NCBI GenBank assembly: GCA_900466575.1
Contig: UBMP01000019.1
Coordinates: 1 to 62,099 of the forward strand
Direction: 5' to 3'
Source of the DNA: Hyphomicrobiales bacterium
GTDB taxonomy: Bacteria > Pseudomonadota > Alphaproteobacteria > Rhizobiales > Rhizobiaceae
Length of the DNA: 62,099 nt
Position 1 is the first letter of the stretch; every line of letters starts with the position of its first letter. This document shows positions 1-62,099 of the stretch, piece by piece. The translations under genes were made by a program, and so were the position numbers. The notes under the pieces are model-generated. The model saw only the letters and a list, made by a program, of their open reading frames with translations, ran no database searches and was not told where the DNA came from.

Positions 1-68
1 CTTTCTCATGTGCGTGCATGTCTCTTCCCTTCCCTGTGTTCCAATTCCTGTTCATCGCGACCACAACA

Positions 69-1130
69 TCAGTTGGCTGGCCGTGTGCCCTCCCAGGCAT
101 CCTGCAAAAGCTGCCGGATGGAGGCGCGGTCAATCGGCCTCGGGTTCCAATAGGGGTTTTCCGCGGCGATATCCGCGGCACGATCGAGATGGGCCTCGCT
201 CAGACCAATCTCCTTCAGGGACAACGGCGAACCGAGGCTCTTTGCGAAATCGTAAAGCGCCGCACCCGCACTCGCCCCGAAAATCTCGCCAATGGGCGCG
301 AGGAGTTCCGGCACCGCGACGTTATTATAAGCGGTCGTATAAGGAAGCATGATCGCATGGGTTTCGGCATGTGGTGTGTCGAAACTGCCGCCCAGCGTGT
401 GGCAGATCTTGTGATGCAGTGCCATGCCGACCGTGCCGAGCACGGTCCCGGCGAGCCAGCAGGCATATTGCGCCTCGGCGCGCAGATCGAGATCGCGCGG
501 ATTTGCGATCAGCCCCGGAAGTGCAGCCTTGAAACTGCGAAAGGACTCGACCGCCATCATGGTCGAGATGGGGTTACGATCCTTCGCATAGAGCCCTTCC
601 ATCGAATGCGCCATCGCATTGAGCGCGCTGGCCACGGTCATCGGGATCGGCAGCCCGACCGTCAGTTCGGGATCGTAGATCACGACATCGGGCAGGATCT
701 TCATGTCGCGGATCGTCGTCTTGCGGCCGTTCTCGGTCTGGCCGAGAATGGGAGTCACCTCAGAGCCTGCATAGGTCGTCGGTATCGTGATCTGCGGAAC
801 GCCGGTGCGGAGCGCGATGGCCTTGCCAAGCCCCGTCGTCGAACCGCCACCAAAGGAGACGACACAATCCGCCTTTGCCGCTTCCAGCGCCTTGACGGCC
901 GTTTCGGTCACATCCACCGGCGTGTGCATGACGGCACCCGGAAAGCAACCGGCGGAAAGAGCCCCAAGCGCCTGCGACAGGGCTTCGGCATCGCCGGCCT
1001 GATGGGGCGTTGACAGAACCAGCGCACGCGATCGGCCCAGTTTCTGGACCCATTCGCCCGCCCGCGCCCGCGCGCCTGCACCGAAAACCACAGTGGCTGG
1101 GTTTGACTGATAAACGAAGTCTCGGCTCAT
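69..1130 (-). CDS. macA: maleylacetate reductase
   Basis: Iron-containing alcohol-dehydrogenase-type protein, 353 residues, the usual length for maleylacetate reductases. These reduce maleylacetate to 3-oxoadipate with NAD(P)H in the cytoplasm, feeding the beta-ketoadipate route. Visible are the nucleotide-binding segment VVSFGGGSTTGLGKAIA (near residue 95), the TIPTTYAGSE motif, and a His-rich region with HSMEGLYAKD and HHKICHTLGG typical of the family. Its ATG overlaps by four bases (ATGA) the stop of the upstream ring-cleavage dioxygenase, so the two are translationally coupled and catalyse consecutive steps. The gene ends 68 bases from the window edge. Function is by family and context; confidence is high. 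Confidence 0.9.
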   Translation of the reverse strand: MSRDFVYQSNPATVVFGAGARARAGEWVQKLGRSRALVLSTPHQAGDAEALSQALGALSAGCFPGAVMHTPVDVTETAVKALEAAKADCVVSFGGGSTTGLGKAIALRTGVPQITIPTTYAGSEVTPILGQTENGRKTTIRDMKILPDVVIYDPELTVGLPIPMTVASALNAMAHSMEGLYAKDRNPISTMMAVESFRSFKAALPGLIANPRDLDLRAEAQYACWLAGTVLGTVGMALHHKICHTLGGSFDTPHAETHAIMLPYTTAYNNVAVPELLAPIGEIFGASAGAALYDFAKSLGSPLSLKEIGLSEAHLDRAADIAAENPYWNPRPIDRASIRQLLQDAWEGTRPAN

Positions 1131-1987
1131 CGGGAAATCTCCTCAGGTGTCCTGACCATGACAAATGTGCATTCAAGCTCATGCCGGCCATCGCCGCGGC
1201 GAAATGGCTTAACAAGCTCGGGCTTGACGGCAAAGAGCGGGTCAGATGCGAGATGCGGATCATCCGCATCGAACAGATGGGTGGTGATCGTTTCGAACCC
1301 GGCCGCAGCGACATGGAACTGCAGATGTGCCGGCCGACGCGGGGGAAGTCCCGCCCGTTTCAGAAGCTCTCCGGCAGGGCCATCGAGAGGCACCGGATAG
1401 CCGGATGGCCTGATCGTGCGATAATGGAAATGACCGGCCTTGTCCGTGACGAAACGTCCGCGCAGGTTGAACTCCGGCTGGTCGTCAGGCTGCTGGTTTT
1501 CATAAAATCCTAGCGCATTCGCCTGCCAGGTCGTCACTTCCGCGCTGGTAATGGGGGTGCCCTGCAGATCGACAACCTGACCGCGGACATAGAGCGGCTC
1601 ACCCTTTCCATCCAGGCAGATGTCGCTGCCGAGAGGCAAAAGCGGGACATCGGAGCGATAGAACGGACCCCGAGGGGTGTTGGGCGTGGCACCGGCTGGG
1701 CGCCGGTTATTGATGTCCTCGACAAGCGCCGAGATGCCGAGGAGATCGGAGGCCAGCATCCACTCGTCACGTCGGTCATGACTGTAGTCGCCGATATCCC
1801 GGAGCAGAGACATGAAGCTGCGCCATTCGTCGCGCGAAGGCTGCAGCTCGCGCACCAGTGCGTGAAGATGGATTGCAAAGGACGAAATGGCGTGCGGTAG
1901 CGCCTCGTCGCGGCGACGTCCGAAACGGCCAGCCAGCTGGTCCGCCAACGGCGCAGAGGCCCCAAAGGCGTCGAAAGGGACAGCCAT
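1127..1987 (-). CDS. hydroxyquinol 1,2-dioxygenase-like intradiol dioxygenase
   Basis: 286-residue intradiol ring-cleavage dioxygenase. With the following maleylacetate reductase it most likely opens hydroxyquinol (1,2,4-trihydroxybenzene) to maleylacetate. It has an N-terminal helical dimerisation domain (about 1-100), the linker ATPNTPRGPFYRSDVP, then the beta-sandwich catalytic domain. Iron-ligand candidates are Tyr162 (GFYEN), Tyr197 (SGYPVP) and His221. The residue two places on, normally the second His of an HxH pair, reads Gln223 (AHLQFHV), with a His at 225. The ATG at 1987 is chosen because GGAGGAG lies seven bases upstream; a GTG at 2005 is in frame but has no such site. A catechol-type substrate cannot be excluded. 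Confidence 0.85.
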   Translation of the reverse strand: MAVPFDAFGASAPLADQLAGRFGRRRDEALPHAISSFAIHLHALVRELQPSRDEWRSFMSLLRDIGDYSHDRRDEWMLASDLLGISALVEDINNRRPAGATPNTPRGPFYRSDVPLLPLGSDICLDGKGEPLYVRGQVVDLQGTPITSAEVTTWQANALGFYENQQPDDQPEFNLRGRFVTDKAGHFHYRTIRPSGYPVPLDGPAGELLKRAGLPPRRPAHLQFHVAAAGFETITTHLFDADDPHLASDPLFAVKPELVKPFRRGDGRHELECTFVMVRTPEEISR

Positions 1988-2052
1988 GCAACGCTCCTCC
2001 ACCACACGTTTCGATACCTGTAGCCTAACAGAGGGGAAAACAAGTTTGATGA

Positions 2053-2065
2053 TTTCGTGGCGAAA
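2053..2065. promoter_or_regulatory. LysR-type operator (T-N11-A)
   Basis: Perfect dyad TTTCG-TGG-CGAAA in the 95-base gap between the divergent dioxygenase and LysR starts. It fits the T-N11-A rule for LysR-type binding sites. It probably serves both the catabolic operon and autoregulation. Confidence 0.6.
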
Positions 2066-2082
2066 CTATATAATGATTTGCT

Positions 2083-3033
2083 ATGAAGATAGACGAAAAA
2101 CACCTGCTGCAATTGGCTGCCGTGGTGAAAGCCGGTGGGGTCGTGGAAGGTGCTGCCCTTCTCGGCCTGACACAGCCTGCCGTTTCGCGCACGCTTGCCA
2201 TCCTGGAAAAGCGCATAGGCGAGCCCCTGTTTATCAAGGGGCGGCGCCCCCTGCAGCCGACGCCTCTCGGCCGCGAACTCGCGCATCACGGCATGGCGGT
2301 CATGTCGGCATCGCGGAAAGCTGCGGAATCGATAGACAGTTTTCGACTGGGGCGCAGCGGTGTGGTCCGCGTTGGTGGAACGCCCTATTTCATGGACGGG
2401 CTGATCGCGGGCATGGCAGCCGACTTTCAGACGAGACATGCGGATGTCCGCATCGAACAGAGCTACGGCTATATCTCGGAACTCAAGGCGGGTCTGACAT
2501 CCGGCCAGATCGATCTTGCCATCTGCCCGATCGACCTCCTGGATGAAGGCTCCGGTCTCGCGGCGGAAGAGATCCTGCCGGGACGGAACGTCATCGCCTG
2601 TCGTGTCACGCATCCCTTGCTGATGGCGCGCAAACTGCGGCCGGGCGCCCTTCTCGATTACCCCTGGGTCGCTCCGCCGCCGACAAGTCCACTGCTGGCC
2701 GACCTTCACAGCCTGCTGCTTTCGCTGGGCGTCACGGAGGCAAGAATCCGCTACTCCGGCGGTTCGCTCATGAATGTCGTAAACTATCTGAAGGGCTCGG
2801 ACGCGCTGACCATCCTGCCGCACTCGACGGTTTTCTCCATGAGAAACGACCGATCAATCACCGCCCTACCGCTCCAGATTCCACACCCCGAGAGGGCGCT
2901 GGTGCTCTTGCGACACAAGGAGGCCTCCCCCATGCCCGCCGTCGAAAACTTCGCGCGGCACATTGCCAAGCGATTCGAAGAACTGCGCCACCTCATCAAA
3001 CGCCACGAACAATCAGTGGTCTGGGGCGGCTGA
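2083..3033 (+). CDS. LysR-family regulator of hydroxyquinol genes
   Basis: 316-residue LysR-type transcriptional regulator. The N-terminal winged helix shows the classic helix-turn-helix AAVVKAGGVVEGAALLGLTQPAVSR (within residues 12-40, read as separate segments), followed by the LysR substrate-binding domain, which begins near residue 90 with VVRVGGTPYFMDGL. It is divergent from the dioxygenase/macA pair across a short gap holding a T-N11-A dyad, the usual layout for a local activator responding to the pathway substrate or intermediate. The effector is inferred, not visible. Confidence 0.85.
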   Translation: MKIDEKHLLQLAAVVKAGGVVEGAALLGLTQPAVSRTLAILEKRIGEPLFIKGRRPLQPTPLGRELAHHGMAVMSASRKAAESIDSFRLGRSGVVRVGGTPYFMDGLIAGMAADFQTRHADVRIEQSYGYISELKAGLTSGQIDLAICPIDLLDEGSGLAAEEILPGRNVIACRVTHPLLMARKLRPGALLDYPWVAPPPTSPLLADLHSLLLSLGVTEARIRYSGGSLMNVVNYLKGSDALTILPHSTVFSMRNDRSITALPLQIPHPERALVLLRHKEASPMPAVENFARHIAKRFEELRHLIKRHEQSVVWGG

Positions 3034-3123
3034 AGTGAGCAAAACGCAAGTTATGAAGACTTAAGCATTCATCCTTATAAATTGAGTGGATTTCGACATT
3101 CTTTCCGTCAAGCGGGACATTTC

Positions 3124-3825
3124 ATGCAGGCTGACAACAAGGCGGAAGACGCCGAGGCTTCGCAGCAGCGCCAATATCGATTCCTGGGGCTGGATCTGAT
3201 ATTGCAAGGCTCCGTTCTCGCGCCGCGAGCCGAAACCGAACTTCTGGCGAGCCATGCGATTGCCATGTTGCGCGAGAAAGGCGATGCCGCGCCACTCCTC
3301 ATCGACATGTGCTGCGGCTCCGGCAATGTCGGGCTGGCCGTGGCCCATGCGGTAAAATCCGCCACGTTGCTGTCAGCGGATCTCACCGAAGACACCGTTG
3401 CAACCGCCAAGGCCAATGCCGCGCTTCTCGGTCTCTCTGACCGTGCCACCATCTGCCGGGGAGACCTCTTCGGAGCACTGGAAGGGCAAGGCGCAGAAGG
3501 CAAGGCAACGATGATCGTCTGCAACCCGCCCTATATCTCGACCGGCCGGCTCGAAGGCGAGAGCGCGCACCTGCTCGAAAACGAGCCGCGCGAGGCCTTC
3601 GACGGAGGACCCTATGGCATCTCCATACAGCAGCGCCTGGTGCGCGAGGCGCCAGCGTTCCTGAGGCCCGGCGGCCTCCTCCTCTTCGAATTCGGCGTCG
3701 GGCAGGAACGGCAGGCGCAATCGCTGCTCACGCGGTCGCGCGTCTTCGAATGCCTGGACTTCCCCACGGACGAAGAGGGACGGCCGCGTGTGGCTGTCGC
3801 GCGCCTCAAGGACGCACCCCAATGA
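3124..3825 (+). CDS. PrmC/HemK-like class I methyltransferase
   Basis: About 233 residues from the ATG at 3124; a TTG at 3082 is in frame but less likely. SAM-binding motif I is DMCCGSGNVGLAVAHA, the acidic motif II follows at LLSADL, and the substrate motif NPPYIS is that of N5-glutamine or N6-adenine methyltransferases such as PrmC/HemK. The true PrmC is normally next to prfA; here it is not, so the target is unknown. Its stop overlaps the start of the following acetyltransferase-like gene (ATGA), so the two are co-translated. Possible roles are protein or small-molecule methylation. Confidence 0.75.
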   Translation: MQADNKAEDAEASQQRQYRFLGLDLILQGSVLAPRAETELLASHAIAMLREKGDAAPLLIDMCCGSGNVGLAVAHAVKSATLLSADLTEDTVATAKANAALLGLSDRATICRGDLFGALEGQGAEGKATMIVCNPPYISTGRLEGESAHLLENEPREAFDGGPYGISIQQRLVREAPAFLRPGGLLLFEFGVGQERQAQSLLTRSRVFECLDFPTDEEGRPRVAVARLKDAPQ

Positions 3826-4919
3826 GCGAGGTGCGGCCTCTTTCCGCAGACGATATCAGCGCGGTCAGCGCGCTCTATTACCGGATACTCCGCCATAGCA
3901 AGTCTCCGCCGCCGCCAGCGTTGACCGCCTATTTCCGCGCCTTCTATCTGGACGGCCCGTATCGCGATCCGGAAATTCCGGCGCTCGTCCATGTCGCTGA
4001 CAACGGCCGCGTCAATGGTTTTGTCGGCGTCCATTCGGTGCCCTATCTTCTTGGCGACCGCAACCTGCGGGCAGCCTTTTGCGGCGCCCTGATGTCGGAA
4101 GATCACGAGAGCGACCCGCTTGCCGGCGCGCGCCTGCTCAAAGCCTTCGTCAGCGGACCCCAGGATGTTTCGCTCAGCGAGACCGCCAATCTCGTCTCAG
4201 AGACGATGTGGACGAAGCTGCGTGGACGAACGATTCCCGGCTATAGTTTCGAGTGGTTCCGCGTCTTCCGTCCCGGCGGTTTTGCGGCAGCGCTCGCCGG
4301 AGAAAAAGCGTCCTTCATCAAAAGCCTCGCCCCACTGGTGCGGCTCGTAGACAGGCGGCTGCCCGCCAGGTCGAGCCTCGCGCGTTTGGCGCCCATGCCC
4401 GCGCCTGCCGGCCTGACGGTGGAAGAGGCAACGTTCGAGAACTTTGCCGATGCGGTGCGCAAGCTCAGCGCCGGCAAGCTGGCACACCCCGATTGGGGCA
4501 AGGGCTATCTCGACCATGTCTTGGCCAATGCGGTGATCAAGCCGGCCTTCGGCCAGGCCCATATGGGGTTGGTGAAAACGAAGAGCGGCGAGCCGATCGG
4601 CGCGTTTCTCTATCACCTGAAACGCGATGGAATCGGCCGCGTGCTGCAGATCATGGCGACACCCGGACGGCTCGGTCCGGTTCTCGACCTGATGTTTGCG
4701 CATGCGCTCGAAAACGGCGCCGTTGGCCTGCGCGGGCGCTCCAGCCCGGACCTGATCGCGTCCGCAACCGGTCGCTCGATGATCATGGCGACGATTTCTT
4801 CGACCGTGATTCATGCCAGGGACGCGGCTCTCGCGGAACCCTTCCTTGCGGCAGACTGCATGCTGACCGGTCTGGCCGGCGAGCGCTGGAACCGCTTCTT
4901 CGGCGGCGACTTCGACTGA
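3822..4919 (+). CDS. GNAT-like acyltransferase, two-domain
   Basis: 365 residues starting at the ATG inside the upstream stop. An N-terminal GNAT-like half (GFVGVHSVP at about 65-75, LAGARLLKAFV near 105) is followed by a second, more diverged acyltransferase-like half (about 195-360, IGAFLYHLKRDGIGRVLQIMATP), suggesting a tandem acyl-CoA N-acyltransferase fold. No substrate can be read from sequence. Coupling to the methyltransferase suggests the two act on one substrate. A 136-base gap without obvious structure follows. Confidence 0.6.
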   Translation: MSEVRPLSADDISAVSALYYRILRHSKSPPPPALTAYFRAFYLDGPYRDPEIPALVHVADNGRVNGFVGVHSVPYLLGDRNLRAAFCGALMSEDHESDPLAGARLLKAFVSGPQDVSLSETANLVSETMWTKLRGRTIPGYSFEWFRVFRPGGFAAALAGEKASFIKSLAPLVRLVDRRLPARSSLARLAPMPAPAGLTVEEATFENFADAVRKLSAGKLAHPDWGKGYLDHVLANAVIKPAFGQAHMGLVKTKSGEPIGAFLYHLKRDGIGRVLQIMATPGRLGPVLDLMFAHALENGAVGLRGRSSPDLIASATGRSMIMATISSTVIHARDAALAEPFLAADCMLTGLAGERWNRFFGGDFD

Positions 4920-5055
4920 ACCCGATCCATACAAGGTTTGACCGAGGGCTGTCCGGCGCCACCCGTGCTTGACAAAAAGCAACCGGCAATTGCCGTCAGT
5001 CGGAAAGAGACATATAGTCCGGGTCATATAGACGCTGCGGTTTCGGATTTGCGCT

Positions 5056-5934
5056 TTGCACGTAACAGACCCGACTTACCTCTCAACGGATCGGATTCTT
5101 GAGCATCCGAATTTCCTCAAGTGCCGTGAGGCCTATCTCGTCGCGGTCCTCAGTTTTTATGAGTTCGAGCGCTCGCTGATCGAGCTGATGCTGGATGGCG
5201 GCCGCATCATGGTCTACGCCCTCGTGATGGCCATGTGGGGAAGCTATCGGGAAGGCGATCCAGAGACCCTTCCCTCCATGAGCCGGCTGAAAAAGGCGAT
5301 CGATCTCTTTGGCGTCGCCAGTGCGCGGCAGGTCGACCTGATCATCGCGCGCTTTGTGCAGGTCGGCTATCTGCAAATCAAGCCGGCGCCCAGCGATCTG
5401 CGCATGCGCATGGTCTTGCCGACGCAAGCGCTGATCGAGCACGACCGCGCATTCATACGGGCGCACTACGCTGCCCTCGCCGAAATCGGAGGTCGCGAAG
5501 CCTATGCATTGCCGCTGGCCGGTGATCTGAATTTTCTCAAAAATATGCGTGGCGCCTGGATCACCACCCTGGAGCCCATGGCAAAGGAAATCTTTTCGCA
5601 AAACCCTTCGACCTTCCGGTTCTACGCGGCATCGGCGGGCATGCTCATGCTGATGCGGCTCGTCCAGCTGCACAGCCGGGCAAACGGGGGATGGATCGCC
5701 GTCGATTATACAGATTTCGGTCGCCGTTTCGGTGTATCCCGCACGCATGTCCGAACGCTTTTGAAGGCAGCCGCCGCCGATGGCGAGATCGAACTGGACG
5801 CACGCGGAAACCTGCGTTTGCAGCCAAGTCTCCTTGCAGCCTTCGATCGCAATGTCGCGGGCCGGATGTCGCTTCTGGATCGCGCGCATTCGTCCGCCCT
5901 TGCAAACCTGAGGCCGTTGGTCTCTGCCGAGTAG
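5056..5934 (+). CDS. hypothetical winged-helix-like protein
   Basis: 292 residues, TTG start assigned because no ATG occurs in frame before residue 43. The C-terminal third contains IAVDYTDFGRRFGVSRTHVR, a convincing helix-turn-helix, followed by a LLKAAAADGEIELD wing-like segment. An earlier segment (SRLKKAIDLFGVASARQVD) resembles a second winged helix, so it may carry two DNA-binding modules. No ligand domain is recognised. It stands alone; a role as transcription regulator is inferred from the HTH only. Confidence 0.55.
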   Translation: MHVTDPTYLSTDRILEHPNFLKCREAYLVAVLSFYEFERSLIELMLDGGRIMVYALVMAMWGSYREGDPETLPSMSRLKKAIDLFGVASARQVDLIIARFVQVGYLQIKPAPSDLRMRMVLPTQALIEHDRAFIRAHYAALAEIGGREAYALPLAGDLNFLKNMRGAWITTLEPMAKEIFSQNPSTFRFYAASAGMLMLMRLVQLHSRANGGWIAVDYTDFGRRFGVSRTHVRTLLKAAAADGEIELDARGNLRLQPSLLAAFDRNVAGRMSLLDRAHSSALANLRPLVSAE

Positions 5935-6161
5935 CAGACGGGGTCTCTCAAGGGATCGCGCGGCAATAATTGCATGCAAATTTCTCCATGGACAGCCGGG
6001 CGGCGCCCGGTATCCTTTTCAACAACAGTCATGCAGTCGGCGCCGTGGATCAAGCCACCAGCGCTTCATACAAGGTCAAACCAGTCAAAGATCCGCTGAA
6101 ACGGGCGCAGCGATGCGCACGGACCATTTCTGCGACTTTCAATTGATGGAGGTAATGTCTG

Positions 6162-6392
6162 ATGCATCTCTTCCTGAAACTTCATCAACTCGCCGCGTCC
6201 CGAGGCGACGGCCTGCGACCGGAATGGCTCGACCTGTTGAGCAACGTCACCTCGGCCGACGGGTTCCCACACCAGCCTCCTGACTTGAAAGTCGTTCAGC
6301 CCGGCAATCATCCGGACGGCGTTGTGGTCGTGCCTTCGACAGAGAGCGTCCCACAGCTGAATCCCGCGCAGAGGAAGGCATCCGTCTCATGA
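6162..6392 (+). CDS. small hypothetical protein
   Basis: 76 residues, with a GGAGGT-like site (gatggaggtaatgtctg) before the ATG and a four-base ATGA overlap with the next gene; these are the main reasons to believe it. The sequence has an amphipathic N-terminus (MHLFLKLHQLAASRGDG) and a Pro-rich tail, with no recognised domain. It is probably the first gene of a three-gene unit with the NTF2-like and GYD proteins. Confidence 0.5.
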   Translation: MHLFLKLHQLAASRGDGLRPEWLDLLSNVTSADGFPHQPPDLKVVQPGNHPDGVVVVPSTESVPQLNPAQRKASVS

Positions 6393-6823
6393 CGCCTCCA
6401 TCGATCAAGTTCGCCGCCAAATTGGAGGATGACGACGCTGACGCCGCAGCGATCCTCTCATCGAAACTCGTCGCGTTCCAATCGATGATCGAGACGAAAA
6501 ACCGCACTCTGGCAGAAGAACTGTGGAGTGACGGGGGCTTTCATCTCATCGGCTCGGAACGCGGTGAAATCTGCCTGACGCGCCAGCAGGTCGAGGCGAA
6601 GCTCGATGTCATTTTTTCCAATCCCGCAACGTTGAACCTCGAATTTCCCAGGAAACACATCTCCATCGTGGGGAACGCGGGCTGGATTTTCGCGGAAGGC
6701 GTGCTCAGGCGCCGTGACCGGGCTGGCGTCGAGGAAGTACGGGAGTATCTCGCCACATGCATTTTCGAGAAGGTGAACGGCGTGTGGCACTGGCGCCAGT
6801 TCTTCGGCTCGGAACCTTATTGA
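6389..6823 (+). CDS. NTF2-like (SnoaL/DUF4440-type) protein
   Basis: 144 residues with the NTF2-like cone-fold pattern: a helical start (AAAILSSKLVAFQSMIETKN), a short strand with FHLIGSERGEICLTRQQ, and a C-terminal sheet ending GVWHWRQFFGSEPY, as in DUF4440/SnoaL-like small-ligand binders or enzymes. It overlaps the upstream small gene by four bases and sits 31 bases ahead of the GYD-domain gene. No catalytic residues can be assigned. Confidence 0.6.
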   Translation: MTPPSIKFAAKLEDDDADAAAILSSKLVAFQSMIETKNRTLAEELWSDGGFHLIGSERGEICLTRQQVEAKLDVIFSNPATLNLEFPRKHISIVGNAGWIFAEGVLRRRDRAGVEEVREYLATCIFEKVNGVWHWRQFFGSEPY

Positions 6824-6854
6824 CGAACCTCTAACCGGGACACGGAGACACTCC

Positions 6855-7187
6855 ATGATCATGATCACGCGCGGGCGGCTCACCACCGACTATCTCAAAG
6901 GCTTCATGTCCGCCCCTGAGGACCGTGAGGCGGCCATGCGGAAACTGGCGGAAGCCAGCGGCAGCAAGTTACTCAGCTTCTATTTCACCGCCGGCGACAA
7001 GGATTTCATCATGATCATCGAGACCGATGTGCCGGAAAAGGCGACCGCAACCTCGATGGCGGTCGCCTCTACGGGCATGGTCACCGACATGACGACATTG
7101 CGTGCCTGGACCACAGCGGAGTTCAAGGCCATCGGCGAGAGGGCTGGAGACATCCTGTCCGCTTACCGCGTTCCGGGTCAGGCGTGA
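6855..7187 (+). CDS. GYD-domain protein
   Basis: 110 residues, starting MIMITRGRLTTDYLKGFM and containing SKLLSFYFTAGDKDFIMIIETDVPEKATATS, the typical pattern of GYD-domain proteins (small ferredoxin-like alpha/beta proteins of unknown function). A purine-rich stretch precedes the ATG. It is probably the last gene of the 6162-7187 unit. Confidence 0.7.
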   Translation: MIMITRGRLTTDYLKGFMSAPEDREAAMRKLAEASGSKLLSFYFTAGDKDFIMIIETDVPEKATATSMAVASTGMVTDMTTLRAWTTAEFKAIGERAGDILSAYRVPGQA

Positions 7188-7283
7188 GACGCATACCGGT
7201 GTGACGACGCGGCCCACCGCAAGGCGGGGGCGCATATGCCCGCGAGACGCCGCCGCAACTGCCAGAGCAGCGCTTGCGGCCTG

Positions 7284-8237
7284 TCATTTGAACAATTGCA
7301 TGATCCTATCGGACTGCGCGTTGGCAATAGACAGCGATTGGTCGCCGAGTTGCTGCTGCACCTGAAGCGCTTTCAGCCGGGTGGAGGCCTCATTCATGTC
7401 CGCATCGACAAGACGACCGATCCCCTGCTGGATCGTCGCTCTCAGTGTCGAAGCAAAACTCGTCTGCAGGCTTATCCGGCTACTCAATGCGCCGAGATCG
7501 GATGCGGCGTCTGCCATATACTGGATCATGTAATCGACGACCTTGATCATATCGTCGATGTCGTCGGGCGAGGTTGTATTGTCCACTGCAATCGTCGGAT
7601 GGATGTTATGGTTTCTGCCATTCATCAAGACCCATTCCGTTGAGGTCCCCAGCCTGCGCGCGAACTCAACATTCGTGAGAATTCCGTTGTGATAACTCTC
7701 ATCGATAAGGTGCTTCGTCCCCAACGGGGCCTGCATAGAATAACGAATGGTCTGAATCGAGACGTTTCCGGTCGGACTGCGAACGAACGAACCGACGATC
7801 TCCTTATCGGTATCGTCGGCAGCATCGTTGCGGTGGAGCCAGTTCTGACCGCCGAAAGTCGATGAATCGACGATAGAATAGATCTGGTTCCTGAGTTCGG
7901 TGATTTCGGCGTTGATCTTCGTTCGATCCACGCCCGGCTCACGGGCGATCACCAGTTTCGACTTTATCTCGTCAACAACACTCAGGGCCGCCGTCATGCC
8001 GTTATAAGTCACATCGACCATGCCGGCGCCCAGCGCCAAGGTGTCCTGGACAGCCGACATTGCTTTGTCGTCAGACCGCATGGTCCTGCTGATCGACCAG
8101 TATGCAGCGTTGTTTGCAGCACTGTTGACCCGGTAGCCGGAAGAAATCTCCAGTTGGGTCTTGTTAAGGCCGGTATCAATCGACCTTAGCGTCGAAAGAG
8201 CAGACATAGCTGCCGAATTCGTATGTATGCTGACCAC
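7284..8237 (-). CDS. flagellin, orphan copy
   Basis: 317-residue flagellin of rhizobial type. The conserved N-terminal D0/D1 helix is TNSAAMSALSTLRSIDTGLN, with the ISSGYRVNSAANNAAYWSIS segment, and the C-terminal helix ends QQLGDQSLSIANAQSDRIMQLFK. The central domain is short and unlike the usual rhizobial Fla central region. It starts with GTG; no clear Shine-Dalgarno is seen upstream. No hook, basal-body or flagellin-regulator genes are nearby, so it is a detached copy. Whether it enters the main filament is unknown. Confidence 0.9.
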   Translation of the reverse strand: MVSIHTNSAAMSALSTLRSIDTGLNKTQLEISSGYRVNSAANNAAYWSISRTMRSDDKAMSAVQDTLALGAGMVDVTYNGMTAALSVVDEIKSKLVIAREPGVDRTKINAEITELRNQIYSIVDSSTFGGQNWLHRNDAADDTDKEIVGSFVRSPTGNVSIQTIRYSMQAPLGTKHLIDESYHNGILTNVEFARRLGTSTEWVLMNGRNHNIHPTIAVDNTTSPDDIDDMIKVVDYMIQYMADAASDLGALSSRISLQTSFASTLRATIQQGIGRLVDADMNEASTRLKALQVQQQLGDQSLSIANAQSDRIMQLFK

Positions 8238-8307
8238 GCGCGCACCGAATCGGTAAAGAGATCATTTACCATCGCTCACACGCACTCCGGATGACGTCAA
8301 GACAATA

Positions 8308-8324
8308 CACGTAATTTCTACGTG
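8308..8324. promoter_or_regulatory. inverted repeat upstream of flagellin
   Basis: CACGTA-ATTTC-TACGTG, a perfect 6-bp-arm dyad about 75 bases upstream of the flagellin GTG and about 55 bases past the stop of the NAD-synthetase-like gene. There is no T-run, so an operator is likelier than a terminator. Confidence 0.35.
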
Positions 8325-8380
8325 CATCGCCCCCCCACAAAAGAAATCTTTAAAATACAATTGTTTACGAAGAATTCCGC

Positions 8381-9400
8381 TTAGTCCAAGCGGTCCAGCT
8401 CTCCGACCTTCTCAACCAGCAGCGGCGCAGCATGCAGATAGCGCGTCGCCGAACGCTTGGCGGCAATGTCTGCATAGACATACTCGACCGCTTCGCGCTT
8501 GAGGCCAGCAGCGGCAGCCACCTCCCCCGCGTCGAGGCCATGGTTCAGTCCATAGAGGCAGAGATCCATCTTGTCCCAGGGCAGCGAGAAGTAGAACTCC
8601 TCCTGTGTCTGTGTGAGCGAATAGGTATCCGTGGTCGGCGGACGGACGCGGATTTCTTCCGGCACGCCGAGATGGGCCGCCAGCTGGTAGACCTGACCCT
8701 TATAGAGATGCGCGATCGGCTTCACGTCGGCGGCACCATCGCCGTTCTTGACGAAGAAGCCCTGATCGTATTCCAGCCGGTTCGGCGTGCCGAGGACGGC
8801 GAAGTTCAGCCGATCGGCATGGTAATATTCAAGCTGCTTGCGGGTGCGCTGCTTCATGTTCGTGGCAGCCACGATGCCGAGATAGGCGTTGAGCGGCATG
8901 CGGTGGCGGCTCTGCTTGCCGTCGGGGTCGGCCACGACGAGATAGGAAATGTTGAACCCGCCGCCTTCCGCAGAGTTAGAAATCGCGACCTTGGACGCCC
9001 AGCCGGGCCCGTATTCCGGTACCATCGTCCGGATGAATTCGTCGCGGCGGCTGTAGCAGCCCATGGCGGCGAGCGTCGGGCCGATATCCTCGACGACGCT
9101 TTCGATACCGTAGGTGTCGGCGACGAGCCGGCCAAGGCGCAGGCTTTCCGGATCGGAATCATGTTCCGGCATGAACAGCGTAAAGACGTTCTTCGCGCCG
9201 ACAGCACGGACGGCCAAGGCTGCCGAGACGCTGGAGTCGATGCCGCCGGAGAGCCCCAGCACCAGACCGCGCTTGCGCATGGCGCGAAGCTGGCTGCGAA
9301 GGGCCACCACGATCTTCTCGACTTCCGCCTCGCAATCGATGTTCAGCGTCTCCGGGCCAAAGGCTGCGGCCTCTTTGAGGGCGGTGGCAGTCTTGCTCAT
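8381..9400 (-). CDS. NAD synthetase-like ATP-pyrophosphatase
   Basis: 339 residues of the NadE family, without the glutaminase (nitrilase) domain of housekeeping alphaproteobacterial NadE. The PP-loop SGGIDSS is at 51-57, followed by LGTPNRLEYDQGFFVKNGDGAADVKPIAHLYKGQVYQLA, matching the NadE catalytic core. It is the last gene of an operon with asparagine synthetase, ACP and an AMP-ligase and overlaps the ligase stop by four bases. In this setting I infer an amide- or adenylate-forming step in a specialised pathway rather than NAD synthesis, but that is not shown by sequence. Confidence 0.75.
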   Translation of the reverse strand: MSKTATALKEAAAFGPETLNIDCEAEVEKIVVALRSQLRAMRKRGLVLGLSGGIDSSVSAALAVRAVGAKNVFTLFMPEHDSDPESLRLGRLVADTYGIESVVEDIGPTLAAMGCYSRRDEFIRTMVPEYGPGWASKVAISNSAEGGGFNISYLVVADPDGKQSRHRMPLNAYLGIVAATNMKQRTRKQLEYYHADRLNFAVLGTPNRLEYDQGFFVKNGDGAADVKPIAHLYKGQVYQLAAHLGVPEEIRVRPPTTDTYSLTQTQEEFYFSLPWDKMDLCLYGLNHGLDAGEVAAAAGLKREAVEYVYADIAAKRSATRYLHAAPLLVEKVGELDRLD

Positions 9401-10938
9401 GCGGCTTGCTCCAGTTCTCCGGCCGCCAGACGACGGCTGACCTTGCCTGTATCGGTGCGCGGCAGCGCGTCCTTGAAGACGATCCGCTTCGGCACCATGA
9501 AATCTTCGAGATTGCGGGCGCAGTGCGCGAGAACTTCGCGCTCTGTCAGCGCCGGGTTGCTCAGGACCACCATGGCCGTGACGGCCTGACCCAGGATCGG
9601 ATCGGGAATGCCGGCGACGACCGCCTCCGCCACGCCCGGCAGCGCATGCAGCACGGCCTCGACTTCCTTCGGCGCGACCTTCTCGCCGCGCGTCTTGATG
9701 ATGTCGTCCTTGCGTCCGACGAAATAGAGGAAGCCTTCAGCGTCGGTGCGGAAAAGATCGCCCGTATGCATCTGGATGAGGCCGTCCGGCCCCGTCTTCA
9801 GCATGGCATTGGTCGCCTGCTCGTTGCGCCAATAGCCCTGCATGACATGCGGACCCCGAATGACCAGCTCACCCTCGACGCCGGCCGGAACCGGCGCGCC
9901 ATTGTCGTCCACGACAAAGGCCTGCGTGCCGGGAATGGCGATGCCGACCGAGCCCGGACGGCGATCCAGCTCTTCCGGCGGCAGATAGGTGCAGCGCTTG
10001 CACTCGGTGAGACCATACATCGAGAACAGCCGCGCGCCGGGGAAGAGCCCGCGCAGCTGAGCGATGTGTTCGGCAGGAAGCGCTGCGGCCGTGTTGGTCA
10101 GATAGCGCACATCGGGCAGGAAGCCGGGCTGCAGCTCGGTCATCCGGAGGATCATTGCCGCCATGGTCGGCACCAGAGGCAAGCCGGTGACGCGCTCGCG
10201 GCGCATGAGATCGAAGATCGCCTGCGGGAAGGCGAAGGACTTTTCGAGCACCAGCGTCGCGCCGAGACGGAAGGTCATCAGCAGCTGATAGAGACCGTAG
10301 TCGAAGGCGAGCGGCAGGACGTTGAGAACGATATCGTCGCTGCGGCCTTCAAGATAGGTGATGATCGAGCGCGAGGCCGCCTCGATATTGTCATGCGTCA
10401 TCATCACGCCCTTGGGCTGGCCCGTGGAGCCGGACGTGTAGATGAGCATGGCGAGATCGGTTTCGACGCTACCATGGGCGGGCGGGGTCGCCTCGCCCTC
10501 AAGCGCGGCCATGAACGAGCCAGCACCTTCCGGAACGCCACTGCGGCCTTCGGTCGAGAGCACGGCAATCTGGCGGCCGGGATGCTCGGCCAGCGCCTCG
10601 CGCACCACCGGCATCAGCCGTCCTTGAGTGAGGATCGCCGCCGGCTCGCAATTGCCGATGATATAGGCGAGCTTGTTGCCCTTGATCGAGGCATTGATCG
10701 GGCTGAACGTGCCGCCGGCCTTCAGGATCGCGAAGATCGAGACGGCCGCCTCCCAACAATTGTCCATGAAGACCAGCACGCGGTCGGAGCGCTTGACGCC
10801 CTGCGCGGCGAGCGATGCGGCAAGCGCATCGGTCAGCCGGTCCAGTTCGGCATAGGTCAGCCGCCGGTCGGCGGTGATCAAAGCCGTCTTGTCCGGAAAC
10901 ACCTGCGCACTGTCGGTCAGGAAGCGCTCGACCCGCAT
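9397..10938 (-). CDS. AMP-forming acyl/aminoacyl ligase
   Basis: 513-residue ANL-superfamily adenylating enzyme. Core motifs are MLIYTSGSTGQPKGVMMTH (A3), SMYGLTEC (A5), the GELVIRGPHVMQGYW segment, HTGDLFRTDAEGFLYFVGRKDD (A7/A8) and the C-terminal TDTGKVSRR with its catalytic Lys. A GAGGAGA site precedes the ATG. It lies 12 bases after an acyl carrier protein gene, so it likely loads an acid onto that carrier. It resembles ligases of exosortase-associated and other small NRPS-like loci; substrate is not readable. Confidence 0.85.
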   Translation of the reverse strand: MRVERFLTDSAQVFPDKTALITADRRLTYAELDRLTDALAASLAAQGVKRSDRVLVFMDNCWEAAVSIFAILKAGGTFSPINASIKGNKLAYIIGNCEPAAILTQGRLMPVVREALAEHPGRQIAVLSTEGRSGVPEGAGSFMAALEGEATPPAHGSVETDLAMLIYTSGSTGQPKGVMMTHDNIEAASRSIITYLEGRSDDIVLNVLPLAFDYGLYQLLMTFRLGATLVLEKSFAFPQAIFDLMRRERVTGLPLVPTMAAMILRMTELQPGFLPDVRYLTNTAAALPAEHIAQLRGLFPGARLFSMYGLTECKRCTYLPPEELDRRPGSVGIAIPGTQAFVVDDNGAPVPAGVEGELVIRGPHVMQGYWRNEQATNAMLKTGPDGLIQMHTGDLFRTDAEGFLYFVGRKDDIIKTRGEKVAPKEVEAVLHALPGVAEAVVAGIPDPILGQAVTAMVVLSNPALTEREVLAHCARNLEDFMVPKRIVFKDALPRTDTGKVSRRLAAGELEQAA

Positions 10939-10950
10939 GGACTTATCTCC

Positions 10951-11217
10951 TCAAGCGGCGGCCGCTGTGGATGCATTGCGGCCGACATAGCCGGCAATGG
11001 CGTCAATCGTGTCGAGGTTCGCCGGCACGATGTCGCTGTCGGCAACGGTGAAACCGAACTGCTCCTCGATGAAGGCAACGAGTTCGAGAACGCCGGTGGA
11101 ATCGATGATCCCGCCCGCGATCAGCGAGTCCGCGTCGGTCGGAAGGGCGGCCTCGTCACCGAAGAGGAAGTTCTCGACAATGAAGGACCGGATGGTCTGC
11201 TTGATGGATTCGCTCAT
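10951..11217 (-). CDS. acyl carrier protein
   Basis: 88-residue carrier protein with phosphopantetheine-site Ser40 in GGIIDSTGVLEL (DS motif). A strong AAGGAGAA ribosome site lies upstream. It sits between asparagine synthetase and the ligase in the same direction. Its divergence from the usual FabF-partner ACP (DSLD) points to a dedicated carrier. Confidence 0.9.
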   Translation of the reverse strand: MSESIKQTIRSFIVENFLFGDEAALPTDADSLIAGGIIDSTGVLELVAFIEEQFGFTVADSDIVPANLDTIDAIAGYVGRNASTAAAA

Positions 11218-11235
11218 GGTTCTTCTCCTTATTAT

Positions 11236-13191
11236 TCAGGCGGCTTCGCTGGCGCGCCTGTTCGTTCCCTGGAATATGTCGAGCCACATCTGCGTCGACA
11301 GAACGCCGATGAAAGCCGTGTCGTCGCGGAAGCTTGGAGCGGCCTGGCCGGCGCATTTCTGCACGAGCTTGTCGACCGCTGCGGCATTGAAAAGTCCGTC
11401 GCCGGCGACGCGGCGCGCGTCGAGCACCGCATGTACGTGCTCCTGCGCCACGCTGCCCGAGAACGCGCGGCTGTCCGGCGCGCGATAGGGCTGCTTGACG
11501 CGATGGGTGATCTCGGCCGGCAGCTTGTCGGCCATGGATTTGCGCAGGAGATATTTCTCCTTCAACCCCTTCAGCTTCATTGATGGCGGCAGCGTCGCGG
11601 CGAATTCGACCAGTCGGTGATCGAGGAAGGGGAAGCGGCCTTCGACGCCGTTGCCCATCGCCATGCGATCGCCCTGGCTCGACAGGATATAGCCCGGCAT
11701 GAGGAAGCGCGTTTCGAGATACTGCGCCTGATGCAGCGGATGCCAGCGGCCGAAGCGCTCCGGCAGCTGCGCGATCATGTCGTCGGCCGCATCGTAACCA
11801 GCAAGCCTGCTCTTCAGGTCGCCGGAGAAGAACAGCTTCGCCGCCGCGGTGCCGCGCAGGCGCGGGCGGTGCGAGAAGAGCGGATCGGACAGCGGTGCGG
11901 CATCCGCGCCAAAGAAGGCGGCGAGATATTCCGCGGACTGCTTCTGCAGGCCCGGCAGATAGGGATAGAGCTTGCGGAAGAGATGCGGGCGGAATTTCGA
12001 GCCCGGCTGGCGGGCGCAGAAGCGGCGCACCTGCGCCTCCTTGAAGAGATCGTAACCTGCAAAGACTTCGTCCGCCCCCTCGCCTGTCAGCACGACCTTC
12101 ATGCCCGTCTCGCGGATCAGCGAGGACAGGCGATACATCGGCGCGGGCGCGGTGCGGATCAGCGGCTTTTCGGCGAGCCGCACGACATCCGGGAAGGCGG
12201 CGGCGATATCGGCTTCCGTGCAGTTGACCTCATGATGCTTGACGCCGAGATGGCGGGCCATGAGCGTCTGGAAGCCGCTCTCGTCATGTTCGGGGCTGTC
12301 GAAGGTGATGGCAAATGTGTCGAGCCCGCGCGGAGCCATGTCGGCGGCAAGCGCCGCGACGATCGAGGAATCCAGCCCACCCGAGAGGCAGGAGCCGACG
12401 GGGACATCGGCGCGCAGACGTATGCGCGTGGCGTCTTCCAGCAGATGACGTAGTTGCGCCGCCTTGTCGTCCTCATCCATCTCGGGCCGAACATCGCGGG
12501 AATCCGGAAAATCAAGCGACCAATAGGTCGAAATCCGGCGACCGGAGGCGTCGGCGATCATGAAATTGCCGGCCTCCAGCTCGAAGACGCCCTCAAACGC
12601 CGTACGCGGCGCGATCGGCGACCACAGCGTAAAGACCTGATCGAGCGCGAACGGATCGAGTGTGGCATGGAAGCCCGGAATGGCGAGCAGCGCCTTCACC
12701 TCGGACGCGAAATAGAGCGTTCCCGCCTTTTCGGTGTAGAAGAGCGGACGCACGCCCATCCGGTCACGCGCGATGAACATGCGCTTGGCGCGGCCATCCC
12801 AGATGGCGAAGGCGAAATCACCATTGAGGCGCGACAGGCAGCTTTCGCCGTAAATTTCGTAGAGCTTGAGAAGAACTTCGGTGTCGCCACTGGTGCGGAA
12901 ACGGTGTCCGCGCGCGATCAGTTCTTCACGTAGCTCGACATAATTGAAGATTTCGCCGTTGAAGGCGATGGAAAGCTGGCCGTCTTCGGAGGCCATCGGT
13001 TGGGCGCTGTCTGTCAGACCCACGATCGAAAGGCGCACATGCGATAGGCCGGCGCCGAGCGCGGAACCCGCCGGCGCAATGACTTTCAGGCCTCGTCCGT
13101 CAGGCCCGCGATGAGCAATCGCGTCGCCCATGGCAGCCAGAAGCCGTTCCGGCTCAGCCACATGACCCAAATATCCCGCAAAACCGCACAT
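11236..13191 (-). CDS. asnB: asparagine synthase (glutamine-hydrolysing)-like amidotransferase
   Basis: 651 residues. The N-terminal class II glutaminase begins MCGFAGYLG with Cys2 as nucleophile, and contains RLSIVGL and FNGEIFNY. The synthetase domain has PP-loop CLSGGLDSSIVAAL near 265 and LTGEGADEVFAGYDLF. Family members make asparagine or amidate other acids; XrtA-associated amidotransferases are close architecturally. It is first in a four-gene operon with ACP, ligase and NadE-like protein, so a product-specific amidation is likely. No clear Shine-Dalgarno is seen before the ATG. Confidence 0.85.
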   Translation of the reverse strand: MCGFAGYLGHVAEPERLLAAMGDAIAHRGPDGRGLKVIAPAGSALGAGLSHVRLSIVGLTDSAQPMASEDGQLSIAFNGEIFNYVELREELIARGHRFRTSGDTEVLLKLYEIYGESCLSRLNGDFAFAIWDGRAKRMFIARDRMGVRPLFYTEKAGTLYFASEVKALLAIPGFHATLDPFALDQVFTLWSPIAPRTAFEGVFELEAGNFMIADASGRRISTYWSLDFPDSRDVRPEMDEDDKAAQLRHLLEDATRIRLRADVPVGSCLSGGLDSSIVAALAADMAPRGLDTFAITFDSPEHDESGFQTLMARHLGVKHHEVNCTEADIAAAFPDVVRLAEKPLIRTAPAPMYRLSSLIRETGMKVVLTGEGADEVFAGYDLFKEAQVRRFCARQPGSKFRPHLFRKLYPYLPGLQKQSAEYLAAFFGADAAPLSDPLFSHRPRLRGTAAAKLFFSGDLKSRLAGYDAADDMIAQLPERFGRWHPLHQAQYLETRFLMPGYILSSQGDRMAMGNGVEGRFPFLDHRLVEFAATLPPSMKLKGLKEKYLLRKSMADKLPAEITHRVKQPYRAPDSRAFSGSVAQEHVHAVLDARRVAGDGLFNAAAVDKLVQKCAGQAAPSFRDDTAFIGVLSTQMWLDIFQGTNRRASEAA

Positions 13192-13495
13192 TCACGTATC
13201 CGTGTTCAAGACCGGACACGACTATAGGCGGCAGGCGCTTGAAAGAGCTTAACGTCGCATTGCAATTATGTTTTTCGGTGAAAAGAGCGTAAATGCGGTA
13301 CTTCAGCAGCTTTGCACGAATGGAACGGTTCACAACAAAATCGTTCGTAACTCTTTCTCAAGAGTTTTCCTTCTTGTCAGCGACCGGGACCCTTACGTAA
13401 TAATTTGGCCAGTAGAATCAGCGACTCAGTGGTTTGTCAGGCGGCGTTAGCGATCTGAGATTCGCGGTTCTGTCAGGTCCAACAGGGGAAACATC
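13192..13495. other. divergent intergenic region
   Basis: 304 bases between asnB and the small coiled-coil gene. It holds an AT-rich perfect hairpin AACTCTT-TCTC-AAGAGTT at 13349-13366 followed by a T-rich stretch, which could be an operator or weak terminator. No gene with coding character was found. Confidence 0.4.
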
Positions 13496-13819
13496 ATGAC
13501 AAGCATCCAGGACATCGATAAGCTTCGGCCCGAACTGATGTCTAAGTCCGACGCGGAACTTGAGCGCCAGATCACGGAGCTTCAGCTCGCGCTGGAAAAG
13601 AAGAAGGCTCTCGAGGAAGAGAAGGAACGCGCGCTGGTGCTGGCGGAAGCCCGCGAGCGCATCGACCGTCTCGTCTCCGACATCATGTGGCTGCATGAGA
13701 AGAACCTGCTGATCGACGTGGCTGCAGAGCTCTTCTCGTTCCCGCCGGCACAGAACCGCGATCCTGCGACTGTCAAGTCGGCCTTCGCGGCGACCCGCTT
13801 CAAGAAGTCCGGGACCTGA
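13496..13819 (+). CDS. small coiled-coil protein, unknown
   Basis: 107 residues with an AGGGGA ribosome site before the ATG. Residues 15-65 are a charged heptad-rich coiled coil (DAELERQITELQLALEKKKA, then EEEKERALVLAEARERIDRL), followed by a hydrophobic segment (DIMWLHEKNLLIDVAAELFSF) and a basic end. No family is recognised. The layout resembles small structural or scaffold proteins; a function cannot be assigned. Confidence 0.6.
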   Translation: MTSIQDIDKLRPELMSKSDAELERQITELQLALEKKKALEEEKERALVLAEARERIDRLVSDIMWLHEKNLLIDVAAELFSFPPAQNRDPATVKSAFAATRFKKSGT

Positions 13820-13922
13820 GCGACCTCTCGCAGGGTTGCCAGTGGACACTGACCCGTGCCCCGACCACAAACGGGGGACGCTGGTTTAGTGTTTGCAGGC
13901 ACCTGCGAAGCAACAGTCGACT

Positions 13923-15290
13923 TTAAGCCCCTGAATCGTCCCGAATGTAGTCGGCGCGGCTGATCCCGTGCCGGCTTAATTTGTCGTAGAACGTCTTTCT
14001 CGCGATGCCCAACTGTTCGATGGTGGTCCGGACATCGCCGTTGCAGTGCTCCAGCGTCTGACGAATGATATCGGCCTCGAGCCGGTCCATTCGTACCGAC
14101 AGCGTTTCCTGGCTCGCTTCAGGTGGAGAATTGTCCCTCTTTGCAGCATCTTCATCCAGTCCCAGCACGAAGCGCTCCGCGACGTGGGACAGTTCGCGAA
14201 CATTGCCGGGCCAGTCTCGCGACTGAAGCGCGCGCATATAGGAATTCGGAATGTCTGGTATATCGCGGCGAAAGCGTTGTGCCGCGCGGCCGGCGAAATA
14301 GGTGAAGAGCAGCGGAATATCGTCGCGCCGCTCGCGTAGCGGCGGGATGGCAATGCTGACGACGTTCAAACGGTAGAACAGGTCCTCCCGGAACTTGCCT
14401 TCGCGGGAGGAGAAGGCCAGATCCTCCTTCGCCGCCGCCACGACACGGAAATCGACCGGCCTCACCTCATTGGTCCCGAGCGGCGTGACGACGCGGCCCT
14501 CCAGAACCCGCAACAGCTTGACCTGCGTGGAAAGCGGAATGCTTTCGATCTCGTCGAGAAAAAGCGTGCCATGATCGGCATGCTCGATACGACCGATCCG
14601 CTTCTTCTGCGCACCGGTGAACGCGCCGGCTTCATGACCGAACAATTCGCTCTCGATCACCGTTTCCGGCAGCGCGCCGCAATTGAGTGCGACGAAATTG
14701 CCGCGTTTGCGATGACCCCATTGATGCAGGAGGTTGGCGACGACCTCCTTGCCGGTGCCCGTCTCGCCGGTCACCAGCACATCGACATCGGTATCCGCAA
14801 TCTGCCTGAGCGTCTGACGAAGCCGCGTGATCGCCGGCGTGTTGCCCAGCATCGGCATGTCATCGTCCGAAGCCTCGGCAAGGCGGCGAAGGCGCCGGTT
14901 TTCCAGCACCAGAGCACGCTTTTCCTGAGCACGCGCGATGCTGAGCGAGAGATGGTCCGCGGCAAAGGGCTTGGCGATGAAGTCATAGACGCCATTCCGG
15001 ATCGCCTGCACCGCCATCGGAATGTCGCCATGGCCCGTAATCAGGATCACCGGGAGGTCCGGGTCTCGCCCGTTGATCTCGACAAAGAGCTGCAATCCGT
15101 CCATCTCCGGCATGCGGATATCGCTGACAACGACGCCGGGAAAGTCCGCCGGCAAGGCGGCCAGCGCCTCACGCGCCCGACCGAAAGCCTGAACCTCGAA
15201 GCCGGCAAGTTCCAGAGTCTGCGCGGTAGCGCGCCTGAGATCCTTGTCGTCATCGACCAGAAAGACCGAAAGGCCTCGTTCCACACTCAT
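13923..15290 (-). CDS. dctD: C4-dicarboxylate response regulator DctD
   Basis: 455-residue sigma-54-dependent regulator. Receiver domain with phospho-acceptor Asp57 ([13 protein letters not shown]), AAA+ domain with Walker A GETGTGKE at 175-182 and the sigma-54 contact loop GAFTGA at 222-227, and a C-terminal Fis-type helix-turn-helix ([17 protein letters not shown]). It activates dctA when phosphorylated by DctB. It is coupled to dctB by a four-base overlap and divergent from dctA, exactly as in rhizobia. Its likely binding sites are visible at 17165-17215. Confidence 0.95.
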
Positions 15291-17155
15291 ACTCCTTTTA
15301 GTCCGACGGCAAAGCGCGTCCCGGTCTCATCGCTCTCGACGGAAATCGAACCGCCATAGTCGGCGAGGATTTCCTTCGAAATGACCAGTCCGAGACCCAG
15401 TCCCTGCTCCTTGGATGTGTTGAACGGCGTGAAAAGAACGTCGCGAATGTCGGCCGGAATGCCCGGCCCATTGTCCGCCACGGTCACGATGACGCCGGTC
15501 TGCGTCTTGTCGACCCGGACTTCGACGCGAGCGTCGTTCTTCTCCTGCAGCGCTTCAAGCGCATTCTGGAACAGGTTGATGAAGACCTGTTCGAGCCGGA
15601 TGCGGTTTCCAAGAACCTTCAGATCGTCGTCAGGCAGGTCGATCGAGATGGCCTCGATCCGGCCCGCAAAGCGCGTTTTCAAAAGAACGAGAGCACCCTC
15701 AAGCACACCGCGCAAGGGCACAGGCTCGGGCGCGCCGCGCCCCTTGCGGGCAAAGGCGCGCAGCTCGTCGGTGATCGTCGCGATGCGCTGGGTCAGATCG
15801 ACGATCAGGCCAACATTCTCCCGCGCCGTATCGATCTTCTTCCGCTCCAGAAAGGTCTGCGCGTTTTCGGCATAGGCCCGGATGGTGGCCAGGGGCTGGT
15901 TGATTTCATGCGCCACGCCGGCAGCCACCTGGCCGAGAATGGCCAGACGATTGGCTGCAACGAGTTCCTGCTGGACGCCCTTCAGCCGCTGTTCGGTGTT
16001 GCGGTGTTCCGAAACCTCGGCCTGAAGAAGATCGCGCGCGCGGCTCAGGTCGCGTGTACGCTCCCGCACCCGGCGCTCCAGTTCAGCGCGGGCAAGCGCC
16101 GCACGCGCCATCCCAAAGAGGCTTGCCTGCCTGCGCCACATCACCACGGCCGTCAGCACAGACGCACCGATGAACAGCGCAAACGAAACGAACATCGCCT
16201 GCCCGACGGAATCCGCCAGCACCGGCTGAACCGGTACGAGGTAGTGCAGCACCCAGTTTGTGGTCGCAACCTCCGTTTTCAGTTCGAGGAAGGACGCCTC
16301 GCCACCGCCGGGTAACACCGCCCTCACCTGATCGACGCCGCCAACAAGTGGCGTTTCCACCCTGATCGGCAGGCGCTGGAGCGGCGCCCCACCAAATTGC
16401 AGGCTTTCACGAAGCGCGGCGGCCATGCCCGGGTCCAGCGCACCCGCCGTCATGAAGCGCCAGCTGGGAAGATTGGTAATCAGCACGACATTCTGCGGCC
16501 CGGTAATGAAGGCCGGTCTGCCGCTGTCGCGCCAGTCACTCTCCAGCTGCTCGAATTCCATCTTCACGACGACGACGCCCAAGGTCTTTCCGGCGGACGC
16601 GACGCGGTTGGTAATATAGAGGCCCGGCCTGTTGCTAACGCTGCCGAGCGCGAACTGTTCGCCCGTTCCCCTGGCCATGGCGTCCTGAAAATAGGAGCGG
16701 AAGGAATAATCGCTGCCGACAAAGCTCGCCTTGTCCTGCCAGTTGCTGGAGGCAATGGCCACGCCCCTGTCATCCGTCACGTAGATGACCGCTGCCTTGG
16801 TGCCGGTAACGAGCGCCTCAAGCTTCCGATTGAGCCGGTCGATGTCGCCGCCGGATCGCGTCGTCAATGCATCGGAGACATCCCGGTCCTGCGAGAGCAC
16901 AAGCGGCAGGGCGCGGGGCCGCTCGAGAACGCTTCGCAAAAGCGCCGCCTTTAGGTTGATCTCGGTCCGTCCCTGCTGGAGCAGGCTGGAAACAGCCGCC
17001 TCACGCCCATAGCGGTTTGCGGCAAGACCGACGAGCGCGACCCCGATGACGAAGACAGTCGCAAAGAGCCTCCATGCCCGACGGACACGCCGCTTCAAGC
17101 CCGCAACATGTACGGGCGGCTCGCGATTTTCCTCGGTTTCAAGTGGCTCTGTCAC
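15287..17155 (-). CDS. dctB: C4-dicarboxylate sensor histidine kinase DctB
   Basis: 622 residues, GTG start. One membrane helix near 30-48, a periplasmic double-PAS-like sensor region (about 50-320), a second helix ([19 protein letters not shown]), a cytoplasmic coiled linker, and a kinase core with His416 in the H-box [17 protein letters not shown], the N-box [11 protein letters not shown] and G-boxes DNGPGIP and GLGLGL. It senses succinate, fumarate or malate together with DctA and phosphorylates DctD. The start lies ten bases from the first DctD-type site. Confidence 0.95.
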
Positions 17156-17164
17156 ATCTTATTC

Positions 17165-17215
17165 TGTGCATTTTTCCGCACGCTCGGCAAGTGGTGCTGT
17201 GTGTTTTTCCGCACA
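17165..17215. promoter_or_regulatory. tandem DctD upstream activator sites
   Basis: Two near-identical dyads, TGTGCATTTTTCCGCAC (17165-17181) and TGTGTGTTTTTCCGCACA (17198-17215), 33 bases apart (three helical turns) and 73-123 bases upstream of the sigma-54 promoter. Tandem DctD sites at this position are established for rhizobial dctA. Confidence 0.85.
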
Positions 17216-17287
17216 GATGACGTGGACCAAGGCAACGCGCAGATAAATTTCCATTTCCTTACAATGGGTTAAAATCACAGTCGAAAC

Positions 17288-17303
17288 TGGCACGGGCATT
17301 GCA
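17288..17303 (+). promoter_or_regulatory. sigma-54 promoter of dctA
   Basis: TGGCACGGGCATTGCA gives the -24 GG and -12 GC elements at consensus spacing (TGGCAC-N5-TTGCA). It lies 91 bases before the dctA ATG. Confidence 0.9.
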
Positions 17304-17394
17304 AACAAATTCAACGACGGCAGGACAAGGTGCCGTGCGATTAACTTACGCCTCGGGAGGCGCATTCGTCCGGGCGGGGCAAGTGGAGGCTCAC

Positions 17395-18732
17395 ATGCAG
17401 ATTTCGAACGCGGTCGCCGAACCGCGCGGCAAGACGCCGTTCTATCGGCAGCTTTATGTCCAGGTTCTGACGGCCATTGCTGCCGGCATTCTCCTTGGAC
17501 ACTTCTATCCGGCGATCGGCGAAAGCCTGAAGCCGCTGGGCGACGCCTTCATCAAGCTGGTGAAGATGATCATCGCCCCCGTCATCTTCCTGACGGTCGC
17601 CACCGGCATTGCCGGCATGGCGGACCTCAAGAAGGTCGGTCGCGTGGCCGGCAAGTCGATGATCTACTTCCTGACCTTCTCAACGCTCGCGTTGATCATC
17701 GGCATCATCGTCGCCAATGTCATCCATCCCGGCTCCGGCATGAACATCGATCCGGCGACGCTGGACACCAAGGCCGTCGCCACCTACACGGCCAAGGCCC
17801 ATGACGCGACCGTCGTCGGTTTCCTGATGAATATCATCCCCGATACGATCGTCGGCGCGTTTGCGCAGGGCGATATCCTGCAGGTCCTGTTCTTCTCGGT
17901 CCTGTTTGGTGCAGCGCTGGGCATGGTCGGCGAAAGGGGCAAGCCGGTTCTCGACTTCCTGCAGGCGCTGACCAACCCGATCTTCCGCCTCGTCGCCATC
18001 CTCATGAAGGCCGCACCGATCGGCGCTTTCGGCGCAATGGCCTTCACTATCGGCAAATACGGCATCGGCTCCGTTGCCAATCTCGCGATGCTGATCGGCA
18101 CGTTCTACCTGACGTCCTTTCTCTTCATCTTCGTCGTCCTCGGCGCTGTCGCCTGGTATAACGGCTTCTCTATCCTCTCGCTCATACGCTACCTCAAGGA
18201 AGAGCTGCTGCTGGTTCTCGGCACGTCGTCTTCGGAAGCAGCGCTCCCCGGCCTGATGTCCAAGATGGAACGCGCTGGCTGCGCCCGTCCGGTCGTCGGC
18301 CTCGTGATCCCCACGGGCTACTCGTTCAACCTCGACGGCACCAACATCTACATGACGCTGGCTGCGCTCTTCATCGCCCAGGCGACGAACACGCCGCTAT
18401 CGCTCGGTGACGAAATCCTGCTGCTTCTCGTTGCCATGCTCAGCTCCAAGGGTGCCGCGGGCATTACCGGCGCTGGCTTCATCACGCTGGCCGCAACACT
18501 CTCCGTCGTCCCTGCGGTTCCGGTCGCCGGCATGGCCCTGATCCTCGGCATCGACCGCTTCATGTCGGAATGCCGCGCCATCACCAACTTCATCGGCAAT
18601 GCCGTTGCCACCGTCGTTGTTGCCCGCTGGGAAGGCGAACTCGACAAGGAGCGCCTGGCTGCCGCACTCGCCGGCAAGCCGGTCATTGATGATGAGCCCC
18701 GCCTTGCACCGGTCGCTGTAGCTGCCGAATAA
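17395..18732 (+). CDS. dctA: C4-dicarboxylate transporter DctA
   Basis: 445 residues from the ATG at 17395; an upstream in-frame extension would run into the promoter. Proton/sodium-coupled dicarboxylate symporter of the inner membrane, glutamate-transporter fold with eight membrane segments and re-entrant loops. Motifs seen: [15 protein letters not shown], the Ser-rich [35 protein letters not shown] and [28 protein letters not shown]. Expression should depend on sigma-54 and DctD. In rhizobia it is required to feed bacteroids. Confidence 0.97.
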
Positions 18733-18752
18733 GGTCGAAATATCCACCATGA

Positions 18753-18788
18753 AACAGGCCCGCGCAGTTACCGTGCGGGCCTGTTCCG
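18753..18788 (+). terminator. terminator of dctA
   Basis: Perfect 11-bp stem AACAGGCCCGC / GCGGGCCTGTT (18753-18763 and 18775-18785) with an 11-base loop, 20 bases after the dctA stop. The following T-run is weak (CCGTTTG). Confidence 0.75.
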
Positions 18789-19000
18789 TTTGAGGATCTT
18801 GTGGCAGCCTGGGTGAATTGCCACTGCACCTCAAGCTGGCATGCGCGCCTTGATTTTTCCGGCTCTCCGCATCTTGACGAAGCCGAACATTTAAGCACCA
18901 AGGTTCTACCGCAGATGAAAACCTCGTCGCTGCTGCATGAAGATGGACGCGTGCCCGCCGACACCCCGGCGACGCCGCCTGGAACCGGAGTTCGCCGCTG

Positions 19001-19894
19001 ATGGAACGCATTGATATTACACCAGATCTCACCTTCAGCCGGCTTGTCTACGGGATGTGGCGGCTGGGCGATGACGCGAATACCTCGGACGCGCATATCC
19101 GCGCCAAGCTTGATGCCTGCCTCGCGCAGGGCATCACCACCATGGATCATGCCGACATTTATGGCGGTTACACGGTCGAGGGTCTGTTCGGTCGCGTGCT
19201 GAAGCAGGCGCCGTCACTGCGCGACCAGATCGAGATCGTCACAAAGTGCGATATCGTTGTGCCTGCAGGTCGCCATTCGGCCGCACGTGGCAAATATTAC
19301 GACACGAGCGCTGCCCATATCACGGCCTCGCTCGAGGCCTCCCTGAAGGAGCTCGGCACGGACCACATCGACCTGCTGCTGATCCATCGCCCTGATCCCT
19401 TTATGGACCCGGACGAGACCGGCCCGGCGCTGGATGCGCTGGTCGCCTCGGGCAAGGTCCGCGCGGTCGGCGTTTCGAATTTCCGTCCTTGGGATTTCTC
19501 GCTGCTGCAATCGTCCATGGAGACGAACCTTGCGGTTAACCAGATCGAACTGAGCCTTGCTTGCACGGATCCCTTCACCAATGGCGATCTCGCCTATCTG
19601 CAGGAACGCATGATCGTGCCCATGGCATGGTCCCCGCTCGGCGGTGGCGGGCTGATGGATAGTTCCAAGCCGGCGCTGGCCGCCGCGCTGAAGCGCATTG
19701 CCAGCGAACAGGGTGTCGATGAAGCCGCCGTTGCCGTAGCTTGGCTTTTGGCACATCCAGCCCGCATCGCGCCCGTGCTCGGCACCAACACGCTCGCCCG
19801 TATTTCGAAGATCGGGGAGGCAGCAAAGGTCGAGATCGACCGACAGACCTGGTTTGAACTTTACACGCTGGCAATGGGCAAAGAGGTACCCTGA
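19001..19894 (+). CDS. aldo/keto reductase
   Basis: 297-residue NADPH-dependent aldo/keto reductase with a TIM barrel, YdhF-like. The catalytic set is visible: Asp in TMDHADIYGGY with its Tyr, Lys in IVTKCDI and His in LLLIHRPDP. The cofactor region VLGTNTLARI is near the end. It stands alone between dctA and the purine island, convergent with guanine deaminase. The natural substrate is unknown. Confidence 0.85.
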   Translation: MERIDITPDLTFSRLVYGMWRLGDDANTSDAHIRAKLDACLAQGITTMDHADIYGGYTVEGLFGRVLKQAPSLRDQIEIVTKCDIVVPAGRHSAARGKYYDTSAAHITASLEASLKELGTDHIDLLLIHRPDPFMDPDETGPALDALVASGKVRAVGVSNFRPWDFSLLQSSMETNLAVNQIELSLACTDPFTNGDLAYLQERMIVPMAWSPLGGGGLMDSSKPALAAALKRIASEQGVDEAAVAVAWLLAHPARIAPVLGTNTLARISKIGEAAKVEIDRQTWFELYTLAMGKEVP

Positions 19895-20062
19895 TAAGTC
19901 TAATAGATCAGGGACCAATGAAGTCGTACGCCGCTTCGTCCGAGCCTGCGCCCGGAAGCGCGACGGGGGCGATCGTACGACATCATCTCCCTCGCGACCC
20001 GCTCGACGTATCGCGAAGGCAAACCTCTCTCCTCCTGGGAGATACCTTCGGGCGCTCTTGCG

Positions 20063-21451
20063 CTACACTCCGCGTGCGGGAGCCTGCGTTCCGGCCACTT
20101 CGCGACCGGCGACCCAAACCTTCGCGATATTGCCCTTCGAGGCGGTGAAGATAATCCGCTGCAGGAGATCGTCGCTCGTCTCAGCCTCGTCCCAAAGACG
20201 GATCGTCCCACCCGGCGCGTTGCAATCGATCAGGATCGCGTCGAACGCGTAGCCCGGCGCAAACTGGCCGACGGGCAGGTCAAGCGCCTTAGCACCGCCG
20301 GCGGTCGCGACGTGGAACGCATCGCGGAAATCGATCCGCGCGACCTTCCCCGACGCCCGCGCGGCCGCAGGCTGCTCCGGATCGACACCGCTTTCCAGCA
20401 TGCGCGAGACCGTGATCGCATTGCGGCTCGCCTCGAACATCGAAGCACTCGGGCCGCCGGAAATATCTGTGCCGAGGCCGACATGCAGCCCCTTTTCCAG
20501 TGCCGCGCGCAGCGGAAAGACCGCGCCGGCGAAGAAGGCGTTGGAGAGCGGGCAATGCGCCACCGCCGCCTCCCGAACCTTCAGAAGCTCCATATCCGAA
20601 GCCGTCACGAAATTGGAATGCGCCAGCATGGTTCGCCGCCCGAGCAGGCCGAAACGATCAAGGCTCGCCGCATCGGTCATGCCATAGCGATCCAGCACAT
20701 AGCCATGCGCCCAATCGCTCTCCGAACAATGCGTCTGCACATGGCAGCCGCAGTCCTGCGCCAGTCGCCCGAGTCCCTCCAGCGCCGCGTCCGTGCAGGA
20801 GGGGATGAAGCGCGGCGTGATGACGGGCTTGACGAGACCGCTCGCATTGTCGGCATGGGCAAACACATAGTCTATAAGCGCGCGCGTGCCCTCGACCGCC
20901 GCGTCGGGCGAGGCATCGCGATAATAATCCGGGCAGTTTTCCGGATGATCCATCGCCACCTTGCCGACCAGCGCACGCTGGCCCTTTTCCAGGCAGAGAT
21001 CCGCCAGCAGCCGCGTTGCTTCCTGATGCACCGTCGCGAAATAGAGCGCCGTCGTCGTCCCGTTTGCCAGAAGATCATCGATCAGCAGGCCATAGGCCCG
21101 GCGGGCAAAGGCGAGATCGACGAAACGCGCCTCGAGCGGAAACGTATATTTGTGCAGCCAGACCTCCAGCGGCACATCGAGCGCCGACCCCAGCTGCGGA
21201 TATTGCGGCGCATGTACATGGCAATCGATAAAGCCCGGCAGAAGATAGCTGCCTTCGGGCAAGCGCTCCAGTTTGCCTTGCCCGTCGATCGAGGATTTCA
21301 GCGCCTCGTAACGCTCTTCCGAGGGCCTGACGACATCCGCGATGACCCCGTCTTCCCCGATCTCGATCAGAGTATCGTCCAGAACCTCAACCGCGCCGCA
21401 AACGGGCGCATGAAATCCCCGGGCCAGAAGCCATCTATTTTTCAGCGTCAT
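20063..21451 (-). CDS. guaD: guanine deaminase
   Basis: 462-residue amidohydrolase converting guanine to xanthine. Zinc ligands are His78/His80 (GFIDCHVH), a later QTHCSESDW His, MLAHSNFV His, and the Asp in HVGLGTDISGGPS. The PGFIDCHVHAPQYPQLG motif is characteristic of guanine deaminases. It begins four bases after the Rieske-less oxygenase in the same leftward unit, itself downstream of a BMP-type importer, so it belongs to the purine catabolic island. Product xanthine would go to the dehydrogenase at 37134-40744. Confidence 0.93.
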   Translation of the reverse strand: MTLKNRWLLARGFHAPVCGAVEVLDDTLIEIGEDGVIADVVRPSEERYEALKSSIDGQGKLERLPEGSYLLPGFIDCHVHAPQYPQLGSALDVPLEVWLHKYTFPLEARFVDLAFARRAYGLLIDDLLANGTTTALYFATVHQEATRLLADLCLEKGQRALVGKVAMDHPENCPDYYRDASPDAAVEGTRALIDYVFAHADNASGLVKPVITPRFIPSCTDAALEGLGRLAQDCGCHVQTHCSESDWAHGYVLDRYGMTDAASLDRFGLLGRRTMLAHSNFVTASDMELLKVREAAVAHCPLSNAFFAGAVFPLRAALEKGLHVGLGTDISGGPSASMFEASRNAITVSRMLESGVDPEQPAAARASGKVARIDFRDAFHVATAGGAKALDLPVGQFAPGYAFDAILIDCNAPGGTIRLWDEAETSDDLLQRIIFTASKGNIAKVWVAGREVAGTQAPARGV

Positions 21452-21455
21452 CGGT

Positions 21456-22313
21456 TCAGGCAGCCTGCGCGCTGGTGCCGTAGGTCACACCCTTTTCCTT
21501 CAGCCAGCGGCGATAGGCAATGGAGGACGCATCGGCCCGGGTCGGGATCTCGGAGCGTGGCTCAAGCGGCAGGAGAACCGGACGCTGGTTTTCCAGAATG
21601 ATGCGATCCTGCAGGAAGATAAGCTGCTGGAATTCGATCAGCGAACTCGTCGTCGAGACATCGTCGATCAGATACATGACGGGATGCGCACGGCAGCGAT
21701 CGACATCGACCGGCTGTACGAAAAGGCAGATCAGGTCCCAGCGGTTGGCGGAGTTGGGACAGGTCTTGTAAAGCAGCGTCGTGAAAGGCGTCATCACGCG
21801 ATAGATGTACTGCGTCATGATGCCTTCCTTGGCCGAAAGCGCCGCCTGCGGCTGGAAGAACTGGCAATTGGTCGCCCAGACTTCGTCCACGTCGCGACGA
21901 ATCTCGACATTGTAATGCTCGACTTCCGTATGCGGTTCGGAGCCTAGGATGTCTGTATGCACGAAGGGAAAATGCGCCATGTCGAGGAAGTTCTCGACAA
22001 TGCGCAGGCCGGAGGCCTTCACCGAAACCACACCGCAAGGCACATAGCGCCGATCCGGCTCATCCGCTTCCGGCATGGGGAAGACATCGCGCTCCGGCGT
22101 TCCCAGCGTCGTCCAGATGAAGCCGAAGCGCTGGCGGATCGGCAGCGGCTGATCGCTGCCTGCACGATAGACAGTCACCCCATCGGTCTCGCTGCGGACA
22201 ACCTTGAGATCGAAGCCCAGCAGCCGGTTCGATGAGGTCCCGAAGGGAATCTGGGCCTCAGTATCGATAACATACCATTGATCGATGGACGCCTTATCCT
22301 TTGCCTGCACCAT
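21456..22313 (-). CDS. Rieske-less oxygenase catalytic subunit (NdmC-like), copy 1
   Basis: 285 residues. The mononuclear-iron catalytic domain of a Rieske oxygenase is intact: bridging Asp111, His114 and His119 in ENFLDMAHFPFVHTDILG, and third ligand Asp236 in IFLQDRIILENQRP. No CxH...CxxH cluster motif exists anywhere. The N-terminus still shows Rieske-type flanking strands (WYVIDTEAQIP, LLGFDLKVVR, then RQRFGFIWTTLGTPE), as if the cluster loops were removed. NdmC, the methylxanthine N7-demethylase, is likewise Rieske-less and needs a partner Rieske domain plus a GST-like protein; here both are encoded at 27973-29288. A paralogue is at 36265-37134. The reaction, likely N-dealkylation of a purine, is inferred. 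Confidence 0.8.
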   Translation of the reverse strand: MVQAKDKASIDQWYVIDTEAQIPFGTSSNRLLGFDLKVVRSETDGVTVYRAGSDQPLPIRQRFGFIWTTLGTPERDVFPMPEADEPDRRYVPCGVVSVKASGLRIVENFLDMAHFPFVHTDILGSEPHTEVEHYNVEIRRDVDEVWATNCQFFQPQAALSAKEGIMTQYIYRVMTPFTTLLYKTCPNSANRWDLICLFVQPVDVDRCRAHPVMYLIDDVSTTSSLIEFQQLIFLQDRIILENQRPVLLPLEPRSEIPTRADASSIAYRRWLKEKGVTYGTSAQAA

Positions 22314-22336
22314 GGTCTCACCCTTTTTCCAAGCAG

Positions 22337-22396
22337 TCCGACAGGTCGGATACTAAAATGTTAGTCATAAGTCGCGGCGACTGACATCTAGTCGCC
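22337..22396. promoter_or_regulatory. cluster of three palindromes upstream of oxygenase copy 1
   Basis: Within 60 bases lie TCCGAC-AG-GTCGGA (22337-22350), ACTAA-AATG-TTAGT (22352-22365) and GGCGACT-N7-AGTCGCC (22376-22396), all perfect. They fill the gap between the permease stop and the oxygenase start, suggesting the oxygenase/guaD pair has its own regulated promoter. The outermost one could also act as a terminator stem but has no T-run. Confidence 0.5.
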
Positions 22397-22445
22397 AGGT
22401 GCGCGCGTGACGTTCAACCAGATTATGCGTGTCGCTCGCGCGGAG

Positions 22446-23381
22446 CTAGCGCACATTTCGATAATAGGGCTCCCCGAGCGCGGCCGGTGCCGCCATAGCG
22501 CGGCGCATCTTCTGCCATGCGATGACGGGGACGATGATAAAACCGAGCGTGCCGAGATAAGGCAGCATGGAAAGGAAGGCAGGCGCGACCGGCCAGCCCC
22601 TCGCCTGCCCGACAAAGCCGAGCGCGGTAATCAGTCCGAACAGCAGACCCGACAGTGCCGCCATTCCCGGTCGGTAGCCCGCGAAAATCACCAGCGCCAC
22701 GGCAATCCAGCCTCGCCCGGCAATGACGCCATCGGACCACGAGGGGACAAAAGCCAGAGTCAGATAACCGCCCGCCCCGCCGGCCAGTGCTGCGCCCGCC
22801 GTCACATAACAGAAGCGGATTGTGTTCACTGAGATGCCCGCCGCATCCGCTGCCGCCGGGTTTTCCCCGACGGCACGCATGTTCATCCCATGACGCGTGT
22901 AGAACATCAGATAGCTGAGGCCGATCGGCAGGATCAGATAGATGAGATAAATCAGGATATTCTGCGAGAAGAACGCCTTGCCGAGAATCGGGATGTCGGA
23001 CAGAAGCGGAATCGAGATCGGCTCAAACGTCGCAACCGCCGGCATGCCGGAATAGCTTCGACCAATGGTCTGGGCAAGCCCCGTTCCCATCAGCGTCAGC
23101 GCCAGCCCGCAGAGCACCTGGTTTGCCTTGATCATGACGGTCGCAAAGGCAAAGACCGCGCCGAAAATCGCCCCGACGGCGAGTGCGGCCAAAAAGCCAA
23201 GTACAGGCGAATGCGTGGCCGTAACGGCCGCGATGCCGGTCAATGCGCCCATCGCCATCAACCCCTCGACGCCGAGATTGACGACACCGACGCGTTCGGC
23301 CAGCACTTCGCCGATGGCTGCCAGCGCCAGCACGCCGCCGGCGAGAAACGCAGTCGTGAGCAGTCCGGTGATGAGATCCAT
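22446..23381 (-). CDS. BMP-type ABC transporter permease 2
   Basis: 311-residue inner-membrane permease of the branched-chain/nucleoside type, with eight to nine hydrophobic segments. Typical sequences are GVVNLGVEGLMAMGA and MNMRAVGENPAAADAAGISV (the EAA-like coupling loop). It pairs with the permease upstream (nine-base gap). Relatives of this set (B. subtilis NupNOPQ, spirochaete BmpA systems) import nucleosides or purines. Confidence 0.9.
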   Translation of the reverse strand: MDLITGLLTTAFLAGGVLALAAIGEVLAERVGVVNLGVEGLMAMGALTGIAAVTATHSPVLGFLAALAVGAIFGAVFAFATVMIKANQVLCGLALTLMGTGLAQTIGRSYSGMPAVATFEPISIPLLSDIPILGKAFFSQNILIYLIYLILPIGLSYLMFYTRHGMNMRAVGENPAAADAAGISVNTIRFCYVTAGAALAGGAGGYLTLAFVPSWSDGVIAGRGWIAVALVIFAGYRPGMAALSGLLFGLITALGFVGQARGWPVAPAFLSMLPYLGTLGFIIVPVIAWQKMRRAMAAPAALGEPYYRNVR

Positions 23382-23390
23382 GACGCGCTC

Positions 23391-24431
23391 CTAAACCTTG
23401 TCCCGCGTGATGCGGTAATATGAAAGCTCTTCACCGATCGCTGTCAGGAAGAGGATCAGGCCGGTCATCGCCAGCACCGCCGACGTAGTCAGCCCCTGCG
23501 TCTGCAGGATGATGCCGGAATTCTGGATGAAGGCCATGAAGGCGCCGGTGAAGATCACACCGATCAGCGAGCCCCGCGCCAGAACCGCGACCATGATGCC
23601 GATATAGCCGTAATTGTTGGAGATTCCGCCCTGCAGACGATGCACCGTGCCGGCCACTTCCAGCATACCGGCGAATCCTGCAATGGCACCCGAAAGCAGC
23701 ATGACCATGATGAGATGCCGACGCACCGGAATGCCCGCATATTTCGCGGCAGACGGGTTGGAGCCGGAAAGCCGGACCTCGTAGCCCCATTTCGTATTGC
23801 TCAGCACCAGCGCCAGAACGATGGCAATCAGGATCGCAATCGGGAAACCCCAATGGATGGCGCCCCAGAACTCCGGAATTTCCGCCGCAACCTTGGGCGT
23901 GGCGGAATTCGTCATGCGGTCATGCCACGGCCCGGTCGCAACGTAGTAGACGAGAAGGGCGGCGACGAAATTGAGGAGCAGCGTGGAAATCAGTTCGCTC
24001 ACATCCGCATAGGCCTTGGCGAGCGTGGGCACGAGGATCCAGATCGCACCGGCAGCAAATCCGCCAACGCCCATGAGGATCAGGCTCAGCCAATCAGGCG
24101 CGGGGATGAAGAGGCCGATCGCGGTCGCGGCGAAGGCGCCCGCATAGAACTGCCCTTCGGCCCCGATATTCCAGGCCCCGATCTGTTGGCCAATGGCGAC
24201 GGAGAGCCCGGTCAACATCAGCGGCATGAAGATGACGCCGAGATCCTGCAGCCCGAAACTGTCAAACAGCGAGGACGACAGCACCTCGCCGGCGAGCTCG
24301 AAAGGGTTGTGACCGGTGATGACCAGGATCAGTGCCGTGACGAGAAGCGCCAGTACAACCGCGATGACGCGAGCTGCAAACGCGATCAGCGGCGTCGAGG
24401 AAGGCAAGCGTTGGATGCGGTAGGCCATCAA
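23391..24431 (-). CDS. BMP-type ABC transporter permease 1
   Basis: 346 residues, about nine membrane segments. It contains GAWNIGAEGQFYAGAFAAT and the coupling-loop segment YEVRLSGSNPSAAKYAGIPV, hallmarks of nucleoside-type permeases. Its ATG overlaps the ATPase stop by four bases. Confidence 0.9.
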   Translation of the reverse strand: MMAYRIQRLPSSTPLIAFAARVIAVVLALLVTALILVITGHNPFELAGEVLSSSLFDSFGLQDLGVIFMPLMLTGLSVAIGQQIGAWNIGAEGQFYAGAFAATAIGLFIPAPDWLSLILMGVGGFAAGAIWILVPTLAKAYADVSELISTLLLNFVAALLVYYVATGPWHDRMTNSATPKVAAEIPEFWGAIHWGFPIAILIAIVLALVLSNTKWGYEVRLSGSNPSAAKYAGIPVRRHLIMVMLLSGAIAGFAGMLEVAGTVHRLQGGISNNYGYIGIMVAVLARGSLIGVIFTGAFMAFIQNSGIILQTQGLTTSAVLAMTGLILFLTAIGEELSYYRITRDKV

Positions 24432-26008
24432 GCAGCCTCCCCGGCATACCCATGCGCGCGGCCGCCCATCATCAGACCGATCTCGTCGATGTCGAGATTG
24501 TCATTGTCGAGAATTCCCATGATGCGGCCTTCATAAAGCACGGCGATGCGGTCTGAAAGGTTCAGCAGCTCTTCCAGTTCCTCGGAAATCAGGATCACGC
24601 CAGCGCCGGCATCGCGCAACTCAACGATATAGCGGAGCATCGTGTTGATCGCGCCGACATCCAGTCCACGGCTCGGATAGGCGGCGACGAGGATACGATC
24701 GGCGATGCGCATTTCACGACGGGCCACGAGGCGCTGCTGGTTGCCACCGGAGAGATTGCGGATCGGCATGGCGAAATCGGGGATCGCGACATCAGCAGCA
24801 GACGCGATTTCGCGCGCCAACTTGCCCGCCGCATCCCGGCTGAAGAAGCCGCCCTTCGCCACCGGCGGACGGCCATATTCGCGCATCACGGCATTGGTTG
24901 TGATCGACATGGCCGGAGCGAGCCCGCTATGCAGCCGGTCTTCCGGGATATGGCCGATTCCGGCAGCGGCGAACTCGCCGGCCTTGAGCCCCGCCATCGT
25001 CTTTCCCGCGATGATGATCTCACCGGACAAGGCCGGGCGGACGCCGGTCAGAACCTGGCTCAACTCGCGCTGTCCATTGCCGGCAACACCGGCAATGCCG
25101 AGGATTTCTCCGGCGCGGAGCGAAAAGTTTATGTCATGCAGCGCCGGCAGACCGTTATCGCCCAGCGCCGAGAGGCCGGCCACCTTCAAAACGGGCTCGG
25201 CGGACAGGGGCTTGGCATTCGCCGCGCGGCCGCGCATGTCATCCAGCACGATATCGCGGCCGACCATCAGCTTGGCGAGCATGCGCGGATCGCAATCGGC
25301 GGCTTTTTCGGTTGCGATCTTGCGGCCCTGCCGCAGGATGCTGATGCGATCGGAGATTTCCAAAACCTCGTCCAGCTTGTGGCTGATGAAGATGACCGAG
25401 TTTCCGCGCGAGACGAAATCGCGCAGCGCCCGGAATAGCTCGCGGGCCTCGGCGGGTGTGAGCACTGCCGTCGGTTCGTCGAGGATGAGAATCTTGGCAT
25501 TGCGGGAAAGCACGCGCAGGATTTCGACGCGCTGCTGCTCGCCGGTCGAAAGATCGCTGACGCGTGCGCCCGGCTTGACCTGCAGATTGAAGGCCCTTGC
25601 CAGCTCGGCGGTGCGCGCCTCGAGCACCGCAGCAGACGTCCGTTTCGGTGTCTGGTCCCACCCCAGATGGATGTTCTCGGCCACCGTGAAGGCCTGAACG
25701 AGCTTGAAATGCTGATGCACCATGCCGATGCCGGCGGCGATCGCCTGCACGGGCGAGGCGAACTGCCGTGCATAGCCGTCGATGATGATCTCGCCAGCAT
25801 CCGGCTGGTAGATGCCGGTGAGGATGTTCATGAGCGTGGATTTGCCTGCACCGTTTTCGCCCAGCAGCGCATGGATTTCCCCGGGCAAAACCTCGATATC
25901 GACATTCTCGTTGGCAATCACGCCGGGGAAATATTTGGCAATCCCCTTCAAGTAGACACGCGGCGGCGTGCCTGGAGATGATGCGGCGGCTGGGATTTCA
26001 TCTTGCAT
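24428..26008 (-). CDS. BMP-type ABC transporter ATPase (duplicated)
   Basis: 526 residues from the ATG at 26008; an in-frame upstream extension to 26140 is not supported. Two fused ATPase domains as in sugar/nucleoside importers. Domain 1 has Walker A GENGAGKST, signature LSTGEQQRVEI and Walker B ILILDEPTA. Domain 2 has a degenerate Walker A (GVAGNGQRE) and signature LSGGNQQRLVARRE. It powers import by the two permeases. The fused two-domain form is usual for this family. Confidence 0.92.
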   Translation of the reverse strand: MQDEIPAAASSPGTPPRVYLKGIAKYFPGVIANENVDIEVLPGEIHALLGENGAGKSTLMNILTGIYQPDAGEIIIDGYARQFASPVQAIAAGIGMVHQHFKLVQAFTVAENIHLGWDQTPKRTSAAVLEARTAELARAFNLQVKPGARVSDLSTGEQQRVEILRVLSRNAKILILDEPTAVLTPAEARELFRALRDFVSRGNSVIFISHKLDEVLEISDRISILRQGRKIATEKAADCDPRMLAKLMVGRDIVLDDMRGRAANAKPLSAEPVLKVAGLSALGDNGLPALHDINFSLRAGEILGIAGVAGNGQRELSQVLTGVRPALSGEIIIAGKTMAGLKAGEFAAAGIGHIPEDRLHSGLAPAMSITTNAVMREYGRPPVAKGGFFSRDAAGKLAREIASAADVAIPDFAMPIRNLSGGNQQRLVARREMRIADRILVAAYPSRGLDVGAINTMLRYIVELRDAGAGVILISEELEELLNLSDRIAVLYEGRIMGILDNDNLDIDEIGLMMGGRAHGYAGEAA

Positions 26009-26103
26009 GCGCGAGGAACCGATGAGGCTATCGTTGGAATTTGCCGAAACGACAAGAAACGGCCGGGCGGCCCGGCGCAAAACCGGACCGCCCGAGAGTT
26101 GGA

Positions 26104-27222
26104 TCAGGCGGACAGACCAGAAACGCCTTCGATCGACCAATCCCAGTGGTAGAGTTCGACTTCCGACATGGTCTTGCCGGCGGGCACCTTCACATTGCCC
26201 TTGGCGTCCTTGATTTCGCCGGTAAAGGGCGACCAGCCGCCGAGGATCTTGTCGCGCACGGCATCCGCCGCCTTGGCGACTTCAGCCGGAACCTTCTCGC
26301 CCCATTTGTCGCGATCGACACCCTTGCCCATGGCCAGGATCGTCTGTGAGGGCGACCACTTGCCGGCAAGGCGCTGGCCAACCTGATCGACATAGAAGTC
26401 CTTGAAGTCGATGACGACGGAGGAGACGTAGGAATTCGGGCCATAGCGGCGGATATCCGTGTTCCACATGGCGGCCCAGACGCCACGTTTTTCGGCAACC
26501 TGCAGATACGCGGCCTCATCCATGATGCCGAAGAGGAAGTCGCAACCATTGTCGATCAGAGCCGTGCCGGCCTGGGCAGCAGCCTGCGGGTCGAACCAGG
26601 AATTGATGACGATGGTCTGCAGGGTCGCCTTCGGATTGACCGAGCGCGCGCCCATCAGGAAGGCGTTCGTGCCGGAGAAGACGGAGGGCACCGGGAAGGA
26701 GGCGACATAGCCGAGCTTGCCGGTCTTCGACATCATGCCGGCGGCAACGCCGATGACATAGGTCGGATACCAGTGGGCAAGATAATACCAGCCGAGGTTC
26801 GGCATATCGGTACGGCCGTCGCATTCCATGAAGGCGACCTTCGGCGACCTCTTGACGACGTCATGCAGGAAGTCCCCGGTGGAGGACGTGTCGAAAATCA
26901 TGTTCGCGCCTTCGCTGACGAACTGGCGATAGGTGCGGGTCGCGTCCGCCGAGTACGGAACGTTCTCGACTTCGAGGATCTTCTTCAGCTTCGGATACTT
27001 TTCCTTCACCGCCAGCACGCCCTGGTGATGCGCCCAGGTCCAGCCTTCGTCGGTCACAGGGCCGACATGGCCGAAACCGATGATGGCATCTTCTTCCTTC
27101 ACCGCGGCCAAGGGCGCTGCGAAGGCCTGACGTGCGAGCGTGCCGGACATCAGCGCGGCTGCACCGCCAGCCGCCGTCATGTTCAAGAAACCGCGCCGGG
27201 ATAGATTGCGAATGTCGATCAT
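26104..27222 (-). CDS. BMP-family substrate-binding protein (Tat-exported)
   Basis: 372 residues from the ATG at 27222, preceded by AGGGG; an in-frame start at 27258 is less likely. The twin-arginine signal SRRGFLNM is followed by a hydrophobic stretch and AFAAP cleavage region. The body is the BMP/PnrA-like fold: IGFGHVGPVTDEGWTWAHHQG, YSADATRTYRQFVSEGANMIF and GNVKVPAGKTMSEVELYHWDW. PnrA-like proteins bind purine nucleosides. Position at the head of the importer operon in a purine island suggests a purine or purine-derivative ligand. Confidence 0.9.
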   Translation of the reverse strand: MIDIRNLSRRGFLNMTAAGGAAALMSGTLARQAFAAPLAAVKEEDAIIGFGHVGPVTDEGWTWAHHQGVLAVKEKYPKLKKILEVENVPYSADATRTYRQFVSEGANMIFDTSSTGDFLHDVVKRSPKVAFMECDGRTDMPNLGWYYLAHWYPTYVIGVAAGMMSKTGKLGYVASFPVPSVFSGTNAFLMGARSVNPKATLQTIVINSWFDPQAAAQAGTALIDNGCDFLFGIMDEAAYLQVAEKRGVWAAMWNTDIRRYGPNSYVSSVVIDFKDFYVDQVGQRLAGKWSPSQTILAMGKGVDRDKWGEKVPAEVAKAADAVRDKILGGWSPFTGEIKDAKGNVKVPAGKTMSEVELYHWDWSIEGVSGLSA

Positions 27223-27713
27223 GTGAACCCCTGTTTGTGTGTTGAACTTCTTGCTCACGGAACCGGCAGGCCGATCCGGGCGATTGTCCCTGTGGCTCGT
27301 TCAGCAATATCCGTGCCAGAAAATCCGAAATGCCACCCCGCCTACCGTGCCGTGCAGCCCGCGCAACGTTCCGCACGCTCTGCAGGTGCCTCGTCGAAAA
27401 TTTTCTGGACGACGAAGAGGCATACGTAGGGGTGGTAATTCCTTCTCCTGGGCGCTGAAACCGCTGCCGGAGGCGAGATTTTCAAAACGAACTTGTTCCG
27501 CATAGTGGGAAAAATTCGTCGAGTTTGATGCGTAATAAGCAACACCTGCGGCGAAAAAACCGCTTGAAAAGCCGCTCGACCTGCCGCTAAAGTGATCAAT
27601 AATAATGCATGATTAAACTTTAGGCAAATGCATGCGCAGATGCCGATTTGGCGGTCAGATGACAGCAAGAGGACAAACGGCCCGATACGAGAACAGCCCG
27701 AGGAGACACCGCC
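27223..27713. promoter_or_regulatory. divergent control region of the purine island
   Basis: 491 bases between the importer and oxygenase operons. It holds TCGTCG...CGACGA (27391-27396 and 27410-27415) enclosing the palindrome GAAAATTTTC, and two copies of ATGCATG (27605-27611, 27628-27634) 23 bases apart in an AT-rich stretch suited to a rightward promoter. No credible gene or known riboswitch fold was recognised. Confidence 0.45.
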
Positions 27714-27965
27714 TTGGCTGAGGTGGCATTCGTATTCTCAGGCGATCTCGCGCAAGCGAGCTTCCGCGGCTTCGCTCTCCATCGTGCGCAGCGCCTCGAT
27801 TTGCGGATCGATTTCGGAGCCGCCAGCGACCGTTTCTTCGACGTGACCGTCGTAGGCGACGAGGCGCTCATCGACATGTTCGAAATGGCCTGCAGCCTCG
27901 GCCCTTATGACTGCATCATCCATGACGTGACGCGGCGGGACATCGCGTCCGCCAGCACCAATTGA
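27714..27965 (+). CDS. acylphosphatase-like small protein
   Basis: 83 residues, TTG start, with AGGAG ten bases ahead. The pattern SGDLAQASFRGFALHRAQRL, then FFDVTVVGDEALIDMFEMAC and SLGPYDCIIHDVTRRDI, follows the acylphosphatase fold (FR loop with Arg18, G..GP..A.V end). The catalytic Asn of true acylphosphatases seems to be Asp33 (LRIDF), so activity is doubtful. It ends seven bases before the Rieske gene, heading the same operon; a binding or assembly role for the oxygenase is possible. The family call is my reading of the pattern. Confidence 0.45.
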   Translation: MAEVAFVFSGDLAQASFRGFALHRAQRLDLRIDFGAASDRFFDVTVVGDEALIDMFEMACSLGPYDCIIHDVTRRDIASASTN

Positions 27966-27972
27966 GGGGAAC

Positions 27973-28656
27973 ATGACGATGACATCGCAACCCACCTGGT
28001 CGCCGGTGGCACTTTCAAACGTGATCGACCCCAGTACCTCAACCGGGGCCCTGGTAGACGGCGCGGAACTGGTCGTCTGGCGCGATTCCAGCGGCAAGGC
28101 GCATGTGTGGGAAGACCGCTGTCCGCATCGCGGCATGCGGATGAGCTTCGGCTTCGTGCGCGGCGACCACCTCGCCTGCCTCTATCACGGCTGGCAATAT
28201 GACACAGCCGGCCAATGCCGCCACATCCCGGCGCACCCGCAGCTCGAAGTGCCGCAGACGATCCGCATGCAAACTTTTGCGGCCGCCGAGCGCAACGGTA
28301 TCATCTGGGCGGGCGCGACGGCGGATGCCGATCCCACTCTGTTGCCAGCGGAGATAGCTGGCCTCGTTCCGGTCCGAAGCCTTTATGCAGATTGCACGGC
28401 CGCGAAGGCGCTAAAGGGGCTTGCCGCGACACCCCTTCCGATCTCGGCGGATGCGCCGACCGTTGAAGCAATCACCGAGAATTACATCTCCCTCACCGCC
28501 GGCCCAATCCGCCTGCTGGTCGCCATCCAGGCCCTAGGCAAGGAAAAGATCGCTCTGCACCTGATGGCGAACGAGGGCGCGCCGGTCGCCGCGCTCGCCC
28601 GCTATGCGCAGGCCCTCCGCCTCACCCTTGAAACAGCCCCAGCCGAGGCCGCCTGA
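27973..28656 (+). CDS. stand-alone Rieske [2Fe-2S] protein
   Basis: 227 residues. The Rieske domain occupies about residues 8-110 with ligands Cys50/His52 (CPHRG) and Cys69/His72 (CLYHGWQYD), sixteen residues between pairs, typical of oxygenase-type Rieske domains. The remaining 115 residues (from AAERNGIIWAGA) contain no iron-site motif ENFLDxxHxxxVH, so it cannot be a complete oxygenase. I infer that it passes electrons to the two Rieske-less catalytic subunits in this island, the role played by the extra Rieske domain of NdmD. No reductase gene is in the window. Confidence 0.85.
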   Translation: MTMTSQPTWSPVALSNVIDPSTSTGALVDGAELVVWRDSSGKAHVWEDRCPHRGMRMSFGFVRGDHLACLYHGWQYDTAGQCRHIPAHPQLEVPQTIRMQTFAAAERNGIIWAGATADADPTLLPAEIAGLVPVRSLYADCTAAKALKGLAATPLPISADAPTVEAITENYISLTAGPIRLLVAIQALGKEKIALHLMANEGAPVAALARYAQALRLTLETAPAEAA

Positions 28657-29288
28657 TGTCCGCCCTGACGCTCTACAATTACGAACTGGACGAAAACAGC
28701 TATCGCGTCCGCCTTCTTCTCTCCATGCTCGGCATCGAACACGAGATTTACTCTGTCAACATGCTGCCGGGCCGCGAGGAAAAATCACCGGCGCTTCTGG
28801 CGCTGAACCCCTGCGGCACGCTGCCCTTCATCAAGCAGGATGACGCGGTGATTTTTGGCGCGGAGGCGATACTGGCTCATCTCGCCAGGAACCACGACGC
28901 GGCCGGCAAATGGCTGCCGATCGACGGACCGGACTTTTCGGCGACCATGATGTGGCTGGGCTTCTGTGCAGGGCCGCTGCAGGCCGCCATCAAGGCACGT
29001 GAAGTCGCCGTCTTCGCGGTGGGCGGGCATCTGGAGCGCCTGAAGGCAGATGCCCGCGCCGCCTTCCGCATCATGGACGACCACATGACGCTCCGCCAGA
29101 TTGAAGGCCATGAATGGTTCGCCGCCGATTATCCGACGATTGCCGATCTCGCGCTGATCCCGAGTTTTGCGCTCTCGCGCGACTTCAACATCGATCACGA
29201 AGAGTTTCCGGCGCTGCGGCTGTGGCTGCGTCGCTTCCGCAGGCTTCCCGGCTTCATCACCATGCCGGGTATTCCCGACTACCATTGA
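28656..29288 (+). CDS. glutathione S-transferase-like protein (NdmE-like)
   Basis: 210 residues. Thioredoxin-like N-terminal domain (YNYELDENSYRVRLLLSMLG with candidate Ser14, and NPCGTLPFIKQDDAVIFGAEAILAHLA, the GSH gamma-Glu cis-Pro motif), then the all-helical C-terminal domain with YPTIADLALIPSF. Its ATG shares one base with the Rieske stop, so they are coupled. NdmE, a GST homologue, is a structural partner of Rieske-less NdmC; the same pairing here is the key contextual clue. Ordinary GST activity is not excluded. Confidence 0.85.
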   Translation: MSALTLYNYELDENSYRVRLLLSMLGIEHEIYSVNMLPGREEKSPALLALNPCGTLPFIKQDDAVIFGAEAILAHLARNHDAAGKWLPIDGPDFSATMMWLGFCAGPLQAAIKAREVAVFAVGGHLERLKADARAAFRIMDDHMTLRQIEGHEWFAADYPTIADLALIPSFALSRDFNIDHEEFPALRLWLRRFRRLPGFITMPGIPDYH

Positions 29289-29328
29289 GGCAGACCAGCC
29301 GGCCCCCTAATCTCCAAGGAGTTGAGAC

Positions 29329-31128
29329 ATGGCCATCACCCGCTTTTCCGTTGCGCCGCTGGCAACGATGACCCGCAGGCTTGCCGATGTCGCGTCAGGC
29401 CGCTCAGCGCCCGACCTTGTGATCCAAGGCGCGCGGGTGCTTTCCACCTATTCGGAGCGCATCCTTGCCGATCGCGAAGTCTGGGTCTCCGGCGGCCGCA
29501 TCGCCGCCGTCAAGCCCGCCGGCACATACAAGACGGGCGGCGCGAAACTCTATGACGCCAAGGGCGGCATCATCGCGCCGGGTTTGGTCGATCCGCATAT
29601 CCATATCGAGTCCAGCATGGTCACGGCCTGCGCCTATGCCGAAGCCGCCCTCCTGAACGGCACGACATCGATCTTCTGCGACAGCCACGAGATCGGCAAC
29701 GTCATGGATGTCGCCGGCGTCGAAGCGATGCTGGAAGATGCGCGCCATGCGCCGCTCTCGATCTTCCTGACGGTGCCCTCGACTGTGCCGGCCACCTCGC
29801 CGGAACTTGAAACCGCCGGCGGCGACCTGACGCCGGAAAAGATCGCCGCCATCTTCGACAAATGGCCGGAAGCCGCAGCGCTGGGCGAGAAGATGGATTT
29901 CGTGCCGGTCGCCATGGGTGACGAGCGCAGCCATGCCATCATCGCGGCAGCGCTTTCGCGCGGCAAGCCGGTCAGCGGCCATGTCTATGGCCGCGAGTTT
30001 GTCGCGGCTTATGCGGCCTCCGGCGTGACCGATACGCATGAGGCTATCGACCGCGAGATTGCCGACGACATGCTGGAGGCCGGCATCTGGCTCTTCCTAC
30101 GCGGGGGTCCGCCGACGACGCCGTGGCACTCGCTGCCGCTCGCCATCAAGACGGTCACCGAACTGGGAGCATCACATAAGCGCATTGCGGTGTGCACCGA
30201 CGACCGCGACGCAGACGACCTGCTGACATTCGGCCTCGACTGGGTCGTGCGCGAGGCACGCAAGGCCGGCATGTCGCCCGAACAGGCCTGGGCCATGGGC
30301 TCGCTGCACGGGGCGACGCGCTTCGGCATGGAAGGCGACTTCGGCGGCATGGGCGGCGGGCGCCGCGCCGACCTCGTGATGCTGGACGACGACCTGAACC
30401 CGACTTCGACCTGGTATGGTGGCGAGCTGATGGTCGACCAGAAGAAGATCACGCCGCTGCTAGATGAAACGCTGTCCAAGCCCTGGCGTTACCCGGAGGC
30501 CGCCTATCACACCGTCAAGCTGCCGAAGCAACTCAAGCTGACGCCCGAACTGCCGACGGAAAAGGTCGTCGTCAATACGATCAAGACCGAGCTGCCGGGC
30601 ATCATTCTCGGCCATGTGAAGGTCGAGCTTGAACCCGCCAACGACTGGCAGACGCATTTCGAGCGGCATGGCCTCTGCTTCGTGACGGTTGTGGAGCGCC
30701 ACGGCAAATCGGCCGGCAATGTCGCCTATGGCCTCCTCTCCAACTTCTCGCTGAAGAGCGGCGCGGTCGCCTCCTCCGTCGGCCACGACAGCCACAACAT
30801 CATCCTCGCCGGCACCAACGAGGCCGACATGCAGGTAGCGCTGCGCGCCATCGAAGAGCATCAGGGCGGCGCTTGCGTAGTGCAGGACGGCAAGGTGACC
30901 GCCATCGTGCCGCTGCCGATCGCAGGCCTCCTCTCCGACAAGCGCGTCCATGAGGTGGCCAAGGAAGTGCAGGCGCTGAAGGTCGAGTGGGAAAAGGCCG
31001 GCTGCACCATTCCCTATATGGGCTTCAACCTCATCCCGCTTTCGGTCATTCCAGAAATCCGCATTACCGACATGGGGCTGGTTACGGTGCCGCAGATGGA
31101 AATCGTACCGCTGTTCGAGCCCGCATGA
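29329..31128 (+). CDS. ade: adenine deaminase
   Basis: 599-residue amidohydrolase of the AdeC type, converting adenine to hypoxanthine and ammonia in the cytoplasm. Metal motif [10 protein letters not shown] (His90, His92, Glu94), [18 protein letters not shown] and VCTDDRD are present, with the C-terminal family domain [23 protein letters not shown] precedes the ATG. It follows the Rieske/GST pair by 40 bases. Its presence downstream of an oxygenase fits release of free adenine from an N6-modified adenine. Confidence 0.93.
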
Positions 31129-32057
31129 GGGCCGGCATGGACCCCTATCGCCTCGGCCTTGTCCCCGCGCGCATCCATTATTTCCAGCTCGTGGCCCGGC
31201 TGGGATCGATCCGCCAGGCGGCCCTTTCGCTCAATGTCGCCCCTTCCTCGATCAGCCGCGTCATTCGGCAGATGGAAGAGGAGTTCGGCACGCCGCTGTT
31301 CGAACGCGTGCGGCAGCGGCTGAAGCTGACCTCAGCCGGCGAGTTGTTGCTCTATCGCGCCCGCGCCGCACTCTCCGAACTCGGCCGTGCCTGCAACGAG
31401 ATCGATCAGCTGCATGGTCTGCATCGCGGCACGGTTTCCATCGCCGTTGTCGAGAGTGTTGCTCGGGGCCTCATGCCGCGTGCGCTGGAAGCCTTCTGGA
31501 GCAAACATCCGGATGTGTCGGTCGATGTGAAAGTCATGAGTTCGCAGGCCGCGTGCAACGCGATTGCCGAAGGCGAATCCGATCTCGGCATCATCTTCGA
31601 CGTCCGCGCGCCCCGCGCCGTGCGGCGCATCGCCTCGATTTCGCTGCCCCTCGGCGTGCTGGCGCTTCCCGGCAGCGACAAGGCAGACAAACCCTCGCTC
31701 AAGCTCTTCGACCTCGCCAACCAGAAGGTCATTCTGTCGGATGCCAGCCTGACGCTGGGTTCTTCGGTCGAAGAAGCGTTCAGCCGCTCGCTCGTCGATA
31801 TCCAGAGCCGCTCGCGCACAAATTCGATCAGTCTCATGGTCGAGCTTGCCAAACGCGGCCTTGGACTCGTGTTGCAAACTCGGGTCGGCGTGGAACAGGA
31901 ACTGATTGATGGCACGATCAAATTCGTACCGCTGATCGACCCGCGCCTGCCGCCGCGCAAGTTGACGCTGCTCTCGCGGCCGGAAAAAGAGATGTCCGAT
32001 GCGGCGCTGGCGCTGGGCCGGCTGCTTGAGCAATTCATCGCCGCGCTGGCGGATTAG
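31125..32057 (+). CDS. LysR-family regulator
   Basis: About 310 residues, start at the ATGA overlapping the ade stop; ATG 31137 is also possible. Winged-helix domain [20 protein letters not shown] then [19 protein letters not shown], followed by a LysR effector domain. It is encoded within the catabolic operon rather than divergently, so it is probably autoregulated with it. Candidate targets are the palindromes at 22337-22396 and the region 27223-27713. Confidence 0.85.
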
Positions 32058-32161
32058 GGGCGTGTGAACATGTTGCACTGGACGCAACGAACTCGCCAAA
32101 AAATACCGTCTATTCGGCACATCTTCCTTTTGCTTTCCTCAAGCCGAACAGAGGAAATGAC

Positions 32162-32662
32162 ATGAAGCAATCATCCGTCGATGCGGTCATCCGGGGGCTC
32201 AAGAAGGCGGGCGTCAGCATCGTCTGCTATCTGCCGGATTCGCTTTTCAAGCAGCTCTATCCGGCGCTCGACGCCGATCCGGATATTCGCACGATCCGCG
32301 TCACCAATGAGGGCGAAGGCGCTGCCATCTGCGGCGGGGTGTTCCTGTCCGGCAAGCGCGCGGCTCTCATCATGGAAAACTCCGGCCTACGCGCCTCCGT
32401 CGAGCCGCTGGCCCGCATGGGCCTCGGCGCCGGCATCCCGGTCGTCATGCTGATGAGCTATCGCGGTGAGCTTGGCGAAAACAACTGGTGGGCCATCCCA
32501 CATGGCATCACCATGGAACCCGTGCTGAACGCGTTGCGCATTCCCTATCGCATCGTGCGCGAGGAGGACCAGATCGAGCAGTCTATCGTGGACGCCTATA
32601 ACTGGTCCTACAACGCCTATTACCATTCCGCGATTGCCCTTGGCGGGGAGATCGTTCGATGA
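32162..32662 (+). CDS. ThDP-dependent decarboxylase, alpha (PYR) subunit
   Basis: 166 residues, the pyrimidine-binding half of a split thiamine-diphosphate decarboxylase such as sulfopyruvate (ComD) or phosphonopyruvate decarboxylase. The activating Glu50 sits in RVTNEGEGAAICGGVFLSG; LIMENSGLRASVEPLARM and MSYRGELGENNWWAIPHG follow family pattern. It overlaps the beta gene by four bases. The substrate, a 2-oxoacid, is unknown; no sulfolactate or phosphonate genes are near. Confidence 0.8.
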   Translation: MKQSSVDAVIRGLKKAGVSIVCYLPDSLFKQLYPALDADPDIRTIRVTNEGEGAAICGGVFLSGKRAALIMENSGLRASVEPLARMGLGAGIPVVMLMSYRGELGENNWWAIPHGITMEPVLNALRIPYRIVREEDQIEQSIVDAYNWSYNAYYHSAIALGGEIVR

Positions 32663-33267
32663 AGCGCTACGATTGCATGAAGCTCCTCGCCGCGCGGCTC
32701 AAGGACGAGCTGGTCATCCTGTCGCTCGGCGCCTCGGTGGATGAATGGTACAACGCCGCGCCGCATATGCGCGAAGCCAGCCTCTTCCAGCAGCAGCTCG
32801 GCTGCGTGACGCCGCAGGCCTTCGGGCTGGCCGCCGGTCTGCCGCATCGCCGCATCATCTCGCTCGATACCGATGGCGGCATGATGTTCAATCTCGGCAT
32901 TCTCGCCACGCTTGGTAACGAGCAGCCGAAGAACCTCTTCACCGTCGTCTGGGACAACGAGTGCTACCAGTCCATCGGCGGCCCGCCGACGCACACGGCC
33001 TTCGGCCGCGTCGATATCGCCGCGATTGCCCGCGGGGCAGGCGTCGAGAATGCTTACACCGCCCGCACGCTCGAAGAGTTCGAAGCCCATTGCGAGGCCG
33101 GTCTGAAGGCGGACGTGCCCTATATCGTCGTCGCCAAGGTGGCCGGCACCGTCCAGCCCGACATCAAGCGCAAGCATTCGGACGGTCGTGAAGACAAGTA
33201 CATCTTCGTCCGCCATGTCGAAGCTACCGAAGGCATCGTCATCATGGGTCCCAGCGAGCATAACTGA
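32659..33267 (+). CDS. ThDP-dependent decarboxylase, beta (PP) subunit
   Basis: 202 residues, the diphosphate-binding half. The ThDP/Mg motif is SLDTDGGMMFNLG (Asp72, Gly73) ending at Asn100 in WDNECYQS, as in ComE-type subunits. It works with the preceding alpha subunit. Set among purine genes, it may process a 2-oxoacid made from the substrate side chain; this is inference only. Confidence 0.8.
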   Translation: MKRYDCMKLLAARLKDELVILSLGASVDEWYNAAPHMREASLFQQQLGCVTPQAFGLAAGLPHRRIISLDTDGGMMFNLGILATLGNEQPKNLFTVVWDNECYQSIGGPPTHTAFGRVDIAAIARGAGVENAYTARTLEEFEAHCEAGLKADVPYIVVAKVAGTVQPDIKRKHSDGREDKYIFVRHVEATEGIVIMGPSEHN

Positions 33268-33282
33268 GGAGCCTGACGCACC

Positions 33283-34839
33283 GTGACCGCCCTTCCCGCC
33301 CGCACGCTTGAAAAGGCCTACGACTACATCGTCGTGGGCGCGGGCTCGGGCGGCCTGCCGGTGGTGCGGCGGCTGATCGAACGGACGGATGCGACCGTGC
33401 TTCTGGTCGAGGCGGGTGAGAGTGGTTTCGGCGTGGCAGAGATCGACGATCCCGGCGAATGGGTGCCGCTCGGCCGCAGCCGTTTCGACTGGGGCTATGA
33501 CTACACGCCCTCGCCGCTGGTCAACAGTCGCACGATCGGCATTCCGCGTGGCAAGGTTCTGGGCGGGTCCTCCGCCATCAATGCGCTGATGTGGTATCGG
33601 GGCAATCCGCGGGACTACGACGGCTGGGCAGATGCCGGTTGCTACGGCTGGGGCTGGTCGTCCGTGCTCCCCTATTTTAAGCGAGCCGAAGACTGGGAAG
33701 GCGGCGAAACCGCCTTTCGCGGCTCGGGTGGGCCGCTGCGGATTACGACAAGCAGCAATCTGCACCCCGTCGCCAGCGCCATGCTCGAAGGCGCGCCGGA
33801 TGTCGGCATCCCGGTGATCGCCGATCCGAACGGCGAGACGAATGAAGGCGCAGCACCGTCGAATTTCAACATCGCTGAAGGCCGTCGCTTCAGCTCCGCC
33901 GATGGCTATCTGAAACCGATCCTCGACAATCCGCGCCTGACAGTGCTCACCGGAAGCCATGTGCTTAGCCTCCTGCTGAACGGCAGGCGCTGCACCGGCA
34001 TCCGCCATCTCTTGGACGGCCAGCCGGTCGAGACGCGCGCAACGACCCAGGTCATTCTCTCCGCCGGCGCAATCAACACGCCCCGCATCCTCATGCTCTC
34101 CGGCATCGGCGATCCGGAAGAGCTCTCAGCGCTGGGCATCCCGGTCCGCCATGCGCTGCCCGGCGTTGGCAAGAACCTGCAGGACCATCCGCTGGTGCAG
34201 GCTATTGTTTGCCGCGCGAAAAAGCCGCTCGGGCAAAAGCTCGACAATGGCGGCGGCACGATGCTGAACTGGAGATCGCGGCCCGGCCTGGCGCAAGCCG
34301 ATGTCCACTCATTCCCCGTTCAGGGCAACAGCGCCGAACCGCGCGTGCGCGAGCTTTACGACACATCCGGCGAGGTCTTCTCCATGGGTGCCGGCCTGAT
34401 GCATTCGAAGAGTGTCGGCCACCTGCGCATGTTCTCCGCCGATCCGTTCGGACCACTGGATATTCAGCCGAATTATCTCGCCGAACCCGAAGATCTGGAG
34501 GCACTTGTCTCCGCCGTCGGAACCATCATGGATTTGGCTGAAACACCGGCCTTCCGCGATCTTTTCGATGGCTTCGCCGCGCCGGAGCGACGACTGACCA
34601 AGGCCGAAACTGTCGACTTCATCCGGAATGCCTGCGGCACCTTCTTCCACACGAGCGGAACGGCCAAGATGGGCCACGATGCATTGTCGGTCGTCGATCC
34701 GCGATTGAAGGTCCATGGCCTCGACGGCCTCACCATTTCGGATGCCTCGGTCATTCCGATCATCCCCACCTGCAACACCCACGCCCCCGTGACGATGATC
34801 GGCGAACGCGCCGCCGATTTCCTCACCGGTCGCGCATGA
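33283..34839 (+). CDS. GMC-family FAD oxidoreductase (choline dehydrogenase-like)
   Basis: 518 residues, GTG start after a GAGGAG-like site. The FAD dinucleotide motif YIVVGAGSGGLPVVRRL, the GMC signature GGSSAINALMWYRGNPRDYDGW, and the C-terminal active site FFHTSGTAKMGHD and NTHAPVTMIGERAADF are complete. These enzymes oxidise alcohols to aldehydes. Between a ThDP decarboxylase and an amidohydrolase, it may oxidise an alcohol from a hydroxylated side chain. Confidence 0.9.
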   Translation: MTALPARTLEKAYDYIVVGAGSGGLPVVRRLIERTDATVLLVEAGESGFGVAEIDDPGEWVPLGRSRFDWGYDYTPSPLVNSRTIGIPRGKVLGGSSAINALMWYRGNPRDYDGWADAGCYGWGWSSVLPYFKRAEDWEGGETAFRGSGGPLRITTSSNLHPVASAMLEGAPDVGIPVIADPNGETNEGAAPSNFNIAEGRRFSSADGYLKPILDNPRLTVLTGSHVLSLLLNGRRCTGIRHLLDGQPVETRATTQVILSAGAINTPRILMLSGIGDPEELSALGIPVRHALPGVGKNLQDHPLVQAIVCRAKKPLGQKLDNGGGTMLNWRSRPGLAQADVHSFPVQGNSAEPRVRELYDTSGEVFSMGAGLMHSKSVGHLRMFSADPFGPLDIQPNYLAEPEDLEALVSAVGTIMDLAETPAFRDLFDGFAAPERRLTKAETVDFIRNACGTFFHTSGTAKMGHDALSVVDPRLKVHGLDGLTISDASVIPIIPTCNTHAPVTMIGERAADFLTGRA

Positions 34840-34876
34840 AACCAACGGCGAGCGCCGCGATGGAAGGACGAACCAA

Positions 34877-36262
34877 ATGACTTCAGGCCGTATCCTGACA
34901 GCCGAATTTCTCCTGACCATGGACGCCGATAACAGCGTCATCACGAATGGCGCGGTGGCGATCGAAGACGGGCGCATTCTGCAAGTCGGTAGTTTCCAGG
35001 CGGTTTCCGGCGCCTATCCGGACTTGATGGTGACGAAGATCGAAAATTCCGTGCTGATGCCCGGACTGATCAATGCCCATGCCCATTCCGGCTTCCTGCG
35101 GGGCACGGCAGAGCATCTGCCCGTCTGGGACTGGCTGACGCAGCATATAAACCCCATGCACCGCGTGCTGCGACCGCATGAGGCAGAAGCAGCCTCCTTC
35201 CTCTGCTATGCGGAATCCGCGCTCGCCGGCACCACGACCGTGGTCGACATGTGGCGCTTCATGGAGGGCAGCGCGACCGCTGCGGAAGCCGTCGGCACGC
35301 GGCTGGTCGCCGTGCCTTACGTCGGCGAACATCCGGATTACAATTACTTCGACACGCTCGACATGAACGAGGCAATGATCGAGCAATGGCATCGCAAGGC
35401 CAATGGTCGGATCAATGTCTGGGTCGGTCTCGAACATCTCTTCTACGCCGACGAGGCAGGTCAGCAGCGCGCCATTGCCATGGCGAAGAAGCACCAGACC
35501 GGCTTCCACACCCATTGCTCGGAAGCCGATATCGAGGTTGAGGAATTCGTCAAGCGTTACGGCAAGCGGCCGATGTTCGCGCTCGAAGAGCTGGGCTTCT
35601 TCGAAACGCCACGTACGATGATCGCGCATGCGGTGTGGCTCGATCCGTCGGAAGTCGAGCTGATTGCGAAATACCCGGTCTCCGTTGCGCACAATCCGGT
35701 TTCGAACATGAAGCTCGCCTCCGGCATCGCGCCGATTTCCGACATGCTGGCGCTGGGCATTCCGGTCGGCATCGGCACCGATGGCGAGAAGGAGAACAAC
35801 AATTTCGACATGTTCGAGGAGATGAAGACCGCCTCGCTGCTCGGCAAGCTGCGCCACCGCGACGCCGCCGCCATGGATAGCTGGCAGTGCCTGCGCATGG
35901 CCACCATCCTCGGCGCGAAGGCCATCGGCCTCGATCACGAGATCGGCTCCATCGAAACCGGCAAGCGCGCGGACATTATCGCGGTCAGCACCGATACGCC
36001 GCGGATGACTCCGCTCTTCGGCGAGGGTCCCTATTTCAATCTGCAGCACAATCTTGTCCACGCCGTGCGCGGCGGCGATGTCGTCATGACCATGGTGGAT
36101 GGCGAGATTATCGTGGAGGATGGACGGCTGACGGAAGTCGATCTCGACTACATCATCGCCGATGTCCGCAAGATGGCGCCCGATCACTTCGCCCGCCGCG
36201 CCGCCTGGCTTGCCGAAAACGGCGGCGGCACGAAGCAGTGGACCGAAGGCTCCGGGAGTTGA
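34877..36262 (+). CDS. amidohydrolase, TrzA/AtzA/MtaD group
   Basis: 461 residues, metal-dependent hydrolase of the cog0402 type. Ligands: His68/His70 (LINAHAHSG), His in GFHTHCSEADIE, His in MIAHAVWLD, Asp in VGIGTDGEKENNN. The family deaminates or dechlorinates purine- and triazine-like rings (S-adenosylhomocysteine deaminase, 8-oxoguanine deaminase, cytokinin deaminase). It lies three bases before oxygenase copy 2, which suggests both act on one purine derivative. Confidence 0.85.
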   Translation: MTSGRILTAEFLLTMDADNSVITNGAVAIEDGRILQVGSFQAVSGAYPDLMVTKIENSVLMPGLINAHAHSGFLRGTAEHLPVWDWLTQHINPMHRVLRPHEAEAASFLCYAESALAGTTTVVDMWRFMEGSATAAEAVGTRLVAVPYVGEHPDYNYFDTLDMNEAMIEQWHRKANGRINVWVGLEHLFYADEAGQQRAIAMAKKHQTGFHTHCSEADIEVEEFVKRYGKRPMFALEELGFFETPRTMIAHAVWLDPSEVELIAKYPVSVAHNPVSNMKLASGIAPISDMLALGIPVGIGTDGEKENNNFDMFEEMKTASLLGKLRHRDAAAMDSWQCLRMATILGAKAIGLDHEIGSIETGKRADIIAVSTDTPRMTPLFGEGPYFNLQHNLVHAVRGGDVVMTMVDGEIIVEDGRLTEVDLDYIIADVRKMAPDHFARRAAWLAENGGGTKQWTEGSGS

Positions 36263-36264
36263 CC

Positions 36265-37134
36265 ATGGCAAAGACCACCGACCGCGTCGCACTCGACGAC
36301 TGGTATGCTATCGCAACGGCAAGCGACCTGACCGAGACCATGCAGACGACCCGGCTACTCGGGCAGGCAATCGAATACAACCTCGGCGCGGACGGAAACC
36401 CGCTGGTGCGGGAAATCCTCGATGACGGCGCCCGCGGTCCGGCTCTTCCGGTGCAGGTGAGATACGGCTGCCTTTTCACGACGCTGGGCAGCCCGACGAA
36501 GGATATTGTCCAAATCGCGGAAGCCGAGGAAGATGACCGCCGCTTCGTTCTCTGCGGGTGGGTGACGATGCGTGCATCCGGCCTGCGCGTGGTCGAGAAC
36601 TTTCTTGACATGGCCCATTTTCCCTTCGTGCACACCGATATTCTGGGCTCGGAACCGCATACGGAAGTGCCCGGCTATGCCAGCGAAATCCGGCGCGATG
36701 TGGATGAGGTCTGGGCGACGAACTGCACCTTCTTCCAGCCGCGCATCGCCGCAACGGAAAACAAGGGCGATTTCGTGCACCTGACCTATCGCGTCCCCTC
36801 GCCCTTCGTTGTGATGCTCTATCGCGTCTGCCCGACCTCGCCGAACCGGCTCGACGCGATCGCACTGTTCATCCAGCCGATGGAGGACGGGCTCTGCCGG
36901 GCACAGCCGGTCATGTATCTGGTCGATCCGATCTCAACCGATAATGCGCTGCTGAAATTCGAGCAGGTGATCTTCATGCAGGATCGCATCATCGTTGAAA
37001 ACCAGCGCCCTCTCCTCATGCCGCTGGAACCGCGCGCGGAAATCCCGACGCGGGCCGACTCCTCCTCCATTGCCTATCGACGTTGGCTGAAGGAAAAGGG
37101 CATCCGCTTCGGCACGACGGCGGGCAGCGCCTGA
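36265..37134 (+). CDS. Rieske-less oxygenase catalytic subunit (NdmC-like), copy 2
   Basis: 289 residues from the ATG at 36265 (GGGAG upstream). Same architecture as copy 1 at 21456-22313: bridging Asp115, His118/His123 in ENFLDMAHFPFVHTDILG, third ligand Asp240 in IFMQDRIIVENQRP, and no Rieske ligands. By eye the two are about 60% identical over the catalytic part and diverge in the first 90 residues, which could set different regioselectivity or build a heteromer. Its stop overlaps the xanthine-dehydrogenase-type gene, tying oxygenation to purine hydroxylation. Confidence 0.8.
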   Translation: MAKTTDRVALDDWYAIATASDLTETMQTTRLLGQAIEYNLGADGNPLVREILDDGARGPALPVQVRYGCLFTTLGSPTKDIVQIAEAEEDDRRFVLCGWVTMRASGLRVVENFLDMAHFPFVHTDILGSEPHTEVPGYASEIRRDVDEVWATNCTFFQPRIAATENKGDFVHLTYRVPSPFVVMLYRVCPTSPNRLDAIALFIQPMEDGLCRAQPVMYLVDPISTDNALLKFEQVIFMQDRIIVENQRPLLMPLEPRAEIPTRADSSSIAYRRWLKEKGIRFGTTAGSA

Positions 37135-40100
37135 TGCAGGTCGTCTCACCAGCCTCGCTTTCGGACGCGCTGGCGCTCCAATCGCAAGATGGCAATCGTC
37201 TTTGCGCGGGCGGAACTGCCTTGCAGCTGGAATGGACTAAGGGATTAGCTAAGCCGGACAGGTTGGTAAGCCTCGCTTCCATTTCCGAACTGAAGGGCAT
37301 TGACGCTGGTTTAGAAAGTTTGAGGGTCGGGGCACTAACGACGCTTGCGGACCTGATCCGCGCTCGCGATATCAGCGTCGCCCTCCCCTTACTTCACCAC
37401 GCGCTGGGCAAGATCGCGGCCCCCTCGATCCGAAACCAGGCGACTCTGGGTGGCAATATCGCAGGCCTGAGCGGATGTCTTTTGCCTGCTCTCCTCGTCC
37501 TGGAAGCCAAGGTCGCTTGGCTAACGCCTGCGGGCGCGACTGAGATGCCTCTCGAGAACTGGCTGAGCGGGCATTCTCTCAATGGGATCCTTACGCATGC
37601 CATGCTGCCATCACAAGGCCCTGAGGATCGGTGGACCTTCCGCAAGATTGGTCTGCGCGCCGCCTTTACGCCAAGCGTGATCAATGTTGCGGCGCGTCTA
37701 TCGCTGGGAGCGGAGGGCGACGTTCTCTCCGCACGCATCGCAGTCGGCGGGGGCATCGTAGCGCCGGTCCGACTGTCGGAGGCTGAGAGGTTTCTGGAGG
37801 GTCAAGCCCTGGAAGCGGTCGACTGGAAAGGGCTGCATGCGTGCCTGATGGAGACCATAGCCGCTCCGGCGGACGCCTTCCGCTCGGCAGCCTATCGAAA
37901 GAGCGTTGCGGCCAATGCTCTGGTGCATGGACTAGGGGGCGAGCTTCCTGATCGCAAAGTATACCGCGCCTGCGCTCCCGAGTACGATGTTGTCCCGCCT
38001 GAGGGTGAGCTTCTGCTGTCGCGGCAAGAGCAGCCGAACGCCTGGCACGAACGACCGGACATGGCGGCAAAAGTCGCAGGCCGCCTCAATTATCTGACCG
38101 ATGTCAGAAAGCCGGACATGCTTGTCGGTCGCATTCTCCGTGCCGGCCTGCCGCATGCACGTATTCTTTCCCTGGACACGTCTGTCGCCGAAGCGCTGCC
38201 GGGCGTCGTCTCTGTTGTAACCCATCGGGATATCAAGGGGAGCAATGCCTTCGGGATCGTCATCCAGGATCAGCCGGCACTCTGTTACGACAAGGTGCGC
38301 CATTGCGGTGACCCTGTGGCTGCCGTTGCAGCCATTGATGCCGAGACGGCCGAGCGTGCGCTATCCCTCATCCGGGTTGAATACGAAGAGTTGGAGACCG
38401 TGACCGATGCTCAGGCAGCCCTTCTGCCGGACGCGCCGTTTGTCCACGACAACGGCAACCTGCAACGCGAACTGCATTTCTCCCGCGGGGACGCCGAGGC
38501 GGGTTTTCGCCGCGCGGCCCATGTCATCGAAGAAACCTATGTGACGCCGCGGCAGATGCATGGTTTCATGGAAACGGAAGGCGGCCACGCCTATGTCGAC
38601 GAGGATGGCCTGCTGCACGTGTTCGCCGGCGGTCAGCACGGCGCGCGTGACAGACTGCAGCTTGCCCGCATCCTGGCAATGCCCGAAGAGAGGATCCGCG
38701 TCGTGACCTCGCCGACCGGCGGTGCGTTCGGCGGGAAGGATGAATTAACCGTTCAGCCGGTCCTCGCCCTTCTGGCGCTCAAGTCCCGCAGACCCGTGCG
38801 CCTTCAGTTGTCGCGTGCCGAGTCCGTCCTTGCCGGACAGAAGCGGAATCCGATGTCGATCCGCATGAAGACAGCTATCGATAGTGAGGGCAAATTGGTC
38901 GCTCACGAGGTGGACGTGCTTGCCGAGGCCGGTGCCTACGCGTCGCTGGGGCCCGGAGTTCTGGAAACCGCCCTGGAACATGCCGCCGGACCTTATATTA
39001 TCGAAAATGTCCGCACCTCCGGTAGGCTGGCTTATACCAACAACGGAACCTGCGGCGCATTCCGGGGCTTCGGCGCGAACCAGCTGACGTTCGCAATCGA
39101 ATGCCAAATGGACAAACTGGCCGCCGAGTGCGGCCTTACGGCACTTGAAATTCGCCGTCGAAACCTCCGCAAACCCACAGATGCTGGCTATCTCGGTCAG
39201 TTGGTGGCCCCGACCGAACGCTCGGAGGAAATGCTGGCAGCAGCCGGCGCATCCAAACTCTGGACATGTCCGCAGGGGCCGCAGCCGGACGGCGAATGGA
39301 TCGTCGGCACCGGCATGGCTCTCAATTATCAGGGCAACGGACTGGGTTCCGTTGTGCCGGATCCTGCAGGCGGCCGGCTGTCGCTTTCAAAAACGGGGAT
39401 GATCGAGGGCGGATTCGGGTTGGATGAACTGGGCCAAGGCCTCCTGACCCTGGTCAAGGCGACGGTGGCGGCCGAACTCGGCTGCGCGCGTCAGGACGTC
39501 GAAGCCGTTACAGGAGACACCGCGGCCGCGCCGGATTCCGGCTCGACAACCGCATCGCGCGGAACCTATGTCGTCTGGGCCACCACACGACGCGCCGCAC
39601 CGGAATTCGCTGACAAGATGCGCAAGGCGGCTGGCCGCATCCTCGGTCGAGATCCGGACATGCTGGCGCTAGCCCCTGGGGGCTTCAAGGAACGCGGAAC
39701 GAACAGCGGTGACCTCCTCCTGAGTTTCCGGCAGCTTGCTGATGAACTCGATGAGGGCGAACTGCCGAGCGTCACGGTCGCTTATGAGTTCCCCAAGAAC
39801 GATTACACGGCCGGCAACGCCCGGCTGATCTTTGCCTTCGGCGCTGCACTCGCCCGCGTCGCGGTCAGCCGTGTGACCGGCGAGGTTCGCGTTCTCGATC
39901 TTCACCAGCACACAGCCGCCGGTCCGGTGATGGACCTTGCCGCCTATCTCGGCCAGATCGAAGGCGGAGCGGTGCAGGGTTTAGGTTTCACGCTGACGGA
40001 AGACGCACCGATGCGGGACGCCCGATATATGACCGCGAATCTCGACACCTATATGCTGCCGGGTATTCAGGACTCTGCACGGCACATGCGGGTCTTTGCG

Positions 40101-40274
40101 CTGGAAAGCCTCGATGCAAACGACGCCTACGGTCCCCGCGGGGTCGGCGAGCTCGGGATTGGTGCAGTGACGCCGGCCATTGCGAACGCCGTTTTCGCGG
40201 CGACCGGTCATCTGCGGACCGTCACACCCTTTCAGCCGGAAGAGATTCTGGCGGCGCTTGTGGAGCGGCCATGA
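37134..40274 (+). CDS. xanthine dehydrogenase-type hydroxylase, fused FAD and molybdopterin subunits
   Basis: 1046 residues from the ATG overlapping the oxygenase stop. Residues 1-270 are a CoxM/XdhA-type FAD domain (CAGGTALQLEW; SIRNQATLGGNIAGLSGCLLPAL). Residues about 320-1046 are the molybdopterin domain (VTSPTGGAFGGKDELT; YTNNGTCGAFRGFGANQ), with catalytic Glu1006 in GVGELGIGA. The iron-sulphur part is a separate downstream gene. FAD fused in front of Moco without FeS differs from the usual XdhA (FeS-FAD)/XdhB (Moco) and from the three-subunit form. Purine hydroxylation (hypoxanthine, xanthine or a modified purine) is inferred from context. No XdhC chaperone is seen here. Confidence 0.9.
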   Translation: MQVVSPASLSDALALQSQDGNRLCAGGTALQLEWTKGLAKPDRLVSLASISELKGIDAGLESLRVGALTTLADLIRARDISVALPLLHHALGKIAAPSIRNQATLGGNIAGLSGCLLPALLVLEAKVAWLTPAGATEMPLENWLSGHSLNGILTHAMLPSQGPEDRWTFRKIGLRAAFTPSVINVAARLSLGAEGDVLSARIAVGGGIVAPVRLSEAERFLEGQALEAVDWKGLHACLMETIAAPADAFRSAAYRKSVAANALVHGLGGELPDRKVYRACAPEYDVVPPEGELLLSRQEQPNAWHERPDMAAKVAGRLNYLTDVRKPDMLVGRILRAGLPHARILSLDTSVAEALPGVVSVVTHRDIKGSNAFGIVIQDQPALCYDKVRHCGDPVAAVAAIDAETAERALSLIRVEYEELETVTDAQAALLPDAPFVHDNGNLQRELHFSRGDAEAGFRRAAHVIEETYVTPRQMHGFMETEGGHAYVDEDGLLHVFAGGQHGARDRLQLARILAMPEERIRVVTSPTGGAFGGKDELTVQPVLALLALKSRRPVRLQLSRAESVLAGQKRNPMSIRMKTAIDSEGKLVAHEVDVLAEAGAYASLGPGVLETALEHAAGPYIIENVRTSGRLAYTNNGTCGAFRGFGANQLTFAIECQMDKLAAECGLTALEIRRRNLRKPTDAGYLGQLVAPTERSEEMLAAAGASKLWTCPQGPQPDGEWIVGTGMALNYQGNGLGSVVPDPAGGRLSLSKTGMIEGGFGLDELGQGLLTLVKATVAAELGCARQDVEAVTGDTAAAPDSGSTTASRGTYVVWATTRRAAPEFADKMRKAAGRILGRDPDMLALAPGGFKERGTNSGDLLLSFRQLADELDEGELPSVTVAYEFPKNDYTAGNARLIFAFGAALARVAVSRVTGEVRVLDLHQHTAAGPVMDLAAYLGQIEGGAVQGLGFTLTEDAPMRDARYMTANLDTYMLPGIQDSARHMRVFALESLDANDAYGPRGVGELGIGAVTPAIANAVFAATGHLRTVTPFQPEEILAALVERP

Positions 40275-40744
40275 CGACCAGCTTCACATTGAACGGCCAA
40301 GCCTGCTCCCTCACCTGTCAGCCCGAAACACCTCTGGTAAAAGTCCTGCGGGACGAACTCGCCATGACGGCCACCAAAGAAGCTTGCTCCATCGGTCGCT
40401 GCGGTGCTTGCCTCGTGCTGATCAATGGAAAGGCGGCCAATGCCTGCCTGACCATGGCATTCCAGATCGCAGGCGCAGATGTGGTGACCACCGAAGGACT
40501 GGAGAACGATCCGCTCGCGACCGCCATTCGGCTCGCGCTGGCGGAAGAGAACGCCTTCCAGTGCGGCTATTGTGCACCGGGCTTCGTCATGGCGCTGGTC
40601 GCCCTGCTGAAGGAACATCCCGCCCCCAGCGAAGACGAAATCCGCGCCAGCCTCGAAGGTAATATCTGCCGTTGCACCGGCTATCATTCCATCATGCGAG
40701 GCGCGTTAGCGGCCGTCCGCTTGGTGCAGGAGACAATGAAATGA
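40271..40744 (+). CDS. xanthine dehydrogenase-type 2Fe-2S subunit
   Basis: 157 residues with both clusters: plant-type ferredoxin Cys39, Cys44, Cys47, Cys59 (ACSIGRCGACLV...AC) and the helical-domain Cys98, Cys101, Cys133, Cys135 (CGYC...CRC). It carries electrons from Moco to FAD in the preceding protein. Four-base overlaps on both sides show tight coupling. Confidence 0.93.
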   Translation: MTTSFTLNGQACSLTCQPETPLVKVLRDELAMTATKEACSIGRCGACLVLINGKAANACLTMAFQIAGADVVTTEGLENDPLATAIRLALAEENAFQCGYCAPGFVMALVALLKEHPAPSEDEIRASLEGNICRCTGYHSIMRGALAAVRLVQETMK

Positions 40745-42255
40745 CCATTGCAATTTCCAACTTCGAACCGCGAACAGAAGGCGCGAAGGCCTTTCTCTCG
40801 CGTGTCCGCAAACAGATGTTGATTGACGGACAATGGCGCGATGCGGCGGGCGGAGCTGTCTTCTCGACCTTCGATCCCGCCTCGGGTCGGAAGCTCGCCG
40901 ACCTTGCCGAGGGCAATGCCACCGATGTCGACGAGGCGGTGGCGAGCGCGCGCAAGGCGCTCACGAGCCAGGCCTGGCGCGGGCTGACGCCCTCTGCGCG
41001 CGGCAAGCTGCTATGGCGGATCGCCGACCTCATTGACGCCCATGTGGAGGAGCTGGCCGAACTGGAAACGCTCGACCAGGGCAAAAGCTACAGAACCGGG
41101 CGCTTCGGCGAAATTCCCGCATCTGCCGAACAGTATCGCTACTATGCGGGTTATTGCACCAAAATTCTGGGCTCGACCATTCCGACCTCAATTGCCTATC
41201 AGCCAGAGGGCAAACAGATTTTTGCCTATACGGTGCGAGAACCCATAGGCGTGGTCGCCGCGATCACGCCCTGGAACTCACCCATGCTGATGGCGGCGAT
41301 GAAACTCGCGCCGGCGCTTGCGGCCGGTTGCACGATCGTGCTGAAGCCTGCCGAAGAAACTTCGCTGACCGCCCTCCGTCTGGGCGAATTGATGCTCGAG
41401 GCAGGTCTGCCGGCAGGCGTCGTCAATATCGTCACCGGCTTTGGCGAAACGGTCGGAGCGGCGCTGACGGCACATCCGGACGTCGACAAGATCGGCTTCA
41501 CCGGTTCCACGGAAGTCGGGAAACTTATTGTCAAAGCCGCAGCCGGAAACCTCAAGAAGCTGACGCTGGAGCTTGGCGGCAAGTCGCCGGCCATCGTCAT
41601 GCCGGATGCCGATATGGCGCTGGCCATTCCCGGCATCGCACGGGGAATCTTTGCGAATTCCGGTCAGGTCTGCGTGGCGGGTTCACGCGTTTACGCCCAT
41701 CGCAGCATCTGCGATGAATTGACGGAAGGCTTGGCGCGGGCGGCGAGCAAGCTGGTTCTCGGACACGGACTTGATGAAAGGACCGACCTCGGCCCCCTCG
41801 TCAATCGCAAACAGGCCGATCGTGTAGCTGGCTTCATTGATGAGGGACGCCGCGAGGGCGCGGAAATTGCGTCTGGCGGTCGGCAGGCGGGCGATTTGGG
41901 GACCTTCTTCGAACCGACCGTCGTCACCGGCGTGCGGCGTGACATGCGAATGATGCGCGAGGAGATCTTCGGCCCTGTCGTTGCCGTCACGCCGTTCGAC
42001 GATGTGGAAGAGGCGATCGCCTTCGCCAACGACACCGACTATGGCCTGGCCGGCAGCGTCTGGACGCAGGACCTGTCGCAGGCCCATCGGCTTGCCGGGC
42101 GCATCCGTTCCGGGACGGTCTGGATCAACTGCCATTCCTATTTCTCGCCGGAACTGCCCAAAGGCGGTCACAAGCAGTCTGGGTGGGGGTATGAGAATGG
42201 CGCCCAGGGGCTTGACAATTATCTGGAGACAAAGACGGTTTGCAGCGTCATTTGA
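40741..42255 (+). CDS. NAD(P)-dependent aldehyde dehydrogenase
   Basis: 504 residues, start at the ATGA overlap. Catalytic Cys311 (FANSGQVCVAGSR) and Glu277 ([13 protein letters not shown]), plus the Rossmann motif IGFTGSTEVG. It is similar to betaine- or aminobutyraldehyde-type dehydrogenases. As the last gene of the rightward operon, it may oxidise an aldehyde released by oxidative N-dealkylation (formaldehyde or a longer side-chain aldehyde). Confidence 0.9.
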   Translation: MTIAISNFEPRTEGAKAFLSRVRKQMLIDGQWRDAAGGAVFSTFDPASGRKLADLAEGNATDVDEAVASARKALTSQAWRGLTPSARGKLLWRIADLIDAHVEELAELETLDQGKSYRTGRFGEIPASAEQYRYYAGYCTKILGSTIPTSIAYQPEGKQIFAYTVREPIGVVAAITPWNSPMLMAAMKLAPALAAGCTIVLKPAEETSLTALRLGELMLEAGLPAGVVNIVTGFGETVGAALTAHPDVDKIGFTGSTEVGKLIVKAAAGNLKKLTLELGGKSPAIVMPDADMALAIPGIARGIFANSGQVCVAGSRVYAHRSICDELTEGLARAASKLVLGHGLDERTDLGPLVNRKQADRVAGFIDEGRREGAEIASGGRQAGDLGTFFEPTVVTGVRRDMRMMREEIFGPVVAVTPFDDVEEAIAFANDTDYGLAGSVWTQDLSQAHRLAGRIRSGTVWINCHSYFSPELPKGGHKQSGWGYENGAQGLDNYLETKTVCSVI

Positions 42256-42318
42256 CACTAAAAGGGCAAAATTCCGAGCCTTGTTGCCCAAAAATCTGCA
42301 AAAGATGCCATATGACAT

Positions 42319-42678
42319 CTATTTCACCCTCTCGAGGGTGCATGCGCTGGATATGAGCAGGAACCGCCGCTCCCGTCCGTTGTCCAACGAAAACATGCCG
42401 CCGCGCCCGGGAATGGCATCAATGATCAGGTCCGGAGACTGCCACGCGGCATATTGCGCCGCCGAGATATAGAACGGCGCGCCGCCGATATGACCGAGGA
42501 GAACATCATGATCGCCGATGATGAATTCGCCCGCCGGATAACACATGGGTGCGGAACCGTCGCAACATCCGCCCGACTGGTAAAACAGGATTTCCGGATG
42601 ATCACGGCGAATGTCGGCAATCAGGTCCAGCGCCGCGTCAGTCGCGCTGACATGCTGCCCTTCGAGCACAACAGCCAT
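42319..42678 (-). CDS. DUF779 protein
   Basis: 119 residues with the DUF779 pattern FYQSGGCCDGSAPMCYPAGEF, containing a Cys pair and third Cys that may bind metal. It is often found next to acetaldehyde dehydrogenase genes, as here (68 bases downstream of one). Function not known. Confidence 0.85.
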   Translation of the reverse strand: MAVVLEGQHVSATDAALDLIADIRRDHPEILFYQSGGCCDGSAPMCYPAGEFIIGDHDVLLGHIGGAPFYISAAQYAAWQSPDLIIDAIPGRGGMFSLDNGRERRFLLISSACTLERVK

Positions 42679-42746
42679 TTTTTACTCCCCCATAAGACAA
42701 AGGGCCCCCGGTTTCCCGGGAGCCCGCCTCAGTTCAAACGCGGTGC

Positions 42747-44255
42747 TCAGAAGAAGCCGAGCGCCTTGGGAGAGTAGGAGACCAGCATGTTCTTGGTCTG
42801 CTGATAGTGGTCGAGCATCATCTTGTGCGTCTCGCGACCGATGCCCGACTGCTTGTAGCCGCCGAAGGCCGCGTGTGCCGGATAGGCGTGATAGTTGTTG
42901 ATCCAGACGCGACCGGCCTGAATGCCACGGCCGAAATTGTAGCACCGGTTCGCGTCGCGGCTCCATACGCCGGCGCCGAGGCCGTAGAGCGTGTCGTTGG
43001 CAATCTCCATCGCCTCTTCGTCGGTCTTGAAGGTCGTAACCGACAGGACGGGCCCGAAGATTTCTTCCTGGAAGATGCGCATCTTGTTGTTTCCGCGGAA
43101 GACGGTCGGCTTGACATAGAAGCCTTCGGCCAGATCGCCGCCGAGCACGTTGCGCTCCCCGCCGGTCAGCAGTTCCGCGCCCTCACCCTTGCCGATTTCG
43201 ATATAGGAGAGGATCTTGTGGAGCTGTTCAGACGAGGCCTGCGCACCGATCATGGTGGACAGGTCGAGCGGGTTGCCCTGTACGATCTTGTTGACGCGGG
43301 CAATCGCTTTTTCCATGAAGCGATCGTAGATCTTTTCATGCACAACGGCGCGGCTCGGGCAGGTGCAGACTTCGCCCTGGTTCAGCGCGAACATCGCGAA
43401 ACCTTCCAGCGCCTTGTCGAGATAGTCATCGTCTTCGGCCATGACGTCGGCGAAGAAGATGTTCGGCGACTTGCCACCGAGTTCCAGTGTCACCGGGATC
43501 AGGTTCTGCGAGGCATATTGCATGATCAGGCGGCCCGTCGAGGTTTCGCCGGTGAAGGCGATCTTGGCGATGCGCGGGCTGGATGCGAGCGGCTTGCCGG
43601 CTTCAAGGCCGAAGCCGTTCACGATGTTGAACACGCCCGGCGGCAGCAGATCGCCGATGATGTCGGCCAGAACGAGGATCGAGGCCGGCGTCTGTTCGGC
43701 AGGCTTCAGCACCACGCAGTTGCCGGCGGCCAGTGCCGGAGCGACCTTCCAGGCGGCCATCAGGATCGGGAAGTTCCACGGGATGATCTGGCCGACAACG
43801 CCCAGCGGCTCATGAAAGTGATAGGCGATCGTGTCGTGATCGACTTCCCCGATCGAGCCTTCCTGCGCGCGGATCGCGGCAGCGAAGTAGCGGAAATGGT
43901 CGATGGCGAGCGGAATGTCGGCCGCCATGGTTTCGCGCAGCGGCTTGCCATTGTCCCAGGTCTCGGCTTCGGCGAGCGTCTTGAGATTGGCTTCCATGCG
44001 GTCGGCAATCTTGTTCAGGATATTGGCGCGCTCGGTGGTCGAGGTGCGGCCCCACTTATCCTTGGCGGCGTGCGCAGCGTCGAGCGCGGCTTCGATGTCC
44101 TTTTCGTCCGAACGGGCGACTTCGCATAGCAGCCCGCCATTGACCGGCGTGGTGTTTTCGAAATAGCGGCCAGCGGCCGGCTCGCGCCACTCGCCGCCGA
44201 TGAAATTGCCGTAACGGACCTTGAACGGCGTCTCGATGATCTTCTGATGAAGCAT
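42747..44255 (-). CDS. acetaldehyde-type aldehyde dehydrogenase (AldB/ExaC-like)
   Basis: 502 residues from the ATG at 44255 (GGAGG just upstream in the minus sense). Catalytic Cys297 in [12 protein letters not shown], Glu258 in [12 protein letters not shown], and the NAD motif [10 protein letters not shown]. The double Cys motif and [14 protein letters not shown] end are typical of AldB/ExaC enzymes that oxidise acetaldehyde to acetate. It forms a pair with the DUF779 gene. Distinct from the ALDH at 40741, which belongs to the purine operon. Confidence 0.9.
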
Positions 44256-44786
44256 GGGTTCCTCCTTGAAAGCCGGGCTCACTCCATCCGGCATTCCCTA
44301 TATTCACCAATACCGTTATATTCGTCTAGATATCACGGGCGGTCGCTGCGCCGCTTCGTCGCACATCTGCGACAGAAGTCCACGGCAATGCGCCTCTCCG
44401 CCGACGTCAATGTGGCCCCCTATCGTTCAGCGTTGACACAAGCGCCGCCATGGCCTGATGCACAGGCGTGGCGCAAAACGCGGAATGCTCAAAAGATGTG
44501 CAGCAAGGTGCGACGTGGCACAGGATCTCATCACGCACACTGCGGCGCGGCGAACAGAAACACCAAAACAAGGGGGAAGCTTTCGGAAATCCGATCTGGC
44601 ATGGTTCCTGCTTTCACATAGGCAGGTCCAGAGGGGACTTAAAATGATGGCGCCCAACGAATGGCGCTCGAAACAAATCGCCGAGCTGTGATCGCTGCCG
44701 AAAGAGTGCGCGTCCCGCTCGGCGATTTTGTTTTGGTGGTTTCGAAGCTGCCTGATGTGCGCGAACGGGCACTCGGCAGCGTCATA
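44256..44786. other. intergenic region upstream of ALDH
   Basis: 531 bases. It contains the perfect dyad GTCGCA-CATC-TGCGAC (44358-44373), about 103 bases upstream of the ALDH start, a reasonable operator for an activator. A 15-codon frame with a strong GAGGGG site (44644-44691, plus strand) is also present but cannot be supported as a gene. No acoR-like regulator is present. Confidence 0.4.
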
Positions 44787-46133
44787 TCAGAACATCTTCT
44801 GCATGCCGCCGCCGTCAAAGGCTCCATCATCAAGGTCACCCATGGTGCCCAGCAGATTGAATGCGGACATGTCGCGGAGATATCTGGCGTCCGCCAGGCT
44901 CTGTTCGGCCGAAATCAGATTACGTTGGGTCTGGATCAGATCGAGCACCGTGTGGAGGCCTGCCTTCATTTCCTCCTGCATCGCCGCCTGCGCCTTGGTC
45001 GCTTCCTTCACCCGCGCCTCAAGCCGTCCAACCTGAGCCTTCAGCGACTTGTAGTCGTTGAAATATCTGCGGGCACCGGTGCTCACACTCAGGACGGTGT
45101 CCTGGCGATCGTAGGATTTCTGGAGTGCTTCCGCACGGGCACGATCCAGATTGGGTTGCAGGGTGGCGTCGAAGATCGGAAGCCGCATCCTGAGAAGAAG
45201 AGCGTAATTGTTGACCGTGCTCACCGCGGGCGTCGGGTCAAACGTTCGGGTGTATTTGCCGACCAGATCCACTGTCGGGAAGAAAGCGCCCCGTGCAGAC
45301 TCGACGCTGAAGTCAGCAGCGTTTTGCAGATGCGCCGCCATCTTGGGGAGCGGCGAATTGGCCATGGCGCGATCCACTGCGTCGGTAACGGAAGCCGGTA
45401 GCTTCAACTTTGCGGCGGCCACATTGAGCTTGGACGGCGCCTGGAACCCGTTGAATTTCTCGAAGGCAAGCTCGCTGTTAGCCAGCTGTCGCGACGCCTG
45501 CTCGCTGAGCGCCCGCAGGTTCTCCAGTTCCGAAGCTGCAATCGATACGTCCGATTGGGTCATGAGACCGTCGGTGAGCATCTGCCGGGAGATATCGGAG
45601 GCCTCCTGCTGCCGCACGACCGCGCGCTTGGCTGAAGCGACAATGGTTCGATCACGCGTGAGCGCCAGCACCTTCTCCGCGCGTTCGACCAGCAGCTTCT
45701 GCTTGGTGTCAAGCGAGGCCTCGACCGTAGCCGCAACCTTCTCCCGCGCGGCATTGATGTCGTTGAGATTCTTCAATCCGTCGAAAAGCCGCCACGTGAC
45801 TTCAAGCCCGATCGAGGAAGGGTCTTTTGTCGGATAGCTGCTGTCGGGTATCTGGCTTACGTCCGGAGAATACTCGGTCTTCCCGTCGACCACCCAGTCC
45901 GTGCCCAGCGTCACCTTCGGAAAGAGCTGCGCCTGTGTAAGCCGCAACTCCGTCCGCGCCAGATCCTGGAGCACCTGATCCTGTCCGAGCCTCAACTTAA
46001 AGTCGGAAACGTTGATCCATGTAAGGTCTTCCGCTGCAGCCATGGCGCTTGCGGCAACCAGCCCCGCCGCCAGCACGATACGACACATCCTTATCCGGCC
46101 CGGACTTCCCGCCAACTGATAAAGACGCACCAT
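44787..46133 (-). CDS. TolC-family outer-membrane channel
   Basis: 448 residues. A signal peptide (CRIVLAAGLVAASAMAAA, cleaved before EDL) precedes the TolC fold: two repeats of long helices (AQLFPKVTLGTDWV; DTKQKLLVERAEKVLALTRD; and the second half from FFPTVDLVGKYTRTF to LDLIQTQRNLISAEQSLADARY). It provides the outer-membrane exit for a type 1 exporter. The matching inner-membrane ABC and HlyD genes are at 46894-50363, and the peptide gene lies between. Confidence 0.9.
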   Translation of the reverse strand: MVRLYQLAGSPGRIRMCRIVLAAGLVAASAMAAAEDLTWINVSDFKLRLGQDQVLQDLARTELRLTQAQLFPKVTLGTDWVVDGKTEYSPDVSQIPDSSYPTKDPSSIGLEVTWRLFDGLKNLNDINAAREKVAATVEASLDTKQKLLVERAEKVLALTRDRTIVASAKRAVVRQQEASDISRQMLTDGLMTQSDVSIAASELENLRALSEQASRQLANSELAFEKFNGFQAPSKLNVAAAKLKLPASVTDAVDRAMANSPLPKMAAHLQNAADFSVESARGAFFPTVDLVGKYTRTFDPTPAVSTVNNYALLLRMRLPIFDATLQPNLDRARAEALQKSYDRQDTVLSVSTGARRYFNDYKSLKAQVGRLEARVKEATKAQAAMQEEMKAGLHTVLDLIQTQRNLISAEQSLADARYLRDMSAFNLLGTMGDLDDGAFDGGGMQKMF

Positions 46134-46540
46134 AACTGGAACCTTTTCTACGGTATATTCTAAAACAGAACGTCGTCGCGGCCTTGATCCCGTAAATATC
46201 CATGGTTGCAGTTAAAATATGATAAAAAGCGTATTCTGCGGCTCTACCGCCATTGAGGTAGACCCGCTTGCTGGAGGGGATCTGGCATAGCTCAGCGATC
46301 GAAGCCCACTTTCCCAGAATGGAATTTGGGCGCACGGACGGAGAAAAGAAGTTAAGCGATTGATCTCTCACAAGGCTTGCGAAAGCAGAGCTGACGTTAC
46401 GTTAATTTCCATAGCAAACTATAGATAATTTCCATCAAGGCGTTGGTTTAATTGGAAAAAATATGTTGATTCAAAACATGATTAATGGAATATAAACTTA
46501 CCGGCGCAGAGATGAAGCCGGAAACCAGTGGAGAAATCAA
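46134..46540. promoter_or_regulatory. AT-rich control region of tolC and the peptide gene
   Basis: 407 bases, much richer in A/T than its surroundings. Two copies of TAATTTCCAT (46403-46412, 46426-46435), a weak promoter pair TTGATT (46466-46471) and TATAAA (46491-46496) with a 19-base spacer, and a 5-bp hairpin CCGGC...GCCGG (46501-46521) just ahead of the peptide ribosome site. No other gene is supported. Confidence 0.5.
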
Positions 46541-46648
46541 ATGAAGACCATGAACCTCGACCAGATGAAGACCGTTGTTGGCGGCACGTACTGCGCTCCG
46601 AAGCCTGTCTGCAAGCCGGCTCCGGCCTGCGGCAGCAAGTGCAGCTAA
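46541..46648 (+). CDS. double-glycine-leader, four-cysteine secreted peptide precursor
   Basis: 35 residues. Leader MKTMNLDQMKTVVGG matches the double-glycine type cut by C39 peptidase exporters (conserved L/M/V positions before GG). The core TYCAPKPVCKPAPACGSKCS has four Cys, four Pro and three Lys, so it would be cationic, with room for two disulphides or other cross-links. GGAG lies seven bases before the ATG and a strong terminator follows. The C39 exporter, HlyD and TolC genes flank it. I infer a microcin- or RiPP-like secreted peptide; it could also be a signal peptide pheromone. No immunity or known maturase gene is recognised. Confidence 0.8.
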   Translation: MKTMNLDQMKTVVGGTYCAPKPVCKPAPACGSKCS

Positions 46649-46690
46649 TTGTTGATCTGCTGCGGCTTGCTGCGGCAGTTACAACTACGA

Positions 46691-46723
46691 AGTCAGTCTG
46701 ATCATTGTCAGGCTGACTTTTTT
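46691..46723 (+). terminator. rho-independent terminator of the peptide gene
   Basis: Eleven-base stem AGTCAGTCTGA / TCAGGCTGACT (one G-U pair) with a six-base loop, followed by TTTTTT. It lies 43 bases after the peptide stop, making that transcript monocistronic. Confidence 0.9.
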
Positions 46724-46893
46724 AATGTGCAGGAATAAAAGCCGAGAACAGACGACGGTTATTTAGCTATATTATAATATACATCAGAGAGCGCACAGGA
46801 CACAACACGGCGACCTTAACAGCTGTCGAAGCCACGCTTCAACGCCGGGAGCCGCGGACACCCCCCGGTTGAACATACGGGTGTAACGTATTG

Positions 46894-49029
46894 TCAAAGG
46901 GCTTTCTCTAGACGCTGAGGCGCCTTGCCTTTCAAAAGCTGGAGCCTTCCTTCCTTTAAATGATAGGCGCGATCGACGTAGTCGAGAAGGCGTTCGCTGT
47001 GCGTCACAAATATCTTGGCGCCGGGCAGAGGGCAGATCGCCTCAAGAAGCGCCTTCTCCGTAACAGCGTCCAGGTTGGCTGTAATCTCGTCGAACAGCAT
47101 CAGTTTCGGCCTGCGGCAAATGACACGCGCGGCCAGAAGTCGACGGCGCTGCCCCGTGGAAAGAAGCGTGTTGTTATTTGCCACGATCGTCGCCAACCCT
47201 TGTGGCAATGCCTCGACTTCTGACGTCAGCCCCACGAGGTCCAGCGCTTCCCTCACCCTGTCGAGCGGTACGTCGGGATCGAACATGGAGACGTTCTCGA
47301 CAATGGTAGCCTGAAAGAGGCCGTCCTCGGCAAAGACCGCGCCGATGTTGTTGCGATATTCGATGAGGCCGAAGCGCGAGAGGGGCTGGCCATCGACCAG
47401 AACCGATCCTGAGGTGGGGTCCGCCACGCTGGCGATGACTTTCAGCAACGAGGACTTGCCTGAGCCGGATTCGCCGATGATGGCGACGCGTTCTTCATGT
47501 TCGACATCGACGGTGAACTCCGCGTTGACGACCACCGGCCGATGATCACGCCCGAAGGAGATGGACACATCCTTGACCGCAACGTCCTTGCGGATCGTCT
47601 TTCGGATCGCCGTCGCGCCGGAAGACACTTCCGGATCGGCCTGAATGACGTCCTCGAGACGCCGGACATGCGACCCGATCACGGTCAGATGCATCAGATT
47701 GACCGTCAGCGTGTCCGCCATGAGGAAGAACGAGCCCCGCAGCGCAAAGAACGCGTAGAGCATGCCGATCGTCATCCTGTTGGTCAGAACTGCGGCAACG
47801 CCTGCGTAAAGCGTCGCAACGGTGCCGATCATGACGACGACATGGATCAGCAACTGGGCGTCGATCTGCAATTTGCGTGACAGAAAATCCCGGCTTGCGA
47901 ACCGCGCCATTTTCTCAAACCAACGCTGTTCATACCGGCCGCTGACATTATGCGCCTTCAGGGTCGAAATCCGGTCAAGTCCATCCAGCAGCGTGCTGAC
48001 TTCCACGGTGCGCGCGGCCAACGCCTCGTTCGTGGCGTCCCGCGTCCGAGCCAGATAAAGCGCCCGCGCGCCGATCGCGAGAACGAGAGTGGCCAAAACC
48101 ATGAACGTCATCGACGTCGAATAATAGAACATGAGCGCGACCGACAGCACGGATACTAGCGCATCGGCGATCGAGCGCACGAGACCATCGGATGCGAAGG
48201 CCTTCACCTGATCGATCGACTCGAGACGTGTGACGAAATCACCGGGATGCCGCGCCTCGAAATAACGTAGTGGCAGACGCAGACCATGGCCGACGACAGA
48301 CCGCGTGAACTGCACCTGCATTCCGACCGACGTGCGCAAGATGATGACATCACGCAGCCAACGACCGACCGCTTCGAAGAGAAGCAAGGCGCACAGCCCG
48401 ATCGTGAGGATGCCCAAGAGGTCCACATCCGATTGCGGCAGCACGAAATCGAGCGAAATCTGCAGGAGGATAGGCGTTGCGAGCGCCAGGACACCCACAG
48501 CCGTCGAGACGATCAGAATGCGGCGTGTCGCCTCGCGGAAGCCATTGGTCGACTTGACCACGTCCCAGAATGTGAGGCCGTCCTTTGCTGCGATCTTGTC
48601 CATGGCCAGGCGTGGCTCAAGTTCCAGCACGACGCCCGAGAAATACCGCTCGAAATCCGCCCGCTCAAAGGCGCGAGGTCCGATCGAGGGATCCTGGATG
48701 TAAAAGCGGCCACCACTGATCCGCTCCAGGACGACATAGTGCTGGCCCTCCCAATGAAGGATCGCCGGCAACTTCAGCGCATCCATTTCGTCTGTGTTCT
48801 GGACGGCAAGACCGCGCGCGTCGAAGCCGAACACCCCTGCAAGGTTATAGAGTTCGGCGAGTGACATGCCGCCGCTCGTCACCTGATGCACCGAGCGCAT
48901 GTAGGGCATGTTGACATTATGGCCATAGGCATTCGCCACCATCGCCATGCACGCGAGGCCGCATTCCTGGCTCTCGTTTTGGAGGACCGTGTGGACGGTC
49001 GGTTTGCCGGAAAAGAATGGAAGTCTCAC
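46894..49029 (-). CDS. C39-peptidase-containing ABC exporter
   Basis: 711 residues. The N-terminal C39 protease domain is intact: oxyanion Gln17, Cys23 (SQECGLACMAM), His97 (GQHYVVLER) and Asp113 (IQDPSIG). A six-helix transmembrane domain follows (about 160-440), then an ATPase with Walker A GESGSGKSS, signature LSTGQRRRLLAARVI and Walker B KLMLFDE. Such proteins cleave double-glycine leaders while exporting the core peptide. It overlaps the HlyD stop by four bases; the obvious substrate is the 35-residue precursor 250 bases beyond its stop. Confidence 0.93.
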   Translation of the reverse strand: MRLPFFSGKPTVHTVLQNESQECGLACMAMVANAYGHNVNMPYMRSVHQVTSGGMSLAELYNLAGVFGFDARGLAVQNTDEMDALKLPAILHWEGQHYVVLERISGGRFYIQDPSIGPRAFERADFERYFSGVVLELEPRLAMDKIAAKDGLTFWDVVKSTNGFREATRRILIVSTAVGVLALATPILLQISLDFVLPQSDVDLLGILTIGLCALLLFEAVGRWLRDVIILRTSVGMQVQFTRSVVGHGLRLPLRYFEARHPGDFVTRLESIDQVKAFASDGLVRSIADALVSVLSVALMFYYSTSMTFMVLATLVLAIGARALYLARTRDATNEALAARTVEVSTLLDGLDRISTLKAHNVSGRYEQRWFEKMARFASRDFLSRKLQIDAQLLIHVVVMIGTVATLYAGVAAVLTNRMTIGMLYAFFALRGSFFLMADTLTVNLMHLTVIGSHVRRLEDVIQADPEVSSGATAIRKTIRKDVAVKDVSISFGRDHRPVVVNAEFTVDVEHEERVAIIGESGSGKSSLLKVIASVADPTSGSVLVDGQPLSRFGLIEYRNNIGAVFAEDGLFQATIVENVSMFDPDVPLDRVREALDLVGLTSEVEALPQGLATIVANNNTLLSTGQRRRLLAARVICRRPKLMLFDEITANLDAVTEKALLEAICPLPGAKIFVTHSERLLDYVDRAYHLKEGRLQLLKGKAPQRLEKAL

Positions 49030-50363
49030 AGGCGCCCCCTCATGGCGAGAATGGGATCGATCACCCAGTCGATCAACCGCCGGCGTTCGACGACGACATC
49101 GGCGGACAATGTCGAGCCAACCAGGATAGGACGGTCGACGCCATAAGCGTTGATCGTGCGATCGTCAGGCTCGACTTCGACAAGATAACGTGACTGCGGC
49201 GGCGGTGCGGGGCCCGCATCGCCGAGCTTCGGGTCGATAAACGGCTTGTCGTCGGCAATGGCCTTCGGCAGGCTCACCGGCTGCTCGCCGATCGAAATGA
49301 CCTTGCCGTATTTCACGCCGAAGGTCTTGTAGGGGAAAGCATCATATTTCAGCACGACGCGCTGCCCGATCGTCAGCAAGCCCATCGTCTTCGACGGAGC
49401 CTCGAGCGCGACGGTAAAAGGTGCGGTCGGATCGCCAATCGCGACCACCGTATCACCGGCGCTGACTTGCGCGCCCTCTCGGATATTGACCGCAGCAATC
49501 TGGCCGGCGGTGACCGCCAGGATGTCGGTTGCAATGGCCGACTTCGCCTGCTCGATCTGCGAATTCAGCGCAGCCTTGGCGCGCTCGAGATCGGCGAGCT
49601 GACTATTGCTGCCATTGTTGTTCTGCTCGACCGTCCGACGACGGTCAATACGGGTAGAGCTGAGCTGCGTGATCTGCATGCGAATGTCGGCAAGCTGGCG
49701 CTTGTAGTCCTGGAGCGCCCGCTCCTGCCCGGAAACCATGTCGCGGGTCGCCAGTCCACGCTTGAGATAACCACGAAGTTTGTCGACGGCAGCGGACTGC
49801 TGATCCAGCGCGCGCTTGATGTCGGTTTCCTGCTGCTCGAGATTGGCGGCAAGCTTCATCGAACTGTCTTCGTAGGTCTTCAGGTCACCGGCATCTCGGC
49901 TCATCAGGTCCTTGATCTCGGCAATCCGACGCTCGATACTCTCGGTTTGACTTTTGAGCGCCGCAAGCTCGACTTCGGAAAGTGATCTGTTGCCTGCGCC
50001 CGACTGCTGCGGCACGACGGTCAGCAGCTTCTGACCAGGCTTCACCGTCTCGCCCTGTTTGACCCAGACGGCTGAGACGGTACCGGCCACCGTGGAGTTG
50101 ACACGCTGACTTCCCTTGGCGCCGAGGACGACACCGCGCATCGTCTCCTGCTTGGAGAATGTCCCGATCCATAAGCCACCAAGGATGACGATCGCCAGTG
50201 CCGAAAAGAAGATCACCATCAGGCTGCCGGCCGTATCGCGACGGAACTCGATGGAAGAGCCAAGATCGTGAAGACCCGTCACCTCGAAATTGCCAAGCGT
50301 CGTCTGCGGTCGGCGGGCTGAGCCCAGCCGGAACAACCGCTTGATGAAATCAGGCCATTGCAT
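49026..50363 (-). CDS. HlyD-family membrane-fusion protein
   Basis: 445 residues: short cytoplasmic N-terminus, one membrane helix (SLMVIFFSALAIVILGGLWI), lipoyl halves (VNSTVAGTVSAVWVKQGETV and VTAGQIAAVNIREGAQVSAG) split by a long coiled-coil hairpin, and a beta-barrel end. It links the C39 ABC exporter to the TolC channel. It overlaps the acyltransferase gene by 14 bases. Confidence 0.92.
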   Translation of the reverse strand: MQWPDFIKRLFRLGSARRPQTTLGNFEVTGLHDLGSSIEFRRDTAGSLMVIFFSALAIVILGGLWIGTFSKQETMRGVVLGAKGSQRVNSTVAGTVSAVWVKQGETVKPGQKLLTVVPQQSGAGNRSLSEVELAALKSQTESIERRIAEIKDLMSRDAGDLKTYEDSSMKLAANLEQQETDIKRALDQQSAAVDKLRGYLKRGLATRDMVSGQERALQDYKRQLADIRMQITQLSSTRIDRRRTVEQNNNGSNSQLADLERAKAALNSQIEQAKSAIATDILAVTAGQIAAVNIREGAQVSAGDTVVAIGDPTAPFTVALEAPSKTMGLLTIGQRVVLKYDAFPYKTFGVKYGKVISIGEQPVSLPKAIADDKPFIDPKLGDAGPAPPPQSRYLVEVEPDDRTINAYGVDRPILVGSTLSADVVVERRRLIDWVIDPILAMRGRL

Positions 50364-51282
50364 CGCGCGCGCCCTCCCCTGCTTCTCCCTCGTCGGGGTC
50401 CAGATAAAATTCGTCTATGCGGGTCCACATGTGCCATTGCTCCGGCGCGGGACGGATGAAGGCTTCAATCTGCCGCGCAAGATCGGCAGCAAGCTCGGCA
50501 CGCGCAACAGGATTGGTTTCGGCGACCTCGAACGGCTGGCCAACGATGACCTCGTCGCCGTCGAGGTCGGAATGAACTGCCATCGGCAGGACGACAGCCT
50601 TCAACATGCGCGCCATCGAATCCAATCCGAGAGCAATGGCGGACGGCATGCCGAACAGCGTGACTGGAGCAGCGACGCCGTATGTCCGCGGCAGGTCGAT
50701 GAGAGAAATGACGACAGCGCCCTGTCGGGCGTAGCGCATTGCATCCATGAACTCGGCCTGATTGCGTGTGTTCAGAATGCGGATTTCACCGGCAACAGCC
50801 TTCAGCCGGTCCATCGCGAGATTGTTGATGGCGTGATCCTCGCGCGCCCGCAGCACGAGCAGTCGCCGCCCACGGAAGTAGCGCCAAAGCAAATGGCTGA
50901 CCCCGAGCGGGAAAATGCCCATGTGTAGCGGCGCGAGGATCACGGACTGGCCGCTGTCGGCTATGCGTTGCACCAGATTATGATCGCTGACACGAACCCG
51001 ATGCGTTTCGGCCAACATCGCCTCGACGGAGCGCGTGGTGCTGGACAGCCACTCGAGCTGCTGCAGATAGTCGTGAAAGTCGTGTTCGATGGCAATCCTG
51101 CGAGCGCCCGCGCGACCGACCCGCAAGCGCTGCTCCAGAATCGGTTCGAGTCCAAAACCGACATCGCGGCGGAACGGGAGACTCAACCGCCATCCCAGCC
51201 TCAGCAAGCGTCTGCGATATGGCACAGGCAGTGATGCGAGGCCGCGTCCGACGAACCGTTCGATGGAGCGTTCACCCGTCAT
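50350..51282 (-). CDS. LpxL/HtrB-like acyltransferase
   Basis: 310 residues resembling lysophospholipid/lipid A late acyltransferases: GQSVILAPLHMGIFPLGVSHL, FRGRRLLVLR, GAVVISLIDLPRTYGVAAPV and a C-terminal PEQWHMW (family EQWxW-like end). The catalytic HX4(D/E) motif appears altered: after His120 the acidic residue is Pro125. It sits between ketosynthase and HlyD in the export operon. A role in acylating the exported peptide or an envelope lipid is inferred. Confidence 0.75.
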   Translation of the reverse strand: MTGERSIERFVGRGLASLPVPYRRRLLRLGWRLSLPFRRDVGFGLEPILEQRLRVGRAGARRIAIEHDFHDYLQQLEWLSSTTRSVEAMLAETHRVRVSDHNLVQRIADSGQSVILAPLHMGIFPLGVSHLLWRYFRGRRLLVLRAREDHAINNLAMDRLKAVAGEIRILNTRNQAEFMDAMRYARQGAVVISLIDLPRTYGVAAPVTLFGMPSAIALGLDSMARMLKAVVLPMAVHSDLDGDEVIVGQPFEVAETNPVARAELAADLARQIEAFIRPAPEQWHMWTRIDEFYLDPDEGEAGEGARDAMA

Positions 51283-51285
51283 CCG

Positions 51286-52470
51286 TCATACCGTGAACAC
51301 GAGCGAGGCATTCAACCCGCCGAAGGCAAAGGAATTCGACAGCGCTGCGCGCAAGACGGCCGGTCGGGCGACATTCGGGACGTAGTCGAGATCACATTCC
51401 GGATCGGGCTCAAGATAATTCGCCGTCGGCGGAATTTCGGATTTCAGCAGCGAAAGGATCGTGGCCACTGCCTCAATCCCTCCGGCCGCACCGAGCCCGT
51501 GGCCCGTCACGCTCTTGCTGGCACTGATTGGCGGCACCGACGAACCGAAAGCCGCCTTAATGGCCGCTGTTTCCGCACGATCATTGGCAAGCGTGCCGGT
51601 GCCATGGGCATTGATGTAGTCGACATCGCCCGGCAACAGATCGCCAGCCCTGAGGGCGGCATTCATGACCAGCGTCATGCCTTCCTCTGACGGGTTGAAC
51701 ATGTCAGCCGCGTCGGCAGAACAGGCAAACCCGGCAAGACGCGCGAGAACGGCAGCATGGCGCGCCCGCGCATGATCGGCGCTTTCCAGCACCATAATGC
51801 CCGCGCCTTCGCCCAGGAGAAGGCCGAGACGCCCCTTTGAAAAAGGACGACAGACGTCGGGGGCGAGTATGCGCATGGTTTCCCAGGCGAGCAGGGTACC
51901 GCGATTGAGAGGTGCTTCGGCTCCGCCGACGACTGCGACATCCGCTAAACCCGATTTGATCAGTTCAGCACCAATGCCGGTGGCATGCGTTCCCGAGGCA
52001 CAGGCGCTTGCGATGACGAAGGTCGGCCCTTTCAGCCCATAAGCAATCGATACCCAGCTGGCAGACGAACTCGGCATCGACTTCGAAACGCTCAAAGGAT
52101 GGGGACGAGACTGGTCGTGATAGAGACGATAGAACTGCTCGTCCAGCGAAGTGAGCCCCGCGCCGCCGTTGCCGATAATGACCGCAACGCGGCTTAGATC
52201 CGTATTCTCCGCAGAGATGCCGGCCATGGAAAGGGCTTCGCCGCTTGCCAGAACAGCAAATTGCGCGCTTCGATCGAGTGCCGCCGGTTTCACCGGCAGC
52301 CTGTCCGTCAGCGTCGTGTCCCTGACCTCTGCGACCCGTATTTTGCCCTCCGGAATCGCGCTCGGTGGCGCGGTCACCGCCTGCCCGGCTCTGAGCAGGC
52401 GCCAGAAGGCAGGCACGTCGCTTGCTCCGGGCGCAACGACCCCAAGACCGGTGGCAACGACTTCGCGCAT
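51286..52470 (-). CDS. beta-ketoacyl-ACP synthase (FabF-like)
   Basis: 394 residues with the thiolase-fold triad Cys157 (IASACASGTHATG), His289 (INAHGTGT) and His324 (SVTGHGLGAAG), so it should be active in chain elongation. Its start overlaps the stop of a dedicated ACP. No ketoreductase, dehydratase or enoylreductase is in the operon, so it must borrow those from general fatty-acid synthesis or make a keto product. Confidence 0.9.
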   Translation of the reverse strand: MREVVATGLGVVAPGASDVPAFWRLLRAGQAVTAPPSAIPEGKIRVAEVRDTTLTDRLPVKPAALDRSAQFAVLASGEALSMAGISAENTDLSRVAVIIGNGGAGLTSLDEQFYRLYHDQSRPHPLSVSKSMPSSSASWVSIAYGLKGPTFVIASACASGTHATGIGAELIKSGLADVAVVGGAEAPLNRGTLLAWETMRILAPDVCRPFSKGRLGLLLGEGAGIMVLESADHARARHAAVLARLAGFACSADAADMFNPSEEGMTLVMNAALRAGDLLPGDVDYINAHGTGTLANDRAETAAIKAAFGSSVPPISASKSVTGHGLGAAGGIEAVATILSLLKSEIPPTANYLEPDPECDLDYVPNVARPAVLRAALSNSFAFGGLNASLVFTV

Positions 52471-52757
52471 CAGGCGACCTCGTTCGGGCTGCCCGTTGTC
52501 TGACCGGCCTTTGCCGCAACCAGTTCGTCGACAAGGTTCGCGATGTCGCCCACGGTCTTCAGTCGCGCGGCGACATCATTCTGGTTGTGATCGACATGGA
52601 TGCCGAACTCGTCCTCGAGCTGGAAGACAAGTTCGATAAAGTCAAAGGAGTCGATGCCGGCATCTTCAAGCGACGTATTGGCAGTGACTTCAGACACATC
52701 TTTGCCCGTCTGCTTCGCGATATACTCCACAATGCGCGTCAAGCTCGATTGACTCAT
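52470..52757 (-). CDS. acyl carrier protein
   Basis: 95 residues from the ATG at 52757 (TTGGAG ahead); an in-frame extension to 52844 lacks support. The phosphopantetheine Ser37 is in EDAGIDSFDFIEL. It heads the operon ACP, ketosynthase, acyltransferase, HlyD, C39 exporter. It resembles specialised carriers (AcpXL- or NodF-like in role) more than the housekeeping ACP. Confidence 0.9.
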   Translation of the reverse strand: MSQSSLTRIVEYIAKQTGKDVSEVTANTSLEDAGIDSFDFIELVFQLEDEFGIHVDHNQNDVAARLKTVGDIANLVDELVAAKAGQTTGSPNEVA

Positions 52758-53324
52758 GTCACAACTCCAAACCGGGTGTCGGTTCCAGGCAGGCTTGCCA
52801 ACCCAAAACGAATTTGAAACAGTTTTGTTTTTTATCGCCGGCAAGTATCAGCGTCATACTTCCGAGAATAAACTTGTTCGTGATGCAATAACCATGTGCG
52901 GCCGGGGAAGCTGTCTGAACGGCGAAAATGCCTGCTTTTTTCGCTCTCCAGGCCTGAAAGCCTTGCGTCCGCCGGCTCCTCGGAAGTCCGGTGGCCGGCG
53001 CGGCGTCGACCTGTATTAGCATTTCACAAAATAGAAAAAGCGCCTTCTCGATGTAACTCCTGCCTGCCTACAACCAATACTCTTCCATACCGTAATTAAA
53101 CACAAGACATTGCAAAATTTGCATCCGGTTAACCCTAATGCGACCAACTTTATTAAAGGTCGAAGGAAACTGGACGTATCAGCGGTGCCCCATCCGACTT
53201 CGTCAGCCAGACTTCGGTAACCATAAGCGGACCGAAAGACGGATCGATAAAATCCTATCGATTGTGAACGCGGAATATTTCGAGATCGCGGCCTCATATG
53301 CCTTCAAAATAAGAGGGCAAATCC
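52758..53324. promoter_or_regulatory. divergent AT-rich control region
   Basis: 567 bases between the ACP operon and the cysteine peptidase gene. It contains a perfect dyad ATCGATA-AAATCC-TATCGAT (53243-53262), 62 bases before the peptidase start. A second double-glycine peptide was looked for on both strands and not found. Confidence 0.45.
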
Positions 53325-53999
53325 ATGTTCCGCATCACCGCCGCTGTCGCATTCGCAACATTCGCATTGGCTGCTGCCTCACAGAGTGCCGGCGCAAATC
53401 CGCAACCAAAGTCCGGCTTTGAACCCCGGATTTACGCGGACACCAACGGTGGAGCCACCTCGGTGCCGATCGGCTGGCACATTTTCTGTCAGGAACATTC
53501 GGTCGAATGCCACGCGCCGACGCACGGAGCGCAGCGCGCGACGCTGACGGAGCAGAGCTGGAAAACGCTGATCGAAATCGACCAGCTCGTGAATCAGAAC
53601 ATCGCTGGAATATCGGACGAAGACCACTATCACATTCGCGCCAAGGGCATCGCGAACTGGTGGACCTATCCGGACGACGGGATGGGAAATTGCAATGACT
53701 ATGCAATCCTGAAAAAGCGGCTGCTGATCGAGGCCGGATGGCCAAGCTCCGCACTCTTTCTCACCGTCGTTCTGGACCACCACAACGAAGGTCACCTTGT
53801 CCTGATGGCGCGCACCGACCGCGGCGATCTCATCCTCGACAACATGGAGGACAAGGTGCTCCTCTGGTACCAGACCGGTTACACCTTTCTGAAGCGGCAG
53901 TCCGGCGACAATCCGGACACATGGCTCTCGTTCAGCGACGCCGTCAAAAACCTGGATAAGGTGGCTGCACTCTCATCAGCCACCACTCAGCAGCCGTAA
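53325..53999 (+). CDS. periplasmic transglutaminase-like cysteine peptidase
   Basis: 224 residues, AGAGGG before the ATG. Signal peptide (MFRITAAVAFATFALAAASQ, cleaved near SAGA) and the bacterial transglutaminase-like cysteine proteinase pattern: Cys in GMGNCNDYAILKKRLL, His in NEGHLVLMAR and Asp in LILDNMEDKV. LapG, the adhesin-cleaving protease, belongs to the same family. Beside the peptide-export locus it could trim or cross-link a secreted protein, but it may be independent. Confidence 0.85.
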   Translation: MFRITAAVAFATFALAAASQSAGANPQPKSGFEPRIYADTNGGATSVPIGWHIFCQEHSVECHAPTHGAQRATLTEQSWKTLIEIDQLVNQNIAGISDEDHYHIRAKGIANWWTYPDDGMGNCNDYAILKKRLLIEAGWPSSALFLTVVLDHHNEGHLVLMARTDRGDLILDNMEDKVLLWYQTGYTFLKRQSGDNPDTWLSFSDAVKNLDKVAALSSATTQQP

Positions 54000-54319
54000 C
54001 GCTTCCAGTACGCATCGACCAGACTGCTGCCATCCCGGTCCAGAATGGCGAAATTGCCGGGCACGACGGCAAAAAAGCGTTCCGTCCTGCGTTCGCTACG
54101 AGACGCATTTTCCGATACGTGGCCACAGGCGACAAAGCCCGGCAGATCACCGCTGGGTGCTATCTTCTCCGCGTCGACCGCTGCAAATTCGGAACCCAGA
54201 CGCCGTGCGAGCGCCGTCTCGACGCGACCGGCGACGTCGCGCTGTTCTGGCAAGGGCTCTCCCGGCGCGGCGGCCAGCAGGAGGAGAGCAGAAGCAATCG
54301 TGAACACATTCATCCACAT
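53987..54319 (-). CDS. small exported protein, unknown
   Basis: 110 residues from the ATG at 54319 (ATG 54313 also possible). A hydrophobic signal (VFTIASALLLLAAAPG) precedes a mature part of about 90 residues with Cys in FVACGHVSEN and a C-terminal Cys. It overlaps the end of the cysteine peptidase gene tail to tail by 13 bases. No family is recognised; possibly a conserved periplasmic protein. Confidence 0.55.
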   Translation of the reverse strand: MWMNVFTIASALLLLAAAPGEPLPEQRDVAGRVETALARRLGSEFAAVDAEKIAPSGDLPGFVACGHVSENASRSERRTERFFAVVPGNFAILDRDGSSLVDAYWKRYGC

Positions 54320-54554
54320 TTTCCGCAGATCATGCCGTTGAGATCGACAGGCCGGACAGCAGCAAGGCTCCGACAAATCACTGGCGCGATCATGCCCTCA
54401 ATTGCGCGTTGAAGGAAGCGGATTTGCGACGCTCTGTAGCCGGTGATGGATGCTGCGACGGCCGCGACAGAGACGGCTGGCGCAAGGCTCCTAAGTGTGG
54501 CCTAAAGGAAACTCTGGATCTCGAATATCCGGCAGCCTTCGGGATTCGGTCCGC

Positions 54555-56294
54555 TTAGAACAAGGCGTCTTCGAGCAGGTCGTCTTCCGCGACGGTTGCT
54601 GGCTCTTCAACAGCCAGCGCGCTACCAAACACGCTGGCATGAATGGAACGCTCCGCCACCATCGTGTAGGTCCGTGCAATCCGCTCACCGATCTCCGTCA
54701 GGGTCGGCGTCATGCCAATTTCCTGATGCCACTGCTGGCTCGCGGCAATTGCCTCCTCGGTGCAATCGGACATGATCTCTCCGATGCCGGCCTTGAAATC
54801 CAGACGGCTGATGGCTCTCGTCACATTTGCCGACATATCCTCCGCCGTGAGACGCAGAGCCTGCATATTGTCTTCCATGGTGCGAGCGGCTTCGGCCAGC
54901 ATGGGAATGGCGGAATCGAGCAGCCCTTCAAGGCTCTCCGTCTCGCCATCGCTCTCGCTGGCGTCCACAGTCCCCAGTCCCGCCGCGTGCTCCTGCAATT
55001 GCTTCAAGGTATTCAGGATCTGGCCAGCGTCATCATCCAGAACGGACGCGAAGACGCGCAGTTCGCCGGTCACGACATTGATCGGACGCCCCTCTTCACC
55101 CAACCGACCGCAGCGCAGAGTGGTGTTGAGGGCCATATACTGGATGTCGCGACGAACCAGCTGAATGGTCTCGACGCTGGTCGTCAACTCGCCGACCAGA
55201 ACGGCCGTGTTTTGGCTGAGAGATGCCGCAACATTGGCGGCCTGACCGATCTTGACCACCATGCCATGCGCGGTGACGAGATCATCGTGAAGGACAGAGA
55301 TCGGATTTCCGCGTTCGGGATGCTGCGCGAGGATCATCGCTTCATAGAGCTTCATCAGCGCGGCCACATCGCCACCGAGGCTGTGGATCGTCTCGACCAC
55401 ACGGCTGGAATCGCGATGAAAATCCGCAGTCGACTCGGCCAGCAACTCCGCCACCAGGCGGGTGATTGTCGCCATGATCGTCTCACGCTCATCCAAAGAG
55501 ACGCCTTTTCCGGCACCTCGATCAAGAACATCGCGTGCAATCTCGAAGGCGGCCTGGCAGTGTTCGATGCGCTGCCGGGTAATGTCGCCGATCTGCATGG
55601 CGGACAGCACCTGACCAACCTTCGCCTGCGCCTTGCGGGCTAGCTCGGCCACCTTGATGGCCATGGCCGACAGAGCGTGTTTCTGAGCTTCGATTTCGGC
55701 GCCACTCTTCACCAGACGCGATACGATCTTCGGAAGATCATCAAAATAATTCTCGAGCGGCCCACCACTCTTCAGGTCGGCGCCATCAATCTGAGCGGCA
55801 AGCGCATCAACGCGCCCCGCGAGCATCTTGACTTCCTGGGTGGCGAACTGGATGCGCTCCATGATTTCCGAGACGAAATCCGAGAAATCAGCGACATTCG
55901 CGCCAGCAATCTTTGCCGTCATTGCGAATGTACGAAGATAGCGAAGAGCCTCATTCATGGAATCGATATTGTGTGAAAACTGTCCGCTGAACTGCTTCAC
56001 TGCAGCGAGGCTCGCCTGGCGCGTGGCGTGATTGTCGGGCACGGCCTTCAAGAGCTCGGCGGTCAGCACGAGCTTGCGCTTCGCGTCCTTGGCTTCCTCG
56101 TCCTTCAGAGATGCCCCAACCTGATCAAGAAGCTCAACCAGTTTGGAAAGTGTATCGAGGACCGTGACAAGAACCGATCCGCCGTCGAGAAAACGCGCCT
56201 CCAATTGGCCGCGTGCGCTTTCCAGCCGTTCCAGAAGAGCGGATTCAGAAAAGCGCTCTTCGTCCTGCTGAAAGGAAGCGGTTCCCAAAGTCAT
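54555..56294 (-). CDS. soluble coiled-coil chemoreceptor-like protein
   Basis: 579 residues, almost entirely helical, with no membrane segment or signal. Residues about 370-420 (VRRDIQYMALNTTLRCGRLG, then EEGRPINVVTGELRVFA) echo the MCP signalling hairpin (normally QTNLLALNAAIEAARAGE...GFAVVADEVR), in diverged form. It is divergent from the HD-GYP/CheYAW operon, so it probably signals to that CheA. Sensory input is not recognisable. Confidence 0.65.
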   Translation of the reverse strand: MTLGTASFQQDEERFSESALLERLESARGQLEARFLDGGSVLVTVLDTLSKLVELLDQVGASLKDEEAKDAKRKLVLTAELLKAVPDNHATRQASLAAVKQFSGQFSHNIDSMNEALRYLRTFAMTAKIAGANVADFSDFVSEIMERIQFATQEVKMLAGRVDALAAQIDGADLKSGGPLENYFDDLPKIVSRLVKSGAEIEAQKHALSAMAIKVAELARKAQAKVGQVLSAMQIGDITRQRIEHCQAAFEIARDVLDRGAGKGVSLDERETIMATITRLVAELLAESTADFHRDSSRVVETIHSLGGDVAALMKLYEAMILAQHPERGNPISVLHDDLVTAHGMVVKIGQAANVAASLSQNTAVLVGELTTSVETIQLVRRDIQYMALNTTLRCGRLGEEGRPINVVTGELRVFASVLDDDAGQILNTLKQLQEHAAGLGTVDASESDGETESLEGLLDSAIPMLAEAARTMEDNMQALRLTAEDMSANVTRAISRLDFKAGIGEIMSDCTEEAIAASQQWHQEIGMTPTLTEIGERIARTYTMVAERSIHASVFGSALAVEEPATVAEDDLLEDALF

Positions 56295-56732
56295 TCTGCC
56301 CTCGTCTGGTTCTTGTTTGGACGCAGGCTAATCGAAACCCCACAACATCGGGTTAACGGCTTGAGCTAGTGGCAAATTTGGGGCGGATATCCCTAATTCT
56401 AATGATGGAATTGCTGCAATTTGGCGAAAATGAAGCATCCGCTCCAATTTAGCTCGATATAAAATAAACTTTACTTGTCTGATTTTGCGGAACGGAGAGG
56501 TTCATCTCTGAAAATTCAGATAGCCCTCAGAACTTACGGTATCTGAGCGCCGATGCTGATTTAAGAGGGATGGTTTCTAGTAGGTATACATTAAGAAGCT
56601 GTTAGGCATTTCATGGTCTCCTCTTTACATCAGGTTGAAATGCCTTTTGGACAGATCAAATTCCGGAATGCGGGGGCTACCGGAAATTCAAGTCATCAAG
56701 AATATCCGAATGGAAAGCAATCCGGGCGCAAA
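56295..56732. promoter_or_regulatory. divergent control region of the chemosensory cluster
   Basis: 438 AT-rich bases. A perfect palindrome TCTGAA-AA-TTCAGA lies at 56507-56520. An in-frame extension of the HD-GYP gene back to 56613 exists but has poor coding character. Nothing else is supported. Confidence 0.4.
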
Positions 56733-57809
56733 ATGAATATATTCCTGATAGATGATAGTATTTCAATGATCTTCGCTTTTGAGCGAGCGATCAATTCTGT
56801 TGCCGATTGCCAAATTCACTCTTTCCAGGAACCCCTGAAAGCTTTGGAAAAGCTTGATGTCATGGTTCCAGATCTTGTGCTCGTTGACTACGAAATGCCC
56901 GCAATGAACGGCATCGAGGTGATCCAGGCCATCCGCGCCAATCCTTTGACGTCGGCGGTCCCGGTGATCATGATCACCTCGACGATCGACAGGCATGTCA
57001 AGCTCGCCGCAATCGAGGCCGGAGCAACCGAATTCCTGCACAAGCCGTTCGATGATACCGAACTGCGTATCCGGGTTAAGAACCTTCTCGACATCCGTTC
57101 GGCTCAGCTTGCCCTCACTGAACAGGCGGCGGAACTGAACCGGAAATACGAAGATGCAATGGCGCGCATCAATCGACGCGAGGAAGAGATCATCTGGCGC
57201 CTGTCGAAGGCTATCGGCATTCGCGACGGCGACACCGGCAACCATATCGACCGTGTGTCCTATATTGCGGGCATGATTGCAGAGGAACTGGGTCTGAACC
57301 AGGAACTGTGCAGAATGATCTTTCTGGCAAGCCCGTTGCACGACGTCGGCAAGCTCGGGGTTCCGGACAGCATTCTGCTCAAGCCTGGCAAACTGACGAC
57401 CGATGAATACGGCGTGATGCAGAAACACACGGAACTCGGCGCGCAGATTCTGGGCGGCAGCAGTAGCAAGCTCATTCAGATCGCAGAAACGATCGCGGCC
57501 AATCATCACGAAAAATGGGATGGCACCGGCTATCCCAAGGGCCTGAAAGGCAATGACATTCCGATCGAGGCCCGCATCGTCGCCGTCGCGGACGTGCTCG
57601 ACGCCTTGTGCTCCGATCGTCCCTACAAGAGTGCCTGGCCGCTCGACGCCGCTTTCGCGGAAATCCTGAATGCGAGCGGGAAACACTTCGACCCCGCCTG
57701 CGTGGCAGCTTTCTGCCGTCGCTGGCCGGAGATTCGGCAGACGTTCACTTCATCTCAAAGAGACGATGACGGGACAGTCATCGAATTCAACGTTGGGAAA
57801 ACAGCATGA
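56733..57809 (+). CDS. response regulator with HD-GYP phosphodiesterase domain
   Basis: 358 residues from the ATG at 56733. A receiver domain (acceptor Asp52 in VLVDYEMPAMNG, Lys104), a coiled linker (about 125-155) and a full HD-GYP domain (His203/Asp204 in LHDVGKLGVPDSI, HHEKWDGTGYPKGLKG at 258-272). HD-GYP proteins hydrolyse cyclic di-GMP, so chemosensory phosphorylation would be turned into c-di-GMP output. Its stop overlaps the STAS gene by four bases. Confidence 0.92.
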   Translation: MNIFLIDDSISMIFAFERAINSVADCQIHSFQEPLKALEKLDVMVPDLVLVDYEMPAMNGIEVIQAIRANPLTSAVPVIMITSTIDRHVKLAAIEAGATEFLHKPFDDTELRIRVKNLLDIRSAQLALTEQAAELNRKYEDAMARINRREEEIIWRLSKAIGIRDGDTGNHIDRVSYIAGMIAEELGLNQELCRMIFLASPLHDVGKLGVPDSILLKPGKLTTDEYGVMQKHTELGAQILGGSSSKLIQIAETIAANHHEKWDGTGYPKGLKGNDIPIEARIVAVADVLDALCSDRPYKSAWPLDAAFAEILNASGKHFDPACVAAFCRRWPEIRQTFTSSQRDDDGTVIEFNVGKTA

Positions 57810-58132
57810 AAACGGAAACTGCAGCCCTCTCCCTGAACGGGCCTCTTACTATCAAGACGATCAGCAGTGCGCGGGACATCCTGCAGGCGTTCATCGGCGA
57901 GAATGCGCAGCGCGGCAGAACGCTGGCCCTCGACATCGACGACGCCCAGGAATGTGACCTGACACTGGCGCAACTCGTCATCTCGGCGCGCAAGTCGGTG
58001 ACCGCCCGCGGCGCGAAACTCAAGCTCACACGACCTGCTGCCGGCAGTTTCCTGGCAGTGATCGAGCGCATGGGTCTTTTGACTGGCGACAAGAAACAGG
58101 ACGGCTTCTGGCTGGAAGGAAAAGCATTATGA
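57806..58132 (+). CDS. STAS-domain protein
   Basis: 108 residues, STAS-like: LNGPLTIKTISSARDILQAF, TLALDIDDAQECDLTLAQLV, LKLTRPAAGSFLAVIERMGL. The usual phospho-acceptor Ser region reads ECDLTL. STAS proteins appear as scaffold or anti-sigma-antagonist parts in chemosensory operons. Overlapped by neighbours on both sides. Confidence 0.8.
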   Translation: MKTETAALSLNGPLTIKTISSARDILQAFIGENAQRGRTLALDIDDAQECDLTLAQLVISARKSVTARGAKLKLTRPAAGSFLAVIERMGLLTGDKKQDGFWLEGKAL

Positions 58133-58497
58133 GCGCAAACATTTTGACCGTGGACGATTCCGCAAGTATCCGGCTGACGACCCGCCTTGCACTGACCAGC
58201 GCCGGCTACAAAGTGACCGAGGCCGTCGACGGAGCCGACGGGCTTGCGAAGATGAAGTCGGGTAGCTTCGACCTCATCGTTACCGATCTGAACATGCCGA
58301 ACATGGACGGCCTGACGATGATCCGCAGCCTGCGCAAGCTGCCCGCCTATATGGGCACGCCGGTCATCTTCCTCACCACGGAATCCGACGGAGAGCTGAA
58401 ACAGCAGGCCAAGGACGCAGGCGCGACCGGCTGGCTCACGAAGCCCTTCGAGCCCGACATGCTCGTCAAAATCACCAAGAAGGTCCTTGGACGATGA
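58129..58497 (+). CDS. cheY: CheY-like response regulator
   Basis: 122-residue single receiver domain. Acid pocket DD (9-10), phospho-acceptor Asp53 (LIVTDLNMPNMDG), Thr in FLTTES and Lys in LTKPFEPD. It is the phosphorylation partner of the CheA encoded next; output may be motor or c-di-GMP control. Confidence 0.92.
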   Translation: MSANILTVDDSASIRLTTRLALTSAGYKVTEAVDGADGLAKMKSGSFDLIVTDLNMPNMDGLTMIRSLRKLPAYMGTPVIFLTTESDGELKQQAKDAGATGWLTKPFEPDMLVKITKKVLGR

Positions 58498-60521
58498 ACA
58501 ATCCCGATCCGATTGCAGTGTTCAAAACGGAAGCCCTCGAGCAGCTTGAACTGATCGAAGCGGGTCTTCTCGACCTCACGCGCGACCTCGAAGACAAGGC
58601 ACAGATCGATGCCGTGTTTAGGGGCCTCCACACGCTGAAGGGCTCCGGGTCGATGTTCGGCTTCGACCAGCTCGCGGCCTTCACGCATCATTGCGAAACC
58701 GCCTTCGACCGGGTTCGCAAGGGCGAGGCGCCGGCAACGACCGAGCTCGTCAGCGCCGTTCTCGACGCTCAGGGTCACATGCTGGCGTTGCTTCAGACGC
58801 CCAACGGCGACCATGAAGCCATGAGCGCCAAGTTGCTCGACAATCTTCACCGCGCCGTCGGCGGCAGCGCCAAGGCTGCGACGCAGGAAACCGCTGCAGC
58901 GGAACAGAGCGGCTCCATGGCGGATACATCCGCCGCAGGGCTGTCTACCTGGGAACTCACATTCAGCCTCCCGCTCAATTCCATGATCAACGGCACGAAC
59001 CCGCTCGGCCTGCTTGATGAATTGCGCGAGCTGGGCGAGGCACAGGTTGAAGCACTCAGTGATAATGTTCCGCCGCTGGAAGAGATCGACCCGCGCGAAA
59101 TTCATGTGTCCTGGCGTGTAACCCTGAAGACCGACAAGCCGAGGGGCGACATCGAGGATGTCTTCATCTTCGTGATGGACGACATGGTGATGGACCTCAA
59201 GCAGATCGCGACCGCACCGGCGGCTGTGGCAAAGAAGGCGCCAGCACCTGCGACCGATATCGCAACGGACGCAGCAAAGCAGGCGGCGGCAAACGCTGCA
59301 GACGCGTCAAAGGCTCCGCAGCAAACCGATGCCAAATCGCAGAAGCAGGCGGACAACGTTCGCGTTCCCGCCCTTCGTCTCGACGAGATGATGGACCGCG
59401 TCGGCGAACTTGTCATTGCGCAGTCACGTCTCAGCCAGATGGCTGGCTCGGCTGCGGATCTCGGACTGCGCTCCGTCTCGGAAGAAATCGAGCGGCTGGC
59501 AGGCGAATTGCGCGACACGATGATGGTCCTGCGCATGATGCCGGTGGCAAGCCTCTTCAGCCGCTTCCGCCGTCTCGTTCACGACCTCGCCCGCGAAACA
59601 GGCAAGGATATCGAGCTGATCACCGAAGGGGAAATGACGGAAGTCGACAAGACAGTCATCGACCGCCTCGCCGATCCGCTGGTCCATCTCGTACGCAACT
59701 CCGTTGACCATGGCCTCGAAACCCCGGAAGACCGCATCGCGGTCGGCAAGTCTCCGGTGGGCCGCGTTCATCTCTCCGCCCACCAGACCGGCAGCGAAGT
59801 GGTGATCACCATCAAGGACGACGGTCGCGGCATCGATCGCGCCCGCGTCCGCGCCAAGGCGGAAACCAATGGCCTGATCCAGCCGGGCGCACAGCTTAGC
59901 GACCAGGAACTGCTGCAGCTGATCTTCCAGCCGGGCTTCTCTACGGCGGAAAAGGTCACCAACCTCTCCGGCCGCGGCGTCGGCATGGACGTCGTCAAGA
60001 AGACGATCGAGACGCTTCGCGGCGCCATCGACGTCAAGAGCAATCCGGGCGAAGGCTCCGAGATCGCACTGCGCATTCCGCTGACCCTGGCGATCATCGA
60101 CGGCCTTCTCGTCCGTGTCGGCAGCGGGCGCTATGTCCTGCCGCTCTCGGCCGTCGAGGAATGCCTCGAACTGTCGCTGGAAGAAGATCTCAAGTCCCGT
60201 GGCCGCAGCTTCATCTCGCTGCGCGACGATCTCGTGCCCTTCCTTCGGCTGCGCGAGCTGTTCCGTACGGGCACGCAACCCGATCCGTTCCAGAAAGTCG
60301 TCGTCGTCTCGACCGGCTCGGAACGCGTCGGACTGGTTGTCGACCAGATCATCGGCGACCACCAGACCGTCATCAAGAACATGTCGAAACTTCACGATCA
60401 CGTCTCCGCCTTCTCGGGCGCGACGATCCTTGGCGACGGCAATGTCGCGCTCATCCTCGATGTTGGGCATCTCATTGCCGCCGGCCAGCACCAGGAGGCG
60501 CAATTGCGGGCAGCAGGATGA
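58494..60521 (+). CDS. cheA: chemotaxis histidine kinase CheA
   Basis: 675 residues. HPt domain with His46 (RGLHTLKGSGSMFGF), a diverged P2-like region and an Ala/Lys-rich linker (about 240-290), then dimerisation P3, catalytic P4 (LVRNSVDHGLETPEDR, IKDDGRGID, GRGVGMDVVK) and CheW-like P5 at the end. It takes input from MCPs via CheW and phosphorylates CheY and probably the HD-GYP regulator. Confidence 0.95.
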   Translation: MNNPDPIAVFKTEALEQLELIEAGLLDLTRDLEDKAQIDAVFRGLHTLKGSGSMFGFDQLAAFTHHCETAFDRVRKGEAPATTELVSAVLDAQGHMLALLQTPNGDHEAMSAKLLDNLHRAVGGSAKAATQETAAAEQSGSMADTSAAGLSTWELTFSLPLNSMINGTNPLGLLDELRELGEAQVEALSDNVPPLEEIDPREIHVSWRVTLKTDKPRGDIEDVFIFVMDDMVMDLKQIATAPAAVAKKAPAPATDIATDAAKQAAANAADASKAPQQTDAKSQKQADNVRVPALRLDEMMDRVGELVIAQSRLSQMAGSAADLGLRSVSEEIERLAGELRDTMMVLRMMPVASLFSRFRRLVHDLARETGKDIELITEGEMTEVDKTVIDRLADPLVHLVRNSVDHGLETPEDRIAVGKSPVGRVHLSAHQTGSEVVITIKDDGRGIDRARVRAKAETNGLIQPGAQLSDQELLQLIFQPGFSTAEKVTNLSGRGVGMDVVKKTIETLRGAIDVKSNPGEGSEIALRIPLTLAIIDGLLVRVGSGRYVLPLSAVEECLELSLEEDLKSRGRSFISLRDDLVPFLRLRELFRTGTQPDPFQKVVVVSTGSERVGLVVDQIIGDHQTVIKNMSKLHDHVSAFSGATILGDGNVALILDVGHLIAAGQHQEAQLRAAG

Positions 60522-61030
60522 GCGAAGCAACTATCAAAGCGGATCACCGCGCGATCTGGAAAGGCGCGGACGAAATCTCGGTTCTGACGTTTTGCCTGAA
60601 TGGTGAGACCTTTGCCATCGAAGCGGTGATCGTTCAGGAAATCCTGGACCTCCTGCCTGAGACCAGCGTCCCCGGCAGCCTCCCCTTCGTCGGCAGCGTC
60701 ATCAATTTCCGCGGCAAGGTCATTCCGCTGGCCGACATTCGTGTCGCCTTCGGAATGGAAGCGGGAAATGTCACGATCGACAGCCGCATCATCGTGACCG
60801 AACTCGATCTCGAAGGCCAGACGACGCTCGTGGGGATGCGTACGGACAAGGTTTTCGAGGTCACCAGCCTGCCGGCTACTGCCAGCGAGCCGCCACCGAT
60901 CGTCGGCATGCGCTGGAGACCTGACTATATCCATGCCCTCGTCAAGCGCGAAGGCGAATTCATCATTCTCCCGAACCTGCAGGCCATCTTCTCTTCCCAG
61001 AGAGAGCCAGCAATTCGGGCAACTGCGTGA
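60518..61030 (+). CDS. cheW: chemotaxis coupling protein CheW
   Basis: 170 residues from the ATG overlapping the CheA stop. Typical CheW SH3-like segments: VLTFCLNGETFAIEAVIVQEIL, LPFVGSVINFRGKVIPLADIR and GMRTDKVFEVTSLP. It bridges receptor and kinase. Confidence 0.92.
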   Translation: MSEATIKADHRAIWKGADEISVLTFCLNGETFAIEAVIVQEILDLLPETSVPGSLPFVGSVINFRGKVIPLADIRVAFGMEAGNVTIDSRIIVTELDLEGQTTLVGMRTDKVFEVTSLPATASEPPPIVGMRWRPDYIHALVKREGEFIILPNLQAIFSSQREPAIRATA

Positions 61031-61038
61031 GGAACCCC

Positions 61039-62099
61039 ATGCGTTTCACGATCAAACTTAAGCTCGGCATCACCTTTTTGCTCATCATTCTGTTGACGAG
61101 CGTGATGTCGTATCTTTCGGTGACCAATCTCGCGAGCCTGAATAACTCGCTGAATGAATTGGTGGCTGGACCGGCCGCCAATATTCGCGGTGCCGGGAAG
61201 CTGGAAATTGGAATTCTTCAGGCATTACGATTCAACAAGAACGCGATGCTGACCAATGATCAGCAGATGACCAACGATTTCGTGGCAAAGGCCCGCGCAT
61301 CTTATCCGGCGATTGAGGAGCAGATCAAGACGTTGGTCAGCGCCAAGAACGCGGCCATCAAGGAAGGCGCTACCAGCCTTGCGTCCATGTATCCGCGCTG
61401 GAAGGAGCAGATGGAGGAGATCAACTCCTTGGCTCTGCGGAACAACCAGGCCGATAACGAGCGCGCCGCGGCGCTTTCTCTCGGGGATTTTGCCAAGCTC
61501 ACCGCGCAGTTGGTCGATCTTGCCGAGGCCGTAAACAAGGCCGGTGCGGACGAGATGGCTCAAACCTCGACCGATACCGACGTGCTCTACGAAAATTCCC
61601 GCACGCTCCTGCTGGCTATGGCCGGCGCCGTCCTCGTCTTCTCGATCCTCGCGGCGGTGTGGATATCCTTCACAATCAGCCGCGGTCTCAACCGCGCCAA
61701 CCAAGCAGTCCGCGAAGTTGCGGAAGGTGATCTGACCAAGGACGTCCAGGCTTCGGGCAGCGACGAAATCGCCGAGATGCTGGGTCACGTCAACACCATG
61801 ATCGAGCGTCTTCGCGGCGTGGTTGGGGATGCGCTTGCTGCAGCCGACAACGTCTCCTCGGGCAGCCAGCAGCTGTCTTCGGGTTCGGAACAGCTCTCGC
61901 AGGGCGCCACCGAACAGGCCTCCTCTGCCGAAGAAGCCTCCGCTTCGATGGAAGAGATGGCCGCCAACATCAAGCAGAACGCCGACAACGCAGCCCAGAC
62001 GGAAAAGATCGCCCGCCAGTCGTCCAAGGATGCGGAAGCCTCGGGTGAAGCCGTGAACAAGGCCGTCAACGCCATGCGCACGATTGCCGAGAAGATCTC
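61039..62099 (+). CDS. methyl-accepting chemotaxis protein, 3' truncated by window
   Basis: 353 codons visible, open to the window end. GAGGA precedes the ATG. Membrane helix 1 (LGITFLLIILLTSVMSYLSV), a four-helix-bundle-like periplasmic domain (about 30-185), helix 2 (LLLAMAGAVLVFSILAAVWI), a HAMP domain (RANQAVREVAEGDLTKDVQA) and the start of the methylation/signalling region (QLSQGATEQASSAEEASASM). The tip and C-terminus are outside the window. It is the cognate receptor of this operon. Confidence 0.93.
   Translation, partial: MRFTIKLKLGITFLLIILLTSVMSYLSVTNLASLNNSLNELVAGPAANIRGAGKLEIGILQALRFNKNAMLTNDQQMTNDFVAKARASYPAIEEQIKTLVSAKNAAIKEGATSLASMYPRWKEQMEEINSLALRNNQADNERAAALSLGDFAKLTAQLVDLAEAVNKAGADEMAQTSTDTDVLYENSRTLLLAMAGAVLVFSILAAVWISFTISRGLNRANQAVREVAEGDLTKDVQASGSDEIAEMLGHVNTMIERLRGVVGDALAAADNVSSGSQQLSSGSEQLSQGATEQASSAEEASASMEEMAANIKQNADNAAQTEKIARQSSKDAEASGEAVNKAVNAMRTIAEKI

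What the first reader, a model, noticed from the sequence alone, without database searches (positions are those of the whole stretch)
21456..42255. Purine-linked Rieske oxygenase with Rieske and catalytic domains on separate proteins
Seen: two catalytic subunits with intact His/His/Asp iron sites but no Rieske ligands, one free Rieske protein (Cys50/His52/Cys69/His72), a coupled GST-like protein, and around them adenine deaminase, guanine deaminase, a cog0402 amidohydrolase, a xanthine-dehydrogenase-type enzyme, an ALDH and a BMP-type importer. Known: NdmC is Rieske-less, takes electrons from the extra Rieske domain of NdmD and needs the GST-like NdmE. Inferred: an N-dealkylase for modified purines (methylxanthine or N6-prenyl adenine/cytokinin) in a plant-associated bacterium, with the released aldehyde going to the ALDH and the base to deaminases and hydroxylase.
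Basis: partly seen in the sequence, partly recalled or inferred. Interest (0 to 1): 0.92.

Follow-up and report, generated by a model that had tools for sequence, protein, structure and literature searches.

The report
Two-part Rieske oxygenase for purines
A rhizobial gene cluster encodes an oxygen-using enzyme whose electron-carrying half and reacting half are made as separate proteins, together with a GST-like partner, an unrecognised small partner protein and a spare set of purine-breakdown enzymes; it is a new variant of a known caffeine-demethylase design, with the substrate still unknown.

Summary
Two VanA-type catalytic subunits (21456-22313-, 36265-37134+) carry the His/His/Asp iron site but no Rieske ligands. 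A free Rieske protein (27973-28656+) has Cys50/His52/Cys69/His72 and overlaps a GST-like gene by one base. Neighbours are purine enzymes and a BMP-type importer. The design works like NdmC/NdmD/NdmE, but the Rieske part is not fused to a reductase, and no reductase-like gene lies in range in 80 of 80 related loci (control).

New here:
(1) Each half appears to keep a remnant of the other (for the catalytic N-terminus; for the Rieske C-terminus, structure only).
(2) A conserved acylphosphatase-like protein (27714-27965+) sits just before the Rieske gene. Homologues occur in 89 of 96 split loci and 0 of 24 Rieske-reductase fusion loci.
(3) The genome has canonical xanthine dehydrogenase, guanine deaminase and adenine deaminase elsewhere; the window holds a second, divergent set. 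This favours a modified purine.

N-dealkylation seems likelier than ring hydroxylation but is not shown. Methylxanthine is possible; cytokinin is unsupported. Electron donor and substrate are unknown. Verdict: new variant of a known kind.

The parts
20063..21451 (-). guanine deaminase (second, divergent copy in this genome); starts four bases after cat1 ends
   Evidence: TIGR02967 412.8 bits, cut-off 375.4; another copy at C13 scores 571.8
21456..22313 (-). catalytic subunit 1 (cat1): mononuclear-iron domain with a Rieske-like remnant at the N-terminus
   Evidence: PF19112; H114/H119/D236/D111 invariant; Foldseek TMq 0.80-0.88 to the SxtT/GxtA chains; residues 1-72 vs Rieske domain prob 95.5
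22446..23381 (-). ABC importer permease 2 (BMP system)
   Evidence: homologous to the annotated permease of L011
23391..24431 (-). ABC importer permease 1 (BMP system)
24428..26140 (-). ABC importer ATPase (BMP system)
26104..27258 (-). BMP/PnrA-type substrate-binding protein
   Evidence: PF02608 E 2e-31
27714..27965 (+). acylphosphatase-like small protein (83 aa, TTG start); recalled catalytic Arg/Asn positions not conserved in the family; proposed adaptor
   Evidence: homologues in 76 of 89 loci; 13 of 14 split and 0 of 20 fused loci; PF00708 in 15 of 33 family members, none for the window protein itself
27973..28656 (+). free Rieske [2Fe-2S] protein with a probable truncated catalytic-domain remnant at the C-terminus
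   Evidence: PF00355 E 2.3e-22; AlphaFold pLDDT 94.3; Foldseek TMq 0.68-0.73 to SxtT/GxtA
28656..29288 (+). GST-like partner (NdmE-like)
   Evidence: PF13417/PF02798; homologue in 78 of 80 loci
29329..31128 (+). adenine-deaminase-type enzyme (second, divergent copy)
   Evidence: TIGR01178 354.5 bits, under cut-off 472.5; another copy at C13 scores 600.8
31125..32057 (+). LysR regulator
   Evidence: sequence; homologous to the annotated LysR gene of L011
32162..32662 (+). TPP enzyme subunit alpha (sulfopyruvate-decarboxylase-like)
   Evidence: TIGR03845 106.2 bits, under cut-off 147.95; 80-97% identical where found
32659..33267 (+). TPP enzyme subunit beta
   Evidence: PF02775; TIGR03846/TIGR03297 under cut-off
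33283..34839 (+). GMC-family oxidoreductase
   Evidence: PF00732/PF05199
34877..36262 (+). amidohydrolase, nearest to MTA/SAH-deaminase and N-ethylammeline-hydrolase models, all under cut-off
36265..37134 (+). catalytic subunit 2 (cat2)
   Evidence: 57% identical to cat1; in the alignment
37134..40274 (+). PucC/PucD-type xanthine dehydrogenase, FAD and molybdopterin parts in one chain
   Evidence: TIGR03196 pucD 697 bits, cut-off 783.65; TIGR03199 pucC 193.3, cut-off 306.05 (scanned from 37128)
40271..40744 (+). PucE-type [2Fe-2S] subunit
   Evidence: TIGR03198 181.9 bits, cut-off 254.3
40741..42255 (+). aldehyde dehydrogenase
   Evidence: best model phenylacetaldehyde dehydrogenase StyD 610.9 bits, cut-off 850 (scanned from 40735)

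Best explanation
This is a two-chain Rieske oxygenase that works like NdmC/NdmD/NdmE but with a free Rieske protein. Cat1 and cat2 each hold the mononuclear iron. The shared Rieske protein sits beside them and passes electrons from its [2Fe-2S] cluster across a chain boundary to that iron, as neighbouring subunits do in ordinary Rieske trimers. The GST-like protein holds the pair together. The acylphosphatase-like protein stands in for the missing covalent link to a reductase, docking or stabilising the free Rieske protein so that a separate reductase can feed it. A BMP-type importer brings in a modified purine; the oxygenase removes or hydroxylates the modification; the cluster's own divergent deaminases and xanthine dehydrogenase take the product on. 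My preferred reaction for cat1 is N-demethylation of an N-methylated guanine, for example 7-methylguanine, because guanine deaminase follows it four bases later. Shown by sequence: the architecture, the conserved ligands and the gene linkage. Inferred: complex formation, electron path, adaptor role, substrate and reaction. The confidence is for the architecture acting on a purine; I put N-dealkylation as the reaction at about 0.5, so this overlaps with the first rival.
For: Ligands complete on separate chains and invariant. Both chains match the same complete enzymes, SxtT/GxtA. Gene coupling: Rieske and GST overlap by one base; small gene, Rieske and GST stand in a row with seven bases between the first two. 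Rieske and GST homologues in 78 of 80 loci each. Fused relatives carry the same Rieske module on a reductase, and PMC4408171 (passages) describes the NdmCDE complex and its GST dependence. Small protein in 89 of 96 split and 0 of 24 fused loci. 60 of 80 loci hold a purine enzyme within the fetched flanks. Canonical purine enzymes lie elsewhere in the genome.
Against: No complex, activity or substrate has been tested. 20 of 80 loci show none of the purine enzymes sought within the fetched flanks. No dedicated reductase is known for most members. One catalytic homologue stands without Rieske, GST or small gene within 12 kb (L012), and L065 and L066 have none in range. Six split loci and one lack the small gene. 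Catalytic subunits are about 30% identical to HpxD-annotated purine hydroxylases. The catalytic-domain remnant in the Rieske protein rests on structure prediction only, with rmsd of 4.3-7.8 angstrom to the SxtT/GxtA chains: 0 of 49 members match VanA_C and the profile comparison is weak (prob 5.6).
Confidence: 0.68

Rival explanations
1. Ring hydroxylase: the catalytic subunits hydroxylate a purine carbon (C8 or C2), as HpxD does, and do not remove an N-alkyl group. Guanine would become 8-oxoguanine, which the 8-oxoguanine-deaminase-like neighbour of some relatives turns into urate.
For: HpxD-annotated proteins match at about 30% identity. The compact cassettes of Shinella, Rhizobium johnstonii and Paracoccus carry an 8-oxoguanine-deaminase-like enzyme; the Paracoccus one is over the NCBIfam cut-off, 669 vs 532 bits, the Rhizobium one under it, 371.4. 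PMC7373994 (passages) ties hpxDE-like genes, 8-hydroxyguanine/guanine deaminases and DIOX_N oxygenases together. SxtT and GxtA are the nearest solved structures, and listed abstracts describe such enzymes as C-H hydroxylases.
Against: The genome already has a canonical xanthine dehydrogenase (1341.6 bits) and canonical deaminases, so a second route for ordinary purines would be redundant. The closest characterised architecture, NdmCDE, is an N7-demethylase (PMC4408171).
Confidence: 0.27
2. Cytokinin N6-dealkylase: the system strips the N6 side chain of isopentenyladenine or zeatin, giving adenine and an aldehyde for the ALDH.
For: Adenine-deaminase-type gene in 41 of 80 loci and an ALDH in 18 of 80. 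Rhizobial names are frequent among the 80 loci.
Against: Guanine deaminase (30 of 80) and 8-oxoguanine-deaminase-like enzymes (22 of 80) are also common, and 62 of 80 loci show no such ALDH in range. The system also occurs in Rhodobacteraceae and acetic acid bacteria. No such paper in the listings.
Confidence: 0.05
3. The free Rieske protein serves another oxygenase and the catalytic subunits are dead or accept electrons from elsewhere; the linkage is neutral.
For: No interaction data; other Rieske domains exist in the genome (7 places in all); one catalytic homologue stands alone (L012).
Against: Rieske homologue in range in 78 of 80 loci of varied gene order. Iron ligands invariant in 48 of 48 rows. 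In 24 relatives the homologous module is fused to a reductase at a locus chosen for its catalytic subunit.
Confidence: 0.05
4. The oxygenase acts on a non-purine N-heterocycle such as trigonelline or another betaine-like compound, and the purine genes are neighbours by chance.
For: In 20 of 80 loci none of the purine enzymes sought is in range. One S. meliloti pSymA locus has two catalytic subunits beside a different molybdenum hydroxylase.
Against: 60 of 80 loci have a purine enzyme in range; cat1 and guanine deaminase are four bases apart in the window; a fused relative sits near hpxO and another near a nucleobase symporter.
Confidence: 0.12

Closest known systems
NdmC-NdmD-NdmE (7-methylxanthine N7-demethylase of Pseudomonas putida CBB5)
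   Same: Catalytic subunit without Rieske cluster, Rieske domain on another chain, GST-like third protein, purine context (PMC4408171, passages). Catalytic subunits of fused Klebsiella, Sinorhizobium and Pseudomonas loci are 44-47% identical to cat1.
   Different: Here the Rieske protein is free, not fused to a reductase; no reductase gene nearby; an acylphosphatase-like protein is added; two catalytic subunits share one Rieske protein; substrate unknown. The CBB5 NdmC sequence itself was not compared.
SxtT / GxtA Rieske oxygenases
   Same: Nearest solved structures to both halves.
   Different: One chain holds both domains (each half matches a different part of the same chain); they act on saxitoxin-type compounds (entry titles).
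HpxD/HpxE (molybdenum-independent purine hydroxylase)
   Same: Related catalytic domain, about 30% identity over residues 54-275; similar neighbours in print (deaminases, DIOX_N oxygenases; PMC7373994, passages).
   Different: One-chain build of HpxD is recalled, not examined here; no free Rieske protein or GST was tied to it here.
NdmA / NdmB
   Same: Rieske N-demethylases of methylxanthines (PMC4408171); PDB relatives of cat1 (about 37 bits).
   Different: Rieske and catalytic domains in one chain; lower score than SxtT (99.8 bits).
Acylphosphatase (PF00708)
   Same: 15 of 33 members of the small-protein family match it at E up to 0.1, best 8.1e-11.
   Different: The window member itself has no match. 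The Arg position after SF is variable and the Asn region is not conserved (roles of these residues recalled).

Membership tests
NdmCDE-type oxygenase | catalytic subunit with His/His/Asp iron site and no Rieske ligands | tested here: met
   (ligand roles recalled)
NdmCDE-type oxygenase | Rieske domain on a separate chain | tested here: met
NdmCDE-type oxygenase | that Rieske domain fused to an FMN/NADH/ferredoxin reductase (NdmD) | tested here: not met
   227-aa ORF with only PF00355; no reductase-like hit in 80 of 80 loci. Not filed as an NdmCDE member, only as working like it
NdmCDE-type oxygenase | GST-like partner encoded with it | tested here: met
NdmCDE-type oxygenase | physical complex needed for activity | not testable with these tools
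   only single chains were modelled
NdmCDE-type oxygenase | N7-demethylation of 7-methylxanthine | not testable with these tools
   needs an assay
VanA-type Rieske oxygenase superfamily (catalytic part) | VanA_C domain | tested here: met
   PF19112 in 48 of 48
HpxD-type purine hydroxylase | one-chain oxygenase with its own Rieske domain (recalled) | tested here: not met
   no PF00355 match at cat1 or cat2
Acylphosphatase (small protein) | Pfam PF00708 over cut-off | tested here: not met
   no match for the window protein; 21.9 bits vs cut-off 22.5 for the Rhizobium johnstonii homologue; 15 of 33 members at E up to 0.1
Acylphosphatase (small protein) | catalytic Arg and Asn (recalled) | tested here: not met
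   by eye on 77 aligned sequences: Arg position variable (Arg in the window protein itself), Asn region not conserved
Canonical purine catabolic set | guanine deaminase equivalog | tested here: met
   412.8 bits over 375.4
Canonical purine catabolic set | adenine deaminase equivalog | tested here: not met
   354.5 bits under 472.5
Canonical purine catabolic set | PucD equivalog | tested here: not met
   697 bits under 783.65

The most novel reading that the evidence does not exclude
A Rieske oxygenase was duplicated and the copies lost opposite halves, giving an obligate two-chain enzyme. Where the Rieske chain was not fused to a reductase, an inactive acylphosphatase-fold protein became its adaptor, so that a separate reductase could drive it. 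The machine, with its own divergent deaminases and dehydrogenase, strips modifications from RNA- or DNA-derived purines, a salvage route not yet described as far as I know.
Probability: 0.25. Interest if true: 0.78.

Novelty: new variant of a known kind. Interest (0 to 1): 0.58.

Why it matters
In 2015 NdmCDE was described as the first reported case of a Rieske domain split off from its oxygenase (PMC4408171, passages). In a sample of 297 genomes of the window's family, 53 appear to hold the free-Rieske form (51 by score of the catalytic subunit and two by inspection; 14 of the 53 were inspected and all 14 are split, besides the window itself), and in 20 more the best match is a fused system. 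In the class it is rarer: 6 of 289 sampled genomes, the window's included, have a catalytic subunit at E up to 1e-50. The mutual exclusion between reductase fusion and the acylphosphatase-like protein gives a direct test of how a free Rieske protein finds its electrons. The cluster may also reveal how soil and plant bacteria use modified purines, for which I recall no general catabolic route.

Tried and rejected
Simple gene fission was considered and is disfavoured: the catalytic subunit keeps a Rieske-like N-terminus (prob 95.5). The other half of that argument, the remnant in the Rieske protein, rests on a Foldseek TMq of 0.68-0.73 to SxtT/GxtA (rmsd 4.3-7.8 angstrom), above the 0.51 that a 115-residue Rieske domain alone could give; Pfam finds no VanA_C there in 49 of 49 members.

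Dedicated reductase elsewhere: the best VanB-type hit in the genome (C20:2786-3730) lies among genes that look like a dimethylamine/trimethylamine monooxygenase cluster (names recalled from sequence), so it is probably not dedicated to this system. Six FAD-binding_6 places in the genome, that one included, were listed and the others not followed.

Riboswitch control: no Rfam match in the window. In five relatives the only match was a group II intron.

Direction of fusion: the fused catalytic subunits (5 rows) form one clade (98/76) and the fused Rieske parts (4 rows) one clade (98/94), consistent with one fusion. Long outgroup branches leave the root, and so the direction, open.

Substrate from the TPP, GMC and ALDH genes: considered N-linked side chains with a 2-oxo acid step; no evidence decides it.

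Not available for comparison: the CBB5 NdmC sequence and a cytokinin deaminase sequence. The DOI that I recalled for the original NdmCDE paper is not held.
Full report
CHECK OF THE OBSERVATION. The window is contig C14 of a 5.14 Mb genome. The two catalytic subunits lie at 21456-22313 (-) and 36265-37134 (+; the second gene begins at ATG 36265, inside a longer open frame). They are 57% identical. The Rieske protein lies at 27973-28656 (+) and shares one base with the GST-like gene at 28656-29288. Cys50, His52, Cys69 and His72 are invariant in 49 of 49 aligned Rieske proteins; His114, His119, Asp236 and Asp111 are invariant in 48 of 48 catalytic subunits (ligand and bridge roles recalled from the family). 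The genome-wide Rieske search finds seven places in the genome and one in the window. The stated neighbours are real.

WHAT ELSE IS THERE. A small ORF at 27714-27965 (+), with seven bases between it and the Rieske start codon, belongs to a conserved family with the motif FEMAxSLGPxDC. Fifteen of 33 members match Pfam acylphosphatase at E up to 0.1, best 8.1e-11; the window member itself does not. By eye, the position of the catalytic arginine varies (the window protein has Arg there) and the asparagine region is not conserved (roles recalled). A second module carries LysR, a two-part TPP enzyme, a GMC oxidoreductase, an amidohydrolase, cat2, a PucCDE-type xanthine dehydrogenase and an ALDH.

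RELATIVES. A plasmid search gave 306 records (repeated with a spread listing). Flanks are at most 10 kb and eight loci are shorter than 20 kb; some genomes give two loci. In these 80: Rieske 78, GST-like 78, small protein 72, BMP importer 61, adenine-deaminase type 41, TPP enzyme 39, guanine deaminase 30, the amidohydrolase of the cat2 module 23, GMC 23, 8-oxoguanine-deaminase-like 22, molybdenum subunit 20, ALDH 18, reductase-like 0; 60 have at least one of the purine enzymes sought and 20 have none. The reductase queries do find the reductase in 5 of 5 loci known to hold one, L015-L019. Fourteen of the 20 also lack the BMP importer; in eleven of these (L031, L035-L038, L040, L053, L054, L057, L079, L084) all four of Rieske, GST-like, small protein and cat1 are present. 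Against the linkage: Roseicitreum locus L012 has a catalytic subunit with no Rieske, GST or small-protein homologue within 12 kb, and L065 and L066 have none in range.

THREE ARRANGEMENTS. (a) Rieske module fused to a reductase, as in NdmD: Klebsiella, Pseudomonas fulva, Sinorhizobium meliloti and S. medicae. (c) Free Rieske protein with no reductase found: the window and the other split loci inspected. Among 297 genomes of the family, 73 have a catalytic subunit at E up to 1e-50 and 72 a small-protein match at E up to 1e-6. Of 51 genomes with a strong small-protein match (E under 1e-15), all 51 have a catalytic subunit; 49 of 51 genomes with a best catalytic score of 360 bits or more have a strong match, against 2 of 22 below it (Fisher p 3e-40 for small protein against catalytic subunit over the 297, relatedness not controlled). 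I then fetched stretches of all 22 low-scoring genomes and of 12 of the 51 high-scoring ones, the 12 including both that lacked a strong match. Twenty of the 22 are fused, and 0 of these 20 have the small gene in the stretch (one stretch, L134, is only 5 kb); the other two are split and have it. Of the 14 split loci in all, 13 have it. In the earlier 89 loci, 82 are split, 76 of them with the small gene; 4 are fused, none with it; 3 have no Rieske gene in range. The totals are 89 of 96 split and 0 of 24 fused. The two sets may overlap in strains, and relatedness was not corrected for. Split loci without it: L061 (a contig of 4.7 kb), L072-L074, L087, L093 and L135.

REMNANTS OF THE MISSING HALVES. 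The first 72 residues of the catalytic subunits match the N-terminus of the Rieske protein (probability 95.5, E 1.5e-8 for this one comparison). The Rieske protein is modelled with mean pLDDT 94.3; after its Rieske domain it has a strand, a helix, four strands and a long helix. Foldseek aligns it along whole SxtT/GxtA chains with TMq 0.68-0.73 and rmsd 4.3-7.8 angstrom; the Rieske domain alone, about 115 of 227 residues, could give at most about 0.51. The profile comparison of this C-terminal part with the catalytic domain is weak (probability 5.6, P 0.007) but lands on the FVQP...H segment, and no Pfam catalytic domain is found there in 49 of 49 members. I read this as duplication followed by opposite losses, with moderate confidence. 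Fused relatives carry the same C-terminal part between Rieske domain and reductase. Trees put the fused forms in one clade each but do not fix the root.

WHICH PURINE. The genome holds canonical enzymes elsewhere: xanthine dehydrogenase C13:54911-57187 (1341.6 bits, cut-off 849.5), guanine deaminase C13:51520-52722 (571.8, cut-off 375.4) and adenine deaminase C13:159750-161387 (600.8, cut-off 472.5). The window holds a second, divergent set: guanine deaminase 412.7, adenine-deaminase type 354.5 (under its cut-off), PucD type 697 (under its cut-off). A duplicate set tied to an oxygenase is best explained by a substrate that the ordinary enzymes cannot use. Guanine deaminase begins four bases after cat1 ends. 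NdmC, with NdmD and NdmE, removes the N7-methyl of 7-methylxanthine (PMC4408171, passages). This makes an N-methylguanine, such as 7-methylguanine, my first guess for cat1, at roughly one chance in four; I have no direct evidence. The chief rival is ring hydroxylation of the HpxD kind (PMC7373994, passages). Cytokinins are not favoured by anything found.

ELECTRON SUPPLY. No reductase lies near in 80 of 80 loci. The best VanB-type gene in the genome looks committed to a methylamine oxygenase cluster (recalled names). The donor is therefore unknown. The small protein is kept by most split forms, those with a separate reductase included, and was not found in fused ones; I propose that it takes over what the covalent link does in NdmD. 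This is inference.

PRINT. [quoted passage not shown] A review of 2025 (PMC12445004, passages) has no occurrence of NdmC in its main text. My searches (openly licensed PMC papers only; listings seen) showed no paper on the free-Rieske form or on the small protein; most subscription papers are not held.

VERDICT. Observation confirmed; interpretation partly supported; new variant of a known kind. Interest 0.58.

Noticed in passing
G000:C20:1-6217 (L107): A cluster that looks like dimethylamine and trimethylamine monooxygenase genes, with a VanB-type reductase at 2774-3739; names recalled from sequence, not scanned.
   Followed up: partly
window 44787-52470: An outer membrane efflux protein, a peptidase-C39 ABC exporter, an HlyD-type protein, a lipid A-type acyltransferase and a ketoacyl synthase in a row: possibly an export system for a modified peptide.
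   Followed up: no
window 8381-13191: An NAD-synthase-family protein, an AMP-binding ligase and an asparagine synthase in a row, beside a flagellin gene at 7284-8237.
   Followed up: no
L100 2262-2903 and L101 5001-5642: Two predicted viral contigs (IMG/VR) encode a relative 38% identical to cat1 over residues 59-281.
   Followed up: no
L031, L035, L037, L038, L040, L057, L079: In these seven minimal loci a D-2-hydroxyacid dehydrogenase gene follows the GST-like gene closely on the same strand (Pfam of the L079 protein).
   Followed up: partly
L017: On S. meliloti pSymA the fused system has two catalytic subunits in tandem beside an aminotransferase annotated alanine--glyoxylate and a separate molybdenum hydroxylase with a cytochrome c gene.
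   Followed up: no
L012 11977-12843: Roseicitreum plasmid: a catalytic subunit 64% identical to cat1 stands without Rieske, GST or small-protein homologue within 12 kb.
   Followed up: partly
window 32162-33267: The two-part TPP enzyme is among the most conserved parts of module 2 (80-98% identity where found); its reaction is unexplained.
   Followed up: partly
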